A stretch of DNA of 64,000 nt from Bacteroidaceae bacterium (lineage in GTDB: Bacteria > Bacteroidota > Bacteroidia > Bacteroidales > Bacteroidaceae): contig JAFRQD010000011.1 of assembly GCA_017428785.1 (NCBI GenBank), positions 124,001 through 188,000 of the forward strand, written 5' to 3'. This document shows, one piece after another, positions 1-64,000 of this stretch; the stretch's first letter is position 1; every line of letters starts with the position of its first letter. Under the pieces are notes generated by a model that had not been told where the DNA came from, ran no database searches, and saw only the letters and a program-made list of their open reading frames with translations. A program made the translations under genes and the position numbers.

Positions 1-1
1 C

Positions 2-964
2 CATTCTGGCCACGACGAGGCGCAGAGCCGCGTTCGCAACGATATCTGGTCGCATGCCTGGACGCTCACCGAAGCTGTTGAAGAAGATGATGGCAACGGG
101 CCTGTAGAGGTGGATGGCGTCATTATCGACAGCTATGCCACGAGCGCGGAGCTGAGAGGCAGAAGCGGTTATCTCCTTACTGGAATCGGTACGGCTTGCC
201 ACGAATTTTCCCACCAATTTGGGCTTCCCGACTTTTATGATACGGCAGGGAACAACTTTGGCATGAATTCATGGGACCTCATGGACTATGGAGAATACAA
301 TGGCGACGGCGGCACACCTGCTGCTTTTACCAGTTACGAGCGTATGTTTTGCGGATGGCTGCAACCTGCTGAACTCATCCAGCCGATGGCAATACGCAAC
401 ATGCCTGCCCTCACATCCGAACCCGTTGCGTATATCTTGAGGAATAGCGGAAAAGAGGATGAATATTATCTCTTCGAGAACCGGCAGAAGGTTGGTTGGG
501 ACAAGTATCTTGGCGGTCATGGCATGCTTGTCCTGCATGTCGATTACGACAGCCTGGCATGGGCGGACAATGCCGTCAATACCGTCCAATCGCATCAACG
601 CATGACCATCATTCCTGCCGACAACATCCTCTATTCCGGAACATTAGCGGGCGATCCCTGGCCTGGCTCTTCGGACAAGACGGAGCTCTCGAATTCATCC
701 GAACCGCCTGCTGCGCTCTTCAACAAGAATGCAAATGGCGAGAAACTGATGAACCATTCTATAACAGATATCGTAGAATCGGACGACGGGTTGATAAGCT
801 TTATCTTTGACGAAGAAGCGTTGAGGATTCCTTCCATCTTCCCGAAGAAAGACGAGGAATGCACCTACGACCTGCAGGGAAGGCGATGCCCCATGCCCAA
901 CGACCGGAGCTCTTTGCCTCGAGGAATCTACATTCTAGACGAAAAAAAATTGATGATAAGATGA
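2..964 (+). CDS. M6-family secreted metalloprotease, C-terminal part (5' end outside window)
   Basis: The reading frame is open from the left edge, so the N-terminus and any signal peptide lie outside the window. The visible part holds the M6 zinc site HEFSHQFGLPDFYD (near bases 200-241: two His of HExxH plus the downstream Asp), followed by an NSWDLMDYG stretch typical of this family. The frame upstream of base 110 (HSGHDEAQ...) is also M6-like, so the gene clearly continues to the left. The protein ends in a short tail, YDLQGRR...RGIYI, shared with five other secreted proteins here and resembling the last strands of type IX secretion sorting domains. Its stop overlaps the next start (ATGA at 961-964), implying translational coupling with the sialidase-like gene. 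It probably degrades extracellular protein; the substrate is unknown. Confidence 0.9.
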   Translation, partial: HSGHDEAQSRVRNDIWSHAWTLTEAVEEDDGNGPVEVDGVIIDSYATSAELRGRSGYLLTGIGTACHEFSHQFGLPDFYDTAGNNFGMNSWDLMDYGEYNGDGGTPAAFTSYERMFCGWLQPAELIQPMAIRNMPALTSEPVAYILRNSGKEDEYYLFENRQKVGWDKYLGGHGMLVLHVDYDSLAWADNAVNTVQSHQRMTIIPADNILYSGTLAGDPWPGSSDKTELSNSSEPPAALFNKNANGEKLMNHSITDIVESDDGLISFIFDEEALRIPSIFPKKDEECTYDLQGRRCPMPNDRSSLPRGIYILDEKKLMIR

Positions 965-2781
965 AAAAGCTACTTTTGATTCATTTGCTTGCATGCCTTT
1001 GCATAAACCTGTCGGCTGGCACGATGACGCGATACACCGGCAGCCGCATCTTTTGGGATTCGCGTTCGTCCGTCAATGTCTTTGAATCAGGGGGTTATGC
1101 ACGAATGATAGAGCTCCAGGACGGACGCCTTCTTGCTTGTTGCGAAAGCGGAGGCATAAAGGTCTGCTTCTCATCTGATAAAGGCAAGAGCTGGTCATCG
1201 CCTACCCTCATCGCTCCAAATTCAAACAACACGCCCAACTGCGTGCCCGACCTTATCCAGCTTGCCGACGGCACAATCATCGTTGGTTACAATCCCCGCC
1301 CCTCTGCGCCCTATACAGAAGACCGGCGCTTTGGAATCCGGCTGCGTAGAAGCACCAACAACGGAAAATCATGGAGCCAGGAAATCTTCGTTTACGATGC
1401 CGATTATGTTTTCGAGAACGGCTGCTGGGAACCATCCTTCCTCGAATTGCCGAGCGGCGAGCTTCAACTTTATTTTGCCGACGAGAGCCCCTATACAACG
1501 AATGGCGACCAACAGATTTCGCTCTGCCGAAGTTTCGATGGTGGCTTGACCTGGACAGCGCCCCAGCGCATTTCCTATCGAAGCGGTTTTCGCGACGGGA
1601 TGCCTGTTCCAGTTCTGCTCAGCGACAAGAGCGACATCGTGGTTGCCATCGAGGATAACGGATGGAGCAACGTTGGCGACTTCCTCCCGACAACGGTTCG
1701 TACGCCACTCTCAAGCAACTGGAGGAACAACTCATACGTCAGCGGCTCGAACTCGCGGCGCAACCGTAGCATCAACTACAATTACTGTCCCATGGCAAAA
1801 GGTGGAGCCCCGTATCTGCGCGTGCTGCCAAATGGCGAGACCGTTCTCTCCCATCAATCCAGATATGGCGAGAGCGATAACATGAAGATGTATGTTTATG
1901 TAGGAAACCAAGAGGCAAAGGATTTCAAGGCCATGTCCAAGCCCTTTCTGCAAGGCACCTCGAAAGGATGTTGGTGGAACTCGCTTGCGGTTATCGACAC
2001 AGGCATCGTAGTGGCCGTTGGCGGGCTCGACGGCAAAATAACGATGGTAAAAGGTTACCCGATGAAAGCATTCCAAGCCCCATTCGCAACGCCCCGAATC
2101 GACGGCGTTTACAGCAAGACGAACGACACTTGGTTTCATCCCTCTGCACACCAGGTGCCAATGGGCCAAGAGACGGGAACCTTCTCGTATGCGGACTTTG
2201 CATACGACCACAAATGCCTCTACATGACTTGCATAGTCTTTCGTGCCAAAGCCCGCCTCGAAGAGCCCTTCCCCGATGGGATCAACCTCTATATCGAAAG
2301 CAAAGGCCAAAGCACCGACAATCTGCAACCCTCTGCCTATCGGTTCAGCATCCTGCCAAACGGCACCTATTCCGTAGGTCAAGGAAACAACAAAACTGAT
2401 TTCATTCCAGTCGAAGATATCCAGGCTCAAATCGTGGGCAAAACTGCCAGCACCTCTTATCGTATAGAGGCGGCCATTCCCTGGACATCCATAGGCCTGA
2501 TTGCAGCGCCCGTTGGGCAGGAAATAAGCATCAACCTCGAGATACTGACCGGCGACGGCACCACACAACTCATCGAACGTATCCCCGATGCTTCGCCCAC
2601 AAAGCCTGGCACCTGGATGATGCTAAACCTCCTCGAACCCGACCCCACAGGAATAGGAGAAGCGAAACACAAAATATCAAAAGATAAAAACCAAGCCATT
2701 TATGACCTAAGCGGACGCCAGCGCACCTCTCGGAGAAACGGAATCTACATCCAAGGCGGAAAGAAGTTTGCGGCAAGGTGA
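961..2781 (+). CDS. secreted sialidase-superfamily beta-propeller protein with C-terminal tail
   Basis: The 606-residue protein begins with a clear signal peptide (MKKLLLIHLLACLCINLSAG). ATG 961 is chosen because it overlaps the upstream stop and places the signal peptide at the N-terminus; the frame is open further upstream but runs inside the M6 gene. Three Asp-box-like motifs (SSDKGKSW, STNNGKSW, SFDGGLTW) mark a sialidase-type six-bladed propeller, as in GH33 and GH93 exo-glycosidases. After the propeller, from about residue 365, comes a beta-sandwich resembling CBM9/DOMON sugar-binding modules, then the tail YDLSGRQ...NGIYI. I did not confirm a complete catalytic Arg triad, so substrate class (sialic acid or arabinan) is open. 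Coupling to the M6 protease suggests both act on glycoproteins outside the cell. Confidence 0.8.
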   Translation: MKKLLLIHLLACLCINLSAGTMTRYTGSRIFWDSRSSVNVFESGGYARMIELQDGRLLACCESGGIKVCFSSDKGKSWSSPTLIAPNSNNTPNCVPDLIQLADGTIIVGYNPRPSAPYTEDRRFGIRLRRSTNNGKSWSQEIFVYDADYVFENGCWEPSFLELPSGELQLYFADESPYTTNGDQQISLCRSFDGGLTWTAPQRISYRSGFRDGMPVPVLLSDKSDIVVAIEDNGWSNVGDFLPTTVRTPLSSNWRNNSYVSGSNSRRNRSINYNYCPMAKGGAPYLRVLPNGETVLSHQSRYGESDNMKMYVYVGNQEAKDFKAMSKPFLQGTSKGCWWNSLAVIDTGIVVAVGGLDGKITMVKGYPMKAFQAPFATPRIDGVYSKTNDTWFHPSAHQVPMGQETGTFSYADFAYDHKCLYMTCIVFRAKARLEEPFPDGINLYIESKGQSTDNLQPSAYRFSILPNGTYSVGQGNNKTDFIPVEDIQAQIVGKTASTSYRIEAAIPWTSIGLIAAPVGQEISINLEILTGDGTTQLIERIPDASPTKPGTWMMLNLLEPDPTGIGEAKHKISKDKNQAIYDLSGRQRTSRRNGIYIQGGKKFAAR

Positions 2782-2835
2782 CAAAGAATGCTCGGGAGCT
2801 TCGAAAACTGCGGAATTATCAAAAAAAGAAAAAAC

Positions 2836-2890
2836 ATGTGTGAAAATGGCCAATTTTACATGTGAGTATTGCAAACTTCATACATTAAGT
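2836..2890. repeat. short 22/24-bp-spaced dyad array (ATGTG type)
   Basis: Between convergent genes, the words ACATGTG, ACATGTGAG and ACATT start at about 2834, 2858 and 2882 (spacing 24 then 22-24 bp), separated by AT-rich TTTTGC-like linkers. This is the weakest and shortest member of the array family described in the findings. Confidence 0.5.
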
Positions 2891-2912
2891 TTAAGCTAGA
2901 ACCCAAAGAAAG

Positions 2913-3108
2913 GAAATAACCAACAGCGGCAGCATGATCATGGGCACGAAGCCCAACACCAAGAAGGAGAACATCTAGGAAACCAAGACCAACGGAACCG
3001 CGCAGGTGCACGAGGTGCTCTCTTTCGACAAGTTCTGTCGCTTGGTAACAACTGACCTCGCCAACATTCAAAAAGTGCTGGTCATGATGCTGCAGGGACT
3101 TTATGAAC
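2913..3108 (+). pseudogene. HU-family DNA-binding protein pseudogene
   Basis: Translating this frame gives NTKKENI, an in-frame TAG (2976-2978), then ETKTNGTAQVHEVLSFDKFC. This matches the N-terminus of the intact HU gene at 32713-33174 (GTKKENIQETKAYGTAQVHEILDLDKFC). The following residues keep only a loose HU character, and the frame runs into the end of the ABC ATPase gene on the other strand, so the DNA-clamp arm and C-terminus are missing. An internal stop plus a 3' truncation make it non-functional. It shows that this genome carried a second HU copy of the same paralogue class. Confidence 0.75.
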
Positions 3109-3801
3109 TTACTCCACAATCCTGCCGTCCTGCATGAATATCTTGCGGTCGGCAAGGTCGGCAAGCTGCTCGTCATGGGTGACGATGACAAAGGTCTGCC
3201 CCATTTTGTCGCGAAGGTCGAAGAAAAGTCGGTGCAGCTCCTCCTTGTTGTGGCTATCGAGCGAGCCGCTGGGTTCGTCGGCAAAGACCACATCGGGCTT
3301 GTTGACAAGTGCTCTGGCTACGGCAACGCGTTGTTTCTCGCCTCCGGAAAGCTCGTTCGGCTTGTGGGAAGCCCTGTCGGAAAGTCCCATGAAGGAAAGA
3401 AGTTCCTCGGCTCGCCGCTTTGCCTCACGCCTTGAAACACCTCCGATGAGGGCTGGCATCATGACATTCTCAAGGGCTGTGAATTCGGGCAGGAGTTGGT
3501 GGAACTGAAAGACGAAGCCCATGTGCTTGTTGCGGAAGGCTGAAATGTCTTTTTTATTGAAAATTGAAGATTGGAATTTGAATTTTGAAGCGTCAATTAT
3601 CCATTTCCCGTCTTCCGTTTCATAGGTGATGCTGCCCTGGTCGGGTTTATCTAAGGTGCCCATTATTTGCAGGAGTGTAGTCTTACCTGCGCCGCTCGGC
3701 CCTACGATGCTAACTATCTTGCCTTGTTCAATGTTGAGGTCGATGCCTTTCAAGACCTCCAGCGCCCCGAAACTCTTCTTGATGCCCCGTATCTCTATCA
3801 T
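3109..3801 (-). CDS. lolD: LolD/MacB-type ABC transporter ATP-binding protein
   Basis: This 230-residue ATPase has Walker [10 protein letters not shown] (34-42), the signature LSGGEKQR (151-158), Walker B FADEP (173-177) and the H-loop THDEQ. The stretch [16 protein letters not shown] is characteristic of the LolD/MacB family, which powers release of lipoproteins from the inner membrane or macrolide/peptide export. No permease partner is next to it, so LolD is the best but not certain name. Its ATG overlaps the stop of the antiporter-protease gene (3798-3801), so the two are co-translated. Residues 74-82 (FKFQSSIFN), between Walker A and the Q-loop, are encoded by a copy of an AT-rich simple repeat seen between genes elsewhere in the window; relatives lack this loop extension. 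Confidence 0.85.
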
Positions 3802-6800
3802 TTCCTTAATTCTTTTCTTCCGTTTATTATGACGATGCCCTTGTAATGGCTGTCCACCCTTTGCCCTGCAAGGTTATAAGCCTCTGACTGCCACACCTCT
3901 TGGCCGATTGCCTTCATGCCGTCTGCATGTTCCATCAAGTATTTAAGCCCCGCTTCGGCATCTATCTCGCCATAGCCATAGTCGTTGGAGGGATATGAGA
4001 GGTCGGGGTTATGGCGACGGCAAGTGAAGGCGAAGGCCTCCATGATTTGCGCTCGTGTCAAGGTGGGGATGGCTTGGAGCCATTGGGCTATGATGCCCGC
4101 CACAATGGGGCACGCCATGCTTGTTCCGCTTTGGCTCGACCATGTATATTCTTGCCCATTGAATACAGAGCGGGCTACATCGTATTCAGTCATGACGCCC
4201 GGGTTATGCTCGGCAAAGAAACTGCTGAAAGCTGCCACGACATTGGTGCCAGGGGCAAGCACATCAGGCTTGACGAGACCGGCCAATGTAGGGCCTCGAC
4301 TGCTATACGGCGCCACATCTCCCCCGCTGCCCCTATTGTAGTTTCTCCATTTGCCATTGAGGTCGCGGTAACCGGTCCTATAGGAAGTGGCACCGACGCA
4401 TATAATGTGTGGATCGGTGGCGGGATAAAGGATATTGTGCGTTGCTACTGCATCCGAATAATCAGGGTACAAATCCTGTTTGCTGAACAATCCTATCTCT
4501 TGGAATGCCTCCACTTCTGCCTCTTCGCCACTCACGCCCACAGCCATCTTTATGGATAGCAGGTTCCCTTTGCTGATTTTGTTGATAACGACATCGGTTA
4601 TAAGTTGTTGGGGGTTGTAGCAACTGGGATAGCTGCCAAAAATAAGCTCGAAGGTAAGTGCGCCCGCGGTAACGGTATCGACGAGCAGACTGTCTTCTGA
4701 GGCAAGGACATCTTCAATCGGCACCTCGTAGTTGAGGTAAGTTTCCGAACTTGATTTCATGAAATCGAGCTTGATGTTGAAGTTGCCTTGGCTGCGAAGC
4801 ATCACATACGTCGTGTTGCCGGAAGGCGAAATAAGCGTCGCTACTCGCTCTTTTCCTACGGGCTTATGCATGTAGGTAAGGTGGTTGCTCTGATTGCCCG
4901 CCGCCGTGCAGATGATGCGTCCGGGGCGAACCAGGCTGTCAAGAACGGCGCTATAGAGTTGCGCCTCGCCCCAAAGGTCTTCATGTGAGCCTTCGCTAAA
5001 ACTGATGACACACGGCTTGTCCACTTCATCTGCATAACGGAAGATGTACTCGAAACCGAGCAGATCGATGGCGGAACCATAGAGTTCCCAAAGCGAATCG
5101 GGAACCAGCGGCTTATCATCGGAAACGGCATTGTTGACGAGACATATATCAGCATCGGGCGCCATTCCTATATAAGGCGTGTCATAGCCGCTTCCCGCTG
5201 CCGTGGTGGAGGTGTGCGTGCCATGAAATTGCATGTGACCATCCGACGAACGAGCTTTTTCCAAAATGCTCTCTTGAGTCGTAAAGGCCTTACCGACAGG
5301 AAGCTCCATGCCATAAACCGTCTGATGTTCCTCATCCGCGGTCTCTTGTTCATCGAAATCAAGCATGTCCCAAAAAGATTGGACACGATAAGCGCTGAGG
5401 TCACGAGAATAGTATGAAGGATGCGTAAGGTCGAAACCAATGTCCATCACGCCTACGACAACGCCTTTACCGGTCAAGGCCGGACGCTCTGCCGTGGGAT
5501 AACGCAGGAGGTCGGAACGCGTAATGATGGCCGATGTATCGGTTTGGGCTTCACAAACCCTGCCACATTCAATTCTCTTGACTTCTGACCGAAGAGAAAG
5601 AGCGGCAAGTTCCCTTTTCGGTACGCTGACGGCATAGATGTCCCCCCAATGTGAATGGATACGGCAACCGTGCTCGAGGAGTACTTCTTCGCTGGAGGAT
5701 TGTACAAGCGTAAGAAAAAGTTCTCCACTTTCTCCTTCACGAGAATGCGCTCTTTTAACCTTCCCTCGGGAATCGTCGGTCGGCAAAGAATAAGGTTTGC
5801 AAGGGGTCTGAATTTGCTTCAACACCTCTTGCCTAACCATTGGCGACATCTTATCAAACCGAGGCCTTTGGGCTTCGACAAGGAAAGGAAGCATAAGAGC
5901 CAACAGAACCAAAGCCGAGCGCTTTGCCGTAAAGAACCATCGGCGAATCAAACCGCCAAGAGAACGGGGTTGCCGCTGTACTGCGGTGCCATTAGGTGTA
6001 AAGACCGAGATGCTTTCTTGCGGCTCTCCCCATTGGTCGGGAAACAGGATCATGACACTCGTCCCACTGAAATAGCGATGGACAAGCAAAGGAAGTTCCT
6101 CGAAACTATCTTGATAAGAGATGAAACCAGGCCTCGCTGTGACCGCTATCAGCATGCAGCTCAAGTCCAGTTCATTCTGCAAATTCAGGAACTTCATCCA
6201 TCGGTTCATCTCGACATAATGGGACCGGACATGATTGTGCTTCTGCTCCATATATCCTTTTATATAAGGTAATGTATCTGCATGTGCGTGATATTCGAGA
6301 TGACAATCAAGCTCTTCGCCTATCCTGCAAATATGTTCCAACCATTTATAGAAGCCGACTTCATATTCAGCCTTCTGGGGAATGACGATGACAACACGCC
6401 TGATAGTTCCAGGAGGCACGATGCTCCGAACCGCCATTACTTCTCTGTGGCTGCCGCTCACCACATTATCTATCACACTTCCCAGCGAAGATTTGGCCTC
6501 TCCCGTCGTCCTGTCGTTCAGGCAAACAATAACCTCGCCACAATCATACTCGTTCATCGTATGCAAGATACCGCCTGCAATGTTCGTGCTCATGCGGTTA
6601 AGCGTAGCCATAGGCACATCGGCAGCTGCTGCTATCATCTGAGCTTTCTCGAGCATCCTGCGTCCCTGCTGACGACTTTCCACACTTTCCTTGCTGTCTC
6701 CATCGTATGAGACACACAAACCCATCAGGCTATCGGGTATGAAAGGATTGCGAATCAAGATGGCGAGCTGAGTCATCACATCAACATTATCTTCCCGACT

Positions 6801-8069
6801 GTATGTAATCAGGCATTTCCCATGATAGGAACCTCTGTTGTCTTCGAGCGCTGTGTCGCTCAAAGCAAGCTGTTTTGCCCCTCTGTTCGTAGCAAAACCA
6901 CTGATGAGACAACTGAAGAAGATGAGCATAACGGTACCGCCAAGCACTTCGTCGTTCATGAGATTGACGCCTGGAGCAGTTCCGATGGTTACGATTGCGA
7001 GGGCTCCGGCCGCATGTGCATTGGTGAGGCCAAACATCAACCACATACTGTTCCTGCCCTCTCCCATCGTCCAAGCCATGATGGCCGAGGAAATAAACTT
7101 GGAGAGCGTTCCCGTCACAACCATAACCGTCACCAGCCAAAGCGCTTCAGGATGGCGAACAAGAATGCTCGGGTCGATAATCATACCTACGCCTATCAGG
7201 AAGTATGGAATGAAGAGCGCATTGCCCACAAACTCGAGGCGAGACATCAACGGGCTTGTCTTGGGAATGAGACGGTTAACTATCAATCCTGCAAGGAAAG
7301 CTCCAAGCAGTCCCTCAAGCCCTACCATCTTCGCCAAAGACGCACTAAGGAAGACAAGAGCAAGGATGAAAATGAACTGCATGACACCGTCTTCGTACCT
7401 TCGAAGAAACCAACGTCCCACTCTTGGAAACACCAGAATGGCAAAGGTCACATATATCGCACACTTCAAGCCAAAGAGGAGCCAAGTCATCCAGGATGTG
7501 TCGGGATTCTGCCCGCCTACCACAATCGCCAAGACAAGCAAGGCGGCAAAGAGAGCAATGGCCGTTGCAACCACACTCACGACTACCGCCCTGTGCCTGT
7601 TTAGACCATAACGTCCTATAATAGGATACGTTACGAGGGTATGACTGGCATAGATGCAAGCCAAGAGAAGACTGGTGGAAAGGCCGAAACCTAATAGCCA
7701 GACACTTGACATGATACCCAAGAAGAAGGGAATGGCAAAGGTCAGAAGACCGAAACGAAATCCTGCCCGACCAAACCTTTCCACGCTTCCCATCTCCAAC
7801 TCCAAGCCGGCAAGGAACATGATGTAGTAGATGCCCACCTGTCCGAAGAGTTCAAACGAGCGGTCGTGCGCGAGAAGATTGAAACCATATTGCCCAACGA
7901 AGACACCCGCAAGGATAAGTCCGATGATTGGGGGCACGCGAAGTTGCCTCAGCAGCAAAGGTGCAAACAAAATGATGGCGAGCACCACAAAGAAAATCCA
8001 TGTAGGGTCGGTGATGAGAGCCGTAGTTGGAGCGGCTTGAAGAGCACAGAAAAGCATCATTTGTTGCAC
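3798..8069 (-). CDS. fusion: CPA2 cation/proton antiporter with C-terminal subtilisin-like (S8) protease
   Basis: One uninterrupted 1423-codon frame. Residues 1-400 form a CPA2/Kef-type antiporter with about 12 membrane segments. Residues 400-700 resemble two UspA-like cytoplasmic domains usual in Bacteroidetes antiporters. Around residue 711 a new signal-peptide-like segment appears (basic RRWFFTAKR, then [15 protein letters not shown]). It is followed by a full S8 protease with the Asp motif [11 protein letters not shown] (about 870), the His motif HGTHT (about 951) and the Ser motif GTSMACP (about 1316), then the secreted-protein tail YNLAGQR...[10 protein letters not shown]. Each half has the usual length of a separate protein. 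No in-frame ATG precedes the internal signal segment; a TTG three codons before W711 could start the protease separately. If made as one chain, the internal segment would carry the protease to the periplasm. A stop-codon-loss fusion is the simplest reading; an assembly error cannot be excluded. Confidence 0.85.
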
Positions 8070-8089
8070 TTTAAGTATATAAATCGGGG

Positions 8090-8097
8090 CAAAGTTA
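8090..8097 (-). promoter_or_regulatory. -7 box of the antiporter-protease/lolD transcript
   Basis: On the minus strand this reads TAACTTTG, a match to the Bacteroidetes -7 consensus TAnnTTTG, about 20 bp before the start codon at 8069. Confidence 0.6.
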
Positions 8098-8199
8098 AGA
8101 AAAAAACTTCATAGTTCATCGCTCATGGTTCATATTTTTGCAGAAACGCCCACATAGGGAGCTCAAACTGAAACATAAAGGGGTGTTTGCAAACGCAAC

Positions 8200-8372
8200 A
8201 TGAGTGGTTTTCAAACATCACACGAGTAATTCGCAAACTTCACACGAGGATTTGGCAAAATCCACACGTGAATTTCGCAAACTTCACACGAGGATTTTTC
8301 GGTTTAGACGAGTCTATTTGGAAAAACAGGCACATCTAATTGAGCAAACAGGCACGCCTATTTGGGCCGCGG
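8200..8372. repeat. 22-bp-spaced dyad array (ACACGAG/ACACGTG type, then GGCACGCC type)
   Basis: The core words ATGAG, ACGAG, ACGAG, ACGTG, ACGAG begin at 8200, 8222, 8244, 8266 and 8288: exactly 22 bp apart. One more follows at 8308 (20 bp). Linkers are AT-rich (TTTGCAAAA-like). The array then changes word: CAGGCAC starts at 8327 and 8349, again 22 bp apart, with the flanks TCTAATT/CCTATTT. It lies between two divergent promoters. Confidence 0.8.
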
Positions 8373-8451
8373 ACTATTTGACCTTAATCAAAATCACACT
8401 CGATAAACAATATTTTTTCATTTTTCATTTCTCTTTTCTCATTTCTTGTCG

Positions 8452-8459
8452 TATCTTTG
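8452..8459 (+). promoter_or_regulatory. -7 box of asd
   Basis: TATCTTTG, followed by GCAG; a strong Bacteroidetes -7 element. The leader to ATG 8509 consists of the short repeat TTAATTCTTAACTCTTAA. Confidence 0.7.
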
Positions 8460-8508
8460 CAGCGTGATTTAAAACTTAATTCTTAACTCTTAATTCTTAA
8501 TTATAAAG

Positions 8509-9519
8509 ATGCGAGTTGCAATAGTTGGCGCAAGTGGTGCCGTCGGGCAGGAGTTCCTGCGAGTACTTGACGAGAGAAAATTCCCCATCGATGAACTGTT
8601 ATTGTTTGGAAGTCAGCGTAGTGCGGGACGAAAATACACCTTCCGAGGTAAGGAGATCGAAGTGAAGCTCCTTCAGCATAACGACGACTTCAAGGGCGTA
8701 GATATTGCCTTCACAAGTGCAGGAGGCGGCACAAGCAAGGAGTTTGCCGAGACCATCACGAAGCACGGAGCTGTGATGATTGACAATTCCAGCGCTTTCC
8801 GAATGGACGAAGATGTGCCTCTCGTAGTGCCCGAATGCAATGCCGAAGACGCTCTCAACCGTCCTCGTGGCATCATAGCAAACCCCAATTGCACGACTAT
8901 CATGATGGTCGTTGCCCTTCAGGCCCTCGAAAACCTGTCTCATATCAAGCGTGTGCATGTTGCTTCATATCAGGCAGCCAGCGGAGCAGGCGCAGCTGCA
9001 ATGGCCGAGCTCTACGAACAATATCGCCAAGTACTTGCTGGCGAGAAGCCCACAGTCGAGAAGTTCGCCTATCAGCTGGCATTCAATGTGATTCCTCAGA
9101 TTGACGTTTTCTGCGATAACGGTTACACAAAAGAGGAGATGAAGATGTATAACGAGACCAAGAAGATCATGCATACCGACTGCGAAGTAAGTGCGATGTG
9201 TGTCCGCGTGCCCAGTCTCCGTTGCCACAGCGAAAGCGTTTGGGCAGAGACAGAGCGTCCCGTCAGCGTAGAAGAGTTTCAGCAGGCCGTCAAAGAAGGA
9301 AAGGGGCTTCAGCTCGAAGACGAACCTCAGAACAAGAAATATCCCATGCCTCTCTTCCATGAGAACTGCGATGACGTCTTTGTAGGCCGCGTTCGCAAAG
9401 ACCTCGCAAACCCCAATGGCATCACATTCTGGCTCGTTAGCGACCAGATAAAGAAGGGTGCCGCCCTCAACGCAGTACAGATTGCAGAATACCTGATTGA
9501 GGTAGGCAACATCAAATAA
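8509..9519 (+). CDS. asd: aspartate-semialdehyde dehydrogenase
   Basis: This 336-residue enzyme reduces aspartyl phosphate to aspartate semialdehyde, the branch point to lysine/diaminopimelate, threonine and methionine. It has the N-terminal NADP-binding GASGAVGQE motif (residues 7-15), the catalytic-Cys motif NPNCTT (about 128-133) and the conserved C-terminal region [20 protein letters not shown]. Length is normal for the family. It has its own promoter and a strong terminator, so it is probably monocistronic. Confidence 0.97.
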
Positions 9520-9552
9520 AGTCAACCGAGAAGACTACATTCTCACTTTATA

Positions 9553-9595
9553 CCCCCTTTACGCATTCATGGAAATGCCGTAAAGGGGCTTTTTG
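9553..9595 (+). terminator. rho-independent terminator of asd
   Basis: The stem arms CCCCTTTACGCATT and AATGCCGTAAAGGGG surround a short loop and are followed by CTTTTTG. It lies about 34 bp after the asd stop. Confidence 0.85.
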
Positions 9596-9670
9596 TTTTC
9601 AACCAACCATTATTTTTCAAAATTTATGAAAATAATTGTTGTTTTTCTTGCCATATAATAAAATAATGTA

Positions 9671-9678
9671 TAACTTTG
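9671..9678 (+). promoter_or_regulatory. -7 box of the 1454-residue secreted protein gene
   Basis: TAACTTTG with TTG at 9648-9650, a 20-bp spacer, fitting the Bacteroidetes -33/-7 pattern. The leader to ATG 9728 is about 45 bp. Confidence 0.7.
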
Positions 9679-9727
9679 GGGCAGAATATGTATAATTAAC
9701 CCAATTTATTAACTAAAATCAACAAGT

Positions 9728-12700
9728 ATGAAGAAACATTTATTAATTCTCGCATCGCTTGTGTTGGGTATCGGACAGCTATTTGCTGATACTTACACAT
9801 TCGAAGTCGCGAACCTGAAGGCTTCACTGCCTGCAGACAACTCAAAAATCAACCTTCCATACACATGGAAAGTTTCTGAAGTTCCCGTGACAGTGACTCT
9901 CGCCAAGGCTGATGGCTCAACAGGAACGATGAATGTAACCAGTTCTGTGACTCTCGCAAAGAATTACACAGTTACTGTATCTGTTCCTGGTGAAGGAACA
10001 ATTGACCATGTAAGAATCACAGCAGATGATCTTACTGCGTTCACTGCAACGTCTCCTACGACAGGCACTTGCACCACTACGACCACTACTTTCAGATGGA
10101 ATCCTGCTGAAGGTGAAAGTGTGTCGTCCGTAGTCTTCACAACTACCAGTTCCGCTGATGTAACAAAGATTCGTGTTGACTACACTCCCGACGAGAATTA
10201 CATTCCCGATGTACCCGTCGCAGAACCTCTCTTAGGCCCGTTCGAGGCAACAGCTATTGATGCCATCGGCTCCTACACAGGCACAGATCCCTATGTCTAC
10301 GACAAGACTTCAAAGAAGTATTATGCCCTCAACAACCTGGGCGAATACGAAGAGTTCGGTCTCTATCCCGAAGTCAGCACCCTGAAGGTTGCCGGCGGCA
10401 GCGCAACTCAGATTGAGTACATTGCCACCGTGGAAGCCAACGGCACATCCGATGTCCCCTACATCAACACAAACTACATTCCTAAGGCCAACACAAGGAT
10501 TGTCATGGATGTTGACATTGCCGAATCATCCGCAAAGAACTGGATGGCAGTGTTCGGCGCACGTCAAGGTGGATGGACCAGCCATGCATTTGTGCTTTTC
10601 GCACGCACTGGCAAAGACAATGGCTACAACAAGGGATGCTACAATCGTACTGGCGATGAGCATGTAGGTACTACGGAAATTCCTCGCGACCAACGTATGA
10701 TTATCGATGCATTCGAGAACACAGTGACATTCTCTGTCAACGAAACAGAAGCAGCAAGGATTGAAGCAAATGGCACCGTTGAAGACTGCACCAACAATCT
10801 GTACCTCTTCGACACGAACACAGGCGGAGCAGGTGGGAATCAGCGCGACAACTCCTATATGTTCATGAAGCTTTACGGCTGTAAGATTTATGAAGGCGAT
10901 GCTCTTGTAAGAGACTTCGTGCCCATCGTAACTGCAGAAGGCAAAGGTGGACTTAAGGACAAGGTTACCGGCGAAATCGCACTGTCTGCATCCAACAATG
11001 ACTTTGTACTGAGCCCTGACGGCCAGTCTATTGCAAGCCAAGCAGGCATTTCTGTATATCCCGGCAAGTTCGTCATCAATACCAACGACAACCACGAGTA
11101 CAACTGGAACGGCACAGATTGGGTTGACCTCGGCTTAGTCACTCTCGCACCCATTTCTGACACAAACTATCAGAACATGAACAACTGGACTTGCCGCTGG
11201 GGATATGAAGAGACTTACGGCCACATCGTTAATGATGGCAACAACAACTTCTTCAACCCGTACAATGGCAAAGGCGACTGGGAACCCTACCAGTGCAAGA
11301 TTGAAGGTCTGAATCAGGGTGACAACTATCGCGTCTCCTTCGACTTCACATCCAATGGCTGGAACTCTTGGAGCTCATATACACAGCTTCCCTTCTTCGT
11401 AACCAACAACTGGGACTTCGCCCGTGGCCTTGTTCCTAACGGCGTAGGAGGCGAAGTGCTTGGCTTCGTTGGGCTCACCAACAGCGCAGTGGAAAACCAG
11501 CCCTATTCGTTCAACTTCATAGCCGACGGCACTTCTGCAACAGTTGCCATTCAGTTCGGCGTAGGCGATGACAACAAGGACTTCTTCTTCCACTTCGATA
11601 ATCTTTTGATTGAAAACTACACCTATCCCCAGAAGTATTCTATCGACGTGGCCTTAGAGCCTACTACCGCCGACAATGTCGAGGTTTGGGACGGCACAAG
11701 CGACGCCATCTTGGGTTCTATCCGCATCGGCGGTAACCAGTACAAAGCCGCTTACACCATGACATTCGACTCCGGCCATGGCTTTGGCGATTGGAACACA
11801 AGCAACCCCAACTACAACGTTATCGCTGGCGTACCCGCTAACGACAATAACGGCAAGGCTTGGTACGAGACAGACTATGTAATGATTAACAGCAAGACCG
11901 AGAGCTGGATCTACGGCAGCAACGTATTGCCCAACAGCTGGCCCGAGAATCCCGGCGATGTTTACGTTCGCCGCTACTTCAAGGCTGAAGGCGAACTGCC
12001 TGCACAGCTCTACATGCCCGCAGCTCACGACGATGCTCCCTGCGAATACTACATCAACGGTACACTCGTTTGGGCACGCAACGGTTTCGAACCTGGCGTA
12101 AATGGCTGGTATGAAGATGAAATCGTTAAGCTCAACGCAGAGCAGCGCGCTCTCATCAAGACCGACGGCTCTGTCAATGTCTTTGCTTACCATGTTCACC
12201 AGAACTGGGGCGGTCGTTATGCTGACGGCGGTATCTATGGCAACAGTATGGCCGACGGCTCTCCCAGCGCAAGATTCGAAAACAATGAGACCCGCGCTCG
12301 CCTCGAAGTTGCTATTGCACAGACAGAAGGCGTTGAAGGCATCGACCCCGAAGTTCTCGAGTATGCACAGAATGCAACAGTTTGTCTGCAGGATGCAGGT
12401 CGTGCTCTTAACCTCATACGCTATGAGCTCCGCAAGGCTCTCTCTCCGCGTCACGACTATAGCTTCGATTCTGCTGAACCTGCCGATGGCCTGGAGTGCT
12501 GGCTCTACAACGTAGGTGCCGGACAGTTCCTCGCTGGCGGCAACGACTGGGGCACTCACGCTTCTCTCGACTACAACATCAGCGCATGGCCAATGGTTCT
12601 GCTTGCTAACAGCAGCGGCGAGAACCGCTTCTCTATCAAGACCAACCTGCCTCACGGCCTCCGTTCAAGCCATGACGGTCTCGGTCACAATGGCTACGTT

Positions 12701-14092
12701 GACTGTGGTTATGGCGATGACTTCACAACATCTGAAGGCTGGGCTTGGACATTCGAAGCTGTCGGCAACGGCAACTATCGCATCATCCAGAGCGGACTTG
12801 AAGCGCAAGAAGGCAAGTACCTCGGCATGACTGATGGCGAAGGCTATCAGGTTGACACCGACAAGGCTGGTGCCGACAACCCCTACAACCAGTGGAAGGT
12901 CGTTACACGTGAGCAACTTGAGGCTCTTGCAGCAGAAGCTACTGCAGAGAACCCCGCAGACGTCAGCTACTACATCCACCAGAACACCTTTAGCCAGAGA
13001 GACTTCGATGGTGACGACGAGGAAGCTGCAAATGCCAACCTCAACGATTCCAAGTGGGAGTGCAATGCTGGCGAAATCTTCAACTGGAAGGAGAACGCTG
13101 TCAACGGCGACTATGTATTCAATATGAATAATGCAGAGGGTAAGGTCTACATCAAGCAAGTAATTACAGGTCTGCCCGCTGGTCAGTATGTTGTAGAGTG
13201 CACAGGTTTCTATCGCGACGGTTCTTACGACGATGCAATTGCTGGCAACAACCGTCAGCTTGCATACTTCTATGCTGGCAGCGAGGACAACTGCACACCG
13301 CTGCCCAGCATTCTCGACGGTGCCAACAAGGGCGCAGGTTACGGTCGTTTCAACTCCACTGCAATCATTCCTGACGATTGTGTTCAGGCTACCCGTTTCT
13401 TCAGAATTGGAACTTACACCGTTCAGGCTCCTGTTGTTAATGTTGGTAACGGCGAGCTCGAAATCGGCGTTTATCGCAATGCAGAAGACGTGAATGCTAA
13501 TGACTGGATTGTTCTCGACAACTTCCGTCTCTATCGTGTTGGCGATGCTATCCTCCCGACTGTTACTGTTGGTGAAGACCTCTATGCTACATATGTTGCT
13601 CCTTACGACGTTGACTTCACAGGCGCTGAGGTAAGTGCATATGCTGCTCAGGCTAACAAGCTGAAGGAAGGCTTCGTTCATCTCGCTCCTGTAACTACTG
13701 TTCCAGCCGGTACTGCTGTCGTAGTGAAGGCTGAAACTGCAGGCACATACGAAATCAACTTTGCGAAAGACGCCGAACTCGGTGCTGACAACGACCTCGT
13801 TGCAGCAGAGGAAGATGTTGTTGCAAGCGGAACCCAGTATGTTCTTGCAAACGGCGATGATGGCATTGGCTTCTACAAGGCAATCGTAGGCAGCACTATC
13901 GCAGCCGGCAAGGGCTATCTGGTTCTTTCTGGCGAAGGCGTTAAGCCCTACTACGGCTTCGAAAACAATGCAACAGGCATCTCTGGCATCAATGCTGCTG
14001 AAGACGCTGTTATCTACAACCTCGCCGGCCAGCGCGTAAGCAAGGCTGTGAAGGGCGTGAACATCGTCAACGGCAAGAAAGTGCTGAAGTAA
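9728..14092 (+). CDS. large secreted multidomain carbohydrate-binding-type protein
   Basis: The 1454-residue protein has a signal peptide (MKKHLLILASLVLGIGQLFA). Visible modules: a beta-sandwich region (about 20-150); a LamG/concanavalin-like module (about 230-415, with VPYINTNYIPKANTRIVMDV); a CBM4/9-like module (475-640, ending FFFHFDNLLIENY); an aromatic-rich sandwich (650-860); a ricin-like stretch starting GAGQFLAGGNDWGTH (about 920-1060); a second CBM-like module (1085-1275, ending WIVLDNFRLY); a small domain (1278-1425); and the tail YNLAGQR...GVNIVNGKK. No catalytic signature was recognised. The ricin-like plus CBM-like pair recurs in the surface protein at 42586-46722. The likely role is binding glycans at the cell surface. 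Its codon usage leaves a long open frame on the opposite strand, which I treat as a shadow. Confidence 0.8.
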   Translation: MKKHLLILASLVLGIGQLFADTYTFEVANLKASLPADNSKINLPYTWKVSEVPVTVTLAKADGSTGTMNVTSSVTLAKNYTVTVSVPGEGTIDHVRITADDLTAFTATSPTTGTCTTTTTTFRWNPAEGESVSSVVFTTTSSADVTKIRVDYTPDENYIPDVPVAEPLLGPFEATAIDAIGSYTGTDPYVYDKTSKKYYALNNLGEYEEFGLYPEVSTLKVAGGSATQIEYIATVEANGTSDVPYINTNYIPKANTRIVMDVDIAESSAKNWMAVFGARQGGWTSHAFVLFARTGKDNGYNKGCYNRTGDEHVGTTEIPRDQRMIIDAFENTVTFSVNETEAARIEANGTVEDCTNNLYLFDTNTGGAGGNQRDNSYMFMKLYGCKIYEGDALVRDFVPIVTAEGKGGLKDKVTGEIALSASNNDFVLSPDGQSIASQAGISVYPGKFVINTNDNHEYNWNGTDWVDLGLVTLAPISDTNYQNMNNWTCRWGYEETYGHIVNDGNNNFFNPYNGKGDWEPYQCKIEGLNQGDNYRVSFDFTSNGWNSWSSYTQLPFFVTNNWDFARGLVPNGVGGEVLGFVGLTNSAVENQPYSFNFIADGTSATVAIQFGVGDDNKDFFFHFDNLLIENYTYPQKYSIDVALEPTTADNVEVWDGTSDAILGSIRIGGNQYKAAYTMTFDSGHGFGDWNTSNPNYNVIAGVPANDNNGKAWYETDYVMINSKTESWIYGSNVLPNSWPENPGDVYVRRYFKAEGELPAQLYMPAAHDDAPCEYYINGTLVWARNGFEPGVNGWYEDEIVKLNAEQRALIKTDGSVNVFAYHVHQNWGGRYADGGIYGNSMADGSPSARFENNETRARLEVAIAQTEGVEGIDPEVLEYAQNATVCLQDAGRALNLIRYELRKALSPRHDYSFDSAEPADGLECWLYNVGAGQFLAGGNDWGTHASLDYNISAWPMVLLANSSGENRFSIKTNLPHGLRSSHDGLGHNGYVDCGYGDDFTTSEGWAWTFEAVGNGNYRIIQSGLEAQEGKYLGMTDGEGYQVDTDKAGADNPYNQWKVVTREQLEALAAEATAENPADVSYYIHQNTFSQRDFDGDDEEAANANLNDSKWECNAGEIFNWKENAVNGDYVFNMNNAEGKVYIKQVITGLPAGQYVVECTGFYRDGSYDDAIAGNNRQLAYFYAGSEDNCTPLPSILDGANKGAGYGRFNSTAIIPDDCVQATRFFRIGTYTVQAPVVNVGNGELEIGVYRNAEDVNANDWIVLDNFRLYRVGDAILPTVTVGEDLYATYVAPYDVDFTGAEVSAYAAQANKLKEGFVHLAPVTTVPAGTAVVVKAETAGTYEINFAKDAELGADNDLVAAEEDVVASGTQYVLANGDDGIGFYKAIVGSTIAAGKGYLVLSGEGVKPYYGFENNATGISGINAAEDAVIYNLAGQRVSKAVKGVNIVNGKKVLK

Positions 14093-14111
14093 CAGCCCCT
14101 CTATTCCCTCC

Positions 14112-14187
14112 GTTGCGACTGGGTAGTCACTCCCCTCTATGGGGTCACAATGAAAGAAAGGCATTGTGCCAGACCCCCAGTCGCAAC
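14112..14187. other. nested inverted repeat after the large secreted protein gene
   Basis: GTTGCGACTGGG (14112-14123) is perfectly complementary to CCCAGTCGCAAC (14176-14187). Inside lies a second pair, CACAATG (14146-14152) and CATTGTG (14162-14168). There is no T-run, so it is not a classical terminator. It could be an mRNA 3'-stabilising structure or a relic of a palindromic mobile element. A further short hairpin (CCTCCCC...GGGGGAGG) follows near 14258-14276. Confidence 0.65.
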
Positions 14188-14295
14188 CCAGGGGGAAACA
14201 AGAGTGTAATATAATTAAACATCAGATTATCAACAATTGACCCAACCCCTCATCAGTCACCTCCCCTATGGGGGAGGATGGGAGGAGTCCAGACA

Positions 14296-14451
14296 ATGAA
14301 ATACATAGCACCATCAATTAAGATCGAAGAGGCTCAGGCAGTTCAGATGCTTGCCGAGAGTCTGCCTATCATCAGCGGCACAACCGTTAGTGGAGACAAG
14401 GCATTGACTAAAGAAGACGATGCTTGGGACATTTGGGGCGACGGAGAATAA
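14296..14451 (+). CDS. small acidic peptide (51 residues), function unknown
   Basis: A 51-codon frame starting MKYIAPSIKIEEAQ and ending DDAWDIWGDGE, then TAA. A GGAGGAG lies upstream of the ATG. The pattern (basic start, a central SLPIISGTTV stretch and an acidic Trp-containing end) resembles short peptides common in Prevotella-like genomes, which have no known role as far as I know. There is no signal peptide or Cys. It is downstream of the large secreted protein gene and followed by a GC-rich repeat array. It could be a leader-type peptide or a small regulator; I cannot assign a function. Confidence 0.55.
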   Translation: MKYIAPSIKIEEAQAVQMLAESLPIISGTTVSGDKALTKEDDAWDIWGDGE

Positions 14452-14564
14452 GCTTCTTGCCCACCCCATTGTCTGACTTACAGAACAAGAGGAATCCCCG
14501 ATTCGCAAATGCGTTTCGGGGATTCTTCGTTACAGGTCTTTTCTTCCCTCATGGAGGGACTGAA

Positions 14565-14650
14565 AACGCCGGCTGCGGCGATGGCCAACGCCGCACGCGG
14601 AAATGGGCAACGCCGCAGCCGGGGATTGCAATCGCCGCAGGCGGCGTTTT
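14565..14650. repeat. 22-bp GC-rich dyad array (CGCCGCAxGCGG type)
   Basis: Four units start AACGCC, AACGCC, AACGCC, ATCGCC at 14565, 14587, 14609 and 14631, exactly 22 bp apart. The first unit is the approximate reverse complement of the last (GCCGGCTGCGGCGAT against ATCGCCGCAGGCGGC), so the whole array can fold as one large hairpin ending in TTTTTT. It abuts the stop codon of the phosphoesterase gene at 14651. Confidence 0.85.
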
Positions 14651-16006
14651 TTACCCTCGTATGTTGCTGAAAGTCACGGTGCCGCAGACACCTCCGGAAT
14701 AGATGTTATGAATGGTTACTACAAGTTTGCCATCCTTCACCTCTCCGTCTATCACGGTCGGGAAATGCCCGGCGTTCTTGCCAGTCATGTTAGGTCCGCC
14801 GCCAACAATCTGCAGCCACTTGTGCTCATTATTCGGCGTATCGATACGATAGACATGCTGATGAGCAGTAATCAGAAGCTGGCAACCAGCCTCCTCGAGC
14901 AGCGGTCCCCATAGCTTGGAACAAGTCCGCTGCCATTCCGCAAAGTCGCCTTTGTGCTTATCGTCCACATCTGCAGGGAAAAGATCGCCTGGATTGACAT
15001 CTTGGCGAGGGTCGTAGAGAGGGATATGACAGAAGGCTACAAGGTACGGAGCGCTCGCTATCTCTGGTTGTTTGAGAGCGTCCCGAAGCCAAGTCTGCTG
15101 CGCGACACGATAAGGTTCGCTGACGAAGAGGTTGCAGAACCTTGGGTTAGAGTCCAACTTATCCTCGCCTGTATCGAGCCCCACAAGTGCGATGTCGCCC
15201 ATCCTGACTGCAAAGTTGCGGCCCAAGTCCCAGTCGCGAGGCTTACGTTCCTCTGGCTGACGATACATCCAAATACGCTCCAGATGGCGATTTGCCAATC
15301 CACGGCAGTCGTGATTGCCAGGACAGAAGAGGTACGGGATGTTGGCTGCGAAGTCTTTCCGGTCAATCTCAGGCTTGAAGAAGATGCGTTTCTGAGCCGC
15401 AATCGTCTCTTCCGAATTGCAGGCATCGCCGTTCCAGATAACACAGCTCGGCTGCAGCTCCATCACCTTATTGATGGTTGGATTGACGGCTTTCCACGAG
15501 GCGTGGGTGTCGTTGATGACGCAGAAATGTCCTCTTGCCCTTTCACCAGCAGTTCGGAAGGAGTAGATGTTGGGCTTCTCCTCATTGCCCGTGATGCGGA
15601 TATGGTAGCCATCCTTGTACTCGATGCGGTCGGCTCCTATCTTATAATAATATAATGAATAGGGTTTCAGGCCGGTCAGACGGACGTGAATTGCTTCGTT
15701 GTCCATCCCCGAGACACGATATCCGCCACACCACACCTTCTTGCCGTCGCTCAGGTCGGGTTTCTCGCCATAGATTACATAACCGTTCGCCCAGTCTGTC
15801 ACACTGAAGGCAATGCCCATACTGGTAGCCGCATAGTTCTGCAGAACAGGCTCGCTGTCGATGAGATGCCCTCCTCCATCTCCCCCAGAGGGTGAAGAGG
15901 CCGTTTCGCCGGCTAAAGGATTCGTTGGGTCTGCCATTACATTCGTGGCAAAACCACTTGTTGCAGCCACAAGGGCAGCATTGCGAAGGAACTCTCGTCT
16001 TTTCAT
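14651..16006 (-). CDS. exported metallophosphoesterase with N-terminal fibronectin-like domain
   Basis: The 451-residue protein starts with a Tat-like signal (RREFLRNAALVAATSGFA). After a linker comes a fibronectin/purple-acid-phosphatase-type domain (about 50-150), then a calcineurin-like phosphoesterase with the metal motifs NDTH, NGD, GNHD, a CHIPL His, and TAHQH in place of the usual GHxH. The family hydrolyses phosphomonoesters or nucleotides; the substrate is unknown. The linker ASSPSGGDGGGH is encoded by a small GC-rich palindrome-like insert (15864-15900) of the kind seen in other genes here. It is transcribed divergently from the hexuronate operon; a link to that operon is not implied by sequence. 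Confidence 0.9.
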   Translation of the reverse strand: MKRREFLRNAALVAATSGFATNVMADPTNPLAGETASSPSGGDGGGHLIDSEPVLQNYAATSMGIAFSVTDWANGYVIYGEKPDLSDGKKVWCGGYRVSGMDNEAIHVRLTGLKPYSLYYYKIGADRIEYKDGYHIRITGNEEKPNIYSFRTAGERARGHFCVINDTHASWKAVNPTINKVMELQPSCVIWNGDACNSEETIAAQKRIFFKPEIDRKDFAANIPYLFCPGNHDCRGLANRHLERIWMYRQPEERKPRDWDLGRNFAVRMGDIALVGLDTGEDKLDSNPRFCNLFVSEPYRVAQQTWLRDALKQPEIASAPYLVAFCHIPLYDPRQDVNPGDLFPADVDDKHKGDFAEWQRTCSKLWGPLLEEAGCQLLITAHQHVYRIDTPNNEHKWLQIVGGGPNMTGKNAGHFPTVIDGEVKDGKLVVTIHNIYSGGVCGTVTFSNIRG

Positions 16007-16095
16007 ATCTTTACATTTTGACTACGGACAACTGACTACCGACAACTGCATGTTATACGTTGTCTGTTGTCTGTATTTGTTTGACTTTTACGCTA

Positions 16096-16103
16096 CAAAG
16101 ATA
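16096..16103 (-). promoter_or_regulatory. -7 box of the phosphoesterase gene
   Basis: TATCTTTG on the minus strand, about 90 bp upstream of ATG 16006. The leader contains inverted GACAAC/GTTGTC repeats (16021-16073). A second minus-strand TATCTTTG lies at 16210-16217. Confidence 0.6.
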
Positions 16104-16240
16104 GCAATATTTGCCTTTATTACACTTCATTCAACCACAAAATCACAATAATAATGCATAATTCTCACCTTATTCCGCTATTATAATACCAGCTGCAACA
16201 AGTTTTAGGCAAAGATATTGCATTATAAAATAATAATTAC

Positions 16241-16248
16241 TATCTTTG
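16241..16248 (+). promoter_or_regulatory. -7 box of the hexuronate operon
   Basis: TATCTTTG with TTG at 16218-16220 (20-bp spacer). The start codon follows about 30 bp later. No obvious operator palindrome or CRP-like site was seen next to it. Confidence 0.7.
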
Positions 16249-16277
16249 CACGAAGAAACTACAATGCACGATGAATT

Positions 16278-17729
16278 ATGAACTCTGAACTTAAAAATGG
16301 CAAGATGACCAACTATCGTTGGCTCATCTGCGCGATGCTTTTCCTCGCAACTACTATCAACTACATGGACCGCCAAGTGCTTTCCCTCACATGGAAAGAC
16401 TTCATCGCCCCGGAATTCCACTGGACGGATGCCGACTATGGACGAATAGCCGCCATCTTCTCCATCATCTATGCCATAGGCAACCTCTTCAGCGGACGCT
16501 TCATGGACTGGATCGGCACCAAGAAAGGCTACCTGTGGGCCATCGGCATCTGGTCTTTGGGAGCCTGCATGCACGCCTTCTGCGGTGTGGCAACCGCTCA
16601 ATGGCTCGGCTTGGAAAGTAAAGCAGAACTAATCAATGCAGTCGGAACAAGCACGGCAGTCATTGCATCTGTCAGCGTTTGGTTCTTCATCGTATGCCGC
16701 ATAGTGCTTGGCCTTGGCGAGAGCGGCAACTTTCCCTGTGCCATCAAGGTAACGGCAGAATACTTCCCCAAAAAGGACAGAGCCTTCTCCACCAGCATCT
16801 TCAACAGCGGCAGCACTATCGGAGCACTCATCGCCCCCATCTGCATCCCCCTGATTGCCAAGTACTATGGATGGGAGATGGCTTTCATCATCATCGGTGC
16901 AATCGGCTTCGTCTGGCTCGGCCTCTGGGTGTTCATCTACAAGAAGCCGGAAGAATGCAAGCATGTGAACAAAGCAGAGCTGGATTATATACAGCAGGAC
17001 AGCGAGACGACTGCAGGTCATTCCCCCTCAGGGGAGCCGGAGGGAGGCAAAGGACAGTCCATCCCCTTCCTTCGCTTCCTGTCCTTCCCACAGACTTGGG
17101 GAATTATCTTCGCCAAGTTCTTTACCGACGGCGTCTGGTGGTTCTTCCTCTTCTGGATACCAGCCTACATCAGCGATGTCTATGGCCTTAAGGCCGACAA
17201 CCCGACTGCCATGCTGCTCATCTTCGTGCTCTATGCCATCACGATGCTTTCCATATATGGCGGCAAGCTCCCAACCATTATTATCAACCGAACAGGACAG
17301 CATCCCTACGACGCCCGACTCAAGGCTATGTTCATCTTCACGCTGTTCCCCCTGCTGACCATCTTTGCCCAGCCTTTAGGTTCATACAGCTATTGGTTCC
17401 CGATCATCCTAATCGGATTGGCAGGAGCGGCACATCAAAGTTGGTCGGCCAACCTGTTCTCCGTGGGAAGCGACCTCTTCCCGAAGGAAGCCGTCGGCAC
17501 CATGACTGGTATCAACGGTATGGCAGGAGGCATCAGCTCATTCCTTATCAACTGGATAAGCGGCTACCTCTTCGACTATGCCGACCAGACACAGATGCAC
17601 TTCCTCGGCTTTACAGGAAAGCCCGCAGGCTACTTCATCATCTTCTGCTACTGCGCCATCGCATATCTGCTCGGATGGATTCTGCTCAAGGCATTCGTGC
17701 CAAAGTACAAGGCAGTTTCGTATAAATAA
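16278..17729 (+). CDS. exuT: hexuronate (ExuT-type) MFS transporter
   Basis: This 483-residue major-facilitator protein has about 12 membrane helices. Its opening, RWLICAMLFLATTINYMDRQVLS, is the anion:cation symporter/ExuT signature. ATG 16278 is used; ATG 16305 (MTNYRW) would also leave the first helix intact. It is the first gene of a four-gene operon for glucuronate breakdown, so glucuronate/galacturonate uptake is the likely job. The central cytoplasmic loop contains HSPSGEPEGGKG (bases 17021-17052), encoded by a GC-rich CCCCCTCAGGGG palindrome similar to elements inserted in folC and tldD. Confidence 0.9.
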   Translation: MNSELKNGKMTNYRWLICAMLFLATTINYMDRQVLSLTWKDFIAPEFHWTDADYGRIAAIFSIIYAIGNLFSGRFMDWIGTKKGYLWAIGIWSLGACMHAFCGVATAQWLGLESKAELINAVGTSTAVIASVSVWFFIVCRIVLGLGESGNFPCAIKVTAEYFPKKDRAFSTSIFNSGSTIGALIAPICIPLIAKYYGWEMAFIIIGAIGFVWLGLWVFIYKKPEECKHVNKAELDYIQQDSETTAGHSPSGEPEGGKGQSIPFLRFLSFPQTWGIIFAKFFTDGVWWFFLFWIPAYISDVYGLKADNPTAMLLIFVLYAITMLSIYGGKLPTIIINRTGQHPYDARLKAMFIFTLFPLLTIFAQPLGSYSYWFPIILIGLAGAAHQSWSANLFSVGSDLFPKEAVGTMTGINGMAGGISSFLINWISGYLFDYADQTQMHFLGFTGKPAGYFIIFCYCAIAYLLGWILLKAFVPKYKAVSYK

Positions 17730-17783
17730 CATCGTAATAACGTCATCTCGTCATAACATCATAACAAAAATACAGAATCACAA

Positions 17784-18593
17784 ATGAAGAATTTATTTGA
17801 CATTACAGGAAAGGTTGTCGTGCTGACTGGCGGTTGCGGCATCCTTGGCAGGAACATTGCTCACTATTTGGTAGAGCAAGGAGCCAAAGTGATCATTCTC
17901 GACCGTATTGAAGACCAGGGAAAAGAATTGGAGGCAGAGCTGAACAAGAAAGGCGAGGCTCTCTTCCTTGTGACTGACGTCCTGAAGAAAGAGGTACTGG
18001 AACAGAACAGGGACGACATCGTGGCACGCTTCGGCACCATCGATGTCCTGCTGAATGCCGCTGGAGGCAACATGGCAGGAGCCACCATCGCTCCCGACAA
18101 GACTTTCCTCGACCTTGACCTCGACGCCTTTAAGAAGGTAGTGGACCTCAACCTCTTTGGCACCGTCATCCCCACACAAGTGTTCGTACCCGTCATGGCA
18201 AAGAACGAGAAGGGCGCTATCGTGAACTTCTGTAGCGAAAGCGCCTTGCGACCCTTGACTCGCGTCGTGGGTTACGGAGCAGCGAAGGCAGCCATCGGAA
18301 ACTACACGAAGTACATGGCCACCGAACTCGCCCAGAAGTTCAGCCCGAGCCTGCGCGTCAACGCCATCGTGCCAGGCTTCCTCCTGACCAATCAGAATAG
18401 GGCATTACTGACGAACGAGGACGGCTCGTTGACCGACAGAGCCAAGACAATCATCGCTCACACGCCTGCTGGTCGCTTCGCAGAGCCAGAGGAACTCTTC
18501 GGCACGATACATTATCTTATTAGCGACGCCAGCAGTTTCGTCACAGGAGTGCTCTCTGTAGTTGATGGCGGCTTTGATGCCTTTTCCATTTAA
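17784..18593 (+). CDS. SDR-family D-mannonate oxidoreductase (fructuronate reductase)
   Basis: This 269-residue short-chain dehydrogenase has the nucleotide motif TGGCGILG (residues 15-22), NAAGG, a catalytic Ser in NFCSES, and the YGAAK (YxxxK) motif. It lies 54 bp after the transporter and 44 bp before uxuA, in an otherwise complete glucuronate route, so it most likely converts D-fructuronate to D-mannonate. In E. coli this step uses an unrelated long-chain dehydrogenase (UxuB); Bacteroidetes commonly use an SDR enzyme here. A different polyol or sugar-acid substrate is possible but less likely in this context. Confidence 0.88.
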   Translation: MKNLFDITGKVVVLTGGCGILGRNIAHYLVEQGAKVIILDRIEDQGKELEAELNKKGEALFLVTDVLKKEVLEQNRDDIVARFGTIDVLLNAAGGNMAGATIAPDKTFLDLDLDAFKKVVDLNLFGTVIPTQVFVPVMAKNEKGAIVNFCSESALRPLTRVVGYGAAKAAIGNYTKYMATELAQKFSPSLRVNAIVPGFLLTNQNRALLTNEDGSLTDRAKTIIAHTPAGRFAEPEELFGTIHYLISDASSFVTGVLSVVDGGFDAFSI

Positions 18594-18637
18594 CTCGTAA
18601 TAACATCATAACGACATAACGTAATAACTACAATCCC

Positions 18638-19807
18638 ATGATACTTTGCGAACAAAGCTTCCGTTGGTATGGACCCAACGACCCTGTAAGCCTGCAGGAC
18701 ATCAGGCAGGCTGGTGCCACAGGCATCGTCACCGCGTTGCATCACATCCCTAACGGCGAGGTCTGGACGAAAGAGGAGATTCTCAAGCGCAAGCAAGTGA
18801 TAGAGGACGCCGGAATGCGCTGGGCAGCCGTGGAGAGCGTGCCTGTCCACGAACACATCAAGACGCAGACGGGCGACTTCCAGCGCTACATCGACAACTA
18901 CAAGCAGAGCCTCTTGAACCTCGGCGCGTGCGGGGTAGATGTCGTGACCTATAACTTCATGCCCGTCCTCGACTGGACGCGCACCAACCTGGCCTACGAG
19001 ATGCCCGACGGCAGCCGTGCCCTTCGCTTCGAGCGGGCAGCGTTCGTGGCCTTCGACCTCTTTATCCTGAAAAGACCAGGCGCGGAGAAAGACTATTCCG
19101 ACGCAGAGAAGGCCAAGGCGAAGGCACGCTACGAGCAGATGGACGACGCGGAGAAGCAGCTCATCACCCGCAACATGATTGCCGGTTTGCCTGGTTCTGA
19201 GGAGAGCTTCACGCTGGAGCAATTCCAGAAGGAGCTTGACCGCTACAAGGACATCACGCCGGAGAAGCTTCGCGCGAACCTTATCTATTTCCTCAAAGAG
19301 GTGTGTCCCGCTGCCGAGAAAGCCGGCGTACGGCTCGTCATTCACCCCGACGACCCGCCCATGTCGATACTTGGCTTGCCCCGTATTCTCAGTACAGCCG
19401 AGGACTTCCAGGCGCTCATCGATGCCGTTCCAAGCCCTGCTAACGGCCTTTGCCTCTGCACAGGTTCGTTTGGCGTGAGTGCAAAGAACGACTTGCCCGC
19501 CATGATGCGCCGCTTCTGGGACCGCATCGACTTCGTGCATCTCCGCAGCACTCAGCGAGACGCAGAAGGCAACTTCCACGAGGCGAACCACCTCGAGGGC
19601 GACGTCCCGATGTACGAAGTAATGAAGGCATTCCTGGAGATTCAGCAGAAGCGGCAGAAGAGCATCGTCATGCGACCTGACCACGGACACCAGATGTGCG
19701 ATGACCTTAAGAAGAAGACCAATCCCGGCTACAGCTGCATCGGCAGGCTCCGTGGCCTGGCAGAACTGCGAGGACTGGAGATGGGCATCGCCATGAGTAT
19801 GAGTTAA
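18638..19807 (+). CDS. uxuA: mannonate dehydratase
   Basis: This 389-residue TIM-barrel enzyme dehydrates D-mannonate to 2-keto-3-deoxygluconate. The metal-binding and active-site stretches are present: [21 protein letters not shown] and MRPDHGHQM. Length is typical. Third gene of the uxu operon; the downstream KDG kinase and aldolase are not in the window and must be elsewhere. Confidence 0.96.
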
Positions 19808-19848
19808 GAGTTAAGAATTAAGAGTTAAGAAATATAGTAACTGACGAG

Positions 19849-21252
19849 ATGAAAGCATTCATGGACAAAGATTTCCTGTTGCAGTCGCCGACGGCACAGG
19901 CCCTCTATCACAATCACGCAGCCCATCTGCCCATAATCGACTACCATTGTCACCTCAACCCGAAGGAGGTAGCGGAGGACCATCGCTTCTCTGGCATCAC
20001 GGAACTCTGGCTTGGAGGCGACCACTACAAGTGGCGTGCGATGCGGAGCAACGGGGTCGAAGAGAAATATATTACCGGCGATGCGAGCGATTGGGAGAAG
20101 TTCCAGAAGTGGGCAGAAACGATGCCCTACTGCATGCGAAACCCTCTGTACCACTGGACGCACCTTGAACTCCGCACAGCCTTCGGCATCAACAAGCTCC
20201 TGAATGCTGCCACGGCCCGCGAGATATATAATGAATGCAACGAGAAACTGCAGTCGCCCGAGTTCTCGGCACGTGGCTTGATGCGCAGGTACAACGTTGA
20301 GGTTGTCTGCACAACCGATGACCCAGCGGATACTTTGGAGCATCATATTGCCACTCGTCGCAGCGGTTTCGAGGTGAAGGTCCTGCCTACCTGGCGCCCC
20401 GACAAGGCGATGGCCATCGACAATCCCACGACATATCGGGCTTACACCGAGGCTTTGGGAGCTGCCGCAAAGCAGGACATTCGCACTTATACCGACCTGC
20501 TCGACGCCCTTCAAAAGCGTCACGATTTCTTCGCCTCTGTAGGTTGCCGCCTTTCCGACCACGGTATCAACGAGTTTTATGCTGAGGACTTTACTGAGGC
20601 AGAGCTGAATGCCATCTTCCAGAAAGTGATGGACAGCAAGATGCCTACTGCCGAGGAGGTCAGCAAGTTCCGCTCTGCCCTCATGCTCGAAGGCGGACGA
20701 ATGGACGCGAAGGCTGGCTGGACGCAGCAGTTCCACTACGGCCCGATGCGCAACAACAACTCGAAGATGTTCCGCAGGCTCGGTCCGGACACGGGTTACG
20801 ACAGCATCGGCACCTGTAACACCAGCCAGAGTCTGGCACGTTTCCTCGACAAGCTGGACAGCGAAGGCAACCTCGCCAAGACTATCCTCTACCCCATCAA
20901 CCCCTCGGACAACGAGATGATTGCCACCATGATAGGCAATTTCCAGGAAGGTCCCACGCCGGGCAAGCTGCAATTCGGTAGCGGATGGTGGTTCAACGAC
21001 CAGCTCGACGGCATGGAACGCCAGATGAACGCCCTCTCGGTGCTCGGCCTGCTGAGCCGTTTCGTAGGTATGCTGACCGACAGCCGCTCGTTCCTCTCCT
21101 ACCCTCGCCACGAGTACTTCCGCCGCTGCCTCTGCAACCTCATCGGTCAGGATGTGGAAGACGGCAAGCTGCCACGAGAGGAAATGCCCTTCATAGAGCA
21201 GATGGTGGAGGACATCAGCTACTATAATGCCAAAAGATACTTCGGCTTCTGA
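19849..21252 (+). CDS. uxaC: glucuronate (uronate) isomerase
   Basis: This 467-residue amidohydrolase-fold enzyme interconverts D-glucuronate and D-fructuronate (and D-galacturonate and D-tagaturonate). The metal-binding IDYHCHL motif (about 29-35) and the family signature around CTTDDP are present. It catalyses the first intracellular step of the pathway although it is the last gene of the operon. A strong terminator follows at 21393, closing the transcript. The 41-bp spacer before it is a short TTAAGAGTTAAGAATTAAG repeat. Confidence 0.96.
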   Translation: MKAFMDKDFLLQSPTAQALYHNHAAHLPIIDYHCHLNPKEVAEDHRFSGITELWLGGDHYKWRAMRSNGVEEKYITGDASDWEKFQKWAETMPYCMRNPLYHWTHLELRTAFGINKLLNAATAREIYNECNEKLQSPEFSARGLMRRYNVEVVCTTDDPADTLEHHIATRRSGFEVKVLPTWRPDKAMAIDNPTTYRAYTEALGAAAKQDIRTYTDLLDALQKRHDFFASVGCRLSDHGINEFYAEDFTEAELNAIFQKVMDSKMPTAEEVSKFRSALMLEGGRMDAKAGWTQQFHYGPMRNNNSKMFRRLGPDTGYDSIGTCNTSQSLARFLDKLDSEGNLAKTILYPINPSDNEMIATMIGNFQEGPTPGKLQFGSGWWFNDQLDGMERQMNALSVLGLLSRFVGMLTDSRSFLSYPRHEYFRRCLCNLIGQDVEDGKLPREEMPFIEQMVEDISYYNAKRYFGF

Positions 21253-21321
21253 GACAACGAAACATGCTGAAACAGTCATCTCAGCAGGGCTCGTTGCCAA
21301 ACTTGGCAGGGAGCCTTCGTT

Positions 21322-21387
21322 GATTTGTCATGATGCAGCAATTGAATTATCATGATGCAGCAATTGATTTGTCATGATAAATCAATG
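21322..21387. repeat. 22-bp dyad array (GTCATGATG type)
   Basis: Three units of 22 bp start at 21322, 21344 and 21366. Units 1 and 2 differ at only a few positions near their 5' ends, and unit 3 has diverged in its second half. Each is centred on a TCATGA dyad. The array sits between the uxaC stop and its terminator. Confidence 0.85.
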
Positions 21388-21392
21388 AACTT

Positions 21393-21425
21393 AACGTGCG
21401 ATGTTTGACGACATCGCACGTTTTG
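21393..21425 (+). terminator. rho-independent terminator of the hexuronate operon
   Basis: The perfect arms AACGTGCGATG and CATCGCACGTT enclose an 8-base loop and run into TTTTG. Confidence 0.9.
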
Positions 21426-21480
21426 TTATGTGAAACAGCGTTTTTCATTCGGAACATTTGGCAGTTATAAAAAGAAAGCG

Positions 21481-21488
21481 TACCTTTG
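21481..21488 (+). promoter_or_regulatory. -7 box of the thioredoxin-like lipoprotein gene
   Basis: TACCTTTG with TTTG at 21457-21460 (20-bp spacer); one of the best -33/-7 pairs in the window. Confidence 0.75.
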
Positions 21489-21529
21489 CACTTGGCAAAA
21501 ACGAAACGCGTAACTAAATCTACACTACA

Positions 21530-22630
21530 ATGAAAAAGAATTTCTTAATGAGTCTGCTGGCTGCAATTTGCCTGGCAGCTTGCACAGAGACAAAGAATGA
21601 AATCAAGGTTGTCGGCGACTTGGGCGACCCACAGCCCACATTCCTCTACAGTATGTTCGACGGTAAGACCTTCGACGAAGGTCAGGTTGCCGATGGAGTT
21701 GTTACGTTTGCCGTGGACACCATTGGGCCCGTCGTTGCCGTAATAGGCCGAAGTGCCGACCGTCGTCAGCCGCTTTGCACCGTCATTATCGACGGGGAAC
21801 CCATCGAGGTAACGATTAAAGACGGCGAAGCTGCCATCACAAAAGGTTCCAAAAGCAACATGGCACTCACAGATGCAATGGAGCGTGTGAAGGAGGCAAG
21901 CACTCCGATGGACCAGCTCATGAAGGAGTACAGCGAGGCTCACGAGAAGTATAATGGCGATATTCCAAAGGATATGATGGACGGTTTCGACAAGCGTTAC
22001 GACGAAATCACAGAGGATATCATCGCCCTACAAAAGCAGATCATCATGGAGAACAAGGACAATATGGCTCCTCTCTACCTCCTGCGCACTGGTGGCGACG
22101 CTTTTGGAGTGGAATTCATCGAAGAGTTCCTGAAGGATTACAAGTATAAGGATTGCAAGGCTCTTGAGCCTGTCATAGCCTCTATCAGTGGAGAAAAGAA
22201 CAAATTGCCTGGTGCTACCGTCGTAGATTTCGTAGGCAAAGACCTCAATGACAAAGAGTGCCACCTCACCGATTACGTGGGAAAAGGCAAATATGTCCTC
22301 GTCGATTTCTGGGCAAGCTGGTGTGGTCCTTGCAAAGCAGAAATGCCAAATGTGAAGGCAAACTACGAGAAGTACAAGGACAAGGGCTTCGAAGTGGTAG
22401 GCATCTCCTTTGATGACAACAAGGAGGATTGGGCGAAGTGCGTCGAAACCCTCGGCATCACCTGGCCTCAAATCAGCGACCTGAAGGGCTGGAAGTGTGC
22501 AGCAAGCGACCTCTACAACATCAAGGGCATCCCTGCAACCATCCTTTATGGCCCCGACGGCAAGGTCATCAAGGCCAACCTTCGTGGCGAAGAACTCGGA
22601 AAGACGCTGGCAGAATATCTTGACAAGTAA
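21530..22630 (+). CDS. TlpA/ResA-like thiol-disulfide oxidoreductase lipoprotein
   Basis: The 366-residue protein has a lipoprotein signal ending LAAC (Cys 18), so it is anchored to a membrane. Residues 25-120 resemble the DUF4369 domain usual in Bacteroidetes TlpA relatives. The C-terminal half (about 230-366) is a thioredoxin fold with the active site WASWCGPCKAEMP. It probably reduces periplasmic disulfides, for example in cytochrome c maturation or oxidative defence. Its stop lies at the edge of a palindromic element that forms the start of tldD. Confidence 0.92.
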   Translation: MKKNFLMSLLAAICLAACTETKNEIKVVGDLGDPQPTFLYSMFDGKTFDEGQVADGVVTFAVDTIGPVVAVIGRSADRRQPLCTVIIDGEPIEVTIKDGEAAITKGSKSNMALTDAMERVKEASTPMDQLMKEYSEAHEKYNGDIPKDMMDGFDKRYDEITEDIIALQKQIIMENKDNMAPLYLLRTGGDAFGVEFIEEFLKDYKYKDCKALEPVIASISGEKNKLPGATVVDFVGKDLNDKECHLTDYVGKGKYVLVDFWASWCGPCKAEMPNVKANYEKYKDKGFEVVGISFDDNKEDWAKCVETLGITWPQISDLKGWKCAASDLYNIKGIPATILYGPDGKVIKANLRGEELGKTLAEYLDK

Positions 22631-24098
22631 AAAGACCCTCTCTAACTCTCCCTTAAAGGGGGAGGAAACAAAGCCCCAAGTCTCCCCTTTAAGGGGAGAT
22701 TTAGTAGGGTCTGTCCTTACTGCAGCCCTCTCCGGAGGCAGTGACTATGCCGATGTCTTTGTTGAGGACACCCGCATCAGCAGCATGGTGCTGCAGGATG
22801 GAAAGGTGAGCCAGGCCCAGCAAGTGTGCCTTTATGGGGCAGGCATCCGAGCCGTGAAAGGCACCGAGACAGGCTATGCCTATACGATGGACTTGAGCGA
22901 AGAGGCTTTGATGAAGGCAGCGAAGAGCCTCACCCCAGCAGTCTCTCCCATTCCCTCCAAGGGAGAGAAGAAGCAAAGCCCAACAAAGACCAACGGCGGA
23001 GCAGCCTTATCGTGGCAGTTCACCCCTTCTTTGGAGGGGACGGGAGAGGCTATCCAGTCCCTTCCGCCTGCCCAAGTCCGTCAACTGCTCCTGCAAGTCG
23101 AGGAGAAAGCCCGTGCTCTCGACGCTTCCGTCATTAAGGTAAAGGCCTACATCTCCCAGCGAATGCAGGAGGTGCAGTTTGCCAGCAGCGACGGAACAGC
23201 CTTCCACGACTTCCGTCCACGCACGTCTCTCTCGGTTAATATCGTCATGGAGAGAGGCGGGCAAACACAGATGGGATTTGCCTCACGCATGCTGCAGATG
23301 GGTGCAGAGTTCTTCAGCGAAACACTTCTCAACGAGGTCGTCGGCGAAGCCATCCAGCAAACCGACTTCCTTTTCTCTGCCTCGCAGATTGAAGGCGGCG
23401 AGTTGCCTGTCGTGATGGCTGCTGGGAGTAGCGGCATCCTGCTGCACGAAGCCATCGGTCACGCCTTCGAAGCCGACTTCATCCGCACAGGTGACAGCAT
23501 CTTCACGGGGCAGTTGGGCAAGCAGATATGCAACCCAAGCATCAGTATCGTCGATGATGGGACGCTCCCGAACGACGCCGGCATGCTTCGTTTCGACGAT
23601 GAAGGCATTCCTGGACAAAGGACAGTCCTTGTCGATAAGGGCAGGCTGAACAGTTTCCTCTACGACCGCATCAGCGCTCGTCACTTTGGTGTAGAGCCGA
23701 CAGGCAACGGCAGACGAGAGAGCTTCCGCTGCATGCCCATCCCACGCATGCGTTCAACCTACATGCTGCCGGGTGAGGCGAAGGAGGACGACATCATCCG
23801 AAGCGTCAAGCGCGGCATTTATGCCCAGTCGTTCACCAACGGCCAGGTGCAGATTGGCGCAGGCGACTTCACCTTCTTCATGAAGACAGGCTACCTCATC
23901 GAGGACGGCAAACTGACCAAACCCCTGCGCGACCTCAACATCATCGGCAACGGTCCCGAGGCACTACGGCGCATCAGCATGGTGGGCGACAATCTCCGCA
24001 TCGACCACAGCGCCAGCATGTGTGGCAAGGAAGGACAGAAGGTAGCAGTCAGCCAAGGCTTGCCTACGGTATTGATTGACAAGCTGATTGTGGGATAG
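22620..24098 (+). CDS. tldD: TldD metalloprotease subunit, N-terminus rewritten by a palindromic repeat
   Basis: TldD with PmbA/TldE forms a zinc protease that trims modified or unfolded peptides. The zinc motif LLHEAIGHAFE (HExxxH) is intact. The start is unclear: the frame has no ATG between the tlpA-like stop and the conserved region SGGSDYADVFVED. The frame passes through a palindromic element (22634-22711) coding KTLSNSPLKGEETK. TTG 22620, overlapping the upstream stop, is the only plausible start near by and gives 492 residues. A second insert (22943-23048) adds TPAVSPIPSKGEKKQSP... to a variable loop near residues 105-150. pmbA follows 19 bp later, so the two are co-transcribed. Confidence 0.88.
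   Translation: MTSKKTLSNSPLKGEETKPQVSPLRGDLVGSVLTAALSGGSDYADVFVEDTRISSMVLQDGKVSQAQQVCLYGAGIRAVKGTETGYAYTMDLSEEALMKAAKSLTPAVSPIPSKGEKKQSPTKTNGGAALSWQFTPSLEGTGEAIQSLPPAQVRQLLLQVEEKARALDASVIKVKAYISQRMQEVQFASSDGTAFHDFRPRTSLSVNIVMERGGQTQMGFASRMLQMGAEFFSETLLNEVVGEAIQQTDFLFSASQIEGGELPVVMAAGSSGILLHEAIGHAFEADFIRTGDSIFTGQLGKQICNPSISIVDDGTLPNDAGMLRFDDEGIPGQRTVLVDKGRLNSFLYDRISARHFGVEPTGNGRRESFRCMPIPRMRSTYMLPGEAKEDDIIRSVKRGIYAQSFTNGQVQIGAGDFTFFMKTGYLIEDGKLTKPLRDLNIIGNGPEALRRISMVGDNLRIDHSASMCGKEGQKVAVSQGLPTVLIDKLIVG
22634..22711. repeat. palindromic element overlapping the tldD 5' end
   Basis: It begins GACCCTCTCTAAC and ends TTTAGTAGGGTC. Each arm holds its own small palindrome (CTCCCTTAAAGGGGGAG and CTCCCCTTTAAGGGGAG), so it is a dyad of dyads. 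Its outer ends match the element inside folC (31418-31485). Confidence 0.85.
22943..23048. repeat. palindromic insert inside tldD
   Basis: The arms CTCTCCCATTCCCTCCAA (22943-22960) and TTGGAGGGGACGGGAGAG (23031-23048) are complementary at 16 of 18 positions. The frame is maintained through the insert, which has no counterpart in the TldD core. Confidence 0.7.
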
Positions 24099-24117
24099 AA
24101 GGAGTGAAGAATGAAGA

Positions 24118-25479
24118 GTGGAAAGTGAAGAATTTGCTACCGCCCCTAATGGTCAATGGTCAATGGTCAATGGTCAATCAATAATATATCACGCTGAGCA
24201 GGAAATCCTGAAGCTTCCTGCCAAGCTCGACTACAAGCTGGTCTTGCTCAAGAACCACGAGGACAACATCATCCTCCGCGACAATAAGGTGGAGAAGTTG
24301 CTGCGAGCCACTTCCCTTTCGCTCGCCATCAACCTCTATCTCGACGGCCGCGACGGTTTCTTCTACACGAACGACTTGCGACCGGAGAGTGTAAGCGCGT
24401 TCATCAAGGAAGCCTACGAGACCACACGACTGCTGGAGCCCGACGAGACGCGAACGCTTGCAGATCCCGACAGATACTACAAAGGTGGCGGCCCAGACCT
24501 GCAGAATTTCGATGCCACGCTTGCCGAAATCGACCCTCAGGAGAAGATAAAGTTGCTGCGAGACACAGCGAAGGAGGTGGAAGGGGCTGACAAACGCATC
24601 ATCAGCATGCAGACGCGTTACATGGACCGGCAGCATCAGGCGCACTACCTCATCAGCAACGGCTTCGACGCCAGCGAGCAGAGTGGTTACTGCACGCTGA
24701 CGAGCATCATCAGCGTGGAAGGCGAAGGCGGTCAGCATCCCATGGATGGCTGGGGCGAGACGCGTCTCTTCTTCAGTCAGATGCCTCGCCAAGGTATTGC
24801 TCCAACCGCTCTGAAACGAACCCTTCAAAAGATAGGACAGAGGCCCGCACCCAGCGGACGATACCGCATGATACTGGAGTCGCCGTGTGCCGGAAACTTC
24901 CTCCAGCCCTTGCTCAACGCGATGAACGGGCAGGCTCTCCAGCAGAAGACTTCTTTCCTCTTAGGCAAACTCGGCCAGCAAGTCGTGTCGCCCCTTGTGA
25001 ATATCGTGGACGACCCGCTCATCCCAGGCACCCGAGGCGCCTCTCTCTTCGACTATGATGGGGTTGCGACCCAGCGGAGGAAACTTTTCACAGAAGGCTG
25101 TCTCATGACTTATTTCATTGATACTCCGATGGGTAGGAAGCTAGGAATGGCTCCCACGACTCAGGGCATCCACCATCTCATCATGGAGCAAGGGACAAGG
25201 AGCAAGGAGGAAGTGATTGCCGATTCCAGCCGAGCCATTCTCATAACCGACTTCAATGGGGGCAATTGCGACCCTGTGACGGGCAACTTCTCATACGGCA
25301 TCGAGGGTTTCCTCATTGAGCAGGGCATTATAACACAGCCTGTCAGTGGTATGAACATCACGGGAAACATGCTCGATGTCTGGCAGAGATTGAGTCTCAT
25401 AGCCAATGATGCCGACCCATGGGAAACGGAGCTCATCCCCACGCTTGCTTTCGAGGATGTGGCTTTCGGCGGCTGCTGA
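24118..25479 (+). CDS. pmbA: PmbA/TldE-family protein, partner of TldD
   Basis: PmbA is the non-catalytic partner of the TldD/E protease. The 453-codon frame begins at GTG 24118; ATG 24163 is an equally possible start. The first about 25 codons run through a tandem GGTCAAT repeat (24149-24178, four copies), so the N-terminus (NGQWSMVNGQS) is repeat-derived and the conserved part begins at YHAEQEILK. The C-terminal TldD/PmbA-fold signatures (VNIVDDPLIPGTRGASLFD and NFSYGIEGFLIE) are intact. Residues near 360 (EQGTRSKEEV) include a GGAGCAAGGAGGAAG run similar to the hisS insert. Cotranscribed with tldD. Confidence 0.9.
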   Translation: MESEEFATAPNGQWSMVNGQSIIYHAEQEILKLPAKLDYKLVLLKNHEDNIILRDNKVEKLLRATSLSLAINLYLDGRDGFFYTNDLRPESVSAFIKEAYETTRLLEPDETRTLADPDRYYKGGGPDLQNFDATLAEIDPQEKIKLLRDTAKEVEGADKRIISMQTRYMDRQHQAHYLISNGFDASEQSGYCTLTSIISVEGEGGQHPMDGWGETRLFFSQMPRQGIAPTALKRTLQKIGQRPAPSGRYRMILESPCAGNFLQPLLNAMNGQALQQKTSFLLGKLGQQVVSPLVNIVDDPLIPGTRGASLFDYDGVATQRRKLFTEGCLMTYFIDTPMGRKLGMAPTTQGIHHLIMEQGTRSKEEVIADSSRAILITDFNGGNCDPVTGNFSYGIEGFLIEQGIITQPVSGMNITGNMLDVWQRLSLIANDADPWETELIPTLAFEDVAFGGC

Positions 25480-25708
25480 GCATCTTTTATCATCCCTGTT
25501 TTGTCAAAACTTTTTACAGGCAAGCGTCTTCTAAGGGCTTGTTTTTGCTTTTGTGGCACTTTTCTACCCCAGACACAAAATAAGGCCTTAAATCGAGTTT
25601 CTCCCTTCGGCAGGCAGTTTCCGAAGACACATTTTCTAACAGAAAGCAAAGAAAGTACAAGCACGGCACACAGAATCATCAAACAAAGCATGCTTTTCCG
25701 CCAAATTC

Positions 25709-25805
25709 CGCGTGTGGCGATAGTCAACTTCGCACGGGGAAATTGCAAACATCGCGTGCGGCGTTTGCAATTATCGCGTGCGGCGTTTGGAATCATCCCA
25801 CGCCA
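25709..25805. repeat. 22-bp dyad array (CGCGTGCGGCG type)
   Basis: Words CGCGTG, CGCACG, CGCGTG, CGCGTG, CCCACG start at 25709, 25731, 25753, 25775 and 25797: exactly 22 bp apart. The linkers (GTTTGCAATTAT-like) are those of the AT-rich arrays, so this array joins the AT-rich and GC-rich types. It lies between convergent pmbA and cdd. The preceding 230 bp (25480-25708) hold nothing I recognise. Confidence 0.85.
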
Positions 25806-25867
25806 TGTTTGAAAAAACCGCGTTTTTCGACCTGATTTTTGTCCTGATTTTTTACAAGACTTAGCAG

Positions 25868-26350
25868 TCAGAAACGCATATCCTCGTCAACAAAACTGAG
25901 AGGCAGCAAAGGTTTGATGCCTTCGCTCACAAGGACACCTTCTGTGCCATAGAGCAGGATGCGGATAGGCACTCCATATCGCTCCTCGAATCCCGAAATG
26001 ACCTGTCGGCAAGCACCACAAGGCGAGATGGGCTGCGCAAGGTATTGCCTACCCTTTCGAGCCGCGATAGCAAGGGCGACGACGGGCTGTTTGGGATGCT
26101 GGGCTCCTGCGGCAAAGAGGGCCGTTCGCTCGGCACAAAGGCCCGAGGGATAGGCAGCGTTCTCCTGATTGGCACCCGTCACGATAACACCATCCTGCAA
26201 GCGGACTGCCGCACCCACAAGAAACTTGCTGTAAGGCGCATAGCTTCCCTCCGTTGCCTTCTTGGCAGCTTCAACAAGTTGCCTGTCCTCTTCACTCAAT
26301 TCTGCCAGTTCATAGATGTGAACAACTGCTTCAATCTTGTACTCTTTCAT
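25868..26350 (-). CDS. cdd: cytidine deaminase
   Basis: This 160-residue enzyme deaminates cytidine and deoxycytidine for pyrimidine salvage. The zinc and catalytic motifs CAERTALFAAG and PCGACRQVI are present, and the substrate-binding GANQENAAYPSG stretch fits. Size matches the short, tetrameric class. It has its own promoter facing away from the glucosaminidase gene. Confidence 0.96.
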   Translation of the reverse strand: MKEYKIEAVVHIYELAELSEEDRQLVEAAKKATEGSYAPYSKFLVGAAVRLQDGVIVTGANQENAAYPSGLCAERTALFAAGAQHPKQPVVALAIAARKGRQYLAQPISPCGACRQVISGFEERYGVPIRILLYGTEGVLVSEGIKPLLPLSFVDEDMRF

Positions 26351-26373
26351 AAAAGAAATGTATAATTGCGCTA

Positions 26374-26381
26374 CAAAGTTA
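26374..26381 (-). promoter_or_regulatory. -7 box of cdd
   Basis: TAACTTTG on the minus strand, 24 bp upstream of the start. Confidence 0.65.
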
Positions 26382-26413
26382 GGCTTTTTTTTCGTAATGT
26401 GGCAACTTTTGAC

Positions 26414-26421
26414 TAATTTTG
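26414..26421 (+). promoter_or_regulatory. -7 box of the glucosaminidase gene
   Basis: TAATTTTG, 12 bp before ATG 26434. The leader would be very short, so this is a moderate call. Confidence 0.45.
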
Positions 26422-26433
26422 CGCCGCTTTATT

Positions 26434-27351
26434 ATGAAAAAACACATTCTCACCTTAGCGTTCCTTTGCGTATGCCTCTTCTCGTGGGCACAAAGGACGA
26501 ACCAGGCATACTGGTCTTACATAGACAGATACAAGGACTGGGCCATCGAGCAGATGCACCAATACCACATCCCTGCGAGCATCACTCTGGCTCAAGGCTT
26601 GCTGGAGAGCAACGCAGGACGAAGCAGGCTGGCCACAGAAGCCAACAACCACTTCGGCATCAAGGTGGGCGGCTCATGGACGGGACCTTATATCGTGCAG
26701 GCTGACGACAGACCCAACGACCGCTTCCGTAAGTACAAGAGCGCAAGGGAGAGCTTCATCGACCACTCAAAGTTCTTGCAAGGCAAGCGCTATCAAGGGC
26801 TCTTCCAACTCAGCCCGACAGACTACAAGGGATGGGCCAGAGGACTGAAGGCTGCAGGTTATGCCACCAACCCTGCCTACGCAGAAGCCCTGATAAGGGT
26901 CATCGAGATGTACAGCCTCAATCAGTTCGACACAGGCAAGTTCCACTCGCAAAAGAAGGCAACAACTACTACGACGACACAAGAGGTTGATGAATTCTGG
27001 CAACGACACATTATATATAAAGGTAACAAGAACTATTTCCTTATCGTTGAGGTTGGCGACAATATGGCGTCTATCAGCAAGAAGACGGGCTTAAGCCTCA
27101 AGAAACTATACAGTTACAATGACCTTCCTCGAGACTATGCCCCGACTGCTGGCGACATTATCTACTTGAAGAAGAAGCGCAAATGTGCCTCTAAGGAGTT
27201 CAAGAAGAACCCAATTCATATCGTGGAAGTCAATCAAAGTCTCTTCGACATTGCCCAACTCTACGGCATCAGGCTGGAATCGCTCTGCAAACTCAACAAG
27301 TGGGACGAACCCCATGCAGTCCAAGTCGGGGAGATATTAAGGATAAGATAA
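26434..27351 (+). CDS. exported glucosaminidase (GH73) with two LysM domains
   Basis: The 305-residue protein starts with a signal peptide (MKKHILTLAFLCVCLFSWAQ). ATG 26434 is preferred over an upstream in-frame TTG because it begins the signal. The GH73 domain (about 25-170) contains SITLAQGLLESNAGRSRLA with the probable catalytic Glu, and NNHFGIK. Two LysM modules follow (about 200-245 and 258-305), which bind peptidoglycan. It is a cell-wall hydrolase for growth or septum splitting. The 85-bp spacer after it is a repeat built on CTAGAG. Confidence 0.93.
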   Translation: MKKHILTLAFLCVCLFSWAQRTNQAYWSYIDRYKDWAIEQMHQYHIPASITLAQGLLESNAGRSRLATEANNHFGIKVGGSWTGPYIVQADDRPNDRFRKYKSARESFIDHSKFLQGKRYQGLFQLSPTDYKGWARGLKAAGYATNPAYAEALIRVIEMYSLNQFDTGKFHSQKKATTTTTTQEVDEFWQRHIIYKGNKNYFLIVEVGDNMASISKKTGLSLKKLYSYNDLPRDYAPTAGDIIYLKKKRKCASKEFKKNPIHIVEVNQSLFDIAQLYGIRLESLCKLNKWDEPHAVQVGEILRIR

Positions 27352-27421
27352 AATCTAGAGGAACCAGAGACACTAGAGGAACTAGAGATACTAGAGACAC
27401 TAGAGCAAAAAGAGAGAATAA

Positions 27422-29059
<1,638 letters not shown>

Positions 29060-29119
29060 CAAAACGTCGATTGGCACATTTCTTGTAGGGAAATAAGCAG
29101 AAACAAAACCCTATTTAAA

Positions 29120-29716
29120 ATGAAAGAGGAAAAGAAAGAAGAAACAGAAAAGAAGCAAAGTTCGACGAATGAAGGGAAAGTCAACGAGGCTAAGCAGAAT
29201 GTTGAGGAAGCAAACCAAGAGACAGCTCAGAGCCAACCTGAAGAGGAGAAGGAACTGACTGTGGAGGAGCAACTGGAGGCTGCAAACAAGGAGATTGCCA
29301 ACCTCAATGACCAGCTGCTGCGAAAGATTGCAGAGTTTGACAACTACCGTAAGCGTACCATCAAGGAAAAGACTGATCTCATCCTGAATGGTGGCGAGAA
29401 AACCATCATCACAATCCTGCCTGTCATTGATGACTTGGAGCGAGCTCTCAAGAACATGAAGCGTGCTGAGGATGTTAATGCTGTGCTTGAAGGTATTGAG
29501 CTTATCTATAAGAAATTCATTGATATACTTGGCAAGCAGGGTGTCAGCATTATTGACACTAAGGAGGCTGATTTTGATGTTGACCTTCACGAGGCAGTTG
29601 CCCAGTTGCCTGCTCCCACACCTGAGCTCAAGGGCAAGGTGATGGACTGCACTTTGACGGGTTACAAGCTCAATGAGAAGGTCATACGTCATGCTCAAGT
29701 TGTGGTGGGAGTTTAA
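29120..29716 (+). CDS. grpE: GrpE nucleotide exchange factor
   Basis: The 198-residue co-chaperone releases ADP from DnaK. An acidic, low-complexity N-terminus (about 1-55) precedes the long dimerising helix (ELTVEEQLEAANKEIANLNDQ), followed by the conserved YRKRT and the beta domain with HEAVAQLPAP. It forms a pair with dnaJ 149 bp downstream; dnaK is not in the window. The spacer is filled by an AT-rich simple repeat. Confidence 0.95.
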   Translation: MKEEKKEETEKKQSSTNEGKVNEAKQNVEEANQETAQSQPEEEKELTVEEQLEAANKEIANLNDQLLRKIAEFDNYRKRTIKEKTDLILNGGEKTIITILPVIDDLERALKNMKRAEDVNAVLEGIELIYKKFIDILGKQGVSIIDTKEADFDVDLHEAVAQLPAPTPELKGKVMDCTLTGYKLNEKVIRHAQVVVGV

Positions 29717-29719
29717 TAT

Positions 29720-29826
29720 AATTGAATATTGAAAATTGAATATTGATATATTGAAGATTGAAGATTGATATATCAAATATTGAAAATTGAGATATTGACG
29801 TTGACAATTGACAATTGATAATTGAA
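29720..29826. repeat. AT-rich simple repeat (ATTGAAAATTGAA type)
   Basis: About 107 bp of imperfect ATTGAAAATTGAATATTGA units between grpE and dnaJ. The same words occur at 33540-33580, 53646-53745 and, as coding sequence, inside the lolD-like gene and folC. Confidence 0.8.
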
Positions 29827-29865
29827 AAAGCCAGCCCTTGAGGGGGAAGGCTTGGAAGGTTGTAT

Positions 29866-31041
29866 ATGGCAGAGAAGAGAGATTACTACGAGGTGCTTGG
29901 TGTCAGCAAAACTGCGAGTGATGCTGAGATAAAGGCTGCCTACAAGAAGATGGCCATCAAGTATCATCCTGACCGCAATCCTGGCAACAAAGAGGCTGAG
30001 GAGAAGTTCAAAGAGGCTGCAGAGGCTTATGATGTGCTCAGAGACCCTGACAAGCGTAAGCAATATGACCAGTTTGGCTTTGCTGGCATGAATGGCCAGG
30101 GAGGCTTTGGAGGTGGTGCCAGCATGAGTATGGATGACATATTCAGCATGTTTGGCGACATCTTTGGAGGTGGCAACTTTGCTGGAGGAGGCTTTGCTGG
30201 AGGCTTTGGCGACTTCTTTGGAGGTGGCAGAGCTGGTGGCAAGCATGTGGAGAAAGGCAGTGACCTTCGACTAAAGGTGCGTGTCAACCTCAAGGAGGTG
30301 GCTTCTGGTGTCACCAAGAAATTCAAGATAAACAAATATGTGACCTGTCCTCATTGCAACGGCAGTGGCAGTGAAGATGGCAAGACTGAGACTTGCACAA
30401 AGTGCAATGGCAGTGGTGTTACCTATCGCAATGTGAACACCATGTTCGGACACATGCAGACTCAGACTCAGTGTGATGCCTGTGGAGGAACTGGCAGTGT
30501 GATTCGCAACAAGTGTAAGCACTGTGGAGGTACTGGCATTGTGAAGGATGAAGAGATTGTTGAAATCAAGATTCCTGCCGGTGTTCAAGAGGGCATGATT
30601 ATCACTGAGAGGGGCAAGGGCAATGCTGCCAGATGGAATGGAGTGCCTGGCGACATTCAGGTTTACATTGTGGAGGAGCCACATCCTGAGCTGCTTCGCG
30701 ATGGACAGAACCTGCAATACCAGCTCTTGCTTGATGTCCCCACGGCCATTCTTGGAGGAAGTGCTGAGGTTCCAACCATCGACGGAAAGGTGAAGATAAA
30801 GATTGAGCCTGGCACTCAGCCTGGCAAGACCATGCGCCTGAGGGGCAAGGGACTACCAGGGGTGCAGGGATATGGCTTTGGCACTGGTGACCTCATTGTG
30901 CAGATTGGTGTATATATCCCTGAGAACCTCTCGCGTGAGGAGAAGGAAACCTTCGAGAAGCTCAGCAAGAGTGAGAACATGAAGCCTGGAGCAACTGCCA
31001 AGAACAACTTCTTCAACAGATTCAAGAAGATGTTTGAGTAA
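29866..31041 (+). CDS. dnaJ: DnaJ chaperone (Hsp40)
   Basis: This 391-residue class I J-protein stimulates DnaK. The J domain (1-70) contains HPD within YHPDRNPG. A Gly/Phe-rich linker (about 75-120) follows. The zinc domain has four CxxCxGxG repeats ([32 protein letters not shown]). The C-terminal client-binding domains end at residue about 375. ATG 29866 gives the canonical [12 protein letters not shown] start; a TTG two codons upstream is less likely. Confidence 0.97.
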
Positions 31042-31097
31042 TACTAAGGAACTTAAAGTCCTTGAAGACCACAGAGACCTTGAAGACATAATTTTCA

Positions 31098-32429
31098 ATG
31101 ACTTACAATCAAGCTGTAAAATATTTATTCGATGCTGCTCCTATGTTTCAGAACGTGGGGGCAGCTGCGTATAAAGAGGGGCTTGGAGGCACGCTGCTGT
31201 TGGATGAGTACTTTGGTCATCCACATCGCAACTATAAAACAATTCATGTGGGTGGCACGAATGGAAAAGGCTCTGTGACACACACTCTTGCAGCTATCCT
31301 TCAGGCTCAAGGCTATCGCGTAGGGCTCTACACCAGTCCTCATCTTGTTGACTTTCGCGAGAGGATTAGAGTCAATGGCAAGATGATAAGCAAGAAGAGG
31401 GTCATTGACTTCGTGAAGACCCTCTCTAACTCCCCCTTAAAAGGGGAGAAAAAGAAGTCTCCCTTTAAGGGAGATTTAGAGGGTCTGTCTTTCTCTTTCT
31501 TCGAGCTGGCTACTGCACTGGCTTTCAAGTACTTCGAGGAGCAGAAGGTGGACTTTGCTGTCGTTGAGGTGGGCTTGGGAGGCAGGCTGGATTGCACAAA
31601 TATCATCACGCCCATCCTTTCTGTCATCACAAACATCAGCTTCGACCATGTGCAGTTCCTGGGGGACACTCTGCCAAAAATTGCGAGTGAAAAAGCAGGC
31701 ATCATCAAGCCTGGCATCCCCGTCTGCATTGGAGAGAACATAAATGAAGAGGTGAAGGCTGTCTTCCAAAACAAAGCAACGGAAATGGGGGCTCCCATCA
31801 CATTTGCAGAAGACGAGAATTGTAAACTGTCAACGGTAAATGGTCAATGTTCAACGTTCAATTTCCAGCTGAAAGGTCTTTGCCAAGAGAAAAACCAAAG
31901 AACCATCCTCACCTCTGTGCGTCTATTGAAGGAGAGAGGGATAGAGATCAGCGACGAGGCCATCAAGAAAGGTTTTGAAGAGGTTTGCAGCATGACTGGC
32001 TTGAAGGGTCGCTGGCAGATTCTCAGCAAGAAGCCCCTAACCATCTGTGACACAGGGCATAACGTGGGAGGCATGCAATACATTGCAAGGCAACTGGATG
32101 AGATGAGGAATGAAAAACTCAGCAAAAACGGGAAGGCAAAGCTGCACATTGTCTTTGGCTGCTGTCATGATAAGGATGTGAGCAAAGTGCTGGAGTTGTT
32201 GCCAAAGGATGCCATTTTTTATTTCACGCAGGCCTCGGTGGAAAGAGCGATGCCTGCAGAAACTTTATCGAAAATTGCCTTTTCAATATTCAATCTTCAA
32301 TCTTCAATATATAATGATGTGGAGAGTGCCTGCAAAGCAGCCCAGGCAGCAGCTGGGGAGAATGACATCATCTTCATAGGCGGCAGCACATTTGTGGTGG
32401 CTGACTTGCTGAGGAACATGAAAATATGA
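31098..32429 (+). CDS. folC: bifunctional folylpolyglutamate/dihydrofolate synthase with repeat-derived inserts
   Basis: The 443-residue Mur-ligase-type enzyme adds glutamate to folates. ATP motif GGTNGKGSVTHTLA (about 52-65) and the later VGLGGRLDCTN and DTGHN motifs are present. Three stretches look inserted. Residues 108-130 (KTLSNSPLKGEKKKSPFKGD...) come from a palindromic element. The stretch around 242-252 (STVNGQCSTFNFQ) comes from a GGTCAATGTTCAACGTTCAA run, and FSIFNLQSSIYN (about 395-406) from an ATTCAATCTTCAAT run. All keep frame. The catalytic motifs are untouched, so the enzyme is probably active. Confidence 0.95.
   Translation: MTYNQAVKYLFDAAPMFQNVGAAAYKEGLGGTLLLDEYFGHPHRNYKTIHVGGTNGKGSVTHTLAAILQAQGYRVGLYTSPHLVDFRERIRVNGKMISKKRVIDFVKTLSNSPLKGEKKKSPFKGDLEGLSFSFFELATALAFKYFEEQKVDFAVVEVGLGGRLDCTNIITPILSVITNISFDHVQFLGDTLPKIASEKAGIIKPGIPVCIGENINEEVKAVFQNKATEMGAPITFAEDENCKLSTVNGQCSTFNFQLKGLCQEKNQRTILTSVRLLKERGIEISDEAIKKGFEEVCSMTGLKGRWQILSKKPLTICDTGHNVGGMQYIARQLDEMRNEKLSKNGKAKLHIVFGCCHDKDVSKVLELLPKDAIFYFTQASVERAMPAETLSKIAFSIFNLQSSIYNDVESACKAAQAAAGENDIIFIGGSTFVVADLLRNMKI
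31418..31485. repeat. palindromic element inserted in frame in folC
   Basis: The ends GACCCTCTCTAAC and TTTAGAGGGTC are inverted. Internal palindromes CTCCCCCTTAAAAGGGGAG and CTCCCTTTAAGGGAG sit in the two arms. Nearly the same element covers the tldD start (22634-22711); a relative lies between genes at 33351-33450. Confidence 0.85.
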
Positions 32430-32464
32430 AGTTTTATCGGCTGGGAAAGCCTGGAATTTTCTAA

Positions 32465-32525
32465 AAAAACTAGTCTAAACTAGTAAAACTAGTCAAAACT
32501 AGTATAACTAGTTAAAACTAGAAAG
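32465..32525. repeat. ACTAGT simple repeat
   Basis: Six imperfect units of about 10 bp built on (A)AACTAGT between folC and HU. Each ACTAGT is its own reverse complement. Confidence 0.8.
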
Positions 32526-32599
32526 CCAGGAAAGCCCAGGCCGTTGCTTTGCTGTGACTGTGGTTCATGACAGGGCTTGTTTTTCTGTGTATTTATTTG

Positions 32600-32607
32600 T
32601 ATCTTTG
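32600..32607 (+). promoter_or_regulatory. -7 box of the HU gene
   Basis: TATCTTTG with TTG at 32577-32579 (20-bp spacer). The predicted 5' leader contains the two-unit 22-bp array at 32622-32665. Confidence 0.75.
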
Positions 32608-32621
32608 CATTGTAAATCAAG

Positions 32622-32665
32622 GAATTAGACATGTCTAAGTCGCGAATTAGGCACGCCTACCCAGA
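32622..32665. repeat. two-unit 22-bp dyad array in the HU leader (TTAGACATGTCTAA type)
   Basis: Units start GAATTAG at 32622 and 32644 (22 bp). The first contains the perfect 14-bp palindrome TTAGACATGTCTAA; the second holds the near-palindrome TTAGGCACGCCTAC. The same words occur in the second half of the array at 8308-8365. Confidence 0.75.
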
Positions 32666-32712
32666 GAGAGAACAAACACAGTATAAACCCTAAACTTTAA
32701 ACTTTTAATATC

Positions 32713-33174
32713 ATGATCAACTACAGTATCGCAATTCTAAGCACTAAGCCAGGAACAAAGAAAGAAAACATCCAGGAAACCAAAGCCTATGGGACTGCTC
32801 AAGTCCATGAGATTCTTGACCTCGACAAGTTCTGCCAACACATTGCTGAGCACAACAGCCCCTTCTCCAAGGGTGCCATCAAAGGTGTGCTGACAGATGC
32901 CGTGTCTTGTTTGAGAGAGCAGATGCTGGCAGGCAACAAGGTGAAACTCGGTGACATGGGAGATTTCTATCCCGAACTCCAGACAGAAGGTGCAGTCACC
33001 ACCGATGATTTTTCTGTTGAGAACATCAAGGAGGTCAACGTCTGCTGGCTGCCCTCAAAGAGCTTCAAGAATTTGAGGCAAGAAGCTGAATTCAAGCTTG
33101 TTCCCAGTCGCTCTGCACAGGGTGATGCCATCGAGGTCATCAGGAACACAGACACCATCCATGGACTGGAATAA
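32713..33174 (+). CDS. HU-family DNA-binding protein (Bacteroidetes long form)
   Basis: This 153-residue protein belongs to the long HU/IHF paralogues of Bacteroidales, with an N-terminal extension (about 1-25) before the HU fold. The region GAIKGVLTDAVSCLREQMLAG and KVKLGDMGDF match the second helix and the saddle before the DNA-binding arms. It bends or coats DNA. It has its own promoter and a strong terminator. The cluster on the opposite strand just downstream (DUF5675, DUF3987) is a context in which such HU genes often occur. A dead copy lies at 2913-3108. Confidence 0.9.
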   Translation: MINYSIAILSTKPGTKKENIQETKAYGTAQVHEILDLDKFCQHIAEHNSPFSKGAIKGVLTDAVSCLREQMLAGNKVKLGDMGDFYPELQTEGAVTTDDFSVENIKEVNVCWLPSKSFKNLRQEAEFKLVPSRSAQGDAIEVIRNTDTIHGLE

Positions 33175-33197
33175 CCACCAATCCTTGGAATTAAGAG

Positions 33198-33238
33198 AGG
33201 TGTTAGCTTTATTAAAAAGGAGGCTAACACCTTTTTTT
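33198..33238 (+). terminator. rho-independent terminator of the HU gene
   Basis: The arms AGGTGTTAGC and GCTAACACCT enclose about 15 bases and are followed by TTTTTTTG. Confidence 0.9.
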
Positions 33239-33350
33239 GTAGCAAAAGCGTAAACTGTCATCTGTCATTTTGCAAAAAACAAGGGACAATCCACCTGAAC
33301 AAGGAAGCAATTTATAATTCTAGATTTTGATTATTAACTTATCATATTCA

Positions 33351-33450
33351 ACCCCACCCCTACCCCTCCCCTTCAAGGAATGGGAGGGGAGTTGGGGTGC
33401 TGGACTCTCCTCCCATTAAGGGGAGGAGTGGCTGAAAGCCGAGGTGGGGT
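33351..33450. repeat. intergenic palindromic element (ACCCCACC ... GGTGGGGT)
   Basis: The outer ends ACCCCACC and GGTGGGGT are inverted. Each arm holds a nested palindrome (CTCCCCTTCAAGGAATGGGAGGGG and CTCCTCCCATTAAGGGGAGGAG). It has the same dyad-of-dyads design as the folC and tldD elements, here between genes. An AT-rich repeat of TTAATTCTTCATT words follows at 33456-33580. Confidence 0.8.
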
Positions 33451-33555
33451 AAAGACATTTCTCATTTTTAATTCTTCATTATTAATTCTTCATTTATAAT
33501 TCTTAATTCTTCATTCTTAATTTTTCATTTTTAATTCTTAATTCTTTCATAACTT

Positions 33556-33924
33556 TCAATTTTCAATTTTCAATTTCACCTCATGTCCCCTCCTGATGGC
33601 ATGGTTGATTCGGTCATAGAGCCTGAGGAATGGTTCTTTGCTTTTCTTCAGGCAGCCTGGGATGATGGTGGTGCCAAGCAAAATCCGGCCATCTTGACAG
33701 TTATATATACCATTCCCATAGGCAAGACAGACATCAGGGGCTTCCAGGAGGAAAGGCATCTTGCGACGGAAATGCTTGCTATACATTATATCTATATGAT
33801 AAGTCCCTGGAGGGACTTGATGCAAGGAGTGCTCACAGGTGTCGCATACATATTCACCACAGATGGAGAGTCTGCCTGTGGCGGCAAACTCCCCTATGTG
33901 GCTTCTTTGCAAAAGTATTTTCAT
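33556..33924 (-). CDS. DUF5675-family protein
   Basis: The 122-residue protein matches the DUF5675 pattern: a basic start MKILLQRSHIGEFAATGRLSI, then CDTCE, VPPGTYHIDI, AYGNGIYNC and a final hydrophilic helix. The family is common in phage and accessory clusters; its function is not established, although a peptidoglycan-related (L,D-transpeptidase-like) fold has been considered. The last residues (VKLKIEN) are encoded by the AT-rich repeat TTTCAATTTTCAA, so its C-terminus is repeat-derived. It is the last gene of a four-gene minus-strand cluster. Confidence 0.75.
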   Translation of the reverse strand: MKILLQRSHIGEFAATGRLSICGEYVCDTCEHSLHQVPPGTYHIDIMYSKHFRRKMPFLLEAPDVCLAYGNGIYNCQDGRILLGTTIIPGCLKKSKEPFLRLYDRINHAIRRGHEVKLKIEN

Positions 33925-33963
33925 GGTTTTAGAATGTAAAAAGGTAAAAATGACGATGACAAT

Positions 33964-35229
33964 TTACATTTCAAACATCTTGTGATAGAGTTTTGTGGAC
34001 TCTTCGAACCAAATCCACTTCAATTTTCGCCACTTATATATATAGTGACGGGCATCTGTTTTGAGATTTTTCTCTACAATTTTATCCATGAGTTGCTCAC
34101 GCGTGAAACTTTCAGGCATCACATCAAAGAGTGGAATTTGTTCCGCTGCCAATTTGGGTTTAGGCAAGGCAGCTTCATACTCCTGTCCCCACTGATCCAA
34201 TTGAGAATCAAGAATTTGCTGGGCAAAGTAGAGGTAGCACCTGCTCACCTTTTCCTGGTGCTCAGGATTCTCGTCCCAAAGGAAGTAAAGCGTTGCACAC
34301 AGTCCGAAGGCAGAAACTGATGCCCGGACATAGAAGGCCTCGAGAGCTCTGGAGCCAGACTTTGTGATGATGTAGCGTTGGTCATCAAGCCATTTTTCAA
34401 TTGTAGGCAGCAGCCATTCCATATTTATTAGATGTGTAGGCTGGAGCTTGGCGTCATCTGTAAACGTCATTTTGTAAAGTTTTTGGATAGCATCATCCAC
34501 TGCCTGCTGCTGTTCTGGGGTAAGAGGATGAAACACAGGAGCAGTTGGTGCCAGCTCATTGCCAACCTTGATGAGGATTTGTCTTGCACCATCGCCGCAA
34601 AGCAGACCCTTCTTCGTGATGTAATCATTGAGGGCTGCTTCTTGCCCAAGTAAAATGCTGTTCCATACTATATCTACCATCGCATTGTAACCATCCACAT
34701 AAAGTGTGTCTTTTACGAACATCTCTCCAAGTGAGAATGCAGTTCTGGCAACTGCCTGTAAATCAAGCTTTGACCTTCGTGTTTCAACCAAAGTACCTAA
34801 TTCATCAGCAGTTAGGAGAAAGCCCAGCTGTTCACCATATTTGCGTTGCTGCTGGTCAGAGTATTTGCACACAATGGGCAAGGTGAAGTGCTGGAGTAGC
34901 CGAATGCATACCAAAGGCTCTTCTTCCTTTTCTGACTGAGAGCTTTTTCTCTTGTTGGCTTCCTGAGCCTGCTGCAATAGTCTGCGCTGCTTTTGGTCCT
35001 CTTCTCTTAGAGTTGTTGTAAGCATTTTTACAACATCCATGACTTGACTTTTTCCTGACCCTGTGTGGCCGATGACAAGGAGGTTGCAGAGCAGCATATT
35101 TTCCTTGTTGTCGTAGGGATATCTGACTCTGAGCCTTGGAGCCTGAGCTTGGTAGCAAATGATACTTGCAATAGTGGTAGCCATACGGAGAGCAGGTTCA
35201 CCCTCCTGATTCTCATAAAAACACCTCAC
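33964..35229 (-). CDS. DUF3987-type P-loop ATPase, N-terminal domain missing
   Basis: The 421-residue frame has Walker A GHTGSGKS (54-61), a Walker-B-like LLTADELG (about 137-144) and a C-terminal helical region. It resembles DUF3987 proteins, which in Bacteroidales normally follow a primase/VirE-N domain in one longer chain on mobile elements. Here the frame starts directly at the DUF3987 part. GTG 35229 is the first listed start, but the frame is open up to a TGA at 35269-35271 and includes a well-fitting NQNHPEDLPLAV before it. The gene is therefore either 5'-truncated or split from its primase partner. Role in DNA replication or transfer is inferred from the family only. Confidence 0.7.
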   Translation of the reverse strand: MRCFYENQEGEPALRMATTIASIICYQAQAPRLRVRYPYDNKENMLLCNLLVIGHTGSGKSQVMDVVKMLTTTLREEDQKQRRLLQQAQEANKRKSSQSEKEEEPLVCIRLLQHFTLPIVCKYSDQQQRKYGEQLGFLLTADELGTLVETRRSKLDLQAVARTAFSLGEMFVKDTLYVDGYNAMVDIVWNSILLGQEAALNDYITKKGLLCGDGARQILIKVGNELAPTAPVFHPLTPEQQQAVDDAIQKLYKMTFTDDAKLQPTHLINMEWLLPTIEKWLDDQRYIITKSGSRALEAFYVRASVSAFGLCATLYFLWDENPEHQEKVSRCYLYFAQQILDSQLDQWGQEYEAALPKPKLAAEQIPLFDVMPESFTREQLMDKIVEKNLKTDARHYIYKWRKLKWIWFEESTKLYHKMFEM

Positions 35230-35268
35230 CGCCAGAGGAAGATCCTCTGGGTGATTTTGATTCTTGAT

Positions 35269-35601
35269 TCAAATTCTTTCATCTTTACTTTTTATTATAA
35301 AATTGTTTAATACTGTTCGTTCCACATCAAGTATTGCGGAATTTAGAAAAACCTCCCCCATTGGTGTGATCTGCAATTTACATTTCAGATAATCACCTGG
35401 GGTAGCCCACTTTATCTGAGGATACTTTGCCTTGACTGTAATGACACCAGCATCCGATTGCAGTTCAACTTTACAGTTGCCGTCCCATTCCTCTGGGCCA
35501 TTGATTCTACCTGCACCACCTGTTAACGATGTATAACTCCTAAAAACTTCTCCGTGTCCCTTATAAATTAAAGAGACATTAATAAAAATGTTTTCGTACA
35601 T
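35269..35601 (-). CDS. hypothetical protein, 110 residues
   Basis: It starts MYENIFINVSLIYKGHGEVF and is rich in beta-type residues (VELQSDAGVITVKAKY), with no signal peptide or membrane segment. I do not recognise the family. It is in the same frame as the DUF3987 gene, separated by a single TGA, so the two could once have been one frame, though this protein does not resemble a primase. It lies 14 bp after the 49-residue gene, in an apparent operon. Confidence 0.6.
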   Translation of the reverse strand: MYENIFINVSLIYKGHGEVFRSYTSLTGGAGRINGPEEWDGNCKVELQSDAGVITVKAKYPQIKWATPGDYLKCKLQITPMGEVFLNSAILDVERTVLNNFIIKSKDERI

Positions 35602-35614
35602 AACTTAAATTTTT

Positions 35615-35764
35615 TTAATCGTTAAACAATTGATTTTCAATCTCTTTTGATACCTTCTTCTTGCTGAAGGCATCCCCAAAAAGCTCCTTGAGCTCTTGGG
35701 TAGTGTAGTGTTTCACCTGAAAACTTTGCTCCTGTTCGGAGACTTTTTCTAAATCTTTTGCCAT
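35615..35764 (-). CDS. small hypothetical protein, 49 residues
   Basis: The frame MAKDLEKVSEQEQSFQVKHY... ends ENQLFND. It is charged and soluble. The stretch FQVKHYTTQELKELF loosely resembles the start of DUF4248 proteins, which accompany HU, VirE/DUF3987 and cell-wall-amidase genes in Bacteroides; this is a weak similarity. It is first in the minus-strand cluster 35764-33556. A possible -7 box (GAACTTTG on the minus strand near 35822-35829) is imperfect. Confidence 0.5.
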   Translation of the reverse strand: MAKDLEKVSEQEQSFQVKHYTTQELKELFGDAFSKKKVSKEIENQLFND

Positions 35765-35996
35765 TTTACTATTTTTTGGCAGTTATACAATATATATAAA
35801 GCCACTCTCTTGGCTTCCGCATGCAAAGTTCTGACAAAATTGTTACTTCGCAATGCACCTAAAAAAAGTACTGAGCAAAAATAATTTCCTACTTAGATTC
35901 AGCTTTTTTAGTGGGTTTGGCATGGTTTTTGTAAAACAAAAACTAACCTCTTTTCAGGAAAAGAGAAAAGTCCACACACCTTCATTCTTCCAAGGC

Positions 35997-36034
35997 AGCA
36001 GTTCCCAAAACACGAGGACTGCTGTTTTTGTTTG
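35997..36034 (+). terminator. orphan terminator-like hairpin upstream of the gal operon
   Basis: CAGCAGT and ACTGCTG flank a 15-base loop and are followed by TTTTTG on the plus strand. No plus-strand gene ends here, so it may close a small RNA, or terminate leader transcription entering from upstream. The rest of 35830-36130 shows no gene I can support. Confidence 0.5.
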
Positions 36035-36139
36035 GAAATTAGGCGCGTTTACCACTCCTTCTTATGCTTTTCAACATCTTTTTACGGGATGTGGTGTAAG
36101 ATTTTTGCCTTTTCCCTTTGAAGCAATTGTTATTTTTGC

Positions 36140-36147
36140 TATATTTG
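36140..36147 (+). promoter_or_regulatory. -7 box of the galactose operon
   Basis: TATATTTG with TTTG at 36117-36120 (19-bp spacer); about 85 bp of leader before ATG 36231. Confidence 0.75.
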
Positions 36148-36230
36148 CAAGGAAAAAGCCCCATTGAACCACTTTGGGCATGAACAGAATAATTGTCAGA
36201 ATGTGAAATACTAAAATATCATTTACGCCT

Positions 36231-37313
36231 ATGGACAACGTACTAATTTCAGGATTGAAGAGAGAAAACTTCCAGGCTGTCATCCAAGGTAAGGAGACTG
36301 ACCTCTACACCCTCACAAACAGCAATGGAATGGAAGTGAGCATCACAAACTACGGTGGTGCAATCATGGCCATCATGGTTCCCGACAAGGAAGGCAAGAT
36401 GGCCAATGTCATTCAGGGCCACGACTCCATCCAAAACATGGTGAACAGCCCAGAGCCCTTCCTCAGCACATTGGTGGGACGTTATGGCAACCGCATTGCA
36501 AAGGGACATTTCATCATGAATGGCAAAGACTACAGCCTGGCCATCAACAATGGTCCCAACCACCTGCATGGAGGTCCCACTGGGTTCCATGCCCGCGTGT
36601 GGGATGCTGAACAAATCAATGAGCATGAGCTTGTGCTGCGCTACATCTCAGCCTATTATGAGGAAGGATTCCCTGGCGAGCTCCACATGAATGTGAAGTT
36701 CAGCCTCACTGAGGACGATGAGCTCATCATAGACTATCGCGGCACCACCAACAAGAAGACACCAGTCAACATGACAAGCCACGGCTTCTTCTCACTGGCT
36801 GGCATTGCCAACCCCACACCTGAAGCTCTCAACAACATCCTCACCATCAATGCAGATTTCTTCATCCCTATCGACGAGACAAGCATCCCCACAGGAGAAA
36901 TACTGAAGGTGGATGGCACTCCATTTGACTTCCGCACCCCTCATGCTGTGGGAGAGCGCATAGGAGACACCAGCTGTCAGCAGATAGTCAACGGCACTGG
37001 CTATGACCACTGCTATGTGCTCAACAAGAGAGAGCCAGGCGAGCTTTCCTATGCAGTGAAGTGTGTGGAGCCCATCAGTGGAAGAAAGCTGGAGATGTGG
37101 ACCACAGAGCCAGGCGTGCAGTTCTACAGCAGCAATTGGCACAGCGGCTTCACAGGCAACCAGGGAGCCACCTATCCCAAGTACTCAGCCCTCTGCTTTG
37201 AGGCTCAGCACTTCCCCGACTCCCCCAACCGTGCCTACTTCCCCAGCTGCATACTCAAGGCTGGTGAGATATACAGGCAAAAGACTATCTATAAGTTCGG
37301 TATAGAGTGGTAA
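36231..37313 (+). CDS. galM: aldose 1-epimerase (galactose mutarotase)
   Basis: The 360-residue beta-sandwich enzyme interconverts alpha- and beta-galactose before phosphorylation. Typical motifs are present: ITNYGG near the start, GRYGNRIAKG (about 82-91), NHLHGG (about 110-115) and TSHGFFSL with the active-site His. It is first in galM-transporter-galK. No signal peptide is evident, so it acts in the cytoplasm. One short segment, QPATYP-like in relatives, is present as NQGATYPKYSALCFE. Confidence 0.95.
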   Translation: MDNVLISGLKRENFQAVIQGKETDLYTLTNSNGMEVSITNYGGAIMAIMVPDKEGKMANVIQGHDSIQNMVNSPEPFLSTLVGRYGNRIAKGHFIMNGKDYSLAINNGPNHLHGGPTGFHARVWDAEQINEHELVLRYISAYYEEGFPGELHMNVKFSLTEDDELIIDYRGTTNKKTPVNMTSHGFFSLAGIANPTPEALNNILTINADFFIPIDETSIPTGEILKVDGTPFDFRTPHAVGERIGDTSCQQIVNGTGYDHCYVLNKREPGELSYAVKCVEPISGRKLEMWTTEPGVQFYSSNWHSGFTGNQGATYPKYSALCFEAQHFPDSPNRAYFPSCILKAGEIYRQKTIYKFGIEW

Positions 37314-37360
37314 AAGAAACAAACAACTATAATTCAAAATAACTAAATTCAAAAAACATT

Positions 37361-38650
37361 ATGACACAAACAAAATCGAATAGCAATCTGGTTGCTATCA
37401 TCACAATGTGCTTCATCTTCGCGATGATCAGTTTTGTAACCAACATGGCAGCCCCATTCGGCACCATCTGGAAGAACCAGTATGAGTGGGCAGGCATGAC
37501 AGGTAACCTCATGAACTTCCTTGCCTATCTGTTCATGGGCATTCCCGCAGGCAAGATGCTCCTCAAGATTGGTTACAAGAAAACCACTCTCGCTGCTCTT
37601 GCAGTAGGCTTCATCGGCATCTGCATCCAGTACCTCAGCAGCTTCGAGTTCCTGCAAGGCTCAGCCATTTATGTCTATCTGCTTGGAGCATTTGTATGCG
37701 GCTTCTGTGTCTGCATGCTCAACACCGTAGTAAACCCCATGCTCAACATGCTTGGTGGTGGTGGCAACAAAGGCAACCAGCTCATCCAGACAGGTGGCAC
37801 ACTGAACTCACTGACAGGCACACTGACTCCTCTGCTGGTAGGTGCTCTCGTTGGCACAGTCACCGACAAGACAGCCATGTCTGATGTCTCTCCCCTACTC
37901 TTCATTGCAATGGGTGTCTTCGGCCTTGCATTCATCATCATTGCCAGCCTCACAATTCCTGAACCAGCCCAGGAGCGCAACACAAAGGTTTATGAGCATA
38001 GTGCTTGGAACTTCCGTCACTTTGTGCTTGGTGCCATTGCCATCTTCTTCTATGTAGGTATCGAGATTGGTATTCCTGCACAGGTCATCTTCTACCTCTC
38101 AGATGCAAGTGAGAAGGGTGCAGGCATAGCAGTCAATGGAGCAGCCATCGGTGGTGCCATTGCAGCCATCTACTGGTTGCTGATGATGGTAGGCCGTTTC
38201 AGCAGCACATTGGTATCAGGCAAGGTCAGCAGCCGTGCACAGATGATCACCATGAGCACAATTGCCATCATCTTGATTCTCATCGCCATTTCTATTCCCA
38301 AGACAACCACAATCAGCATGCCTGGCTATAGTGCAGCAGATGGCTTCGCCATGTTCCAAGTACCTCTGAGCTGTCTCTTCCTCGTGCTCTGCGGTATGTG
38401 CACCAGCATCATGTGGGGCTGCATCTTCAACATGGCAGTAGAAGGACTGGGTAAATACACAGAGCAGGCTTCTGGCATCTTCATGATGCTCGTAGTAGGT
38501 GGTGGTGTGATGCCCTGGCTGCAAGAAAAGATAGCAGAAGGCTTTGGCTACATGAACAGCTACTGGCTCGTAATTGCCATGCTCGTTTACATGCTTTACT
38601 ACAGCTTGATTGGCTGCAAGAACGTCAACAAGGACATTCCCGTAGAGTAA
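37361..38650 (+). CDS. FHS-family sugar permease (glucose/galactose, GluP-type)
   Basis: This 429-residue MFS protein has 12 predicted helices. The opening (FIFAMISFVTNMAAPFGTIWKN), the repeated Gly/Asn-rich loop NPMLNMLGGGGNKGNQLIQTGG and GTLTPLL are typical of the FucP/GluP family of proton-sugar symporters. Its place between galM and galK makes galactose (or glucose) the likely substrate. L-fucose is an alternative by family but not by context. Codon use and spacing (47 bp to galM, 43 bp to galK) fit one operon. Confidence 0.9.
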   Translation: MTQTKSNSNLVAIITMCFIFAMISFVTNMAAPFGTIWKNQYEWAGMTGNLMNFLAYLFMGIPAGKMLLKIGYKKTTLAALAVGFIGICIQYLSSFEFLQGSAIYVYLLGAFVCGFCVCMLNTVVNPMLNMLGGGGNKGNQLIQTGGTLNSLTGTLTPLLVGALVGTVTDKTAMSDVSPLLFIAMGVFGLAFIIIASLTIPEPAQERNTKVYEHSAWNFRHFVLGAIAIFFYVGIEIGIPAQVIFYLSDASEKGAGIAVNGAAIGGAIAAIYWLLMMVGRFSSTLVSGKVSSRAQMITMSTIAIILILIAISIPKTTTISMPGYSAADGFAMFQVPLSCLFLVLCGMCTSIMWGCIFNMAVEGLGKYTEQASGIFMMLVVGGGVMPWLQEKIAEGFGYMNSYWLVIAMLVYMLYYSLIGCKNVNKDIPVE

Positions 38651-38693
38651 CTCTTAAACATTCAAACAACAAAAACCATTAAACATATCAATA

Positions 38694-39854
38694 ATGAAAC
38701 TTACAATTGACGACGTAAGAAGTCGCTTCATCAAGCACTTCGATGGCAGCACAGGTTCCATTTATGCTTCTCCTGGCCGCATCAACCTCATTGGCGAACA
38801 TACAGATTATAATAATGGCTTCGTATTCCCTGGAGCAGTAGAACAAGGCATCATTGCAGAAATCAAGCCTAATGGCACTCGCAATGTACGTGCCTATTCC
38901 ATTGACCTCAAGGACTACACAGAATTCTCTCTTGATGATGAGAAAGGCCCCAATGCAACATGGGCACGCTACATCTTTGGTGTCTGCCGTGAGATGATGG
39001 CTCTTGGAGTTCCTGTAGAAGGCTTCAACACAGCTTTTGCAGGTGATGTACCCCTTGGTGCTGGCATGAGCTCAAGTGCAGCTCTCGAGAGCACCTATGC
39101 ATTCGCCCTGAATGATTTGTTTGGAAACAACAAGATAGAGAAGATGGAACTCGCTAAGGTTGGTCAGCGCACAGAGCACAAGTATGTAGGTGTCAACTGT
39201 GGCATCATGGACCAGGCCATCAGTGTACTTGGCAAGAAGGGAGCTCTTCTGCGTCTGGACTGCCGTAGTGGCGAATATGAATATTTCCCCTGGAATCCAA
39301 AAGGCTATCAGCTCATCCTTGTCAACAGCTGTGTAAAGCATGAACTGAAAGGCTCTCCCTACAACGAGCGCCGCTTGCAATGTGAGCATGTTGCAGAAAT
39401 CATCAGCAAGACACATCCAGAAGTGAAGAGTCTTCGTGATGCAAACTACGACATGCTTGAGGAAGTGAAGAGCCAAATCACAGAAGATGAGTACAAGCGT
39501 GCACGCTATGTCATTGGTGAGGTTGTACGCGTGCTGACTGTATGTGATGCCCTCAAGAAGGATGACTACGAGACTGTTGGTAAGATGATGTATGAGACCC
39601 ACTACGGCCTCTCCAAGGAGTATGAAGTAAGCTGTGAAGAGCTTGACTTCCTCAACGAAGTTGCCAAGGAAGAAGGTGTTACAGGCTCACGCATCATGGG
39701 TGGTGGCTTTGGTGGCTGCACCATCAACCTTGTTGCCAACGAACTGGCTGACAACTTCAAGAAGGTTGTTGTCGAGAAGTTTGAGAAAAAGTATGGCAAG
39801 AAGCCCATTGTCATTGACGTAGTCATTGGTGATGGCTCTCGCAAGCTCTGCTAA
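38694..39854 (+). CDS. galK: galactokinase
   Basis: The 386-residue GHMP kinase makes galactose-1-phosphate. It has the substrate signature GRINLIGEHTDYNNGFVFP, the ATP loop PLGAGMSSSAALE and the C-terminal GGGFGGCTINLV motif. Length is standard. galT and galE are not in the window. The next 100 bp contain an inverted AAAAGGTG repeat. Confidence 0.97.
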   Translation: MKLTIDDVRSRFIKHFDGSTGSIYASPGRINLIGEHTDYNNGFVFPGAVEQGIIAEIKPNGTRNVRAYSIDLKDYTEFSLDDEKGPNATWARYIFGVCREMMALGVPVEGFNTAFAGDVPLGAGMSSSAALESTYAFALNDLFGNNKIEKMELAKVGQRTEHKYVGVNCGIMDQAISVLGKKGALLRLDCRSGEYEYFPWNPKGYQLILVNSCVKHELKGSPYNERRLQCEHVAEIISKTHPEVKSLRDANYDMLEEVKSQITEDEYKRARYVIGEVVRVLTVCDALKKDDYETVGKMMYETHYGLSKEYEVSCEELDFLNEVAKEEGVTGSRIMGGGFGGCTINLVANELADNFKKVVVEKFEKKYGKKPIVIDVVIGDGSRKLC

Positions 39855-39864
39855 TAAAAAGTTG

Positions 39865-39940
39865 AAAAGGTGAAAAGTTGAAAAAGTAAAAAGAAAAGGA
39901 CATATCTCACCTTTTCACTTTTTCACCTTTTCACCTTTTT
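39865..39940. repeat. AAAAGGTGAAAAG inverted repeat after galK
   Basis: AAAAGGTGAAAAGTTGAAAA (from 39865) is complementary to the region CTTTTTCACCTTTTCACCTT (from 39919), followed by a T-run. It could end the galK transcript or attenuate it before the symporter gene. Similar words occur at 50740-50764. Confidence 0.65.
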
Positions 39941-39960
39941 ATTTTTTTTACCTTTTCATC

Positions 39961-41655
39961 ATGGCATTATTAGACTGGATTGTCATTGGCGTGTTCTGCT
40001 GTGCGCTGATTGGCATAGTTCTTTGGGTCGTTTCACAGAAGAACGATAACTCGGCAGACTATTTTCTTGGCGGAAAAGATGCAACATGGATAGCCATCGG
40101 TGCATCTATCTTCGCTTCTAATATCGGCTCAGAACACCTCATCGGCCTTGCTGGAGCAGGTGCTTCATCTGGTATGGCAATGGCACATTGGGAGATTCAG
40201 GGCTGGATGATTCTGATACTCGGTTGGGTGTTCGTACCCTTCTACTCCCGTTCCATGGTATATACGATGCCTGAGTTCCTGGAGCGTCGCTACAACACCC
40301 AGAGCCGCACCATCCTCAGCGTTATCTCTCTTATCAGTTATGTACTGACAAAGGTTGCTGTGACGGTTTATGCCGGCGGCCTTGTCTTCCAGCAGGTGTT
40401 CGGCATCAAAGAGCTTTGGGGCATCGACTTCTTCTGGATTGCAGCCATTGGTTTAGTGCTTGTCACAGCTCTTTATACTATCTTCGGAGGCATGAAGAGC
40501 GTACTCTACACCTCCGTGCTGCAGACGCCTATCCTCTTGCTCGGCTCGCTCATCATTCTCGTCCTGGGCTTGAAGGCTATTGGCAGTTGGGACCAGATGC
40601 TCCAGTATTGCGACGTGAAGCCCAACTACGAAGGTGCCACAGGCACAATGATTCACATCATGCGCTCTAACAGCGACCCGCAGTATCCCTGGTTGGGAGC
40701 ACTCATCGGCTCGGCTGTCATAGGCTTCTGGTACTGGTGTACCGACCAGTATATCGTTCAGCGTGTCCTTTCTGGTAAGAACGAGAAGGAGAGCCGCCGC
40801 GGTACCATCTTCGGAGCCTACCTGAAGCTGCTGCCCGTGTTCCTGTTCCTGATTCCCGGCATGATAGCCCTGGCTCTGCACCAGAAGAATATGGATGCTG
40901 GTGCAGCTTTCCTGCCATTGCTCGAGGACGGCACACCCAATGCCGACGCTGCCTTCCCTACCCTAGTGGCTAAGATACTGCCTGCCGGCGTGAAAGGTCT
41001 CGTTGTTTGCGGCATCCTTGCAGCTCTGATGTCGTCGCTCGCATCGCTGTTCAACAGCTCGGCTATGCTCTTCACCATCGACTTCTGGAAACGCCTGAAG
41101 CCGCAGACCAGCGAGAAGAGCCTGGTTCGCATTGGACAGACTGCTACCGTCGTCATCGTGATACTCGGCATCCTGTGGATTCCCATCATGAGGAGCGTAG
41201 GCAATGTGCTCTACAACTACCTGCAGGACGTTCAGAGCGTGCTTGCTCCTGGCATCGCTGCAACCTTCCTGCTGGGCGTCACATGGAAGCGTGCCTCTGC
41301 AAAGGGCGGTCAGTGGGGCCTGCTCTCGGGCATCATCATCGGCTTGACGCGACTCGGTGCAAAGGTGTATTACAGCAATGTCACCGACGCAGCAGACAAT
41401 TGGTTCAAAGCCGTGTTCTACGACTTCAACTGGCTGTTCTTCTGCGGCGTGATGTTGGTAGTATGCAGCATGGTTGTCATCTTAGTATCGCTTGTCACAG
41501 AAGCTCCCAGCCGTGAGAAGATACAAGGCCTCGTCTTCGGCACATCTACTCCCGAACAGATTGCCGCAACGCGTGCCAGCTGGAACCACTGGGATGTCAT
41601 CCACACCCTCATTATCATCTGCTTCACCGTAGCATTCTACATCTACTTCTGGTAG
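39961..41655 (+). CDS. sodium/sugar symporter (SSS family, SglT-like)
   Basis: This 564-residue protein has about 14 helices. The region SADYFLGGKDATWIAIGASIFASNIGSEHLIGLAGAGA is the core of sodium:glucose/galactose symporters such as vSGLT (sodium-site helix and sugar gate). Located after galK, it probably supplies a second, sodium-driven galactose uptake route in addition to the FHS permease. A clean terminator follows. The inverted repeat upstream might give partial separation from the galMK transcript. Confidence 0.93.
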   Translation: MALLDWIVIGVFCCALIGIVLWVVSQKNDNSADYFLGGKDATWIAIGASIFASNIGSEHLIGLAGAGASSGMAMAHWEIQGWMILILGWVFVPFYSRSMVYTMPEFLERRYNTQSRTILSVISLISYVLTKVAVTVYAGGLVFQQVFGIKELWGIDFFWIAAIGLVLVTALYTIFGGMKSVLYTSVLQTPILLLGSLIILVLGLKAIGSWDQMLQYCDVKPNYEGATGTMIHIMRSNSDPQYPWLGALIGSAVIGFWYWCTDQYIVQRVLSGKNEKESRRGTIFGAYLKLLPVFLFLIPGMIALALHQKNMDAGAAFLPLLEDGTPNADAAFPTLVAKILPAGVKGLVVCGILAALMSSLASLFNSSAMLFTIDFWKRLKPQTSEKSLVRIGQTATVVIVILGILWIPIMRSVGNVLYNYLQDVQSVLAPGIAATFLLGVTWKRASAKGGQWGLLSGIIIGLTRLGAKVYYSNVTDAADNWFKAVFYDFNWLFFCGVMLVVCSMVVILVSLVTEAPSREKIQGLVFGTSTPEQIAATRASWNHWDVIHTLIIICFTVAFYIYFW

Positions 41656-41678
41656 AGAATCATAAAACCTGCGATTGA

Positions 41679-41725
41679 AATAAACCCCGAAAGCCAGACA
41701 AAAACTTTCGGGGTTTATTGTTATT
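41679..41725 (+). terminator. rho-independent terminator of the gal operon
   Basis: The perfect 15-bp arms AATAAACCCCGAAAG and CTTTCGGGGTTTATT (41705-41719) enclose 11 bases and are followed by a T-rich stretch. Confidence 0.9.
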
Positions 41726-41729
41726 TATG

Positions 41730-42095
41730 GGTGTCCGGTAAAATTACTCAAGTATCGGGAGTTCAGCCCGAAAGGGCTGTACTATGAGGACACCAGCTTT
41801 GCTGCCTGACCGAGAGGAAGAACCAAGGGTAACGCCCTTGGATTAAGGGAACTGCCTATCTACTCTCTGCCTGGAAGGCAGTACTTAAAATAACCTAGTA
41901 TTGCCTTCCAGGCAAAGAGGTAAGTGTAGGCTCTCTTTCTTGGGGCGTTGCCCCAAGTTACTCAAAGTGTTGGCTTACAGCCAAATCAGAACTCTCGAAA
42001 CATCAGTAAAATTATTTCATAAAGATCAGCACCCTCGATTACACCGTCATTTAAATGGAATTATTGGTGTCCGGTAAATTCGGCCTTACAGGCCA
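41730..42095. mobile_element. hairpin-rich intergenic element bounded by GGTGTCCGGTAAA repeats
   Basis: GGTGTCCGGTAAA occurs at 41730 and again at 42067. Between them is a chain of short perfect or near-perfect hairpins: CAGCCC/GGGCTG (41764-41779), CCAAGGG/CCCTTGG (41823-41841), CTGCCTGGAAGGCAG (41868-41882), TTGCCTTCCAGGCAA (41901-41915), TTGGGGCGTTGCCCCAA (41940-41956) and TTGGCTTACAGCCAA (41970-41984). GGCCTTACAGGCC (42083) follows the second copy. No coding frame. It looks like a decayed non-autonomous element or REP-type cluster; no transposase is present. Confidence 0.55.
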
Positions 42096-42146
42096 GAATT
42101 AACCGTTCAGCACTCCGTCAAAACACGCCCTGAGAGGGGGTTAAAA

Positions 42147-42234
42147 ACGCCGCGTGCGGCGATGTCCAACGCCGCACGCGGGGATTGCCATCGCCGCAGC
42201 CGGGGATTGCCATCGCCGCAGCCGGCGTTTTCAT
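42147..42234. repeat. 22-bp GC-rich dyad array (CGCCGCAxGCGG type)
   Basis: Units start AACGCC, AACGCC, ATCGCC, ATCGCC at 42147, 42169, 42191 and 42213, exactly 22 bp apart. As in the 14565 array, the first unit is the near reverse complement of the last, ending GCCGGCGTTTTC. It lies directly downstream of the orphan tail at 42239. Confidence 0.85.
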
Positions 42235-42238
42235 GGCC

Positions 42239-42365
42239 TTACTTTACCGTCTTTTTTCTTCCGTTTTGAATGTAGATTCCCTTCTGCGAGGGCTTGCTGT
42301 TTAACCTCCTGCCGCTGAGGTCGTACCAGGCGGCATCCTCAAGGTCTGTTTGTTCTTTGTTTCAT
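42239..42365 (-). pseudogene. remnant of a secreted-protein gene: start codon and C-terminal tail only
   Basis: On the minus strand ATG 42365 opens a frame of eight codons (MKQRTNRP) and then TGA. Shifted by one frame, the following bases encode WYDLSGRRLNSKPSQKGIYI and QNGRKKTVK, then TAG, a good copy of the tail ending six secreted proteins here. Upstream are a promoter (42538-42545) and a leader with a hairpin. This is what remains when almost the whole coding region is deleted and the start is joined to the tail. Confidence 0.75.
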
Positions 42366-42537
42366 ATCGATATTGTTTTAATAGTTGGCAGATGGGGATA
42401 TATAGCGCATCAGGCTCCCTGCGCCTGTCGGCACAGAAAGCCTGATGTCGTTATTCCTCCTTGATGGAGTCGTCACTTTTCCGCTCCCTTAGAAAGATGT
42501 GAGTGGTTGGACACATGATTTCTTTCCATTTCTGCTG

Positions 42538-42545
42538 CAAATATA
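42538..42545 (-). promoter_or_regulatory. -7 box left upstream of the deleted gene
   Basis: TATATTTG on the minus strand, about 170 bp before the residual ATG at 42365. The leader contains an ACATCAGGCT/AGCCTGATGC hairpin (42408-42445). Confidence 0.55.
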
Positions 42546-42585
42546 CGATTAAGTGAGCAAAGTGCAAAGAAAATGCATGTTTTTC

Positions 42586-45500
42586 TTACTTAACGGCAAC
42601 TTTTTTACCATTTACGATGTAGATACCCTTTTGCATCTTGCCGATGCGCTGGCCGGCGAGGTTAACTATCGTTGAGCCTTGCTCGTAGAATCTGTCGTCC
42701 GTTGTCCGTTGTCCGTTGTCTATTGCTTTGATGCCTGTCATCGTGTCTGCAGTGAAGTAGCCAGGACTACCTGTGCCGCCATCAGGACGGGCGTATGTCT
42801 TATCTACGAATGAATAATTATATAGTGTACCCTTTCCACCGACAAGTTTATCGCATCCCTGGAACATGGCGCCCGAATTAGCATTGCTTGTACTCCAGTC
42901 GCCAAAGCAACAAATGGTTGTCAACTCGGAACATGAATTAAACATAAACTTCATATTTGTTACATTGGTAATATCGAATGAGGTAAGGTCGATTATCTGG
43001 AGTGAACTGCAGTCTTCGAACATACAGTACATACGCGTTACATTGGAGGTGTTGAAGCTACTTAGGTCAAGAGATTTAAGTTTCGAGCAGCCATAGAACA
43101 TAAAACTTATGTCCGTAACATTATCCATGTTGAGGTTCTCCAGTCCTTCGATGCTCGTCAGTTCGGTGCATCCGCTAAACATACCTTCCATCGAAGTCAA
43201 GGTAGCTTCCTTCATCGAGGGGTCGATATCGGCCTTGAGTACCTTGTTGCCGAATTTGGAAGAGACTCTATTAGCTGGATCATATAGTTTCGTCTCGCCG
43301 CTGCGCGAAGTCCGCTGATAGTCATAGTAGAATGTCATTGTACCTGTTTCTTCAGCTAACTCAGCATATACTTCCTTCTTCCGAACAGGACGAACGGTTT
43401 GACCGTAGCAGCGGTTGTAGCTGCCTATGAAAATATTGCCAGAATAAAAGTACAGGCCGCACGCGATGCCGGAGGAATTCGCATAGAGCGAACGCGACAA
43501 GTAGTGGCCGTAGCTGCCTGCGCCGTTGTGATTCGTATCGTTGAAGAAGCCGGCAGCGGCCAGAAAAATTGAGTTGCCGTTGCTCTTGCTCGTAATCTTC
43601 CATCCGTTAACGCCGTTCACCTGCGTCCACTCTGTCGTCGTGTACTCGCTATTGATTAACTCCTCTATTTGGCTGTAGCTCGGCATCTGCCATTCGCTGC
43701 CCCAAATGACTGTCGCAGCATCATCTTCGGGAAGAACCTCAGTCATGCCGACATCGTACTTTTTGAACGTGTCGCCGCCATCTTCGGTGTCGAAGTAAGT
43801 GCCCCAGCTGTAGTCTTCCTTCGGTTGCGTCTCGCCCCAAGCGAAGTAATCGCCATAGTCTTCTGGGTTCTCAGCACCTACATTGCATGTCGCCCAAAGT
43901 GTGCCGCTGGGCAAGCCGAGGTCTACATAGTCATGCTCCTCGGGTTCAAATACTGTCAGTTGGCATTCGGCCTTCACGCCGCTACCGTCCGTTGCATAAC
44001 AGGTGATTGTGCAGGTACCGACAGATTTTGCTTGGACTTTCCCTCCATACACTGTTGCCACGTTGGTGTCGCTACTTTTCCACCTCAAATAACCGTTGTC
44101 GGCATTGGCAGGTTCAAGGGTAGACGTAAGTGACCAGTATGTGTCGACTTCCATTCTAAGCAAGGTATTGCTCAAATCTATTGAAGAAACCAATATAGGT
44201 TCTGTGTAGCGGACGGGCCGTACGCTTAAACAGAATTTTGGTGTTGCAAGATAATGGGCAAATAGGCTCGATGTAAAGTATATTTCTGAAGCATATTGAT
44301 AAGAAGGATTCAAAATGCGTGACCAATAGTTACCTTTTTCCCCTTCTCCGGACTTCCCGTATAAGCAATTACCAGCAGCAGGCAGGAAGATGCTATTGCC
44401 GTTACTCTTACTTGTAATCAGTCTGCCATTCACCCCGTTCAGTTGTGTCCACTCAGACGTGGTATATTCTTCGCTGATTAGTTCTAATATCTGAGCCTCG
44501 CTTGGCATCTGCCAATCGCTACCCCAATTGACTGTTGCTGCATCGTCTTCTGGTTGGAGAGATGTCAATATACCTGTGCCACCGTCCACATTATATTTTG
44601 CCAGAATGTAGTCACTGATTCTGTAGCTTTCAAAGTTGTCGAAATCTTCCTTCGGCGTTGTCTCGCCCCAAGCGAAGTAGTCGCCATACTCCTCGGGACT
44701 GTTGGCACCCACATTACATGTAGCCCACAAAGTGCCGCTGGGCAAGCCAAGGTCGACATATTCATGCTCTTGAGGTGTTTCTGCTTTGCCGAGGTAAGAG
44801 AGCTGGAAGTTGTCGAAGGCAACCCACTGGTGCGTTGCTGTTCCCTCGATGCCGACAGTCAGACCGCCATTGCCGTCATATACGAATGTAATGGGCTCAA
44901 TAGTGTAGCGCCCCATATAGAACGATGCGCCGGCATCGGCCATACTGTTCTCCGAACCTGCAATGGCAGGCAGTTCTGCCGTTTCGCTGCCAATGAAGAA
45001 CTTGGGAGCATCTTCTGTAACGCCATCTTCCTGGCGATAGAAGCCTTGTGCCGTCAACTGATACACGCCAGCAGGAGCATCTGCGATGGTCTGGCTGATG
45101 GTAAATGTCGAGTGATATGACTCGGCGCAGTAGTTCTCAACTTTATCATATAATGGACCGCCCAACGTCTTGTCGGTGCAGTTGCCGCCAACTTCCCAAG
45201 CTTCAGTACGCATGTCGTTGCGGTTGAAGGTGGGGTTCTGCAGCAGGAAGGTGGCATCCACGGGATTGTTCTGCGTAGCTGACTCTAATGCTTTCATGCG
45301 CTCCTGCATCAACTCATCTTTCGGAACGATAATCCATTCGTGCGGAGTGTTGCTCATCACGAGGTTGTTGTTGCTATCGATGTTGATATACTGTCCCTCG
45401 CTATTAGCTATGTAGAAGCCTGAGCCTTGTTTATCGAAGAACCATCCGTACTCGTCGCTGTCCATGTAGAGGTTGCTGCCAAGATATTGTTGGTATCCGC

Positions 45501-46722
45501 CATTGGTGACGCGGCTGTTGATGGAAACGCTGCGATTCGTTGTGTTAGGAGTAAGAATAAGGTCAAGGCCTTGCTCGTTCACGATGCCGTGAGTGCCCCA
45601 TTCATTGCCGGCAGCTATCATCAGTCTGCTCTCTCCGTCGAGGATGTAGTATTCGCCAGCAGCAAAGTCGATGTAGTAGTTGGCTCTTCTGAAGTCAGCA
45701 ATGGCATCCTTTAGCTCGGCAACAACTGCCTCCAGCTCGGGGATATTAAAATTGCTGCTGAAATACATAGTTTCTTCTGCTCTTTTGAGATATGCGGTGA
45801 ACACTTCCTTGCCGTTGGTCTTGTTCTCGTCGCGGAAAAGTATCAGTCCCTCGGCAACAAGAGATGAGAGTCGGGATTTTGCTGCAGCGTATGCTTGCTT
45901 CGCAGTCGTAATCCATTTGAGGCTCTTGATTTGAATAGTGTGCCATTCCGTCTGCCCTGCCTTTGCAAGGGCAAGACCGATGAGGAGCTTTTCGTCGAAT
46001 ACCTGCACGCCATTGATGGCATAGGTCTCGGGCTCGAAACTCGACATGCCGCTGTTGCGACGGGCTGTTATCCACGTCTGCTCGGTGACTCCCAAGGAAG
46101 AGCCGAAGACATAAGCCACATCGTTGGCATCTGCCTGAAGGCTGGGAGCAGGGTTGTCTGCGCTCACGGGCATGTATTGACCGTTCCAAGCGTTGTGGGA
46201 AGTGGCATAGAGCTCGATGTTGTAAGTGCCGTTCTCCACGCTGACCTCTTGCGAAAGCATGATGCCTACGCGAGTTTCGCCGAAGTGCTCAATCAAGGTG
46301 ATACCATTGTGGGAGTAGGTAGCTTTTTGGCTATTGTTCCCTGAGCCGACATTCCAGTCGGCCATTTTGGTGCCAACCCTTGCAGTTTCGTCTTTCACCA
46401 GGTCGGCATTGTCGGCCAGGAACTGGTCGATGGCAGCTTGCAACTGGCTCTCGTCGTTGTTGTCCTTGGCCCATTGGATGGCTTTGCGCAGCTTGCCTAC
46501 AGCAACGGCATCGTCGTCGGAAGCCAAAGCTTCTGCCTGTTCCATCAGGGAATTATACTCGTCCGTCGGCACATCGGCATCAGTCTCTCCGCTCGTTGTG
46601 CACCATTCAAGAACTCTGAAAGTAGGAAGGGAAGACCATTCTACATACTGATATGCATAAGCAGGAGCATTAAGCAACATCAATGCACTCAACAGAAATG
46701 ATTGAAATAATGTTTTATTCAT
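42586..46722 (-). CDS. BspA/FISUMP-type surface protein
   Basis: The 1378-residue protein starts at ATG 46722 (MNKTLFQSFLLSALMLLNAPAYA, a signal peptide); an earlier in-frame ATG at 46758 lacks one. Modules in order: a helical/sandwich region (25-340); a ricin-like part with LMIAAGNEWGTHG (about 352-490); a CBM-like part (about 500-645); FISUMP domain 1 (650-840, EYVDLGLPSGTLWATCNVG); a bacterial Ig-like domain (843-926); FISUMP domain 2 (929-1115); BspA/DUF285 leucine-rich repeats (about 1165-1290, MFYGCSKLKSLDLSSFNTSN); and the tail VNLAGQR...KGIYIVNGKK. Just before the tail, DNGQRTTDDR is encoded by a GACAACGGACAACGGAC simple repeat. Likely an adhesin or glycan-binding surface protein. Confidence 0.88.
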   Translation of the reverse strand: MNKTLFQSFLLSALMLLNAPAYAYQYVEWSSLPTFRVLEWCTTSGETDADVPTDEYNSLMEQAEALASDDDAVAVGKLRKAIQWAKDNNDESQLQAAIDQFLADNADLVKDETARVGTKMADWNVGSGNNSQKATYSHNGITLIEHFGETRVGIMLSQEVSVENGTYNIELYATSHNAWNGQYMPVSADNPAPSLQADANDVAYVFGSSLGVTEQTWITARRNSGMSSFEPETYAINGVQVFDEKLLIGLALAKAGQTEWHTIQIKSLKWITTAKQAYAAAKSRLSSLVAEGLILFRDENKTNGKEVFTAYLKRAEETMYFSSNFNIPELEAVVAELKDAIADFRRANYYIDFAAGEYYILDGESRLMIAAGNEWGTHGIVNEQGLDLILTPNTTNRSVSINSRVTNGGYQQYLGSNLYMDSDEYGWFFDKQGSGFYIANSEGQYINIDSNNNLVMSNTPHEWIIVPKDELMQERMKALESATQNNPVDATFLLQNPTFNRNDMRTEAWEVGGNCTDKTLGGPLYDKVENYCAESYHSTFTISQTIADAPAGVYQLTAQGFYRQEDGVTEDAPKFFIGSETAELPAIAGSENSMADAGASFYMGRYTIEPITFVYDGNGGLTVGIEGTATHQWVAFDNFQLSYLGKAETPQEHEYVDLGLPSGTLWATCNVGANSPEEYGDYFAWGETTPKEDFDNFESYRISDYILAKYNVDGGTGILTSLQPEDDAATVNWGSDWQMPSEAQILELISEEYTTSEWTQLNGVNGRLITSKSNGNSIFLPAAGNCLYGKSGEGEKGNYWSRILNPSYQYASEIYFTSSLFAHYLATPKFCLSVRPVRYTEPILVSSIDLSNTLLRMEVDTYWSLTSTLEPANADNGYLRWKSSDTNVATVYGGKVQAKSVGTCTITCYATDGSGVKAECQLTVFEPEEHDYVDLGLPSGTLWATCNVGAENPEDYGDYFAWGETQPKEDYSWGTYFDTEDGGDTFKKYDVGMTEVLPEDDAATVIWGSEWQMPSYSQIEELINSEYTTTEWTQVNGVNGWKITSKSNGNSIFLAAAGFFNDTNHNGAGSYGHYLSRSLYANSSGIACGLYFYSGNIFIGSYNRCYGQTVRPVRKKEVYAELAEETGTMTFYYDYQRTSRSGETKLYDPANRVSSKFGNKVLKADIDPSMKEATLTSMEGMFSGCTELTSIEGLENLNMDNVTDISFMFYGCSKLKSLDLSSFNTSNVTRMYCMFEDCSSLQIIDLTSFDITNVTNMKFMFNSCSELTTICCFGDWSTSNANSGAMFQGCDKLVGGKGTLYNYSFVDKTYARPDGGTGSPGYFTADTMTGIKAIDNGQRTTDDRFYEQGSTIVNLAGQRIGKMQKGIYIVNGKKVAVK

Positions 46723-46755
46723 GTATAAAAGCTTTAAAATAATCAATAGTTGATG

Positions 46756-46763
46756 CAAATATA
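46756..46763 (-). promoter_or_regulatory. -7 box of the BspA/FISUMP gene
   Basis: TATATTTG on the minus strand, about 33 bp before ATG 46722. It supports the downstream start over ATG 46758, which would lie at the -7 box itself. Confidence 0.65.
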
Positions 46764-46854
46764 ATTAAATAATGAATACAGACAAAGACTGACAAGCAGA
46801 AAAAACAATAAAAGCATGAAATTCGGCGATTTAGCTCTCATTGCAAAAGAAGAC

Positions 46855-46945
46855 ACGTGATGTTAGCAAACATCACACGTGAATTTTACGATTTTCACAT
46901 GTGAATTTTGCAATTTTCACACGTGGATTTTGCCAACGACACGAG
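46855..46945. repeat. 22-bp dyad array (CACACGTG type)
   Basis: ACGTG, ACGTG, ATGTG, ACGTG start at 46855, 46877, 46899 and 46921 (22 bp each), then ACGAG at 46941 (20 bp). The linkers read AATTTTGCAATTTTC. It lies between the GH127 stop (46958) and the surface-protein promoter. Confidence 0.85.
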
Positions 46946-46957
46946 TATCTTTTTTAA

Positions 46958-49939
46958 TCAAAAGGCAATCTTCTTCCCGTTGACAATGCTGATGCCCGGT
47001 TGAGGCACATGCAATTGCTGTCCGAGGAGGTTATAAATGCTTTTATTTATATTAGGGTTAACATCCATGTTATTTACCCCTGTTCCATCATTCAGCGACA
47101 GCATATAGGCGTAGAAGATGCCGCCGGTCAAGGTTCCTGTCGGAGAGGTGAGGTGGATGCGGACGCTTTCCTTGCCGCTTGTTCCTTCCTCGGGGATGGG
47201 ATAGCAACGCATCATGAAACGCCCTGGTTCGTTGTGGAGGAGACTTTCGGAAGCTACAAACACATCGTCGCACATGATGTCGAAGTTGCGTGCATCGCCC
47301 TCGTCGCCCCAATATAATATCATCAGATAATTGCGATGTGTCTTGTTGACCTTCATCATCCAGCTCTGCCCTGTTGTGCCCGAGCCGTCGAGCCAAGTGC
47401 GGTTGCGGAAAGAGCCGCTGCCGCCATTGCTCGAATAGCGATGACTCGTGCGTGAAGCAGTCTTCGTCGTCCACATATAATCGACCGTCGCAGAGCCCTC
47501 GGGCACACCTTCCGAGAGAGCCGTATAGACGCCAAACAGGCCGCCGACAATATTGTCAGCATTGGTGGATTGCATCTTTATCGTCACCTTATCTTTGTCC
47601 TTCGTGAGGTCAAAGGGAATAGGATGCCGCATGAAGTAATACTCGTTGGGAGAGAAGTTGTCAACATGTTCATAAGAGAAGACCGTTCCGTCGCAATAGA
47701 TGTCGAAACGGCGGTTGCCTCCATCGCTGCCCCACAGCTTCAAGACAAGGTCGGTGGGGCGAAGAGGGTCAACCTTCATCTCGTAGCTGATCCATCCGTT
47801 CGGAGCATCGCGCCAACCAAGGTCGCTTCCCGTACGCATGTTGCTGCCCTGCAGGTGATGAGATTGTTCGCTTGCGCTGTTGCATATCTTTACCTCATCA
47901 AGGAAATCCATAGGCTGCTGCATCTTGCTGGCATCCGTAGGAATCCATACCAACATGGACGAAGCAGCACGATGGGCACGGGCAAAGTATGGAATCAAAC
48001 GAATCACCTTATCAGATACAACAAGGTCGGCCTCGCTCTGGTTACCGCTTTGTGAACAGGACTTGCCGTTCATGCGAAGCTGTAGCATTCCGCCCTTGAA
48101 AAGAGACGTCAGTGTAGAAGGTGCATTGCCAGCAACACCCGTTGCTCCTTCAGGAATAAAGAGATTGTCGAGCTTGCCACCATTGTCAACGCCCTCAGCA
48201 CAATAGACAATAGGCCCGCGCTCGTAGGAACAGAGACCTTTGTTGGTCTTCAAATTCTCGTTAGAGACAACCTGATGCACATCCATCGGAAGCGATATAC
48301 TTACTTCGTCGCCAGCCTTCCAGTCATTGTGCAAAAGAGCATATCCGTCCTGTACTGTATAGCTGACCTCTTCGCCGTTCAGCTTGATGACAACAGGCGT
48401 CGTTGTCGGGTTCACATAGGAATAGAGGTCGCTCTGGGCGGGCTTGTTTACAGCCCAACCAGGGATGCGAACCTTCAACGTCTTGCTCCCTGCACCTTGC
48501 CCCTCAACACTATTGAATGTCAGCTTCATGTCGCCCCTGAAAGGATAAGAGCCGGTAACGGTAATACCAAATGCGGCATCGCCAACAGTTGCCGTTGCCG
48601 TACTTGCCACAAAGAGGTTCCAATAGAGGGCATCATCGTCGGTGGCATAGATGTAGCCAGGAACAGAAGGGATGAGTCGGCAGAGGTTTGTGGGGCAGCA
48701 ACTTGTGCCGAACCATTCCGGACGAGGATCTCCCCTTTCGCTCGTAGCCAAGCGGTTGGGATAATAGAATGTCTTGCCCGCAATGCCATAGCCGTCCAAT
48801 ACAGTATTATATAATGCACGTTCGAGCATATCAATGTACTTGCCCTCACCATGCAAGCGGAACATGCGGAGGTTGAACATGCTGCCTGCCACCGAAGCAC
48901 AGGTCTCACAATAGGCCGATGCATTCGGAAGCTCATAATCCTCGCCGAAAGCCTCGTTGTTGTCGCGAGCACCGAAGCCTCCGGTGATATAGAACTTCTT
49001 GCTTGCAATGTTGTCCCAAATGGCCTTTACTGCCGTCTCGTAAGCCTCATCGCCTGAGTAACGCACCCAATCCGCCATACCACTATAGAAGTACATTGCA
49101 CGAACTGCATGGCCTTCGGCAGAGCGTTGCTCAACAGCAGGCAAATGGTCTTGCCAATACTTACCGTTCACGCGCTGGTCACCGCTTGATGGGTCGAACT
49201 TGCGGATGCCTCGACAATCGAGAAAGAACTTGCAGCCCTGCAGGTATCGCTCGTCTCGCGTCAACTCGTAGAGGCGAACAAGAGCCATCTCGACAACCGC
49301 ATGACCAGGAGCCATCTTGATGCCGTCCTCGTTGAAGACGCTCAGCATATTGTCCGCAGCCTTCTTGGCACAGTTCAACAGCTTGTCCTTGCTCGTAGCC
49401 TGATAGTAGGCAATTGCAGCCTCGACGAGTTCCGCCACATTGAATGTCTCGTGGGAAAGGTTCCAGTCGCTCGTCCACTTCTCACCGTTGTACCAAGGAT
49501 GCAGAGGGTTGTGGATGGTGAAGTTTGTCTGAATGTAGCCGTCAGGCTCCTGAGCAGAACAGATAAGGTCAATAACCCCATCGCAATACTCTTCGAGGCT
49601 GGCATTGGCCTGAGTCGTCAGCACATACGAAGCGCCCTCCAACACCTTATATACTTCCGCATCGTCATACGGATTGCCTGACTGGAAAGTAAGGTCGCCC
49701 ACTTTCGCTTCGCCACTCACAATCTTGCCAGCATACTCAAAGTTGCGGAGCTGACCGGCATCCGTACACTTCTGGAAAGCATAGCGAATCGTCGTGTTTC
49801 GCATCACATCAAGGCGTTGTTTCCAAAACAAGTCCTTCACTTGCACATCAGTAAAAGGCACTTGCTTAATCTCACCGGCTGCCGCAACATTAAGGCTATA
49901 GACGAGCACACAGACGAAAGTAACAAGAATCTTTTTCAT
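46958..49939 (-). CDS. secreted GH127 beta-L-arabinofuranosidase with two C-terminal repeats
   Basis: The 993-residue protein starts at ATG 49939 (MKKILVTFVCVLVYSLNVAAA, a signal peptide); upstream in-frame starts run into lpxH. The GH127 domain (about 25-640) has the zinc/nucleophile residues known from HypBA1: ETC in YCETCASVAG and the Cys pair in GTSCCPTN. These enzymes release beta-L-arabinofuranose from plant glycoproteins. Two homologous beta-sandwich repeats follow (about 692-808 and 820-946, the first with LRPTDLVLKLWGSDGGNRRFDIYCD, the second with NYLMILYWGDEGDARNFDIMCD), resembling the DUF6805-type modules of such enzymes. The tail is IYNLLGQQ...PGISIVNGKK. It begins 25 bp after lpxH and so may be read through from that string. 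Confidence 0.9.
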   Translation of the reverse strand: MKKILVTFVCVLVYSLNVAAAGEIKQVPFTDVQVKDLFWKQRLDVMRNTTIRYAFQKCTDAGQLRNFEYAGKIVSGEAKVGDLTFQSGNPYDDAEVYKVLEGASYVLTTQANASLEEYCDGVIDLICSAQEPDGYIQTNFTIHNPLHPWYNGEKWTSDWNLSHETFNVAELVEAAIAYYQATSKDKLLNCAKKAADNMLSVFNEDGIKMAPGHAVVEMALVRLYELTRDERYLQGCKFFLDCRGIRKFDPSSGDQRVNGKYWQDHLPAVEQRSAEGHAVRAMYFYSGMADWVRYSGDEAYETAVKAIWDNIASKKFYITGGFGARDNNEAFGEDYELPNASAYCETCASVAGSMFNLRMFRLHGEGKYIDMLERALYNTVLDGYGIAGKTFYYPNRLATSERGDPRPEWFGTSCCPTNLCRLIPSVPGYIYATDDDALYWNLFVASTATATVGDAAFGITVTGSYPFRGDMKLTFNSVEGQGAGSKTLKVRIPGWAVNKPAQSDLYSYVNPTTTPVVIKLNGEEVSYTVQDGYALLHNDWKAGDEVSISLPMDVHQVVSNENLKTNKGLCSYERGPIVYCAEGVDNGGKLDNLFIPEGATGVAGNAPSTLTSLFKGGMLQLRMNGKSCSQSGNQSEADLVVSDKVIRLIPYFARAHRAASSMLVWIPTDASKMQQPMDFLDEVKICNSASEQSHHLQGSNMRTGSDLGWRDAPNGWISYEMKVDPLRPTDLVLKLWGSDGGNRRFDIYCDGTVFSYEHVDNFSPNEYYFMRHPIPFDLTKDKDKVTIKMQSTNADNIVGGLFGVYTALSEGVPEGSATVDYMWTTKTASRTSHRYSSNGGSGSFRNRTWLDGSGTTGQSWMMKVNKTHRNYLMILYWGDEGDARNFDIMCDDVFVASESLLHNEPGRFMMRCYPIPEEGTSGKESVRIHLTSPTGTLTGGIFYAYMLSLNDGTGVNNMDVNPNINKSIYNLLGQQLHVPQPGISIVNGKKIAF

Positions 49940-49964
49940 ATTCTTTCTTACCTTATATATATAA

Positions 49965-50723
49965 TTACAAAGGCGCTTCACCTTCAGTATAACTCTCAAG
50001 GTAAAGTCCTTCTCCATCATAAACGGCATAGGTGAACTGCGTAATCCAGTCGCCAAGAATAATGAGACGAGTCTGATGACTGAGAGCAAGGTCGAGTTCA
50101 ATGTGACGATGCCCGAAGATGAAGAAATCAACCTCTGGATGCTCCTTCAGATATTGCTTTGCAAAGAGAACCAACGGCTCCTTGTCCTCTCCCTGATAAG
50201 GCGCCTCTGCGTTATGCTTCATGCGGCTGTGCTTTGCCCAATTGAGGCCAAAACGCATACCCAAGGCAGGATGCAGCCAACGGAATGCCCATTGGCAGAA
50301 CTTATTGTGGAAGATGTTTCTAAGGAAACGAAACTTCCAATCACTATCGCCAAGACCATCGCCATGAGCAAGATAGAACGTCTGGTCGCCTATCTCAACA
50401 GTCAGTGCGCTTCGATGCAGAATAACACCACATTCCCTCTCCAGATAGTTGAGACACCAGATATCGTGATTACCGGTAAAGTAATGCACCTCAATGCCCA
50501 TATCGGTCAGTTCGCTAACCTTACCGAGGAAGCGAGTAAAGCCTTTGGGTACAACACTCTGATATTCGAACCAGAAGTCGAACATATCGCCAAGCATATA
50601 GATGGCGCCTGCCTTCCCTTTAATCTCATCGAGGAAGCGCACCAAGCGTCTCTCCTGTTGGCGACGATGCTTGATTGCAAGGCTCCCCAAATGGGCATCG
50701 CATATAAAATAAATGTTCTTCAT
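49965..50723 (-). CDS. lpxH: UDP-2,3-diacylglucosamine diphosphatase family phosphoesterase
   Basis: The 252-residue calcineurin-like enzyme has ICDAHLG, MLGDMFDFW, TGNHDIW, HGDGLG and FGHRH metal motifs, the pattern of LpxH, which makes lipid X in lipid A synthesis. The family in Bacteroidetes includes LpxH itself and close homologues, so the assignment is likely rather than proven. It lies in a minus-strand housekeeping string (hisS to GH127). Confidence 0.85.
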   Translation of the reverse strand: MKNIYFICDAHLGSLAIKHRRQQERRLVRFLDEIKGKAGAIYMLGDMFDFWFEYQSVVPKGFTRFLGKVSELTDMGIEVHYFTGNHDIWCLNYLERECGVILHRSALTVEIGDQTFYLAHGDGLGDSDWKFRFLRNIFHNKFCQWAFRWLHPALGMRFGLNWAKHSRMKHNAEAPYQGEDKEPLVLFAKQYLKEHPEVDFFIFGHRHIELDLALSHQTRLIILGDWITQFTYAVYDGEGLYLESYTEGEAPL

Positions 50724-50760
50724 CGCTCTGTGTTCTTTACTTTTTCACCTTTTCAACTTT

Positions 50761-51099
50761 TCACAGGAATCCAAGCTCCATTTTTGCTTCTTCGCTCATC
50801 ATGTCCTTGTCCCACTCAGGTTCGAAGACGAGGTTGACCTCCACCTTTTCTAAGCCTGTAATGGTCTCGAGTTTTTGTCGCACGTCTTCGACAATGAAGT
50901 CAGCCGCAGGGCAATTGGGTGCCGTCAGCGTCATATCGACGCTCAATTCGGTGTTGTCTTCGTTTAGCTCAACACGATAGATGAGCCCGAGGTCGTATAT
51001 GTTGACGGGTATCTCTGGGTCGAAGACGGTCTTGAGCACCTCTATCACCCGCTCTTGCATCTCCAGTTCGGAGTTGACTTCCTTCGATTTACTATTCAT
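50761..51099 (-). CDS. MIP18/SufT-like iron-sulfur assembly factor
   Basis: The 112-residue protein is a DUF59 protein: VFDPEIPVNIYDLGLIY and LTAPNCPAADFI, with the conserved Cys of the family. Relatives (SufT, PaaD, MIP18) help mature Fe-S proteins. Its ATG overlaps the radC stop (51096-51099), so they are co-translated. No suf genes are next to it. Confidence 0.88.
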   Translation of the reverse strand: MNSKSKEVNSELEMQERVIEVLKTVFDPEIPVNIYDLGLIYRVELNEDNTELSVDMTLTAPNCPAADFIVEDVRQKLETITGLEKVEVNLVFEPEWDKDMMSEEAKMELGFL

Positions 51100-51776
51100 A
51101 TCTTTCCGTTTTCTTGATAACTGTAATAGTCGTTCCCTGCAAAGATGACATGATCAACAAGGCGAATGCCAACTGCTTGGCAGGCTTCTGCTGCTCTCTT
51201 GGTCAGGTTGTCGTCTTCCCGACTTGGATTAGTTCGGCCGCTTGGATGATTGTGACAAAGCACGACGGCAACGGCCTGCCCTAGAATCGCTTCTCGCAAC
51301 AGGCAGCGGACATCGACAGAAGCACCTGCAATGCCGCCTCTGCTGAGCAGTGCCGAGCCCTTGACTGCCATGCCTTGGTCGAGCAGAAGAAGGTGGCATT
51401 CCTCTATCGGCAAGTCCTGCATTTTGTGTTTGAAGTATTCGAATGTATCGGCAGAACTGCTGATGCGCATACGCTTCGGCAAATCCTCCTTAAGGCGCTG
51501 GTTGGCCAGTTGACAGGCAGCAACTATCGTCACCGCCTTTGCTTCACCAATACCCTCATAGCGCATCAACTCCTGAACGGAAGCTTTGGCAAGAGACATA
51601 AGGCTGTCTCCGTAGTCAGAAAGAATGGTACGCATGATATCGACTGCCGATTTGCCAGGCACACCGCTTCCAATAAGGATTGCCAGCAACTCAGCCGTAC
51701 TGAGAGTAGCAGCACCATTGGCAAGCAAACGCTCGCGAGGCCTGTCTTCCGGAGCCCAATTCTTTATCGCCTTCAT
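51096..51776 (-). CDS. radC: RadC/YsxA-family JAB-domain protein
   Basis: The 226-residue protein has an N-terminal helix-hairpin-helix region (about 1-90) and a JAMM metalloprotease-like domain with HNHPSGRTNPSREDD. Despite the name, a DNA repair role is not established; homologues also ride on mobile elements. Here it is in a stable housekeeping context with a full-length size. Confidence 0.92.
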   Translation of the reverse strand: MKAIKNWAPEDRPRERLLANGAATLSTAELLAILIGSGVPGKSAVDIMRTILSDYGDSLMSLAKASVQELMRYEGIGEAKAVTIVAACQLANQRLKEDLPKRMRISSSADTFEYFKHKMQDLPIEECHLLLLDQGMAVKGSALLSRGGIAGASVDVRCLLREAILGQAVAVVLCHNHPSGRTNPSREDDNLTKRAAEACQAVGIRLVDHVIFAGNDYYSYQENGKI

Positions 51777-51838
51777 CTCTATATCACGTTTTCTTTTGCC
51801 TGAAAGTCTGTTGTCTGTTGTCCGTCGTCCGTTGTCTT

Positions 51839-52930
51839 CTATTCGTAAAAGTTTTCTTTAAACGCCTGCAGTTCCTCGTTCCTTCCGCAAACGCACCTCA
51901 GCCACCAAGCACGGATGAAACCTGTTCCGTACCCAATCAGCTGGATGAAACTTGCCCAAATCGACAGGAAGCCTATCTTTGCGCTCTTGTTTCTGATGGA
52001 ACTATCCACGAATACGAGCAACGAGAAAAGCAGCAAGGGAAGCAAAGCCAAGAGCATAATTGCCGCTCCTATAAAGGCAACGATGAGCCCCATGTTACAG
52101 CCTGTGCCTCCGAAGAAACCTGTATATAGGCCAAGTCCCGTGAAGACCAGACCGACAAGGAACAGGAGCAAGCAAAGGAAGACGCCAATCGTGAACACAG
52201 CTGGCAGCAGATGCACGAGCTTCAGACTTCCTTTGTGCCTTTTCATCAAGTTGATGCGAGCAATTCCCGAGTTGTGAACTTGCTTGAAGAACTTCTTGAA
52301 GTCGGTTCTGCGCTTGTGCCAAACCCATGCTTCCGGGAAGAGACGGCAACTCGCTCCACTCTTGTAGATGCGCAGGCTCAAGTCGATATCTTCGCCGAAT
52401 CGCATGGAAGAGAAGCCGCCGAGCTGTCGGTAGAGGCTGCGACGAATGCCAAGATTGAAGGAACGCGGATAGAACTTCTTGTCCATTTGCTTCTTTCCGC
52501 CACGAATGCCGCCAGTCGTGATGAACGAGGTCATGCTGTAGCTGATGGCCTTTTGCACAGGGGTGAAGCTCTCGTGAGCACGGTCCGGACCGCCCCAAGC
52601 ATCACATTCCTTCCTGTCTAACTCAGCCTCGACTTCTTTCAGAAAGTCTGGCGGCAAGACGCAATCGCTGTCGAGAAAGATAAGAAACTCGCCCTGACTA
52701 CGTTCTGCTGCATAGTTCCTTGTCGGACCAGGCCCGCTGTTCTCCTTCGTGTAATAGCGGAGCTGAAGCTTGCCGGCATACTTGTGGACGACGCTTTCGC
52801 AGGGTTTGGTCGAGCCATCCTCAACGATGACAACCTCCATATCCTTGAAGGTTTGCTCCGTCAGGCTTTGAAGCAGTTCGTCAACCTCATCAGGACGATT
52901 ATATACGGGCACTATAATTGAGTACTTCAT
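51839..52930 (-). CDS. family 2 glycosyltransferase, membrane-anchored
   Basis: The 363-residue protein starts SIIVPVYNRPDEVDELLQSL, has VIVEDGS and a FLDSDC (DxD) motif for sugar-nucleotide binding (about 90-95), and ends with 3 membrane helices (about 235-340). GT2 enzymes of this form build surface glycans or glycolipids; the acceptor is unknown. It abuts the RsmI-like gene (adjacent stop and start). The spacer to radC holds GTTGTCCGTCGTCCGTTGTC repeats. Confidence 0.88.
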   Translation of the reverse strand: MKYSIIVPVYNRPDEVDELLQSLTEQTFKDMEVVIVEDGSTKPCESVVHKYAGKLQLRYYTKENSGPGPTRNYAAERSQGEFLIFLDSDCVLPPDFLKEVEAELDRKECDAWGGPDRAHESFTPVQKAISYSMTSFITTGGIRGGKKQMDKKFYPRSFNLGIRRSLYRQLGGFSSMRFGEDIDLSLRIYKSGASCRLFPEAWVWHKRRTDFKKFFKQVHNSGIARINLMKRHKGSLKLVHLLPAVFTIGVFLCLLLFLVGLVFTGLGLYTGFFGGTGCNMGLIVAFIGAAIMLLALLPLLLFSLLVFVDSSIRNKSAKIGFLSIWASFIQLIGYGTGFIRAWWLRCVCGRNEELQAFKENFYE

Positions 52931-53638
52931 TTACTTGTTAATTAGGAAAATGGCTGGAATCTTGCTCAGATAGGGCAGTTTAGTTTTCTTCCATTCCGAG
53001 ATTGGGAGGGTTTGGATAAACTCGTCTTTGGTCGTGATGCCGGCAGCTATGCAGAGGCGTGTCTGCGGACGAAGGGTGCTGAGAAGTGCTTGGAACATCT
53101 TCTCGTTGCGGTATGGTGTCTCGATGAAAAGTTGTGTCTGTCCTTCTGTCCACGCTCTTGATTCGAGGGCTTTCAGTCGTTTTGCTCGATCCGAAGCGTC
53201 AACAGGGAGATATCCATTGAAGGCGAAGCTCTGTCCGCCCAGTCCACTACTCATCACAGCCATTATCATGCTGTTCGGACCTACAAGAGGAACAACTCGC
53301 AACCCTTCCCGCTGAGCAATCCTAACAATGTCTGCTCCTGGGTCGGCTACTGCCGGACAGCCTGCTTCGCTGATAACTCCGACAGGTTTTCCCTCGCGAA
53401 GCGGCTGCAGATATTGGCTGAACTGCTTCTCGTCGGCGTGCTTGCCCATCTCGAAGAACGTGCAATCGTCGATGGGAAAGGCTTTGTCGGTCTGTCGAAG
53501 GAAACGCCGTGCGGAGCGGATATTCTCGACGACAAAATGCCTGATGCCCATGATGACCTCATGATTGTAAGGGGGCAAGACCTGATCTATCGAGGTCTCA
53601 CCAAGCGTTACAGGTATGAGATAAAGGGCTGCGAGCAT
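52931..53638 (-). CDS. SAM-dependent (RsmI-like) tetrapyrrole-methylase-family protein
   Basis: The 235-residue protein has the RsmI/tetrapyrrole-methylase hallmarks: LYLIPVTLG at the N-terminus (instead of LYVVATPIGN) and VGVISEAGCPAVADPGADIV. RsmI methylates 16S rRNA C1402. This shorter form with an atypical N-terminus is a Bacteroidetes paralogue whose exact target is uncertain. Directly upstream of the GT2 gene in one transcript. Confidence 0.85.
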   Translation of the reverse strand: MLAALYLIPVTLGETSIDQVLPPYNHEVIMGIRHFVVENIRSARRFLRQTDKAFPIDDCTFFEMGKHADEKQFSQYLQPLREGKPVGVISEAGCPAVADPGADIVRIAQREGLRVVPLVGPNSMIMAVMSSGLGGQSFAFNGYLPVDASDRAKRLKALESRAWTEGQTQLFIETPYRNEKMFQALLSTLRPQTRLCIAAGITTKDEFIQTLPISEWKKTKLPYLSKIPAIFLINK

Positions 53639-53645
53639 TTATTTA

Positions 53646-53745
53646 ATTGAAGATTGAAAATTGAAAATTGAATATAAAGAAGTCCTCTGATTGAAGATTG
53701 AAAATTGAAAATTGAATATAAAGAAGTCCTCTAATTGAAGATTGA
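53646..53745. repeat. 44-bp tandem duplication of an AT-rich repeat
   Basis: A 44-bp unit starting ATTGAAGATTGAAAATTGAA and ending AAGAAGTCCTCT begins at 53646 and again at 53690, with one visible difference (G/A at the end), followed by a partial third copy. 44 is twice 22, perhaps by chance. Confidence 0.85.
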
Positions 53746-53755
53746 AGATTCAGAA

Positions 53756-55192
53756 TTAAGAGTTGATGGATGCTGCGATGTCTTCTGGCGAGACGAGTTT
53801 CTGCTCGCCGCTTGTCATGTTCTTGAGCATCACCTTTCCTGCCTGCATTTCTGTCTCGCCGGTCATGACGACGAAGGGAATGCCTTTCTGGTTGGCATAC
53901 TGCATCTGCTTCTTCATCTTGCTGGCATCGGGATAGATTTCACAACGGATGCCTTGTCCGCGAAGCTGTGAGATGATGGGAAGCGAATAGTCGGTTTCCT
54001 TCTCGCCAAAGTTGATGAAGAGCACCTGAGTAGCCGTCGTGACTGCTTCCGGGTAAAGGTTCAGCTGATTGAGGACGTCGTAGATGCGGTCCGCACCAAA
54101 GCTAATCCCCACTCCGCTCAGGCCGGGCATACCGAAGATGCCAGTCAAGTTGTCATAGCGACCGCCTCCCGTGATGCTTCCTATCTCGACATCCAGGGCT
54201 TTCACCTCGAAGATGCAGCCCGTATAATAGTTGAGACCGCGTGCAAGCGTCAGGTCGAGTTCAAGATTAGGGGCAAGGGGCGAGGGGCACGGGGCAAGAG
54301 GATTGCTTGGGCTGGATGTATTCTCTTGCTCCTTGCTCCTTGCTCCTTTAAACTTGTTCAGCACATATTCCACCTCGTCTATGCCTTTCTGTCCGACCTC
54401 GCTGCCAGCCAAGACCTCGCGCATCGTCAGTATCTTCTCCTCGTTCGTGCCGCTGAGGTTGATGATGGGCTGCAGCTTCTGAATGGCTTCTTCGCTGATA
54501 CCGTCCTCGCGAAGCTCTTCGTTCACGGCATCGAGACCTATCTTGTCGAGCTTGTCGATGGCAACGGTGATATCCACTATCTTGTCGGCCTCGCCAATCA
54601 TCTCTGCTATGCCTGAGAGAATCTTGCGGTTGTTTATCTTGATGCAAACGCGGATTCCGAAACGACGGAACACCTCATCGACAATCTGCATCAGTTCCAC
54701 TTCGCAGAGCAGCGAGTCGCTTCCCACCACATCGGCATCACATTGATAGAACTCGCGATAACGTCCTTTCTGAGGTCTGTCGGCTCGCCAAACGGGTTGA
54801 ATCTGATAACGACGGAAAGGCAAAGCCAGTTCCTCACGATGCTGCACGACATAACGGGCGAAGGGAACAGTCAAGTCGTATCTGAGACCCTTTTCGCAGA
54901 GTTGGGCAGCAAGGTGGCCTGTAGCGCCATTTGCAAGGTCTTCGGTAGAGATGCCACGCAGGAAGTCGCCGCTGTTCAGTATCTTGAAGAGCAGTTTGTC
55001 GCCTTCTTCGCCGTACTTGCCCATCAGGGTTGAGAGGTTCTCCATCGCAGGTGTCTCGATTTGCTCGAAGCCATAGAGGGAATAGACCTCGCGAATCGTG
55101 TTGAAGATGTAGTTACGCCGTGACATTTCCTGCGGACCGAAGTCACGAGTTCCTTTTGGTATGCTTGGTTTTTGCGCCATATTATTTGACAT
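53756..55192 (-). CDS. hisS: histidyl-tRNA synthetase with repeat-derived insert
   Basis: The class II synthetase (478 residues from ATG 55192; 474 from ATG 55180, [10 protein letters not shown], which is also plausible) has motif 1-3 regions and the histidine-specific [14 protein letters not shown]. Bases 54268-54348 code [25 protein letters not shown], placed between the insertion domain (YVLNKFKG) and [10 protein letters not shown]. This stretch is made of GGGGCAAGGGGCGAGG and CTTGCTCCTTGCTCC repeats and is absent from normal HisRS. It lies on a surface-exposed connection, so activity is probably kept. Confidence 0.95.
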
Positions 55193-55246
55193 TTAAACTA
55201 TTTGACAATTTACATTCATCGTAATGAACTTTCAGTTTTCCGAACA

Positions 55247-55254
55247 CAAAGTTA
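55247..55254 (-). promoter_or_regulatory. -7 box of hisS
   Basis: TAACTTTG on the minus strand, about 55-65 bp before the hisS start. Confidence 0.65.
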
Positions 55255-55477
55255 CGAAGAATAATTGAAAAATAAGAAAAAGAGCCAAGTTTTTTGCAAA
55301 AAAACATGTTTCTTGTGTGTCTGGATGAAACAACAAATCGATTTGGCAAAAGAAAAATCAATAATGCGGACACATGAGAAAAGCGACGAAACGAAAGCCG
55401 AAATCGCGAAAAAATCTTTACATAATTTGGGGACAATTCTTGAGATTATGGGACACACAGCACAATGAAAGATGAAA

Positions 55478-55570
55478 CGTAACATGTGAAGTTTGCAAAC
55501 ATCACACGTGAAGTTTGTAAACACGACACGTGAAGTTCACCGATTCCACACGTGGAATTTGGTCCAAAAA
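55478..55570. repeat. 22-bp dyad array (CACACGTGAAGTTTG type)
   Basis: ATGTG, ACGTG, ACGTG, ACGTG start at 55484, 55506, 55528 and 55550, exactly 22 bp apart; the units share CACGTGAAGTTTG. It lies between the divergent hisS and coiled-coil promoters. The rest of 55255-55834 shows no gene or structure I can support. Confidence 0.88.
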
Positions 55571-55834
55571 TGTGCGCCGATTTGCAACATCACACAAAGA
55601 AATTGCAATTATTTTGCTTTGCGTCTCAAAACTCGATTTTATAGCATGTTGATTTTCAGCAGCAATTCGATTTAAGCTCATTTTTCGCATTTAGGGTAGA
55701 TTTGTGCCAGCCAACAAAAAAGAACGCGTCTGTGAGCGTTTGATGGGAAAAAGTTCTTACATTCTCATCTGCAAAAAGGACGAATCATCATGATGTAATT
55801 TTCAATTTTTCTTTTTTAATTTTTAATTTCTTCG

Positions 55835-55842
55835 TATCTTTG
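55835..55842 (+). promoter_or_regulatory. -7 box of the zinc-hook coiled-coil gene
   Basis: TATCTTTG, followed by CAGG; the leader to ATG 55863 is about 15 bp. Confidence 0.7.
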
Positions 55843-55862
55843 CAGGCGAAAAACCATAAGCT

Positions 55863-58595
55863 ATGATCTTCTTCAACAAAAAGAATAATAAAGACAACGT
55901 ACAGCAGACGACAGACGACAGTCAACAGGTTGTCAGCCAACAGACTGTTAGTCAAGTTCCGGTTTCTGCTGATGGCGGCATCAACTTCATCTTAGAAGAC
56001 ATTGAGTCCAGCACGCATCCGAAGCGCAATCCTCACATCCTGAACTCCACGCAACTGCAGCGCGTCAAGGATGCCAAGCGGTTGGCAGAGACAAAGTTGC
56101 AGGGCTTGGAAGAGAGTCTCGGCAGGCTCCAATCTCAAAGGCAATGGCTGCGTCGCTTCAACGAAACAAAGATGGTGCTGGACCGCGAAAAGAAACATCT
56201 CTTCGAACTCGGCAAGCAGAAGGCCATCTTGCAGAAAGACGCAAGCATGTTGGAGCGCTACGACCTCTTTGAAGGCATTCATGGCACCTATCAGAAACTC
56301 ATGGTGCTGAGGGAACAAATCAGCCAGGAGAAGCGAGGTCTCTCTCTCTTAGAACGCGAAGCCGACGAGAACCGACAGAAGCTTACAGACCAGGAAAAGC
56401 GTCAGCAGCAAGCCAACGAGCAACTGAAGAATGCCAAGACCAGTATGACAAGCATCTTCGACCATGTTTGCTCTGCCTATCAACTGACTGGGGCGAATGC
56501 TTCCCTTGAAACAGAAACAGCTTTCCTGATTGACTATAATAATAAGGTAAAGGACGAAATGGAGGCGCTCTCTACTCTGATTGCAGAGAAAGAGAAGACT
56601 ACTGCGATACTACAAAGCAACGTTGAGCAGCTCAGAACGAAGCGGCAAAGCATGGAGATTCATGAAAACATGCTGAGACACGGGGAAGCCGTCCTGCTGC
56701 AACTCAAACATCTGGAAGACAGAGACAAGCGCAGGACTGAGCTTCAGCAGAAATGTCAGCAGTCCATCAAGCGGCAGAATGAAGAGAACGAGTTGCTGGG
56801 CAAAGCCTTTGGCAAGTTCCAAGATCTCGTTTCACAGATAGAATCGGCTGAAGCGGAACTGAGCATACACCGCTCTTACATTCAGGGACAAGACGGCCTC
56901 ATGCTTCAGGAACGAGCTTTGATGCTGAAAGGTCGCAGGCAAATGCTTCACTCTGCCCTTTCTTTGTGGAGGCGCATCAGCACGGGCTACGAGAGCATCG
57001 AAGAGAAGAGTAAGAAAGTGACTGCGCTTCGCCTGAACATCCAACACCTCGAGGCCGGCGTCCGCGAACTTGAAGAAGAGACGGGAAAGGCGCAAAGACT
57101 CTGCAAGGAGAAGGAATATACCTACCTTTTGAGTAAAGGCCAGGACATCATTCAGCTGCGAGCAGACCTGAGGGAAGGCGTCAGCTGCTCTGTTTGCGGA
57201 GCCACTCATCACCCCTATCACAGCGATACAATCCTCGACCAAAGCAAGCTCATCGGTCAGATGAAAACCGATTATGAGCTTTTGGCTTCGGAAGCAAACG
57301 CCAAACAGCAGCAACTTTCAGAGATGAAGGCAGAGTTGGCTATGGCTCAAGGCAGCCTCAACGCTGAAGAAGAAGCGCTAAACACCATCCGCATCCGTCA
57401 GAACGAAGATGTAATAGAATGGAAACTCTACGCCCAACTCGACCCAACATTTGTGGAATGTTCTGAAAGCACGAACCTCGACGCAAGAACTGCTTTGATA
57501 CGGCAGTTCATAGAGAATGTCAGTCGCGACGCAGAAATGGCAGAGAAAGAACTGGAGACCTTTACTTTCCACCAAAGCAGCATCGCCAAGATTAGTGAAG
57601 AACTCCAGAAGCTCGAACAGAAGAAGAGCGAAGTGAACACGCAGCTAAGCGAACTAAACACCGGTTGCCAAGTGCTAAGCAGAGAGGTCGACCATATCGG
57701 CCAGCGCCTTGAAAGCGTCAACAAGCAGTTTACCCGCATCTACGAAAGCATGATGCAAGCCGTCACTTTCAAGGATTGGTACTCAGTATGGCAGAAGGCT
57801 CCAGAACAACTCTATGAGCAGATACAGAAACTCATCACGGATTGGTTCAACGTGGAGCATGAGATTATGGACAAGCAAGCTATTCTCGATGCCGAGAAAG
57901 CAAAGCTGGAAGGCATGAAGACGCTGCATCAGTCGCTTGCCCGCTCTTCGTCCGTCATCGCAAAGGAGATAAAAGAATTGCAAGGCCGCAAGGCTGAGAA
58001 CATAAAAGCCTATCAGCAAATAATTCCGGAAAGAGATGCAAAGAGCTATTATGAGAAGCATTTGCAGGCACTCAATTCAGCAAGAGAGCGTTTCGAAGAA
58101 GAGCACAATCAGATGGATAGCATTCGCCACAATGCCGATATCATACAGGGTCGGCACGACTACTATCTGGCTCACATCGAGAAGCTGGAAGGAGAACAAA
58201 AGCAATACAACGAGAAGCTCGACCTCTGGATGCATGCCTTCAACCTGCAACATCCGCCTGTTCAGCAAAGCGAACTTGACGAGGTTTTTGCCGACGGAAA
58301 GAATTGGAGCAAGATTCGAAGCAGCTTAAAACAGATAAACAGAGAAACGCTGCTCTGCCAAGCTAAAGTAGAAGACCTGAATAGCCGCATTATTGCTCTC
58401 GACACAGAAGACGGACATTGCAACACCTCGACGCCCGACATTCAGGAAAGCATCACGGCTAAGCAACAAGCGCTCACAAAACAAAGGAACGACACAATGA
58501 TGCAGATTGCCCGACTTACCGTTCAGCTCGAGGAACATGAAAAGGCTCTTGCTGCCGAACGCAACTCTGCCGAGCCGGAAACGCATCTTGCATAA
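55863..58595 (+). CDS. SbcC/Rad50-type zinc-hook coiled-coil protein without ATPase heads
   Basis: This 910-residue protein is almost all heptad-type coiled coil (about 70-420 and 470-890). At the exact middle is GVSCSVCGATHHPY (Cys 442 and Cys 445), which matches the SbcC hook (PCPLCGSTSHP type) in sequence and position. SbcC/Rad50 proteins dimerise through this hook, but they also need an N-terminal Walker A and C-terminal signature/Walker B. Neither is present: residues 1-60 are a short polar region (partly a GACGACAGACGACAG repeat, QQTTDDSQQ), and the C-terminus ends in helix and a polar tail. No frameshift or flanking head-coding sequence was found. It may be a hook-linked structural or scaffold protein. 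Function unknown. Confidence 0.85.
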   Translation: MIFFNKKNNKDNVQQTTDDSQQVVSQQTVSQVPVSADGGINFILEDIESSTHPKRNPHILNSTQLQRVKDAKRLAETKLQGLEESLGRLQSQRQWLRRFNETKMVLDREKKHLFELGKQKAILQKDASMLERYDLFEGIHGTYQKLMVLREQISQEKRGLSLLEREADENRQKLTDQEKRQQQANEQLKNAKTSMTSIFDHVCSAYQLTGANASLETETAFLIDYNNKVKDEMEALSTLIAEKEKTTAILQSNVEQLRTKRQSMEIHENMLRHGEAVLLQLKHLEDRDKRRTELQQKCQQSIKRQNEENELLGKAFGKFQDLVSQIESAEAELSIHRSYIQGQDGLMLQERALMLKGRRQMLHSALSLWRRISTGYESIEEKSKKVTALRLNIQHLEAGVRELEEETGKAQRLCKEKEYTYLLSKGQDIIQLRADLREGVSCSVCGATHHPYHSDTILDQSKLIGQMKTDYELLASEANAKQQQLSEMKAELAMAQGSLNAEEEALNTIRIRQNEDVIEWKLYAQLDPTFVECSESTNLDARTALIRQFIENVSRDAEMAEKELETFTFHQSSIAKISEELQKLEQKKSEVNTQLSELNTGCQVLSREVDHIGQRLESVNKQFTRIYESMMQAVTFKDWYSVWQKAPEQLYEQIQKLITDWFNVEHEIMDKQAILDAEKAKLEGMKTLHQSLARSSSVIAKEIKELQGRKAENIKAYQQIIPERDAKSYYEKHLQALNSARERFEEEHNQMDSIRHNADIIQGRHDYYLAHIEKLEGEQKQYNEKLDLWMHAFNLQHPPVQQSELDEVFADGKNWSKIRSSLKQINRETLLCQAKVEDLNSRIIALDTEDGHCNTSTPDIQESITAKQQALTKQRNDTMMQIARLTVQLEEHEKALAAERNSAEPETHLA

Positions 58596-58654
58596 ATAGT
58601 CTTAATAAAGTATAAACTCTAAACACTAAACTCTCAACTCTCAACTATTTTTCG

Positions 58655-58662
58655 TACCTTTG
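58655..58662 (+). promoter_or_regulatory. -7 box of the BSP-queC-queF transcript
   Basis: TACCTTTG, followed by CACCC. The leader to ATG 58709 carries the common CTTAATTCTTAACTCTTAAC repeat. Confidence 0.65.
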
Positions 58663-58708
58663 CACCCGATTAAACTCATAACTCTTAATTCTTAACTCTT
58701 AACTAAAT

Positions 58709-59527
58709 ATGAAACGTACACTCGCAATTATTGTAGCTGGCGCTTTTGCAATCGGCATTCAGGCTCAGGCAATCTTTAAAGACACGAAGTATCACGCTCC
58801 CATCAAGGTGGAGAAGAAGTGGCTCAAACATAACCCTGGAGACGTTGAGTTCCACGACGAAGCTCCTTCTTCCGAAGGTTCTCGCATCTATCATAACATC
58901 ATTCCCAACCCTGCTCCTTACATTCAAGAGAATGCGTTGCGAGTTTTGCAGACACTCTACTGGGGACCAAAAGACCCCAATGTGCCCAAGTTGAAGCGCA
59001 TCGTTTATACCATCAAGGACTACAACGGCATCAGTGAGAAGTATGGTAGCGGCGATTATGTCGGCATTCGTTACAGCACCAATTGGATTGAGAAGTGCTT
59101 CGAAGGCAACGACACCTTGCGTCTCGACTACGAGACTCGCGGCGTACTCTATCACGAACTTACCCATGCCTATCAGCTTTCGCCCGAAGGTTGCGGAGAA
59201 TATGACAACAAGAGCGAGTACTGGATATTCATCGAAGGTCTTGCCGACGCAGTTCGCGTGGCTTGCGGTTGCTTCGAGCAGGACTTCAAGAGCAAGGATC
59301 GTCCTCGTGCAAACACATGGCGCAAGGGCTATCGTGTGACGGGCTACTTCCTCTATTGGCTCTCTCTCAACAAAGACAAGGACTTCATCCGCAAGTTCAA
59401 TCGTAGTGCTGTTGAACTCAATCCATGGAGTTGGGACAAAGCCATGAAACATATCCTCGGCGACAAGCCTGAGAACTCTGTCGATGCACTTTGGGACGAA
59501 TATCAAAAGGCAATAGGCGACAAATGA
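58709..59527 (+). CDS. basic secretory protein (BSP)-family metallopeptidase
   Basis: The 272-residue exported protein (signal [21 protein letters not shown]) has the zinc motif [12 protein letters not shown] (HExxH) and the [12 protein letters not shown] stretch typical of the plant basic secretory protein family (PF04450), also found in Bacteroidetes. Substrates are unknown; peptide degradation outside the cytoplasm is likely. Its TGA overlaps the queC ATG (59524-59527), so translation of queC may be coupled to it. Confidence 0.9.
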
Positions 59528-60180
59528 CAAGCGCTCTCGTAGTTCTTTCCGGAGGTCAAGACAGCACGACTTGCCTTTACTGGGCTCTCAAGCACTTCGA
59601 CGAGGTGCGAGCCCTCACTTTCCGCTATGGGCAGAGACACATCGTAGAGGTTGAGATTGCCAAGCAATTGTGCGAAGAGGCAGGTGTTCCCTGGGAATCG
59701 ATGGACATCAGTTTTATCTCCCAGCTCAGTCCTTCGTGCAGTTTGACTAATCCAAGTCTCGAAATCGAAGCCGAGAAGAAAGAAAGCGACCCCTACCCCA
59801 CAACATTCGTGCCTGGCAGAAACCTCTTCTTCATCTCTGTCGCTGCTATTTATGCACGCAATCATGGCATCTACGATGTCATAACGGGTGTGGGACAAGC
59901 TGACTTCAGCGGTTATCCTGACTGCCGTGATGGTTTCATCAAGAGCCTGAACACGACGCTCAACCTTGCAATGGACGAGCAGTTCCGTCTGCACACACCT
60001 CTCATGTGGCTCGACAAGCAGCAGACTTGGGCACTTGCCGACGAGCTTGGTGTGCTCGACACTATTCGCTATCGCACGCTAACATGCTATAACGGCATCG
60101 TTGGCGACGGCTGCGGACATTGCCCTTCATGCAAGCTTCGCCGCGAAGGCCTCAAAAGATATTTGGAAAGTAAAGCCTGA
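59524..60180 (+). CDS. queC: 7-cyano-7-deazaguanine synthase
   Basis: This 218-residue PP-loop enzyme makes preQ0 for queuosine. The loop [16 protein letters not shown], the metal-binding Cys cluster [10 protein letters not shown] at the C-terminus and VPGRNLFF are present. ATG 59524 ([11 protein letters not shown]) is preferred to an upstream in-frame start inside the BSP gene. Operon with queF; queD and queE are elsewhere. Confidence 0.96.
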
Positions 60181-60184
60181 TAAT

Positions 60185-60646
60185 ATGGAAAACAGAGAGA
60201 AGGAAGGACTCAAGGCTCTTGGCAAGAAGAGCGAGATACCACAGGACTACAATCCCGACGTTCTGGAGGCATTCGAGAATAAACATCCGGAGAACGACTA
60301 TTGGGTACGATTCAACTGTCCTGAGTTCACGGCACTTTGTCCTATCACAGGCCAGCCAGACTTTGCAGAGATAAGGATAAGCTACCTGCCCGACAAGCGA
60401 ATGGTGGAGAGCAAGAGCCTCAAGCTTTACCTCTTCTCGTTTCGCAATCACGGTGGTTTCCACGAGGACTGCGTCAACATCATCATGAAAGACCTCATCC
60501 GCTTGATGGCACCCAAGTACATCGAGGTGACAGGCATCTTTGTTCCTCGTGGCGGCATCAGCATCTATCCCTTTGCCAACTATGGCAAGCCAGGTACGAA
60601 GTACGAGGAGATGGCGCAATATCGCCTCTTACATCACGACCTGTAA
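60185..60646 (+). CDS. queF: NADPH-dependent preQ0 reductase
   Basis: The 153-residue short-type QueF reduces preQ0 to preQ1. ATG 60185 ([18 protein letters not shown]) starts just 4 bp after the queC stop. The catalytic Cys lies in [12 protein letters not shown] (Cys of FTALCP; Asp of QPD), and [13 protein letters not shown] is the family signature for substrate binding. A perfect terminator follows. Confidence 0.96.
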
Positions 60647-60664
60647 CACGAAATAAGAATACTT

Positions 60665-60715
60665 AAGATAAGGCGGCAGCCGCTCAATGTAGCGTGACTG
60701 CCGCCTTATCTTCTT
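60665..60715 (+). terminator. rho-independent terminator of queC-queF
   Basis: The perfect 15-bp arms AAGATAAGGCGGCAG (60665-60679) and CTGCCGCCTTATCTT (60698-60712). Confidence 0.88.
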
Positions 60716-60740
60716 ATTATCTTATTTTCCTAATTACTTA

Positions 60741-60836
60741 TTATCTCATTATCTTCTTGCCGTCCTTGATGTTGATGCCTCGTTGCATCTTATTCAAGCG
60801 TTGGCCTGAAACATTATAAATAGCTCCCGCGCCTTT
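60741..60836 (-). pseudogene. orphan secreted-protein tail
   Basis: The minus strand encodes AIYNVSGQRLNKMQRGINIK and DGKKIMR, then TAA: a full copy of the tail carried by six secreted proteins in this window. No open frame extends upstream; a 22-bp dyad array begins within about 15 bp. It looks like the last trace of a deleted secreted-protein gene. Confidence 0.75.
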
Positions 60837-60849
60837 GCCAGAAAATTAC

Positions 60850-60958
60850 ATGAGGCTTACTCATGGCACACGAGATGTCGGCGAAATCCACACGAGGATT
60901 TGATGAAATCCACACGTGAACTTTGGGAAATCCACACGTGGATTTTGCAAAGGTCTCG
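60850..60958. repeat. 22-bp dyad array (CACACGAGG/CACACGTG type)
   Basis: ATGAG, ACGAG, ACGAG, ACGTG, ACGTG start at 60850, 60870, 60892, 60914 and 60936 (20, then 22 bp each), with the linkers GATGAAATC and TTTGGGAAATC. A degraded TCTCG word ends it. It lies between the orphan tail and the DPP IV stop. Confidence 0.85.
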
Positions 60959-60973
60959 TTTTGACTGAAAAGA

Positions 60974-63190
60974 TTACTTCTGCATCTCCTTGAAGTGCTG
61001 CGTAATCTGGCGGAAGAGGTGATTGCGCGTGTTGCCTCCGTAGATGCTGTGATTGCGGTTGGTGTAGGTCAGTTCGCGGAAATCTTTATCTGCCTGAACA
61101 AGTGCTTCGGCGTATTCTGCTGCATTACGGAAGTGAACATTATCATCTGCCATACCATGAACGAGGAGCAGCTTTCCGCTCAGTTTTGATGCGCGGCTGA
61201 TGGGGCAAACATCATAGCCATCGCCATTTTCATTAGGCGTACGCATGAAACGCTCTGTATAAATGGTGTCGTAATACTTCCAGCTTGTGGGAGCAGCAAC
61301 AGCCACACCACAAGCAAAGACGGGACGACCCTCGCTCATGCTCATCAAGGTATTGAAGCCACCGTAGCTCCAGCCCCAAATGGCGATGCGGTCCTTGTCG
61401 ACATAACTCTGCTGGCCAAGCCAGATGGCTGCCTCAACCTGGTCGTGACTTTCCAATTGACCCAGCTTGAGGTAGGTGCATTGCTCGAAGTCGCGACCTC
61501 TGCCGCCTGTTCCTCTGCCATCCACACATACGCTGATGAAGCCTTCTTGTGCAAGGTATTGTTCATAAAGGCAGCCTCCCATATTGCCTGCGCTCCAGCT
61601 GTCCACCACTTGCTGGCTGCCAGGACCTGAGTATTGATGCATCACGACGGGATACTTCTTGCCAGCATTGAAGTCGGCGGGCAGCACCATAAAGCCGTTG
61701 AGCTGTATGCCATCGGCAGTCGTGAATGTGAAGAACTTGCGCTCGCCAAGCTTCAGACCTGCAAGCTTCTGACGAAGAGCTGCGTTGTCTTCAAGCGTCT
61801 TGAGCGTCTTGCCCGAGGCGTCGCAAAGTGTCGTGACGGAAGGCGTGTTGAGGTCACTCCAGGTGTTCATGTAGTAACGCAAGTCGGTAGAGAAGATGGC
61901 GTTGTTCCAACCTGTCTGCGATGTGCTGAGACGCGTCACTTTCCCCTTGCTGTCGCTCTTATAGATGCTCTGTCTGAGAGGGCTTTCCTGATTGCTTGCA
62001 TAGAAGGTGTTTCCCGTCTTTGCATCGTAGCCATACAGCGACTTCACCTCATAGTTCCCGTTTGTGAGTTGCCTTCGTAGCGTTCCATTTAAGTCATAGA
62101 GATAGAGGTGCTTGTATCCGCTTCGTTCACTCAACAGTACAAAGCCGCCAGGAATGACTTTGAAGGCCTTCAAGGTCTCTTCCGGCACATAGCATTCCGC
62201 CTGTTCGCGAACAATAACGCGGCACTCAGTACTCCTCGGGTTAGCAAGATAGATGTCGAGTTGGTCTTGATGCCGGTTGAGAGTCAGGACAAGCATCTTC
62301 TCGGCATCGTCGGTAAAGAAGATACGAGGGATGTAGCCATCCGAAGGGATGGGGAGCTGCATCTTGCGGATGGCGCGGCTCTTGATGTCGAAGCTGTGCA
62401 CGCTGACGACACTATTTTTGGCTCCGGCAATAGGATACTTGTAGTCGTAGGAACCGGGATATCCGGCATAATCCTTCTTTTCTGGGTTCAAACCTTTGTA
62501 CCACGGGAAGCTGAACATCGGCACTTCCGTCTCGTCATAACGAATCCAGGCAATCATCGTGTTGTCGGCGTTGAAGTCGAAAGCGCGGGCAAAGGAGAAC
62601 TCCTCTTCGTTAACCCAATCCGGCTTGCCGTTGATAATCTTGTTGAACTCGCCATCCTTCGTGATCTGGCTCTCACTGTTGTTAAAGAGAAGTTTGACGA
62701 GGAAGAGGTTGCCGTCGCGAACAAAAGCCACCATTGTGCCGTCCTTGCTCCAAAGAGGTTGCTCCTGCGGCCCACCTTCGCTGAGATGTGCAAGCGTGCG
62801 GTTCCTTACATTATATATATAATACTCTGCCGTCTTGCTATGACGATAGATGCCCTTCGTCTCGGTCTGCACGAGGATATTCTTCTCGTCGGGACTCATC
62901 TGGTAGCCATCAATGCGGTCAATCTTGACGCGGTTCTTGATGTTGTTCACGTCGAAAAGCACACCTGTCTCCTCGCCCGTACGGAAGCTGTGACGCACGA
63001 TCTGCTTGCCGTCGCGGGAAAGCTGGCTATAGCTCTCGCCATCGAGGAGAGGCGTCACACCATATATGCCTCTCTGAGAATAGACACCATTAGTAAGGTC
63101 TTTCAAAGTCAATTGTTCGGCCTCAACAAGGAAGATGGCGCAAAAGAGCGCCACAAGAGTCATGATTCGTCTCATCATATCATTTACCAT
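60974..63190 (-). CDS. dipeptidyl peptidase IV (S9 family)
   Basis: The 738-residue exported peptidase has a signal peptide (MMRRIMTLVALFCAIFLVEA); ATG 63178 begins it directly, while ATG 63190 adds MVND. Residues about 30-470 form the beta-propeller, with DW/RYDETEVPMFSFPWY. The catalytic domain holds the nucleophile in WGWSYGG, with Asp and His in HGMADDNVHFRNA and NHSI. It removes X-Pro dipeptides from peptides. Unlike other secreted proteins here it lacks the common tail. Confidence 0.95.
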   Translation of the reverse strand: MVNDMMRRIMTLVALFCAIFLVEAEQLTLKDLTNGVYSQRGIYGVTPLLDGESYSQLSRDGKQIVRHSFRTGEETGVLFDVNNIKNRVKIDRIDGYQMSPDEKNILVQTETKGIYRHSKTAEYYIYNVRNRTLAHLSEGGPQEQPLWSKDGTMVAFVRDGNLFLVKLLFNNSESQITKDGEFNKIINGKPDWVNEEEFSFARAFDFNADNTMIAWIRYDETEVPMFSFPWYKGLNPEKKDYAGYPGSYDYKYPIAGAKNSVVSVHSFDIKSRAIRKMQLPIPSDGYIPRIFFTDDAEKMLVLTLNRHQDQLDIYLANPRSTECRVIVREQAECYVPEETLKAFKVIPGGFVLLSERSGYKHLYLYDLNGTLRRQLTNGNYEVKSLYGYDAKTGNTFYASNQESPLRQSIYKSDSKGKVTRLSTSQTGWNNAIFSTDLRYYMNTWSDLNTPSVTTLCDASGKTLKTLEDNAALRQKLAGLKLGERKFFTFTTADGIQLNGFMVLPADFNAGKKYPVVMHQYSGPGSQQVVDSWSAGNMGGCLYEQYLAQEGFISVCVDGRGTGGRGRDFEQCTYLKLGQLESHDQVEAAIWLGQQSYVDKDRIAIWGWSYGGFNTLMSMSEGRPVFACGVAVAAPTSWKYYDTIYTERFMRTPNENGDGYDVCPISRASKLSGKLLLVHGMADDNVHFRNAAEYAEALVQADKDFRELTYTNRNHSIYGGNTRNHLFRQITQHFKEMQK

Positions 63191-63215
63191 TTAGTCATTT
63201 ACAACATACCATTTG

Positions 63216-63223
63216 CAAAGGTA
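63216..63223 (-). promoter_or_regulatory. -7 box of the DPP IV gene
   Basis: TACCTTTG on the minus strand, about 26 bp before ATG 63190. The spacer has a duplicated AAATGGTAAATG. Confidence 0.65.
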
Positions 63224-63269
63224 CGAAATAAAAATGGAAAAATAAAAATGATAAATGAAAAATTATTTG

Positions 63270-63277
63270 TAACTTTG
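63270..63277 (+). promoter_or_regulatory. -7 box of nhaA
   Basis: TAACTTTG followed by CAGCG; about 46 bp before the nhaA start. Confidence 0.65.
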
Positions 63278-63323
63278 CAGCGTTAAATGCTACCATAGCA
63301 AATGATAAATAAGAAATGACCTG

Positions 63324-64000
63324 ATGGAAAACAATTATCCGTTCATAAGCATGCTCCGCAAATATGTGAGCAGCAGCGTACTTCTTGTAATAGCGACAAT
63401 AGCGGCACTCGTCATAGCCAACAGCCCGATGGGCGACCTTTATCGAAAGTTTTGGGAACTGCCCGTTAGTCTTAGTCTTGGCGACTTCAACCTCTTCAGC
63501 CATAATGGTCACCCGATGTCATTGGGAGCCTTTATCAACGACTTCCTGATGGCAATCTTCTTCCTGACAGTTGGTCTTGAAATAAAAAGGGAGTTGCTTG
63601 TAGGTGAGTTGTCGAGTGTGAAGAAAGCCCTCGCACCCGTCATAGGAGCTTGTGGAGGGATGCTTCTTCCCGTCATTGTCTTCTTCTTCGTTTGTCCTAA
63701 AGATCCCGTCATGGAGCGAGGTATGGCCATTCCGATGGCAACGGACATCGCCTTCTCTTTGGGCTGCCTCAGCATCTTTTCGAAACGTTGCCCCATAGGC
63801 TTGAAGATATTCCTTGCAGCCCTTGCTGTTGCAGACGACCTCGGAGGCATTCTCGTCATCGCTATCCGCTATACAGAGCACCTGAACCTTTGGTATTTGC
63901 TTGCCGCCGCTCTGGTAGTCGCAGTCCTTTGCATTGGCAATTGGCGAGGCATTCGCACAAAGGCATTCTATTTCAACACGGGACTCATTCTGTGGTACTT
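63324..64000 (+). CDS. nhaA: NhaA sodium/proton antiporter, N-terminal part (3' end outside window)
   Basis: From ATG 63324 (MENNYPFISMLRKYV) the frame stays open to the right edge (225 complete codons). It contains TVGLEIKRELLVGELS, MAIPMATDIAFSLG and the double Asp AVADDLGG that binds sodium in NhaA. It exports sodium in exchange for protons. The remaining C-terminal helices are outside the window. It is transcribed divergently from the DPP IV gene. Confidence 0.95.
   Translation, partial: MENNYPFISMLRKYVSSSVLLVIATIAALVIANSPMGDLYRKFWELPVSLSLGDFNLFSHNGHPMSLGAFINDFLMAIFFLTVGLEIKRELLVGELSSVKKALAPVIGACGGMLLPVIVFFFVCPKDPVMERGMAIPMATDIAFSLGCLSIFSKRCPIGLKIFLAALAVADDLGGILVIAIRYTEHLNLWYLLAAALVVAVLCIGNWRGIRTKAFYFNTGLILWY

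Follow-up and report, generated by a model that had tools for sequence, protein, structure and literature searches.

Here we report that intergenic DNA of a Bacteroidaceae bacterium, and of Bacteroidales more widely, carries arrays of imperfect palindromes whose 22-bp period is kept while the sequence of the unit changes, as had been predicted from a single stretch of the genome. The arrays, usually of three to eight units and grouped in families, lie in divergent, tandem and convergent gaps alike. Their period is order-wide, their dyads emerge in a pooled test, their register persists across changes of unit word, and their units are built of two-part half-sites. A spacing that stays constant while sequence changes suggests landing platforms for a putative DNA-binding protein, and we give an even chance to the explanation that the arrays are helically phased rows of sites for one or more putative chromosome proteins that bind cooperatively.

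Arrays of the window and of Bacteroidales

The window is the whole stretch of DNA from which the prediction came, 64,000 nucleotides from the host MAG (G000). Nine lag-22 segments in it pass a score cut-off of 17, and together they cover eight of the ten loci named in the original prediction (Table 1). The other two, at 2836 and 32622, are plausible two-unit candidates, each not significant alone. One further lag-22 segment, at 29718, is a heptamer microsatellite and was excluded from the array set. Noncoding DNA in the window (24 segments, 10.2 kb) has an autocorrelation of 0.302 at lag 22, 0.296 at lag 44 and 0.292 at lag 66 against a background of about 0.26, with lags 9 and 21 raised too (0.289 and 0.287); coding DNA shows no rise at lags 22 or 44 and a small one at lag 66, a multiple of three. 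An Rfam search of the window returned no match at gathering score. Extending the scan to 347 kb of the host MAG gave 33 intergenic lag-22 segments above threshold, and dinucleotide shuffles gave none, which bears out the expected excess over shuffled intergenic DNA.

Contrary to what had been supposed, the units are not different at every locus. Several window arrays belong to one CACACGWG/TTTGCAAA family, two belong to one GC-rich CGCCGCACGCGG family, and the locus at 21322 is a member of a 34-locus family, element C, in which it is placed by an 18-mer match (G000:C2:145328 to window 21328). The array upstream of asd, read by eye as one array of about nine units, passes from family A to two further unit words, TTAGACGAGTCTA and CAGGCACGCCTA, within a single 22-bp register (dyad centres, by eye, at about 8288.5, 8310.5, 8332.5 and 8354.5).

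Table 1. Arrays and two-unit candidates in the window
Feature	Position	Strand	Context and remarks
Two-unit candidate (ACATGTG words)	2839..2882	.	Score 9.75, below threshold 17
Array of about nine units	8174..8367	.	Divergent gap upstream of asd; lag-22 segments 8174-8297 and 8313-8367
GC-rich family B array (CGCCGCANGCGG)	14552..14667	.	Convergent gap
Element C with flanking units	21278..21398	.	Tandem gap, uxaC / thioredoxin-family gene
Element C core, three 22-bp units	21320..21385	+	One of 34 genome loci
Array with units intermediate between A and B (CGCGTGCG/TTTGCAAT)	25704..25814	.	Convergent gap, tldD-like / cytidine deaminase
Two-unit candidate (TTAGACATGTCTAA / TTAGGCACGCCTA)	32622..32659	.	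Upstream of HU-HIG gene; score 10.75, threshold 17
Family B array	42121..42232	.	Convergent gap after sodium:solute symporter gene
Family A array	46846..46953	.	Tandem gap, two minus-strand genes
Family A array	55475..55559	.	Divergent gap, hisS / 55863-58595
Family A array	60867..60951	.	Convergent gap 3' of DPP IV gene

In 2.64 Mb of Bacteroidales DNA, periods of 21, 22 and 23 bp were counted 26, 126 and 8 times, and each remaining lag from 16 to 30 at most 4 times. The predicted spacing of 22 bp therefore stands as the mode, with dyad arrays of period 21 or 23 also present; the occurrence of periods 21 and 23, and not of 19 and 24, gives no support to the copying mechanism of one fixed length that had been offered as an origin. 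An initial reading of the lag-21 matches in G000 as multiples of 7 bp was rejected, since the 12 inspected read mostly as one separate palindromic family. Density is about one array per 7 kb in one genome (G150), one per 10 kb in the host and one per 25 kb over 18 same-genus stretches, and Phocaeicola vulgatus has two arrays in 120 kb; an array of strain ATCC 8482 lies at L338:17521-17603. In the three nearest relatives, as expected, arrays are also present at the orthologous asd gap, each time with other unit words.

Dyads, half-sites and the register around element C

Dyad symmetry, predicted to be conserved, stands out strongly in a pooled test that takes element C as its anchor. Taken array by array, a consensus dyad test was passed at p<=0.05 by 39 of 97 arrays and failed by 58, and a per-unit test was passed by 34 and failed by 63 (5 of 33 passed among the G000 arrays alone); that most single arrays lack significant dyads counts against a model of dimer sites. 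The consensus test was also passed by 10 of 55 control segments of other periods, all 10 with a period of 21 or 23.

Element C is nearly invariant, with a mean pairwise identity of 0.91 over its 34 G000 loci and three units in 32 of them, and it has species-specific versions in other genomes. Its flanking units differ from it in sequence, and the best flanking dyad lies exactly 22 bp away at 23.9 of 29 loci upstream and 21.5 of 29 downstream. The dyad signal around C is highest at 22 bp to either side, and its strongest offsets are multiples of 11; at 44 bp it is lower (0.344 upstream, 0.294 downstream) than at 33 and 55, and this weakness is a second point against dimer sites. Compared between loci, the flanking units that lie 22 bp away are only 57-66% alike and those 44 bp away 39-42%, and because they have a common consensus, part of the register may reflect common descent. 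The borders of C in G000 are 5-bp words, GTTCR/YGAAC, belonging to the neighbouring unit frame.

Within the unit, information is highest at ±2,3 and again at ±7-9, with low values at ±1 and ±4-6, which gives two-part half-sites (consensus in the G000 clade, AACNNNGC). Left and right halves show little co-variation, and the downstream unit has a weak excess of complementary changes (149 against 139.8 expected, p 0.036). In G000 covariation is absent from the outer stem around C (p 0.97 for k 1-22 and p 0.048 for k 45-66), and at 20 loci in other genomes the values are p 0.02 for k 12-22 and p 0.09 for k 1-22. The two-part half-sites, and base-pair covariation that is weak at most, point more to dimer sites in DNA than to RNA hairpins, and the symmetric half-sites at fixed helical phase are as expected of an operator array for a cooperative dimeric protein. 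The unit fits the site of a dimeric protein, as originally proposed.

On the explanation by phased protein sites, dimers of a DNA-binding protein, or of several related ones, would line one face of the helix at two-turn intervals, each in contact with its neighbours. What is kept would be the step from one dyad centre to the next, 22 bp but at times 21 or 23 (about 11 bp per half-site), since this step is proposed to set both helical phase and neighbour contact; the unit letters would drift with the specificity of the protein and be kept alike inside one genome. The protein and its cooperative binding are our inference, as is a role of the nucleoid type, or in insulating gaps, instead of one in regulon control. 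A regulon under C found no support: the 20 neighbouring genes scanned, out of about 60, have no common function. The fast gain and loss of arrays at orthologous gaps between close relatives is unusual for an essential site and also counts against dimer sites.

More tentatively, and somewhat improbably, the arrays may form an order-wide class of Bacteroidales elements in which selection keeps geometry, a dyad every two helical turns, and not letters; they would be platforms for a fast-evolving, filament-forming putative chromosome protein whose specificity evolves together with its sites, scores to hundreds of them in each genome. Such a class, if true, would follow a logic comparable to that of centromere satellites or PRDM9 sites.

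Mobile repeats, RNA hairpins or duplication as less probable explanations

We consider it unlikely that the arrays are selfish or mobile palindromic minisatellites (BrickBuilt- or REP/BIME-like). A transposase or recombination would have spread these and made them uniform, they would serve the host in no way, and the mobilising enzyme would set their spacing. Such an origin would fit the dispersal of families within one genome, the near identity of the C loci, the species specificity of C and the fast turnover at orthologous gaps, and BrickBuilt was interpreted as a MITE (PMC4596501). However, A and B arrays show by eye no constant ends, leader or tail, and the period is common to unrelated families. 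A Y1 (RAYT-type) transposase, PF01797, was found in 4 of 13 array-bearing genomes (several being incomplete MAGs) and is absent from the complete genome of P. vulgatus ATCC 8482. The sole copy in G000 is flanked by other palindromes and not by 22-bp units; with no Y1 found in nine of the 13 genomes, dispersal of the RAYT/REP kind was rejected.

That the arrays act at the RNA level, as tandem hairpins serving as bidirectional terminators or protectors of mRNA 3' ends, is still less probable. Hairpin clusters can terminate transcription (PMC8355165), and the family B array at 14552-14667 has a terminator-like hairpin with a T run at each end, one per strand; this arrangement is not general among arrays. 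Convergent gaps hold an excess of the non-C arrays of G000 (13/30 against 23/115 baseline gaps, p 0.016, Fisher, uncorrected), and none of 10 placed B arrays lies in a divergent gap. C elements, in contrast, are enriched in divergent gaps (13/31, p 0.021, Fisher, uncorrected), and five A-type arrays, in four gaps, also sit there, so that termination alone does not explain every array, as the original prediction held. These counts come from a hexamer-based gene caller that missed queC and a gene at 21530-22630, and because of these missed genes its "convergent" label for the array at 21278 was wrong (tandem by Pfam); an earlier count with longest-ORF gene calls showed no bias, arrays occurring in 6/28 divergent, 8/24 convergent and 11/52 tandem gaps. 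A terminator scan of window positions 1-20000 gave no overall excess (19 found, 19.5 expected). Runs of A4/T4 at array ends (5 and 6 of 11 B arrays, 11 and 7 of 20 A arrays) do not set B apart from A, and the arrays in L212 and L214 adjoin, by eye, a separate terminator-like hairpin. Sense-strand G-T/A-C mismatches, 232 and 208 in 39 tandem-gap arrays with gene directions taken from longest ORFs and partly wrong, are no more skewed than in groups that have no sense strand. The scarcity of covariation likewise argues against a role in RNA, and a fixed 22-bp step is needless for a terminator.

Neutral tandem duplication, by which slippage or error-prone copying would yield functionless 21-23-bp repeats, is very improbable: exact repeated units in some arrays (L002, L411) and array turnover at orthologous gaps agree with it, but the register carries over where the unit word changes, positions within the unit are conserved according to phase, C keeps its three units at nearly all loci, and arrays are absent from 100 kb of E. 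coli and rare in other orders.

Relation to known repeats and biological meaning

REPs measure 20-40 bp, have a tagged end and are not known for a fixed two-turn step. Like REP/BIME sequences (PMC3733652), the arrays are short intergenic palindromes of high copy number, in mosaic clusters with genome-specific words; the Y1 transposase of that system was found in only 4 of the 13 array-bearing genomes. CRISPR was rejected on repeat layout, the repeats being head to tail without unique spacers. Iteron, ParR/parC and similar operator arrays also line up sites in tandem, at steps of one or two helical turns, and are bound cooperatively along one face. They are single loci of one sequence, whereas here there are many chromosomal loci and many sequences.

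The nearest precedent is BrickBuilt, with the 22/23-nt repeats of Porphyromonas gingivalis. Tandem repeats of 22, 23 and 41 nt are reported in strain W83 (PMC4596501), and BrickBuilt is presented as one species-specific sequence with leader, tail, terminal inverted repeats and up to 22.8 repeats (PMC4596501). The arrays resemble it in belonging to the same order and in being intergenic, dispersed (19 loci for BrickBuilt), imperfect tandem repeats of 22-23 nt, and its authors likewise predicted stem loops from dyad symmetry (PMC4596501). Unlike BrickBuilt, they comprise many sequences, show by eye no leader or tail around A and B arrays and keep register across words. The original statement that no description was known needs qualifying: 22- and 23-nt tandem repeats as such are published for P. 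gingivalis, the only relevant case met in the literature searched on Bacteroidales and Bacteroidetes intergenic repeats, where no account of an order-wide class was found.

At about one per 10 kb in the host, denser in G150 and thinner elsewhere, the arrays would make up a sizeable feature that is missing from annotation. In the mammalian gut Bacteroidales are dominant, yet little is known of their nucleoid proteins and the architecture of their intergenic DNA. An order-wide class gives a wider frame for the P. gingivalis repeats. The arrays allow one to ask cleanly whether selection by a bacterial protein can act on spacing while sequence drifts, and are themselves the bait with which the putative binding protein may be found.

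A 22-bp period across Bacteroidales

The original prediction held that ten intergenic arrays in the window repeat dyad-centred units at 22-bp steps. The periodicity is real: autocorrelation of the window's noncoding DNA peaks at lags 22, 44 and 66, and nine lag-22 segments score at least 17, covering eight of the ten proposed loci, while those at 2836 and 32622 (9.75 and 10.75) fall below this cut-off. The window (C2:124001-188000) and 17 further stretches (347 kb in all) of the host genome (2.98 Mb, 71 contigs, an estimated 84% complete) contain 33 segments at lag 22, with another 12 at lag 21 and a single one at lag 23, as against none at lags 20-24 when these gaps were dinucleotide-shuffled 20 times; microsatellite-like segments (period 12 or less) and segments mostly within long ORFs were dropped from the counts. 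The lag-21 segments look mostly like one additional, dispersed palindromic family, ACGCARSTTGCGT plus 8 bp (Table).

Pooling 144 stretches (2.64 Mb: the host genome, 18 same-genus genomes, genome G150, 80 asd loci and 20 other Bacteroidales stretches), an uneven sample with asd loci taken as the best 80 among at least 584, gave 126 segments at lag 22, 26 at lag 21, 8 at lag 23 and 0-4 at each remaining lag within 16-30. Lag-22 arrays occur in 28 of these best 80 asd loci and in 9 of 18 same-genus stretches, with 22 in 160 kb of G150, four in 100 kb of Parabacteroides gordonii, two in 120 kb of P. vulgatus ATCC 8482 and one in 100 kb of Bacteroides ilei. Control DNA yielded one segment at lag 22 and seven at lag 21 in 316 kb from other families of the order, one of similar appearance in 253 kb from other orders of the class, and none in 120 kb from other classes of the phylum or in 100 kb of E. 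coli. By asd protein, the host lies closest to rumen and gut MAGs of uncultured Bacteroidales.

Unit families and the dyad register

The unit, an imperfect palindrome, was predicted to differ at each locus. Words do change between loci and genomes (CGCACCACGCTGCG at locus L035, ACACGTACGTGT at L037, TTAGAGGTACGTCTAA at L058 and again at L354 elsewhere in that genome), but within one genome units group into families. In the host, family A alternates CACACGWG with TTTGCAAA and family B alternates CGCCGCACGCGG with ATTGCCAT, beside family C and several more. Read by eye, A and B share the frame AAC-N3-(GC or AC)-NN-(GC or GT)-N3-GTT-N4, which implies a dyad-to-dyad distance of 11 bp. In the host the junction pattern GCNNNGTTNNNNAACNNNGC is found 47 times, against one control occurrence; it is high in a few relatives (G091 43/1, G185 39/3, G122 36/9, G150 23/3, G106 20/4) and near control level in most of 121 genus genomes. 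The predicted dyad symmetry is significant in only part of the arrays, 39 of 97 by a consensus test (p<=0.05) and 34 of 97 by a per-unit test (5 of 33 in the host). Among control segments of other periods 10 of 55 pass the consensus test, all of period 21 or 23, and some arrays of these periods outside the host are clearly palindromes of odd length (L033, L030).

Element C is nearly invariant within the host. Its 18-mer TCATGATGCAGCAATTGA has 71 host matches (up to two mismatches) at 34 places, and the reversed 18-mer has none. The element is built of three 22-bp units, TTGATTTATCATGATGCAGCAA, of which the last is often the more symmetric; three were read at 32 of the 34 loci (one with a variant first unit), two at one and four at one. 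A script counted three units at 18 of 20 loci in 12 other genomes, six in G106 and a single unit in G185, after which another two, diverged, can be read by eye. Outside the host its letters are species-specific (G018 has the perfect palindrome TTGCTGCATCATGATGCAGCAA), and 44 of 121 genus genomes match within two mismatches, many only once or twice.

The host's C core is bordered by frame units of differing sequence. As a function of the offset from the C centre, palindromicity (positions 2-7, 30 loci) has a mean of 0.25 (sd 0.07 and 0.06), rising at 22 bp to 0.656 upstream and 0.578 downstream; the highest offsets (22, 33, 55, 77, 66 upstream; 22, 33, 55, 66 downstream) are all multiples of 11, with 44 weaker (0.344 and 0.294). 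Within offsets 15-32, with ties split and L324 omitted for its variant unit, the best dyad of the 29 loci lies at 22 in 23.9 on the upstream side and in 21.5 on the downstream side, so that, as predicted, period and dyad are kept while sequence changes. The array upstream of asd likewise changes its word while holding register (by eye). Since flanking units at 22 bp resemble one another between loci by 66% and 57%, and those at 44 bp by about 40%, compared with 91% for the core, common descent accounts for part of this register, but hardly all.

Placement and turnover

Arrays were predicted in convergent, tandem and divergent gaps, and all three are occupied. With gap types assigned by a hexamer gene caller, the baseline of gaps of at least 100 bp is 23 convergent, 68 tandem and 24 divergent. 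The host's 30 placed non-C arrays (one edge array left out; the five divergent ones share four gaps) divide 13, 12 and 5, a convergent excess (p 0.016, uncorrected), and 32 of the 34 C loci divide 3, 15 and 13 with one at an edge, a divergent excess (p 0.021, uncorrected). Family B arrays lie in five convergent, five tandem and no divergent gaps (one edge), and one (Table) resembles a bidirectional terminator; A4/T4 runs at array ends (5 and 6 of 11 for B, 11 and 7 of 20 for A) do not set B apart from A. Naming neighbours via Pfam, we found no function common to the 20 C-adjacent genes scanned of about 60; one encodes an HU-HIG protein.

Orthologous gaps do carry arrays in relatives. The gap upstream of asd, read in 14 of them, has arrays in L001, L002 and L003 (gaps of 314-439 bp; the window's is 439 bp), with one word type in L001 and L003 and another in L002 and the window, and none in L008, L011-L015 and L020 (102-183 bp). 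Close relatives also differ beside the DPP IV gene, where lag-22 segments are found in L206, L211, L213 and L214 and not in L207, L209, L210 or L212; the gap contains a plain terminator-like hairpin in L207 and L208, and in L212 and L214 a hairpin adjoins units, degenerate by eye in L212.

Other features were seen alongside. Heptamer microsatellites are a second, abundant repeat class whose period is kept while letters change; in the asd gap, read by eye, they often immediately precede a promoter-like TAnnTTTG site. HisRS has an insert (about residues 267-317) that most relatives lack; the residues of this insert have further matches in unrelated proteins of G000 (the host), G013 and G091, and its coding stretch contains heptamer repeats. 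The TldD/PmbA-type gene adjoining the array at 25704 has an in-frame TAA in four listed relatives (L267, L268, L269, L272).

Coordinates of arrays and accompanying features
Feature	Location	Remark
Array upstream of asd	window 8174-8367	
B array	window 14552-14667	
Heptamer microsatellites	window 8414-8446, 8475-8502, 29720-29828, 33456-33576, 53644-53757, 58613-58704	and others
hisS	window 53756-55192	minus strand
Heptamer repeats in hisS insert	window 54269-54298, 54325-54348	
Single 1423-aa ORF	window 3798-8069	sodium/hydrogen exchanger and subtilase domains; may be a fusion or an assembly error
21-bp-period family	host L100:4001-4092, L103:16147-16224, L112:14830-14902	and others
L296, Y1 (RAYT-like) transposase	G000:C56:71986-72324	flanking palindromes GCCCTGAAAGGGC and CCCAGGGCGTTGCCCTGGG are REP-like and bear no relation to the 22-bp units

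Candidate sites for a chromosome protein

We rank first, at about even chances, the reading of the arrays as phased sites for a putative chromosome protein. The spacing of 21-23 bp has its mode at 22, or two helical turns of about 11 bp each, and is the kind that would be selected by dimers binding cooperatively along one face of the DNA; the fixed-length copying mechanism originally suggested fits such spacing poorly. Selfish palindromic repeats come second and seem rather doubtful. RNA hairpins, third, are improbable. Information in C-flanking units is maximal at +-2,3 and +-7-9 and low at +-1 and +-4-6; half-sites do not covary in the upstream unit (163 of 232 paired, permuted mean 160.9, p 0.35) or at 44 bp from C (p 0.88 and 0.93), with a weak excess downstream (149 vs 139.8, p 0.036). 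In 39 tandem-gap arrays the sense strand has 232 G-T and 208 A-C mismatches, and the plus strand is similarly skewed in convergent (144/126) and divergent (110/97) gaps, with directions taken from longest ORFs. This two-part profile, little covariation and unremarkable skew favour candidate dimer half-sites in DNA over RNA hairpins. Neutral duplication, ranked last, is very improbable.

Tandem repeats of 22 and 23 nt are already published for P. gingivalis, whose BrickBuilt elements are intergenic and dispersed like the arrays here, with folding through dyad symmetry predicted for them (PMC4596501). The literature searched, which covers few subscription papers, gave no description of the order-wide class or of the preserved dyad register. 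The protein-site and selfish-repeat readings may be compatible, as recruitment of a host protein could drive the spread of the repeats.
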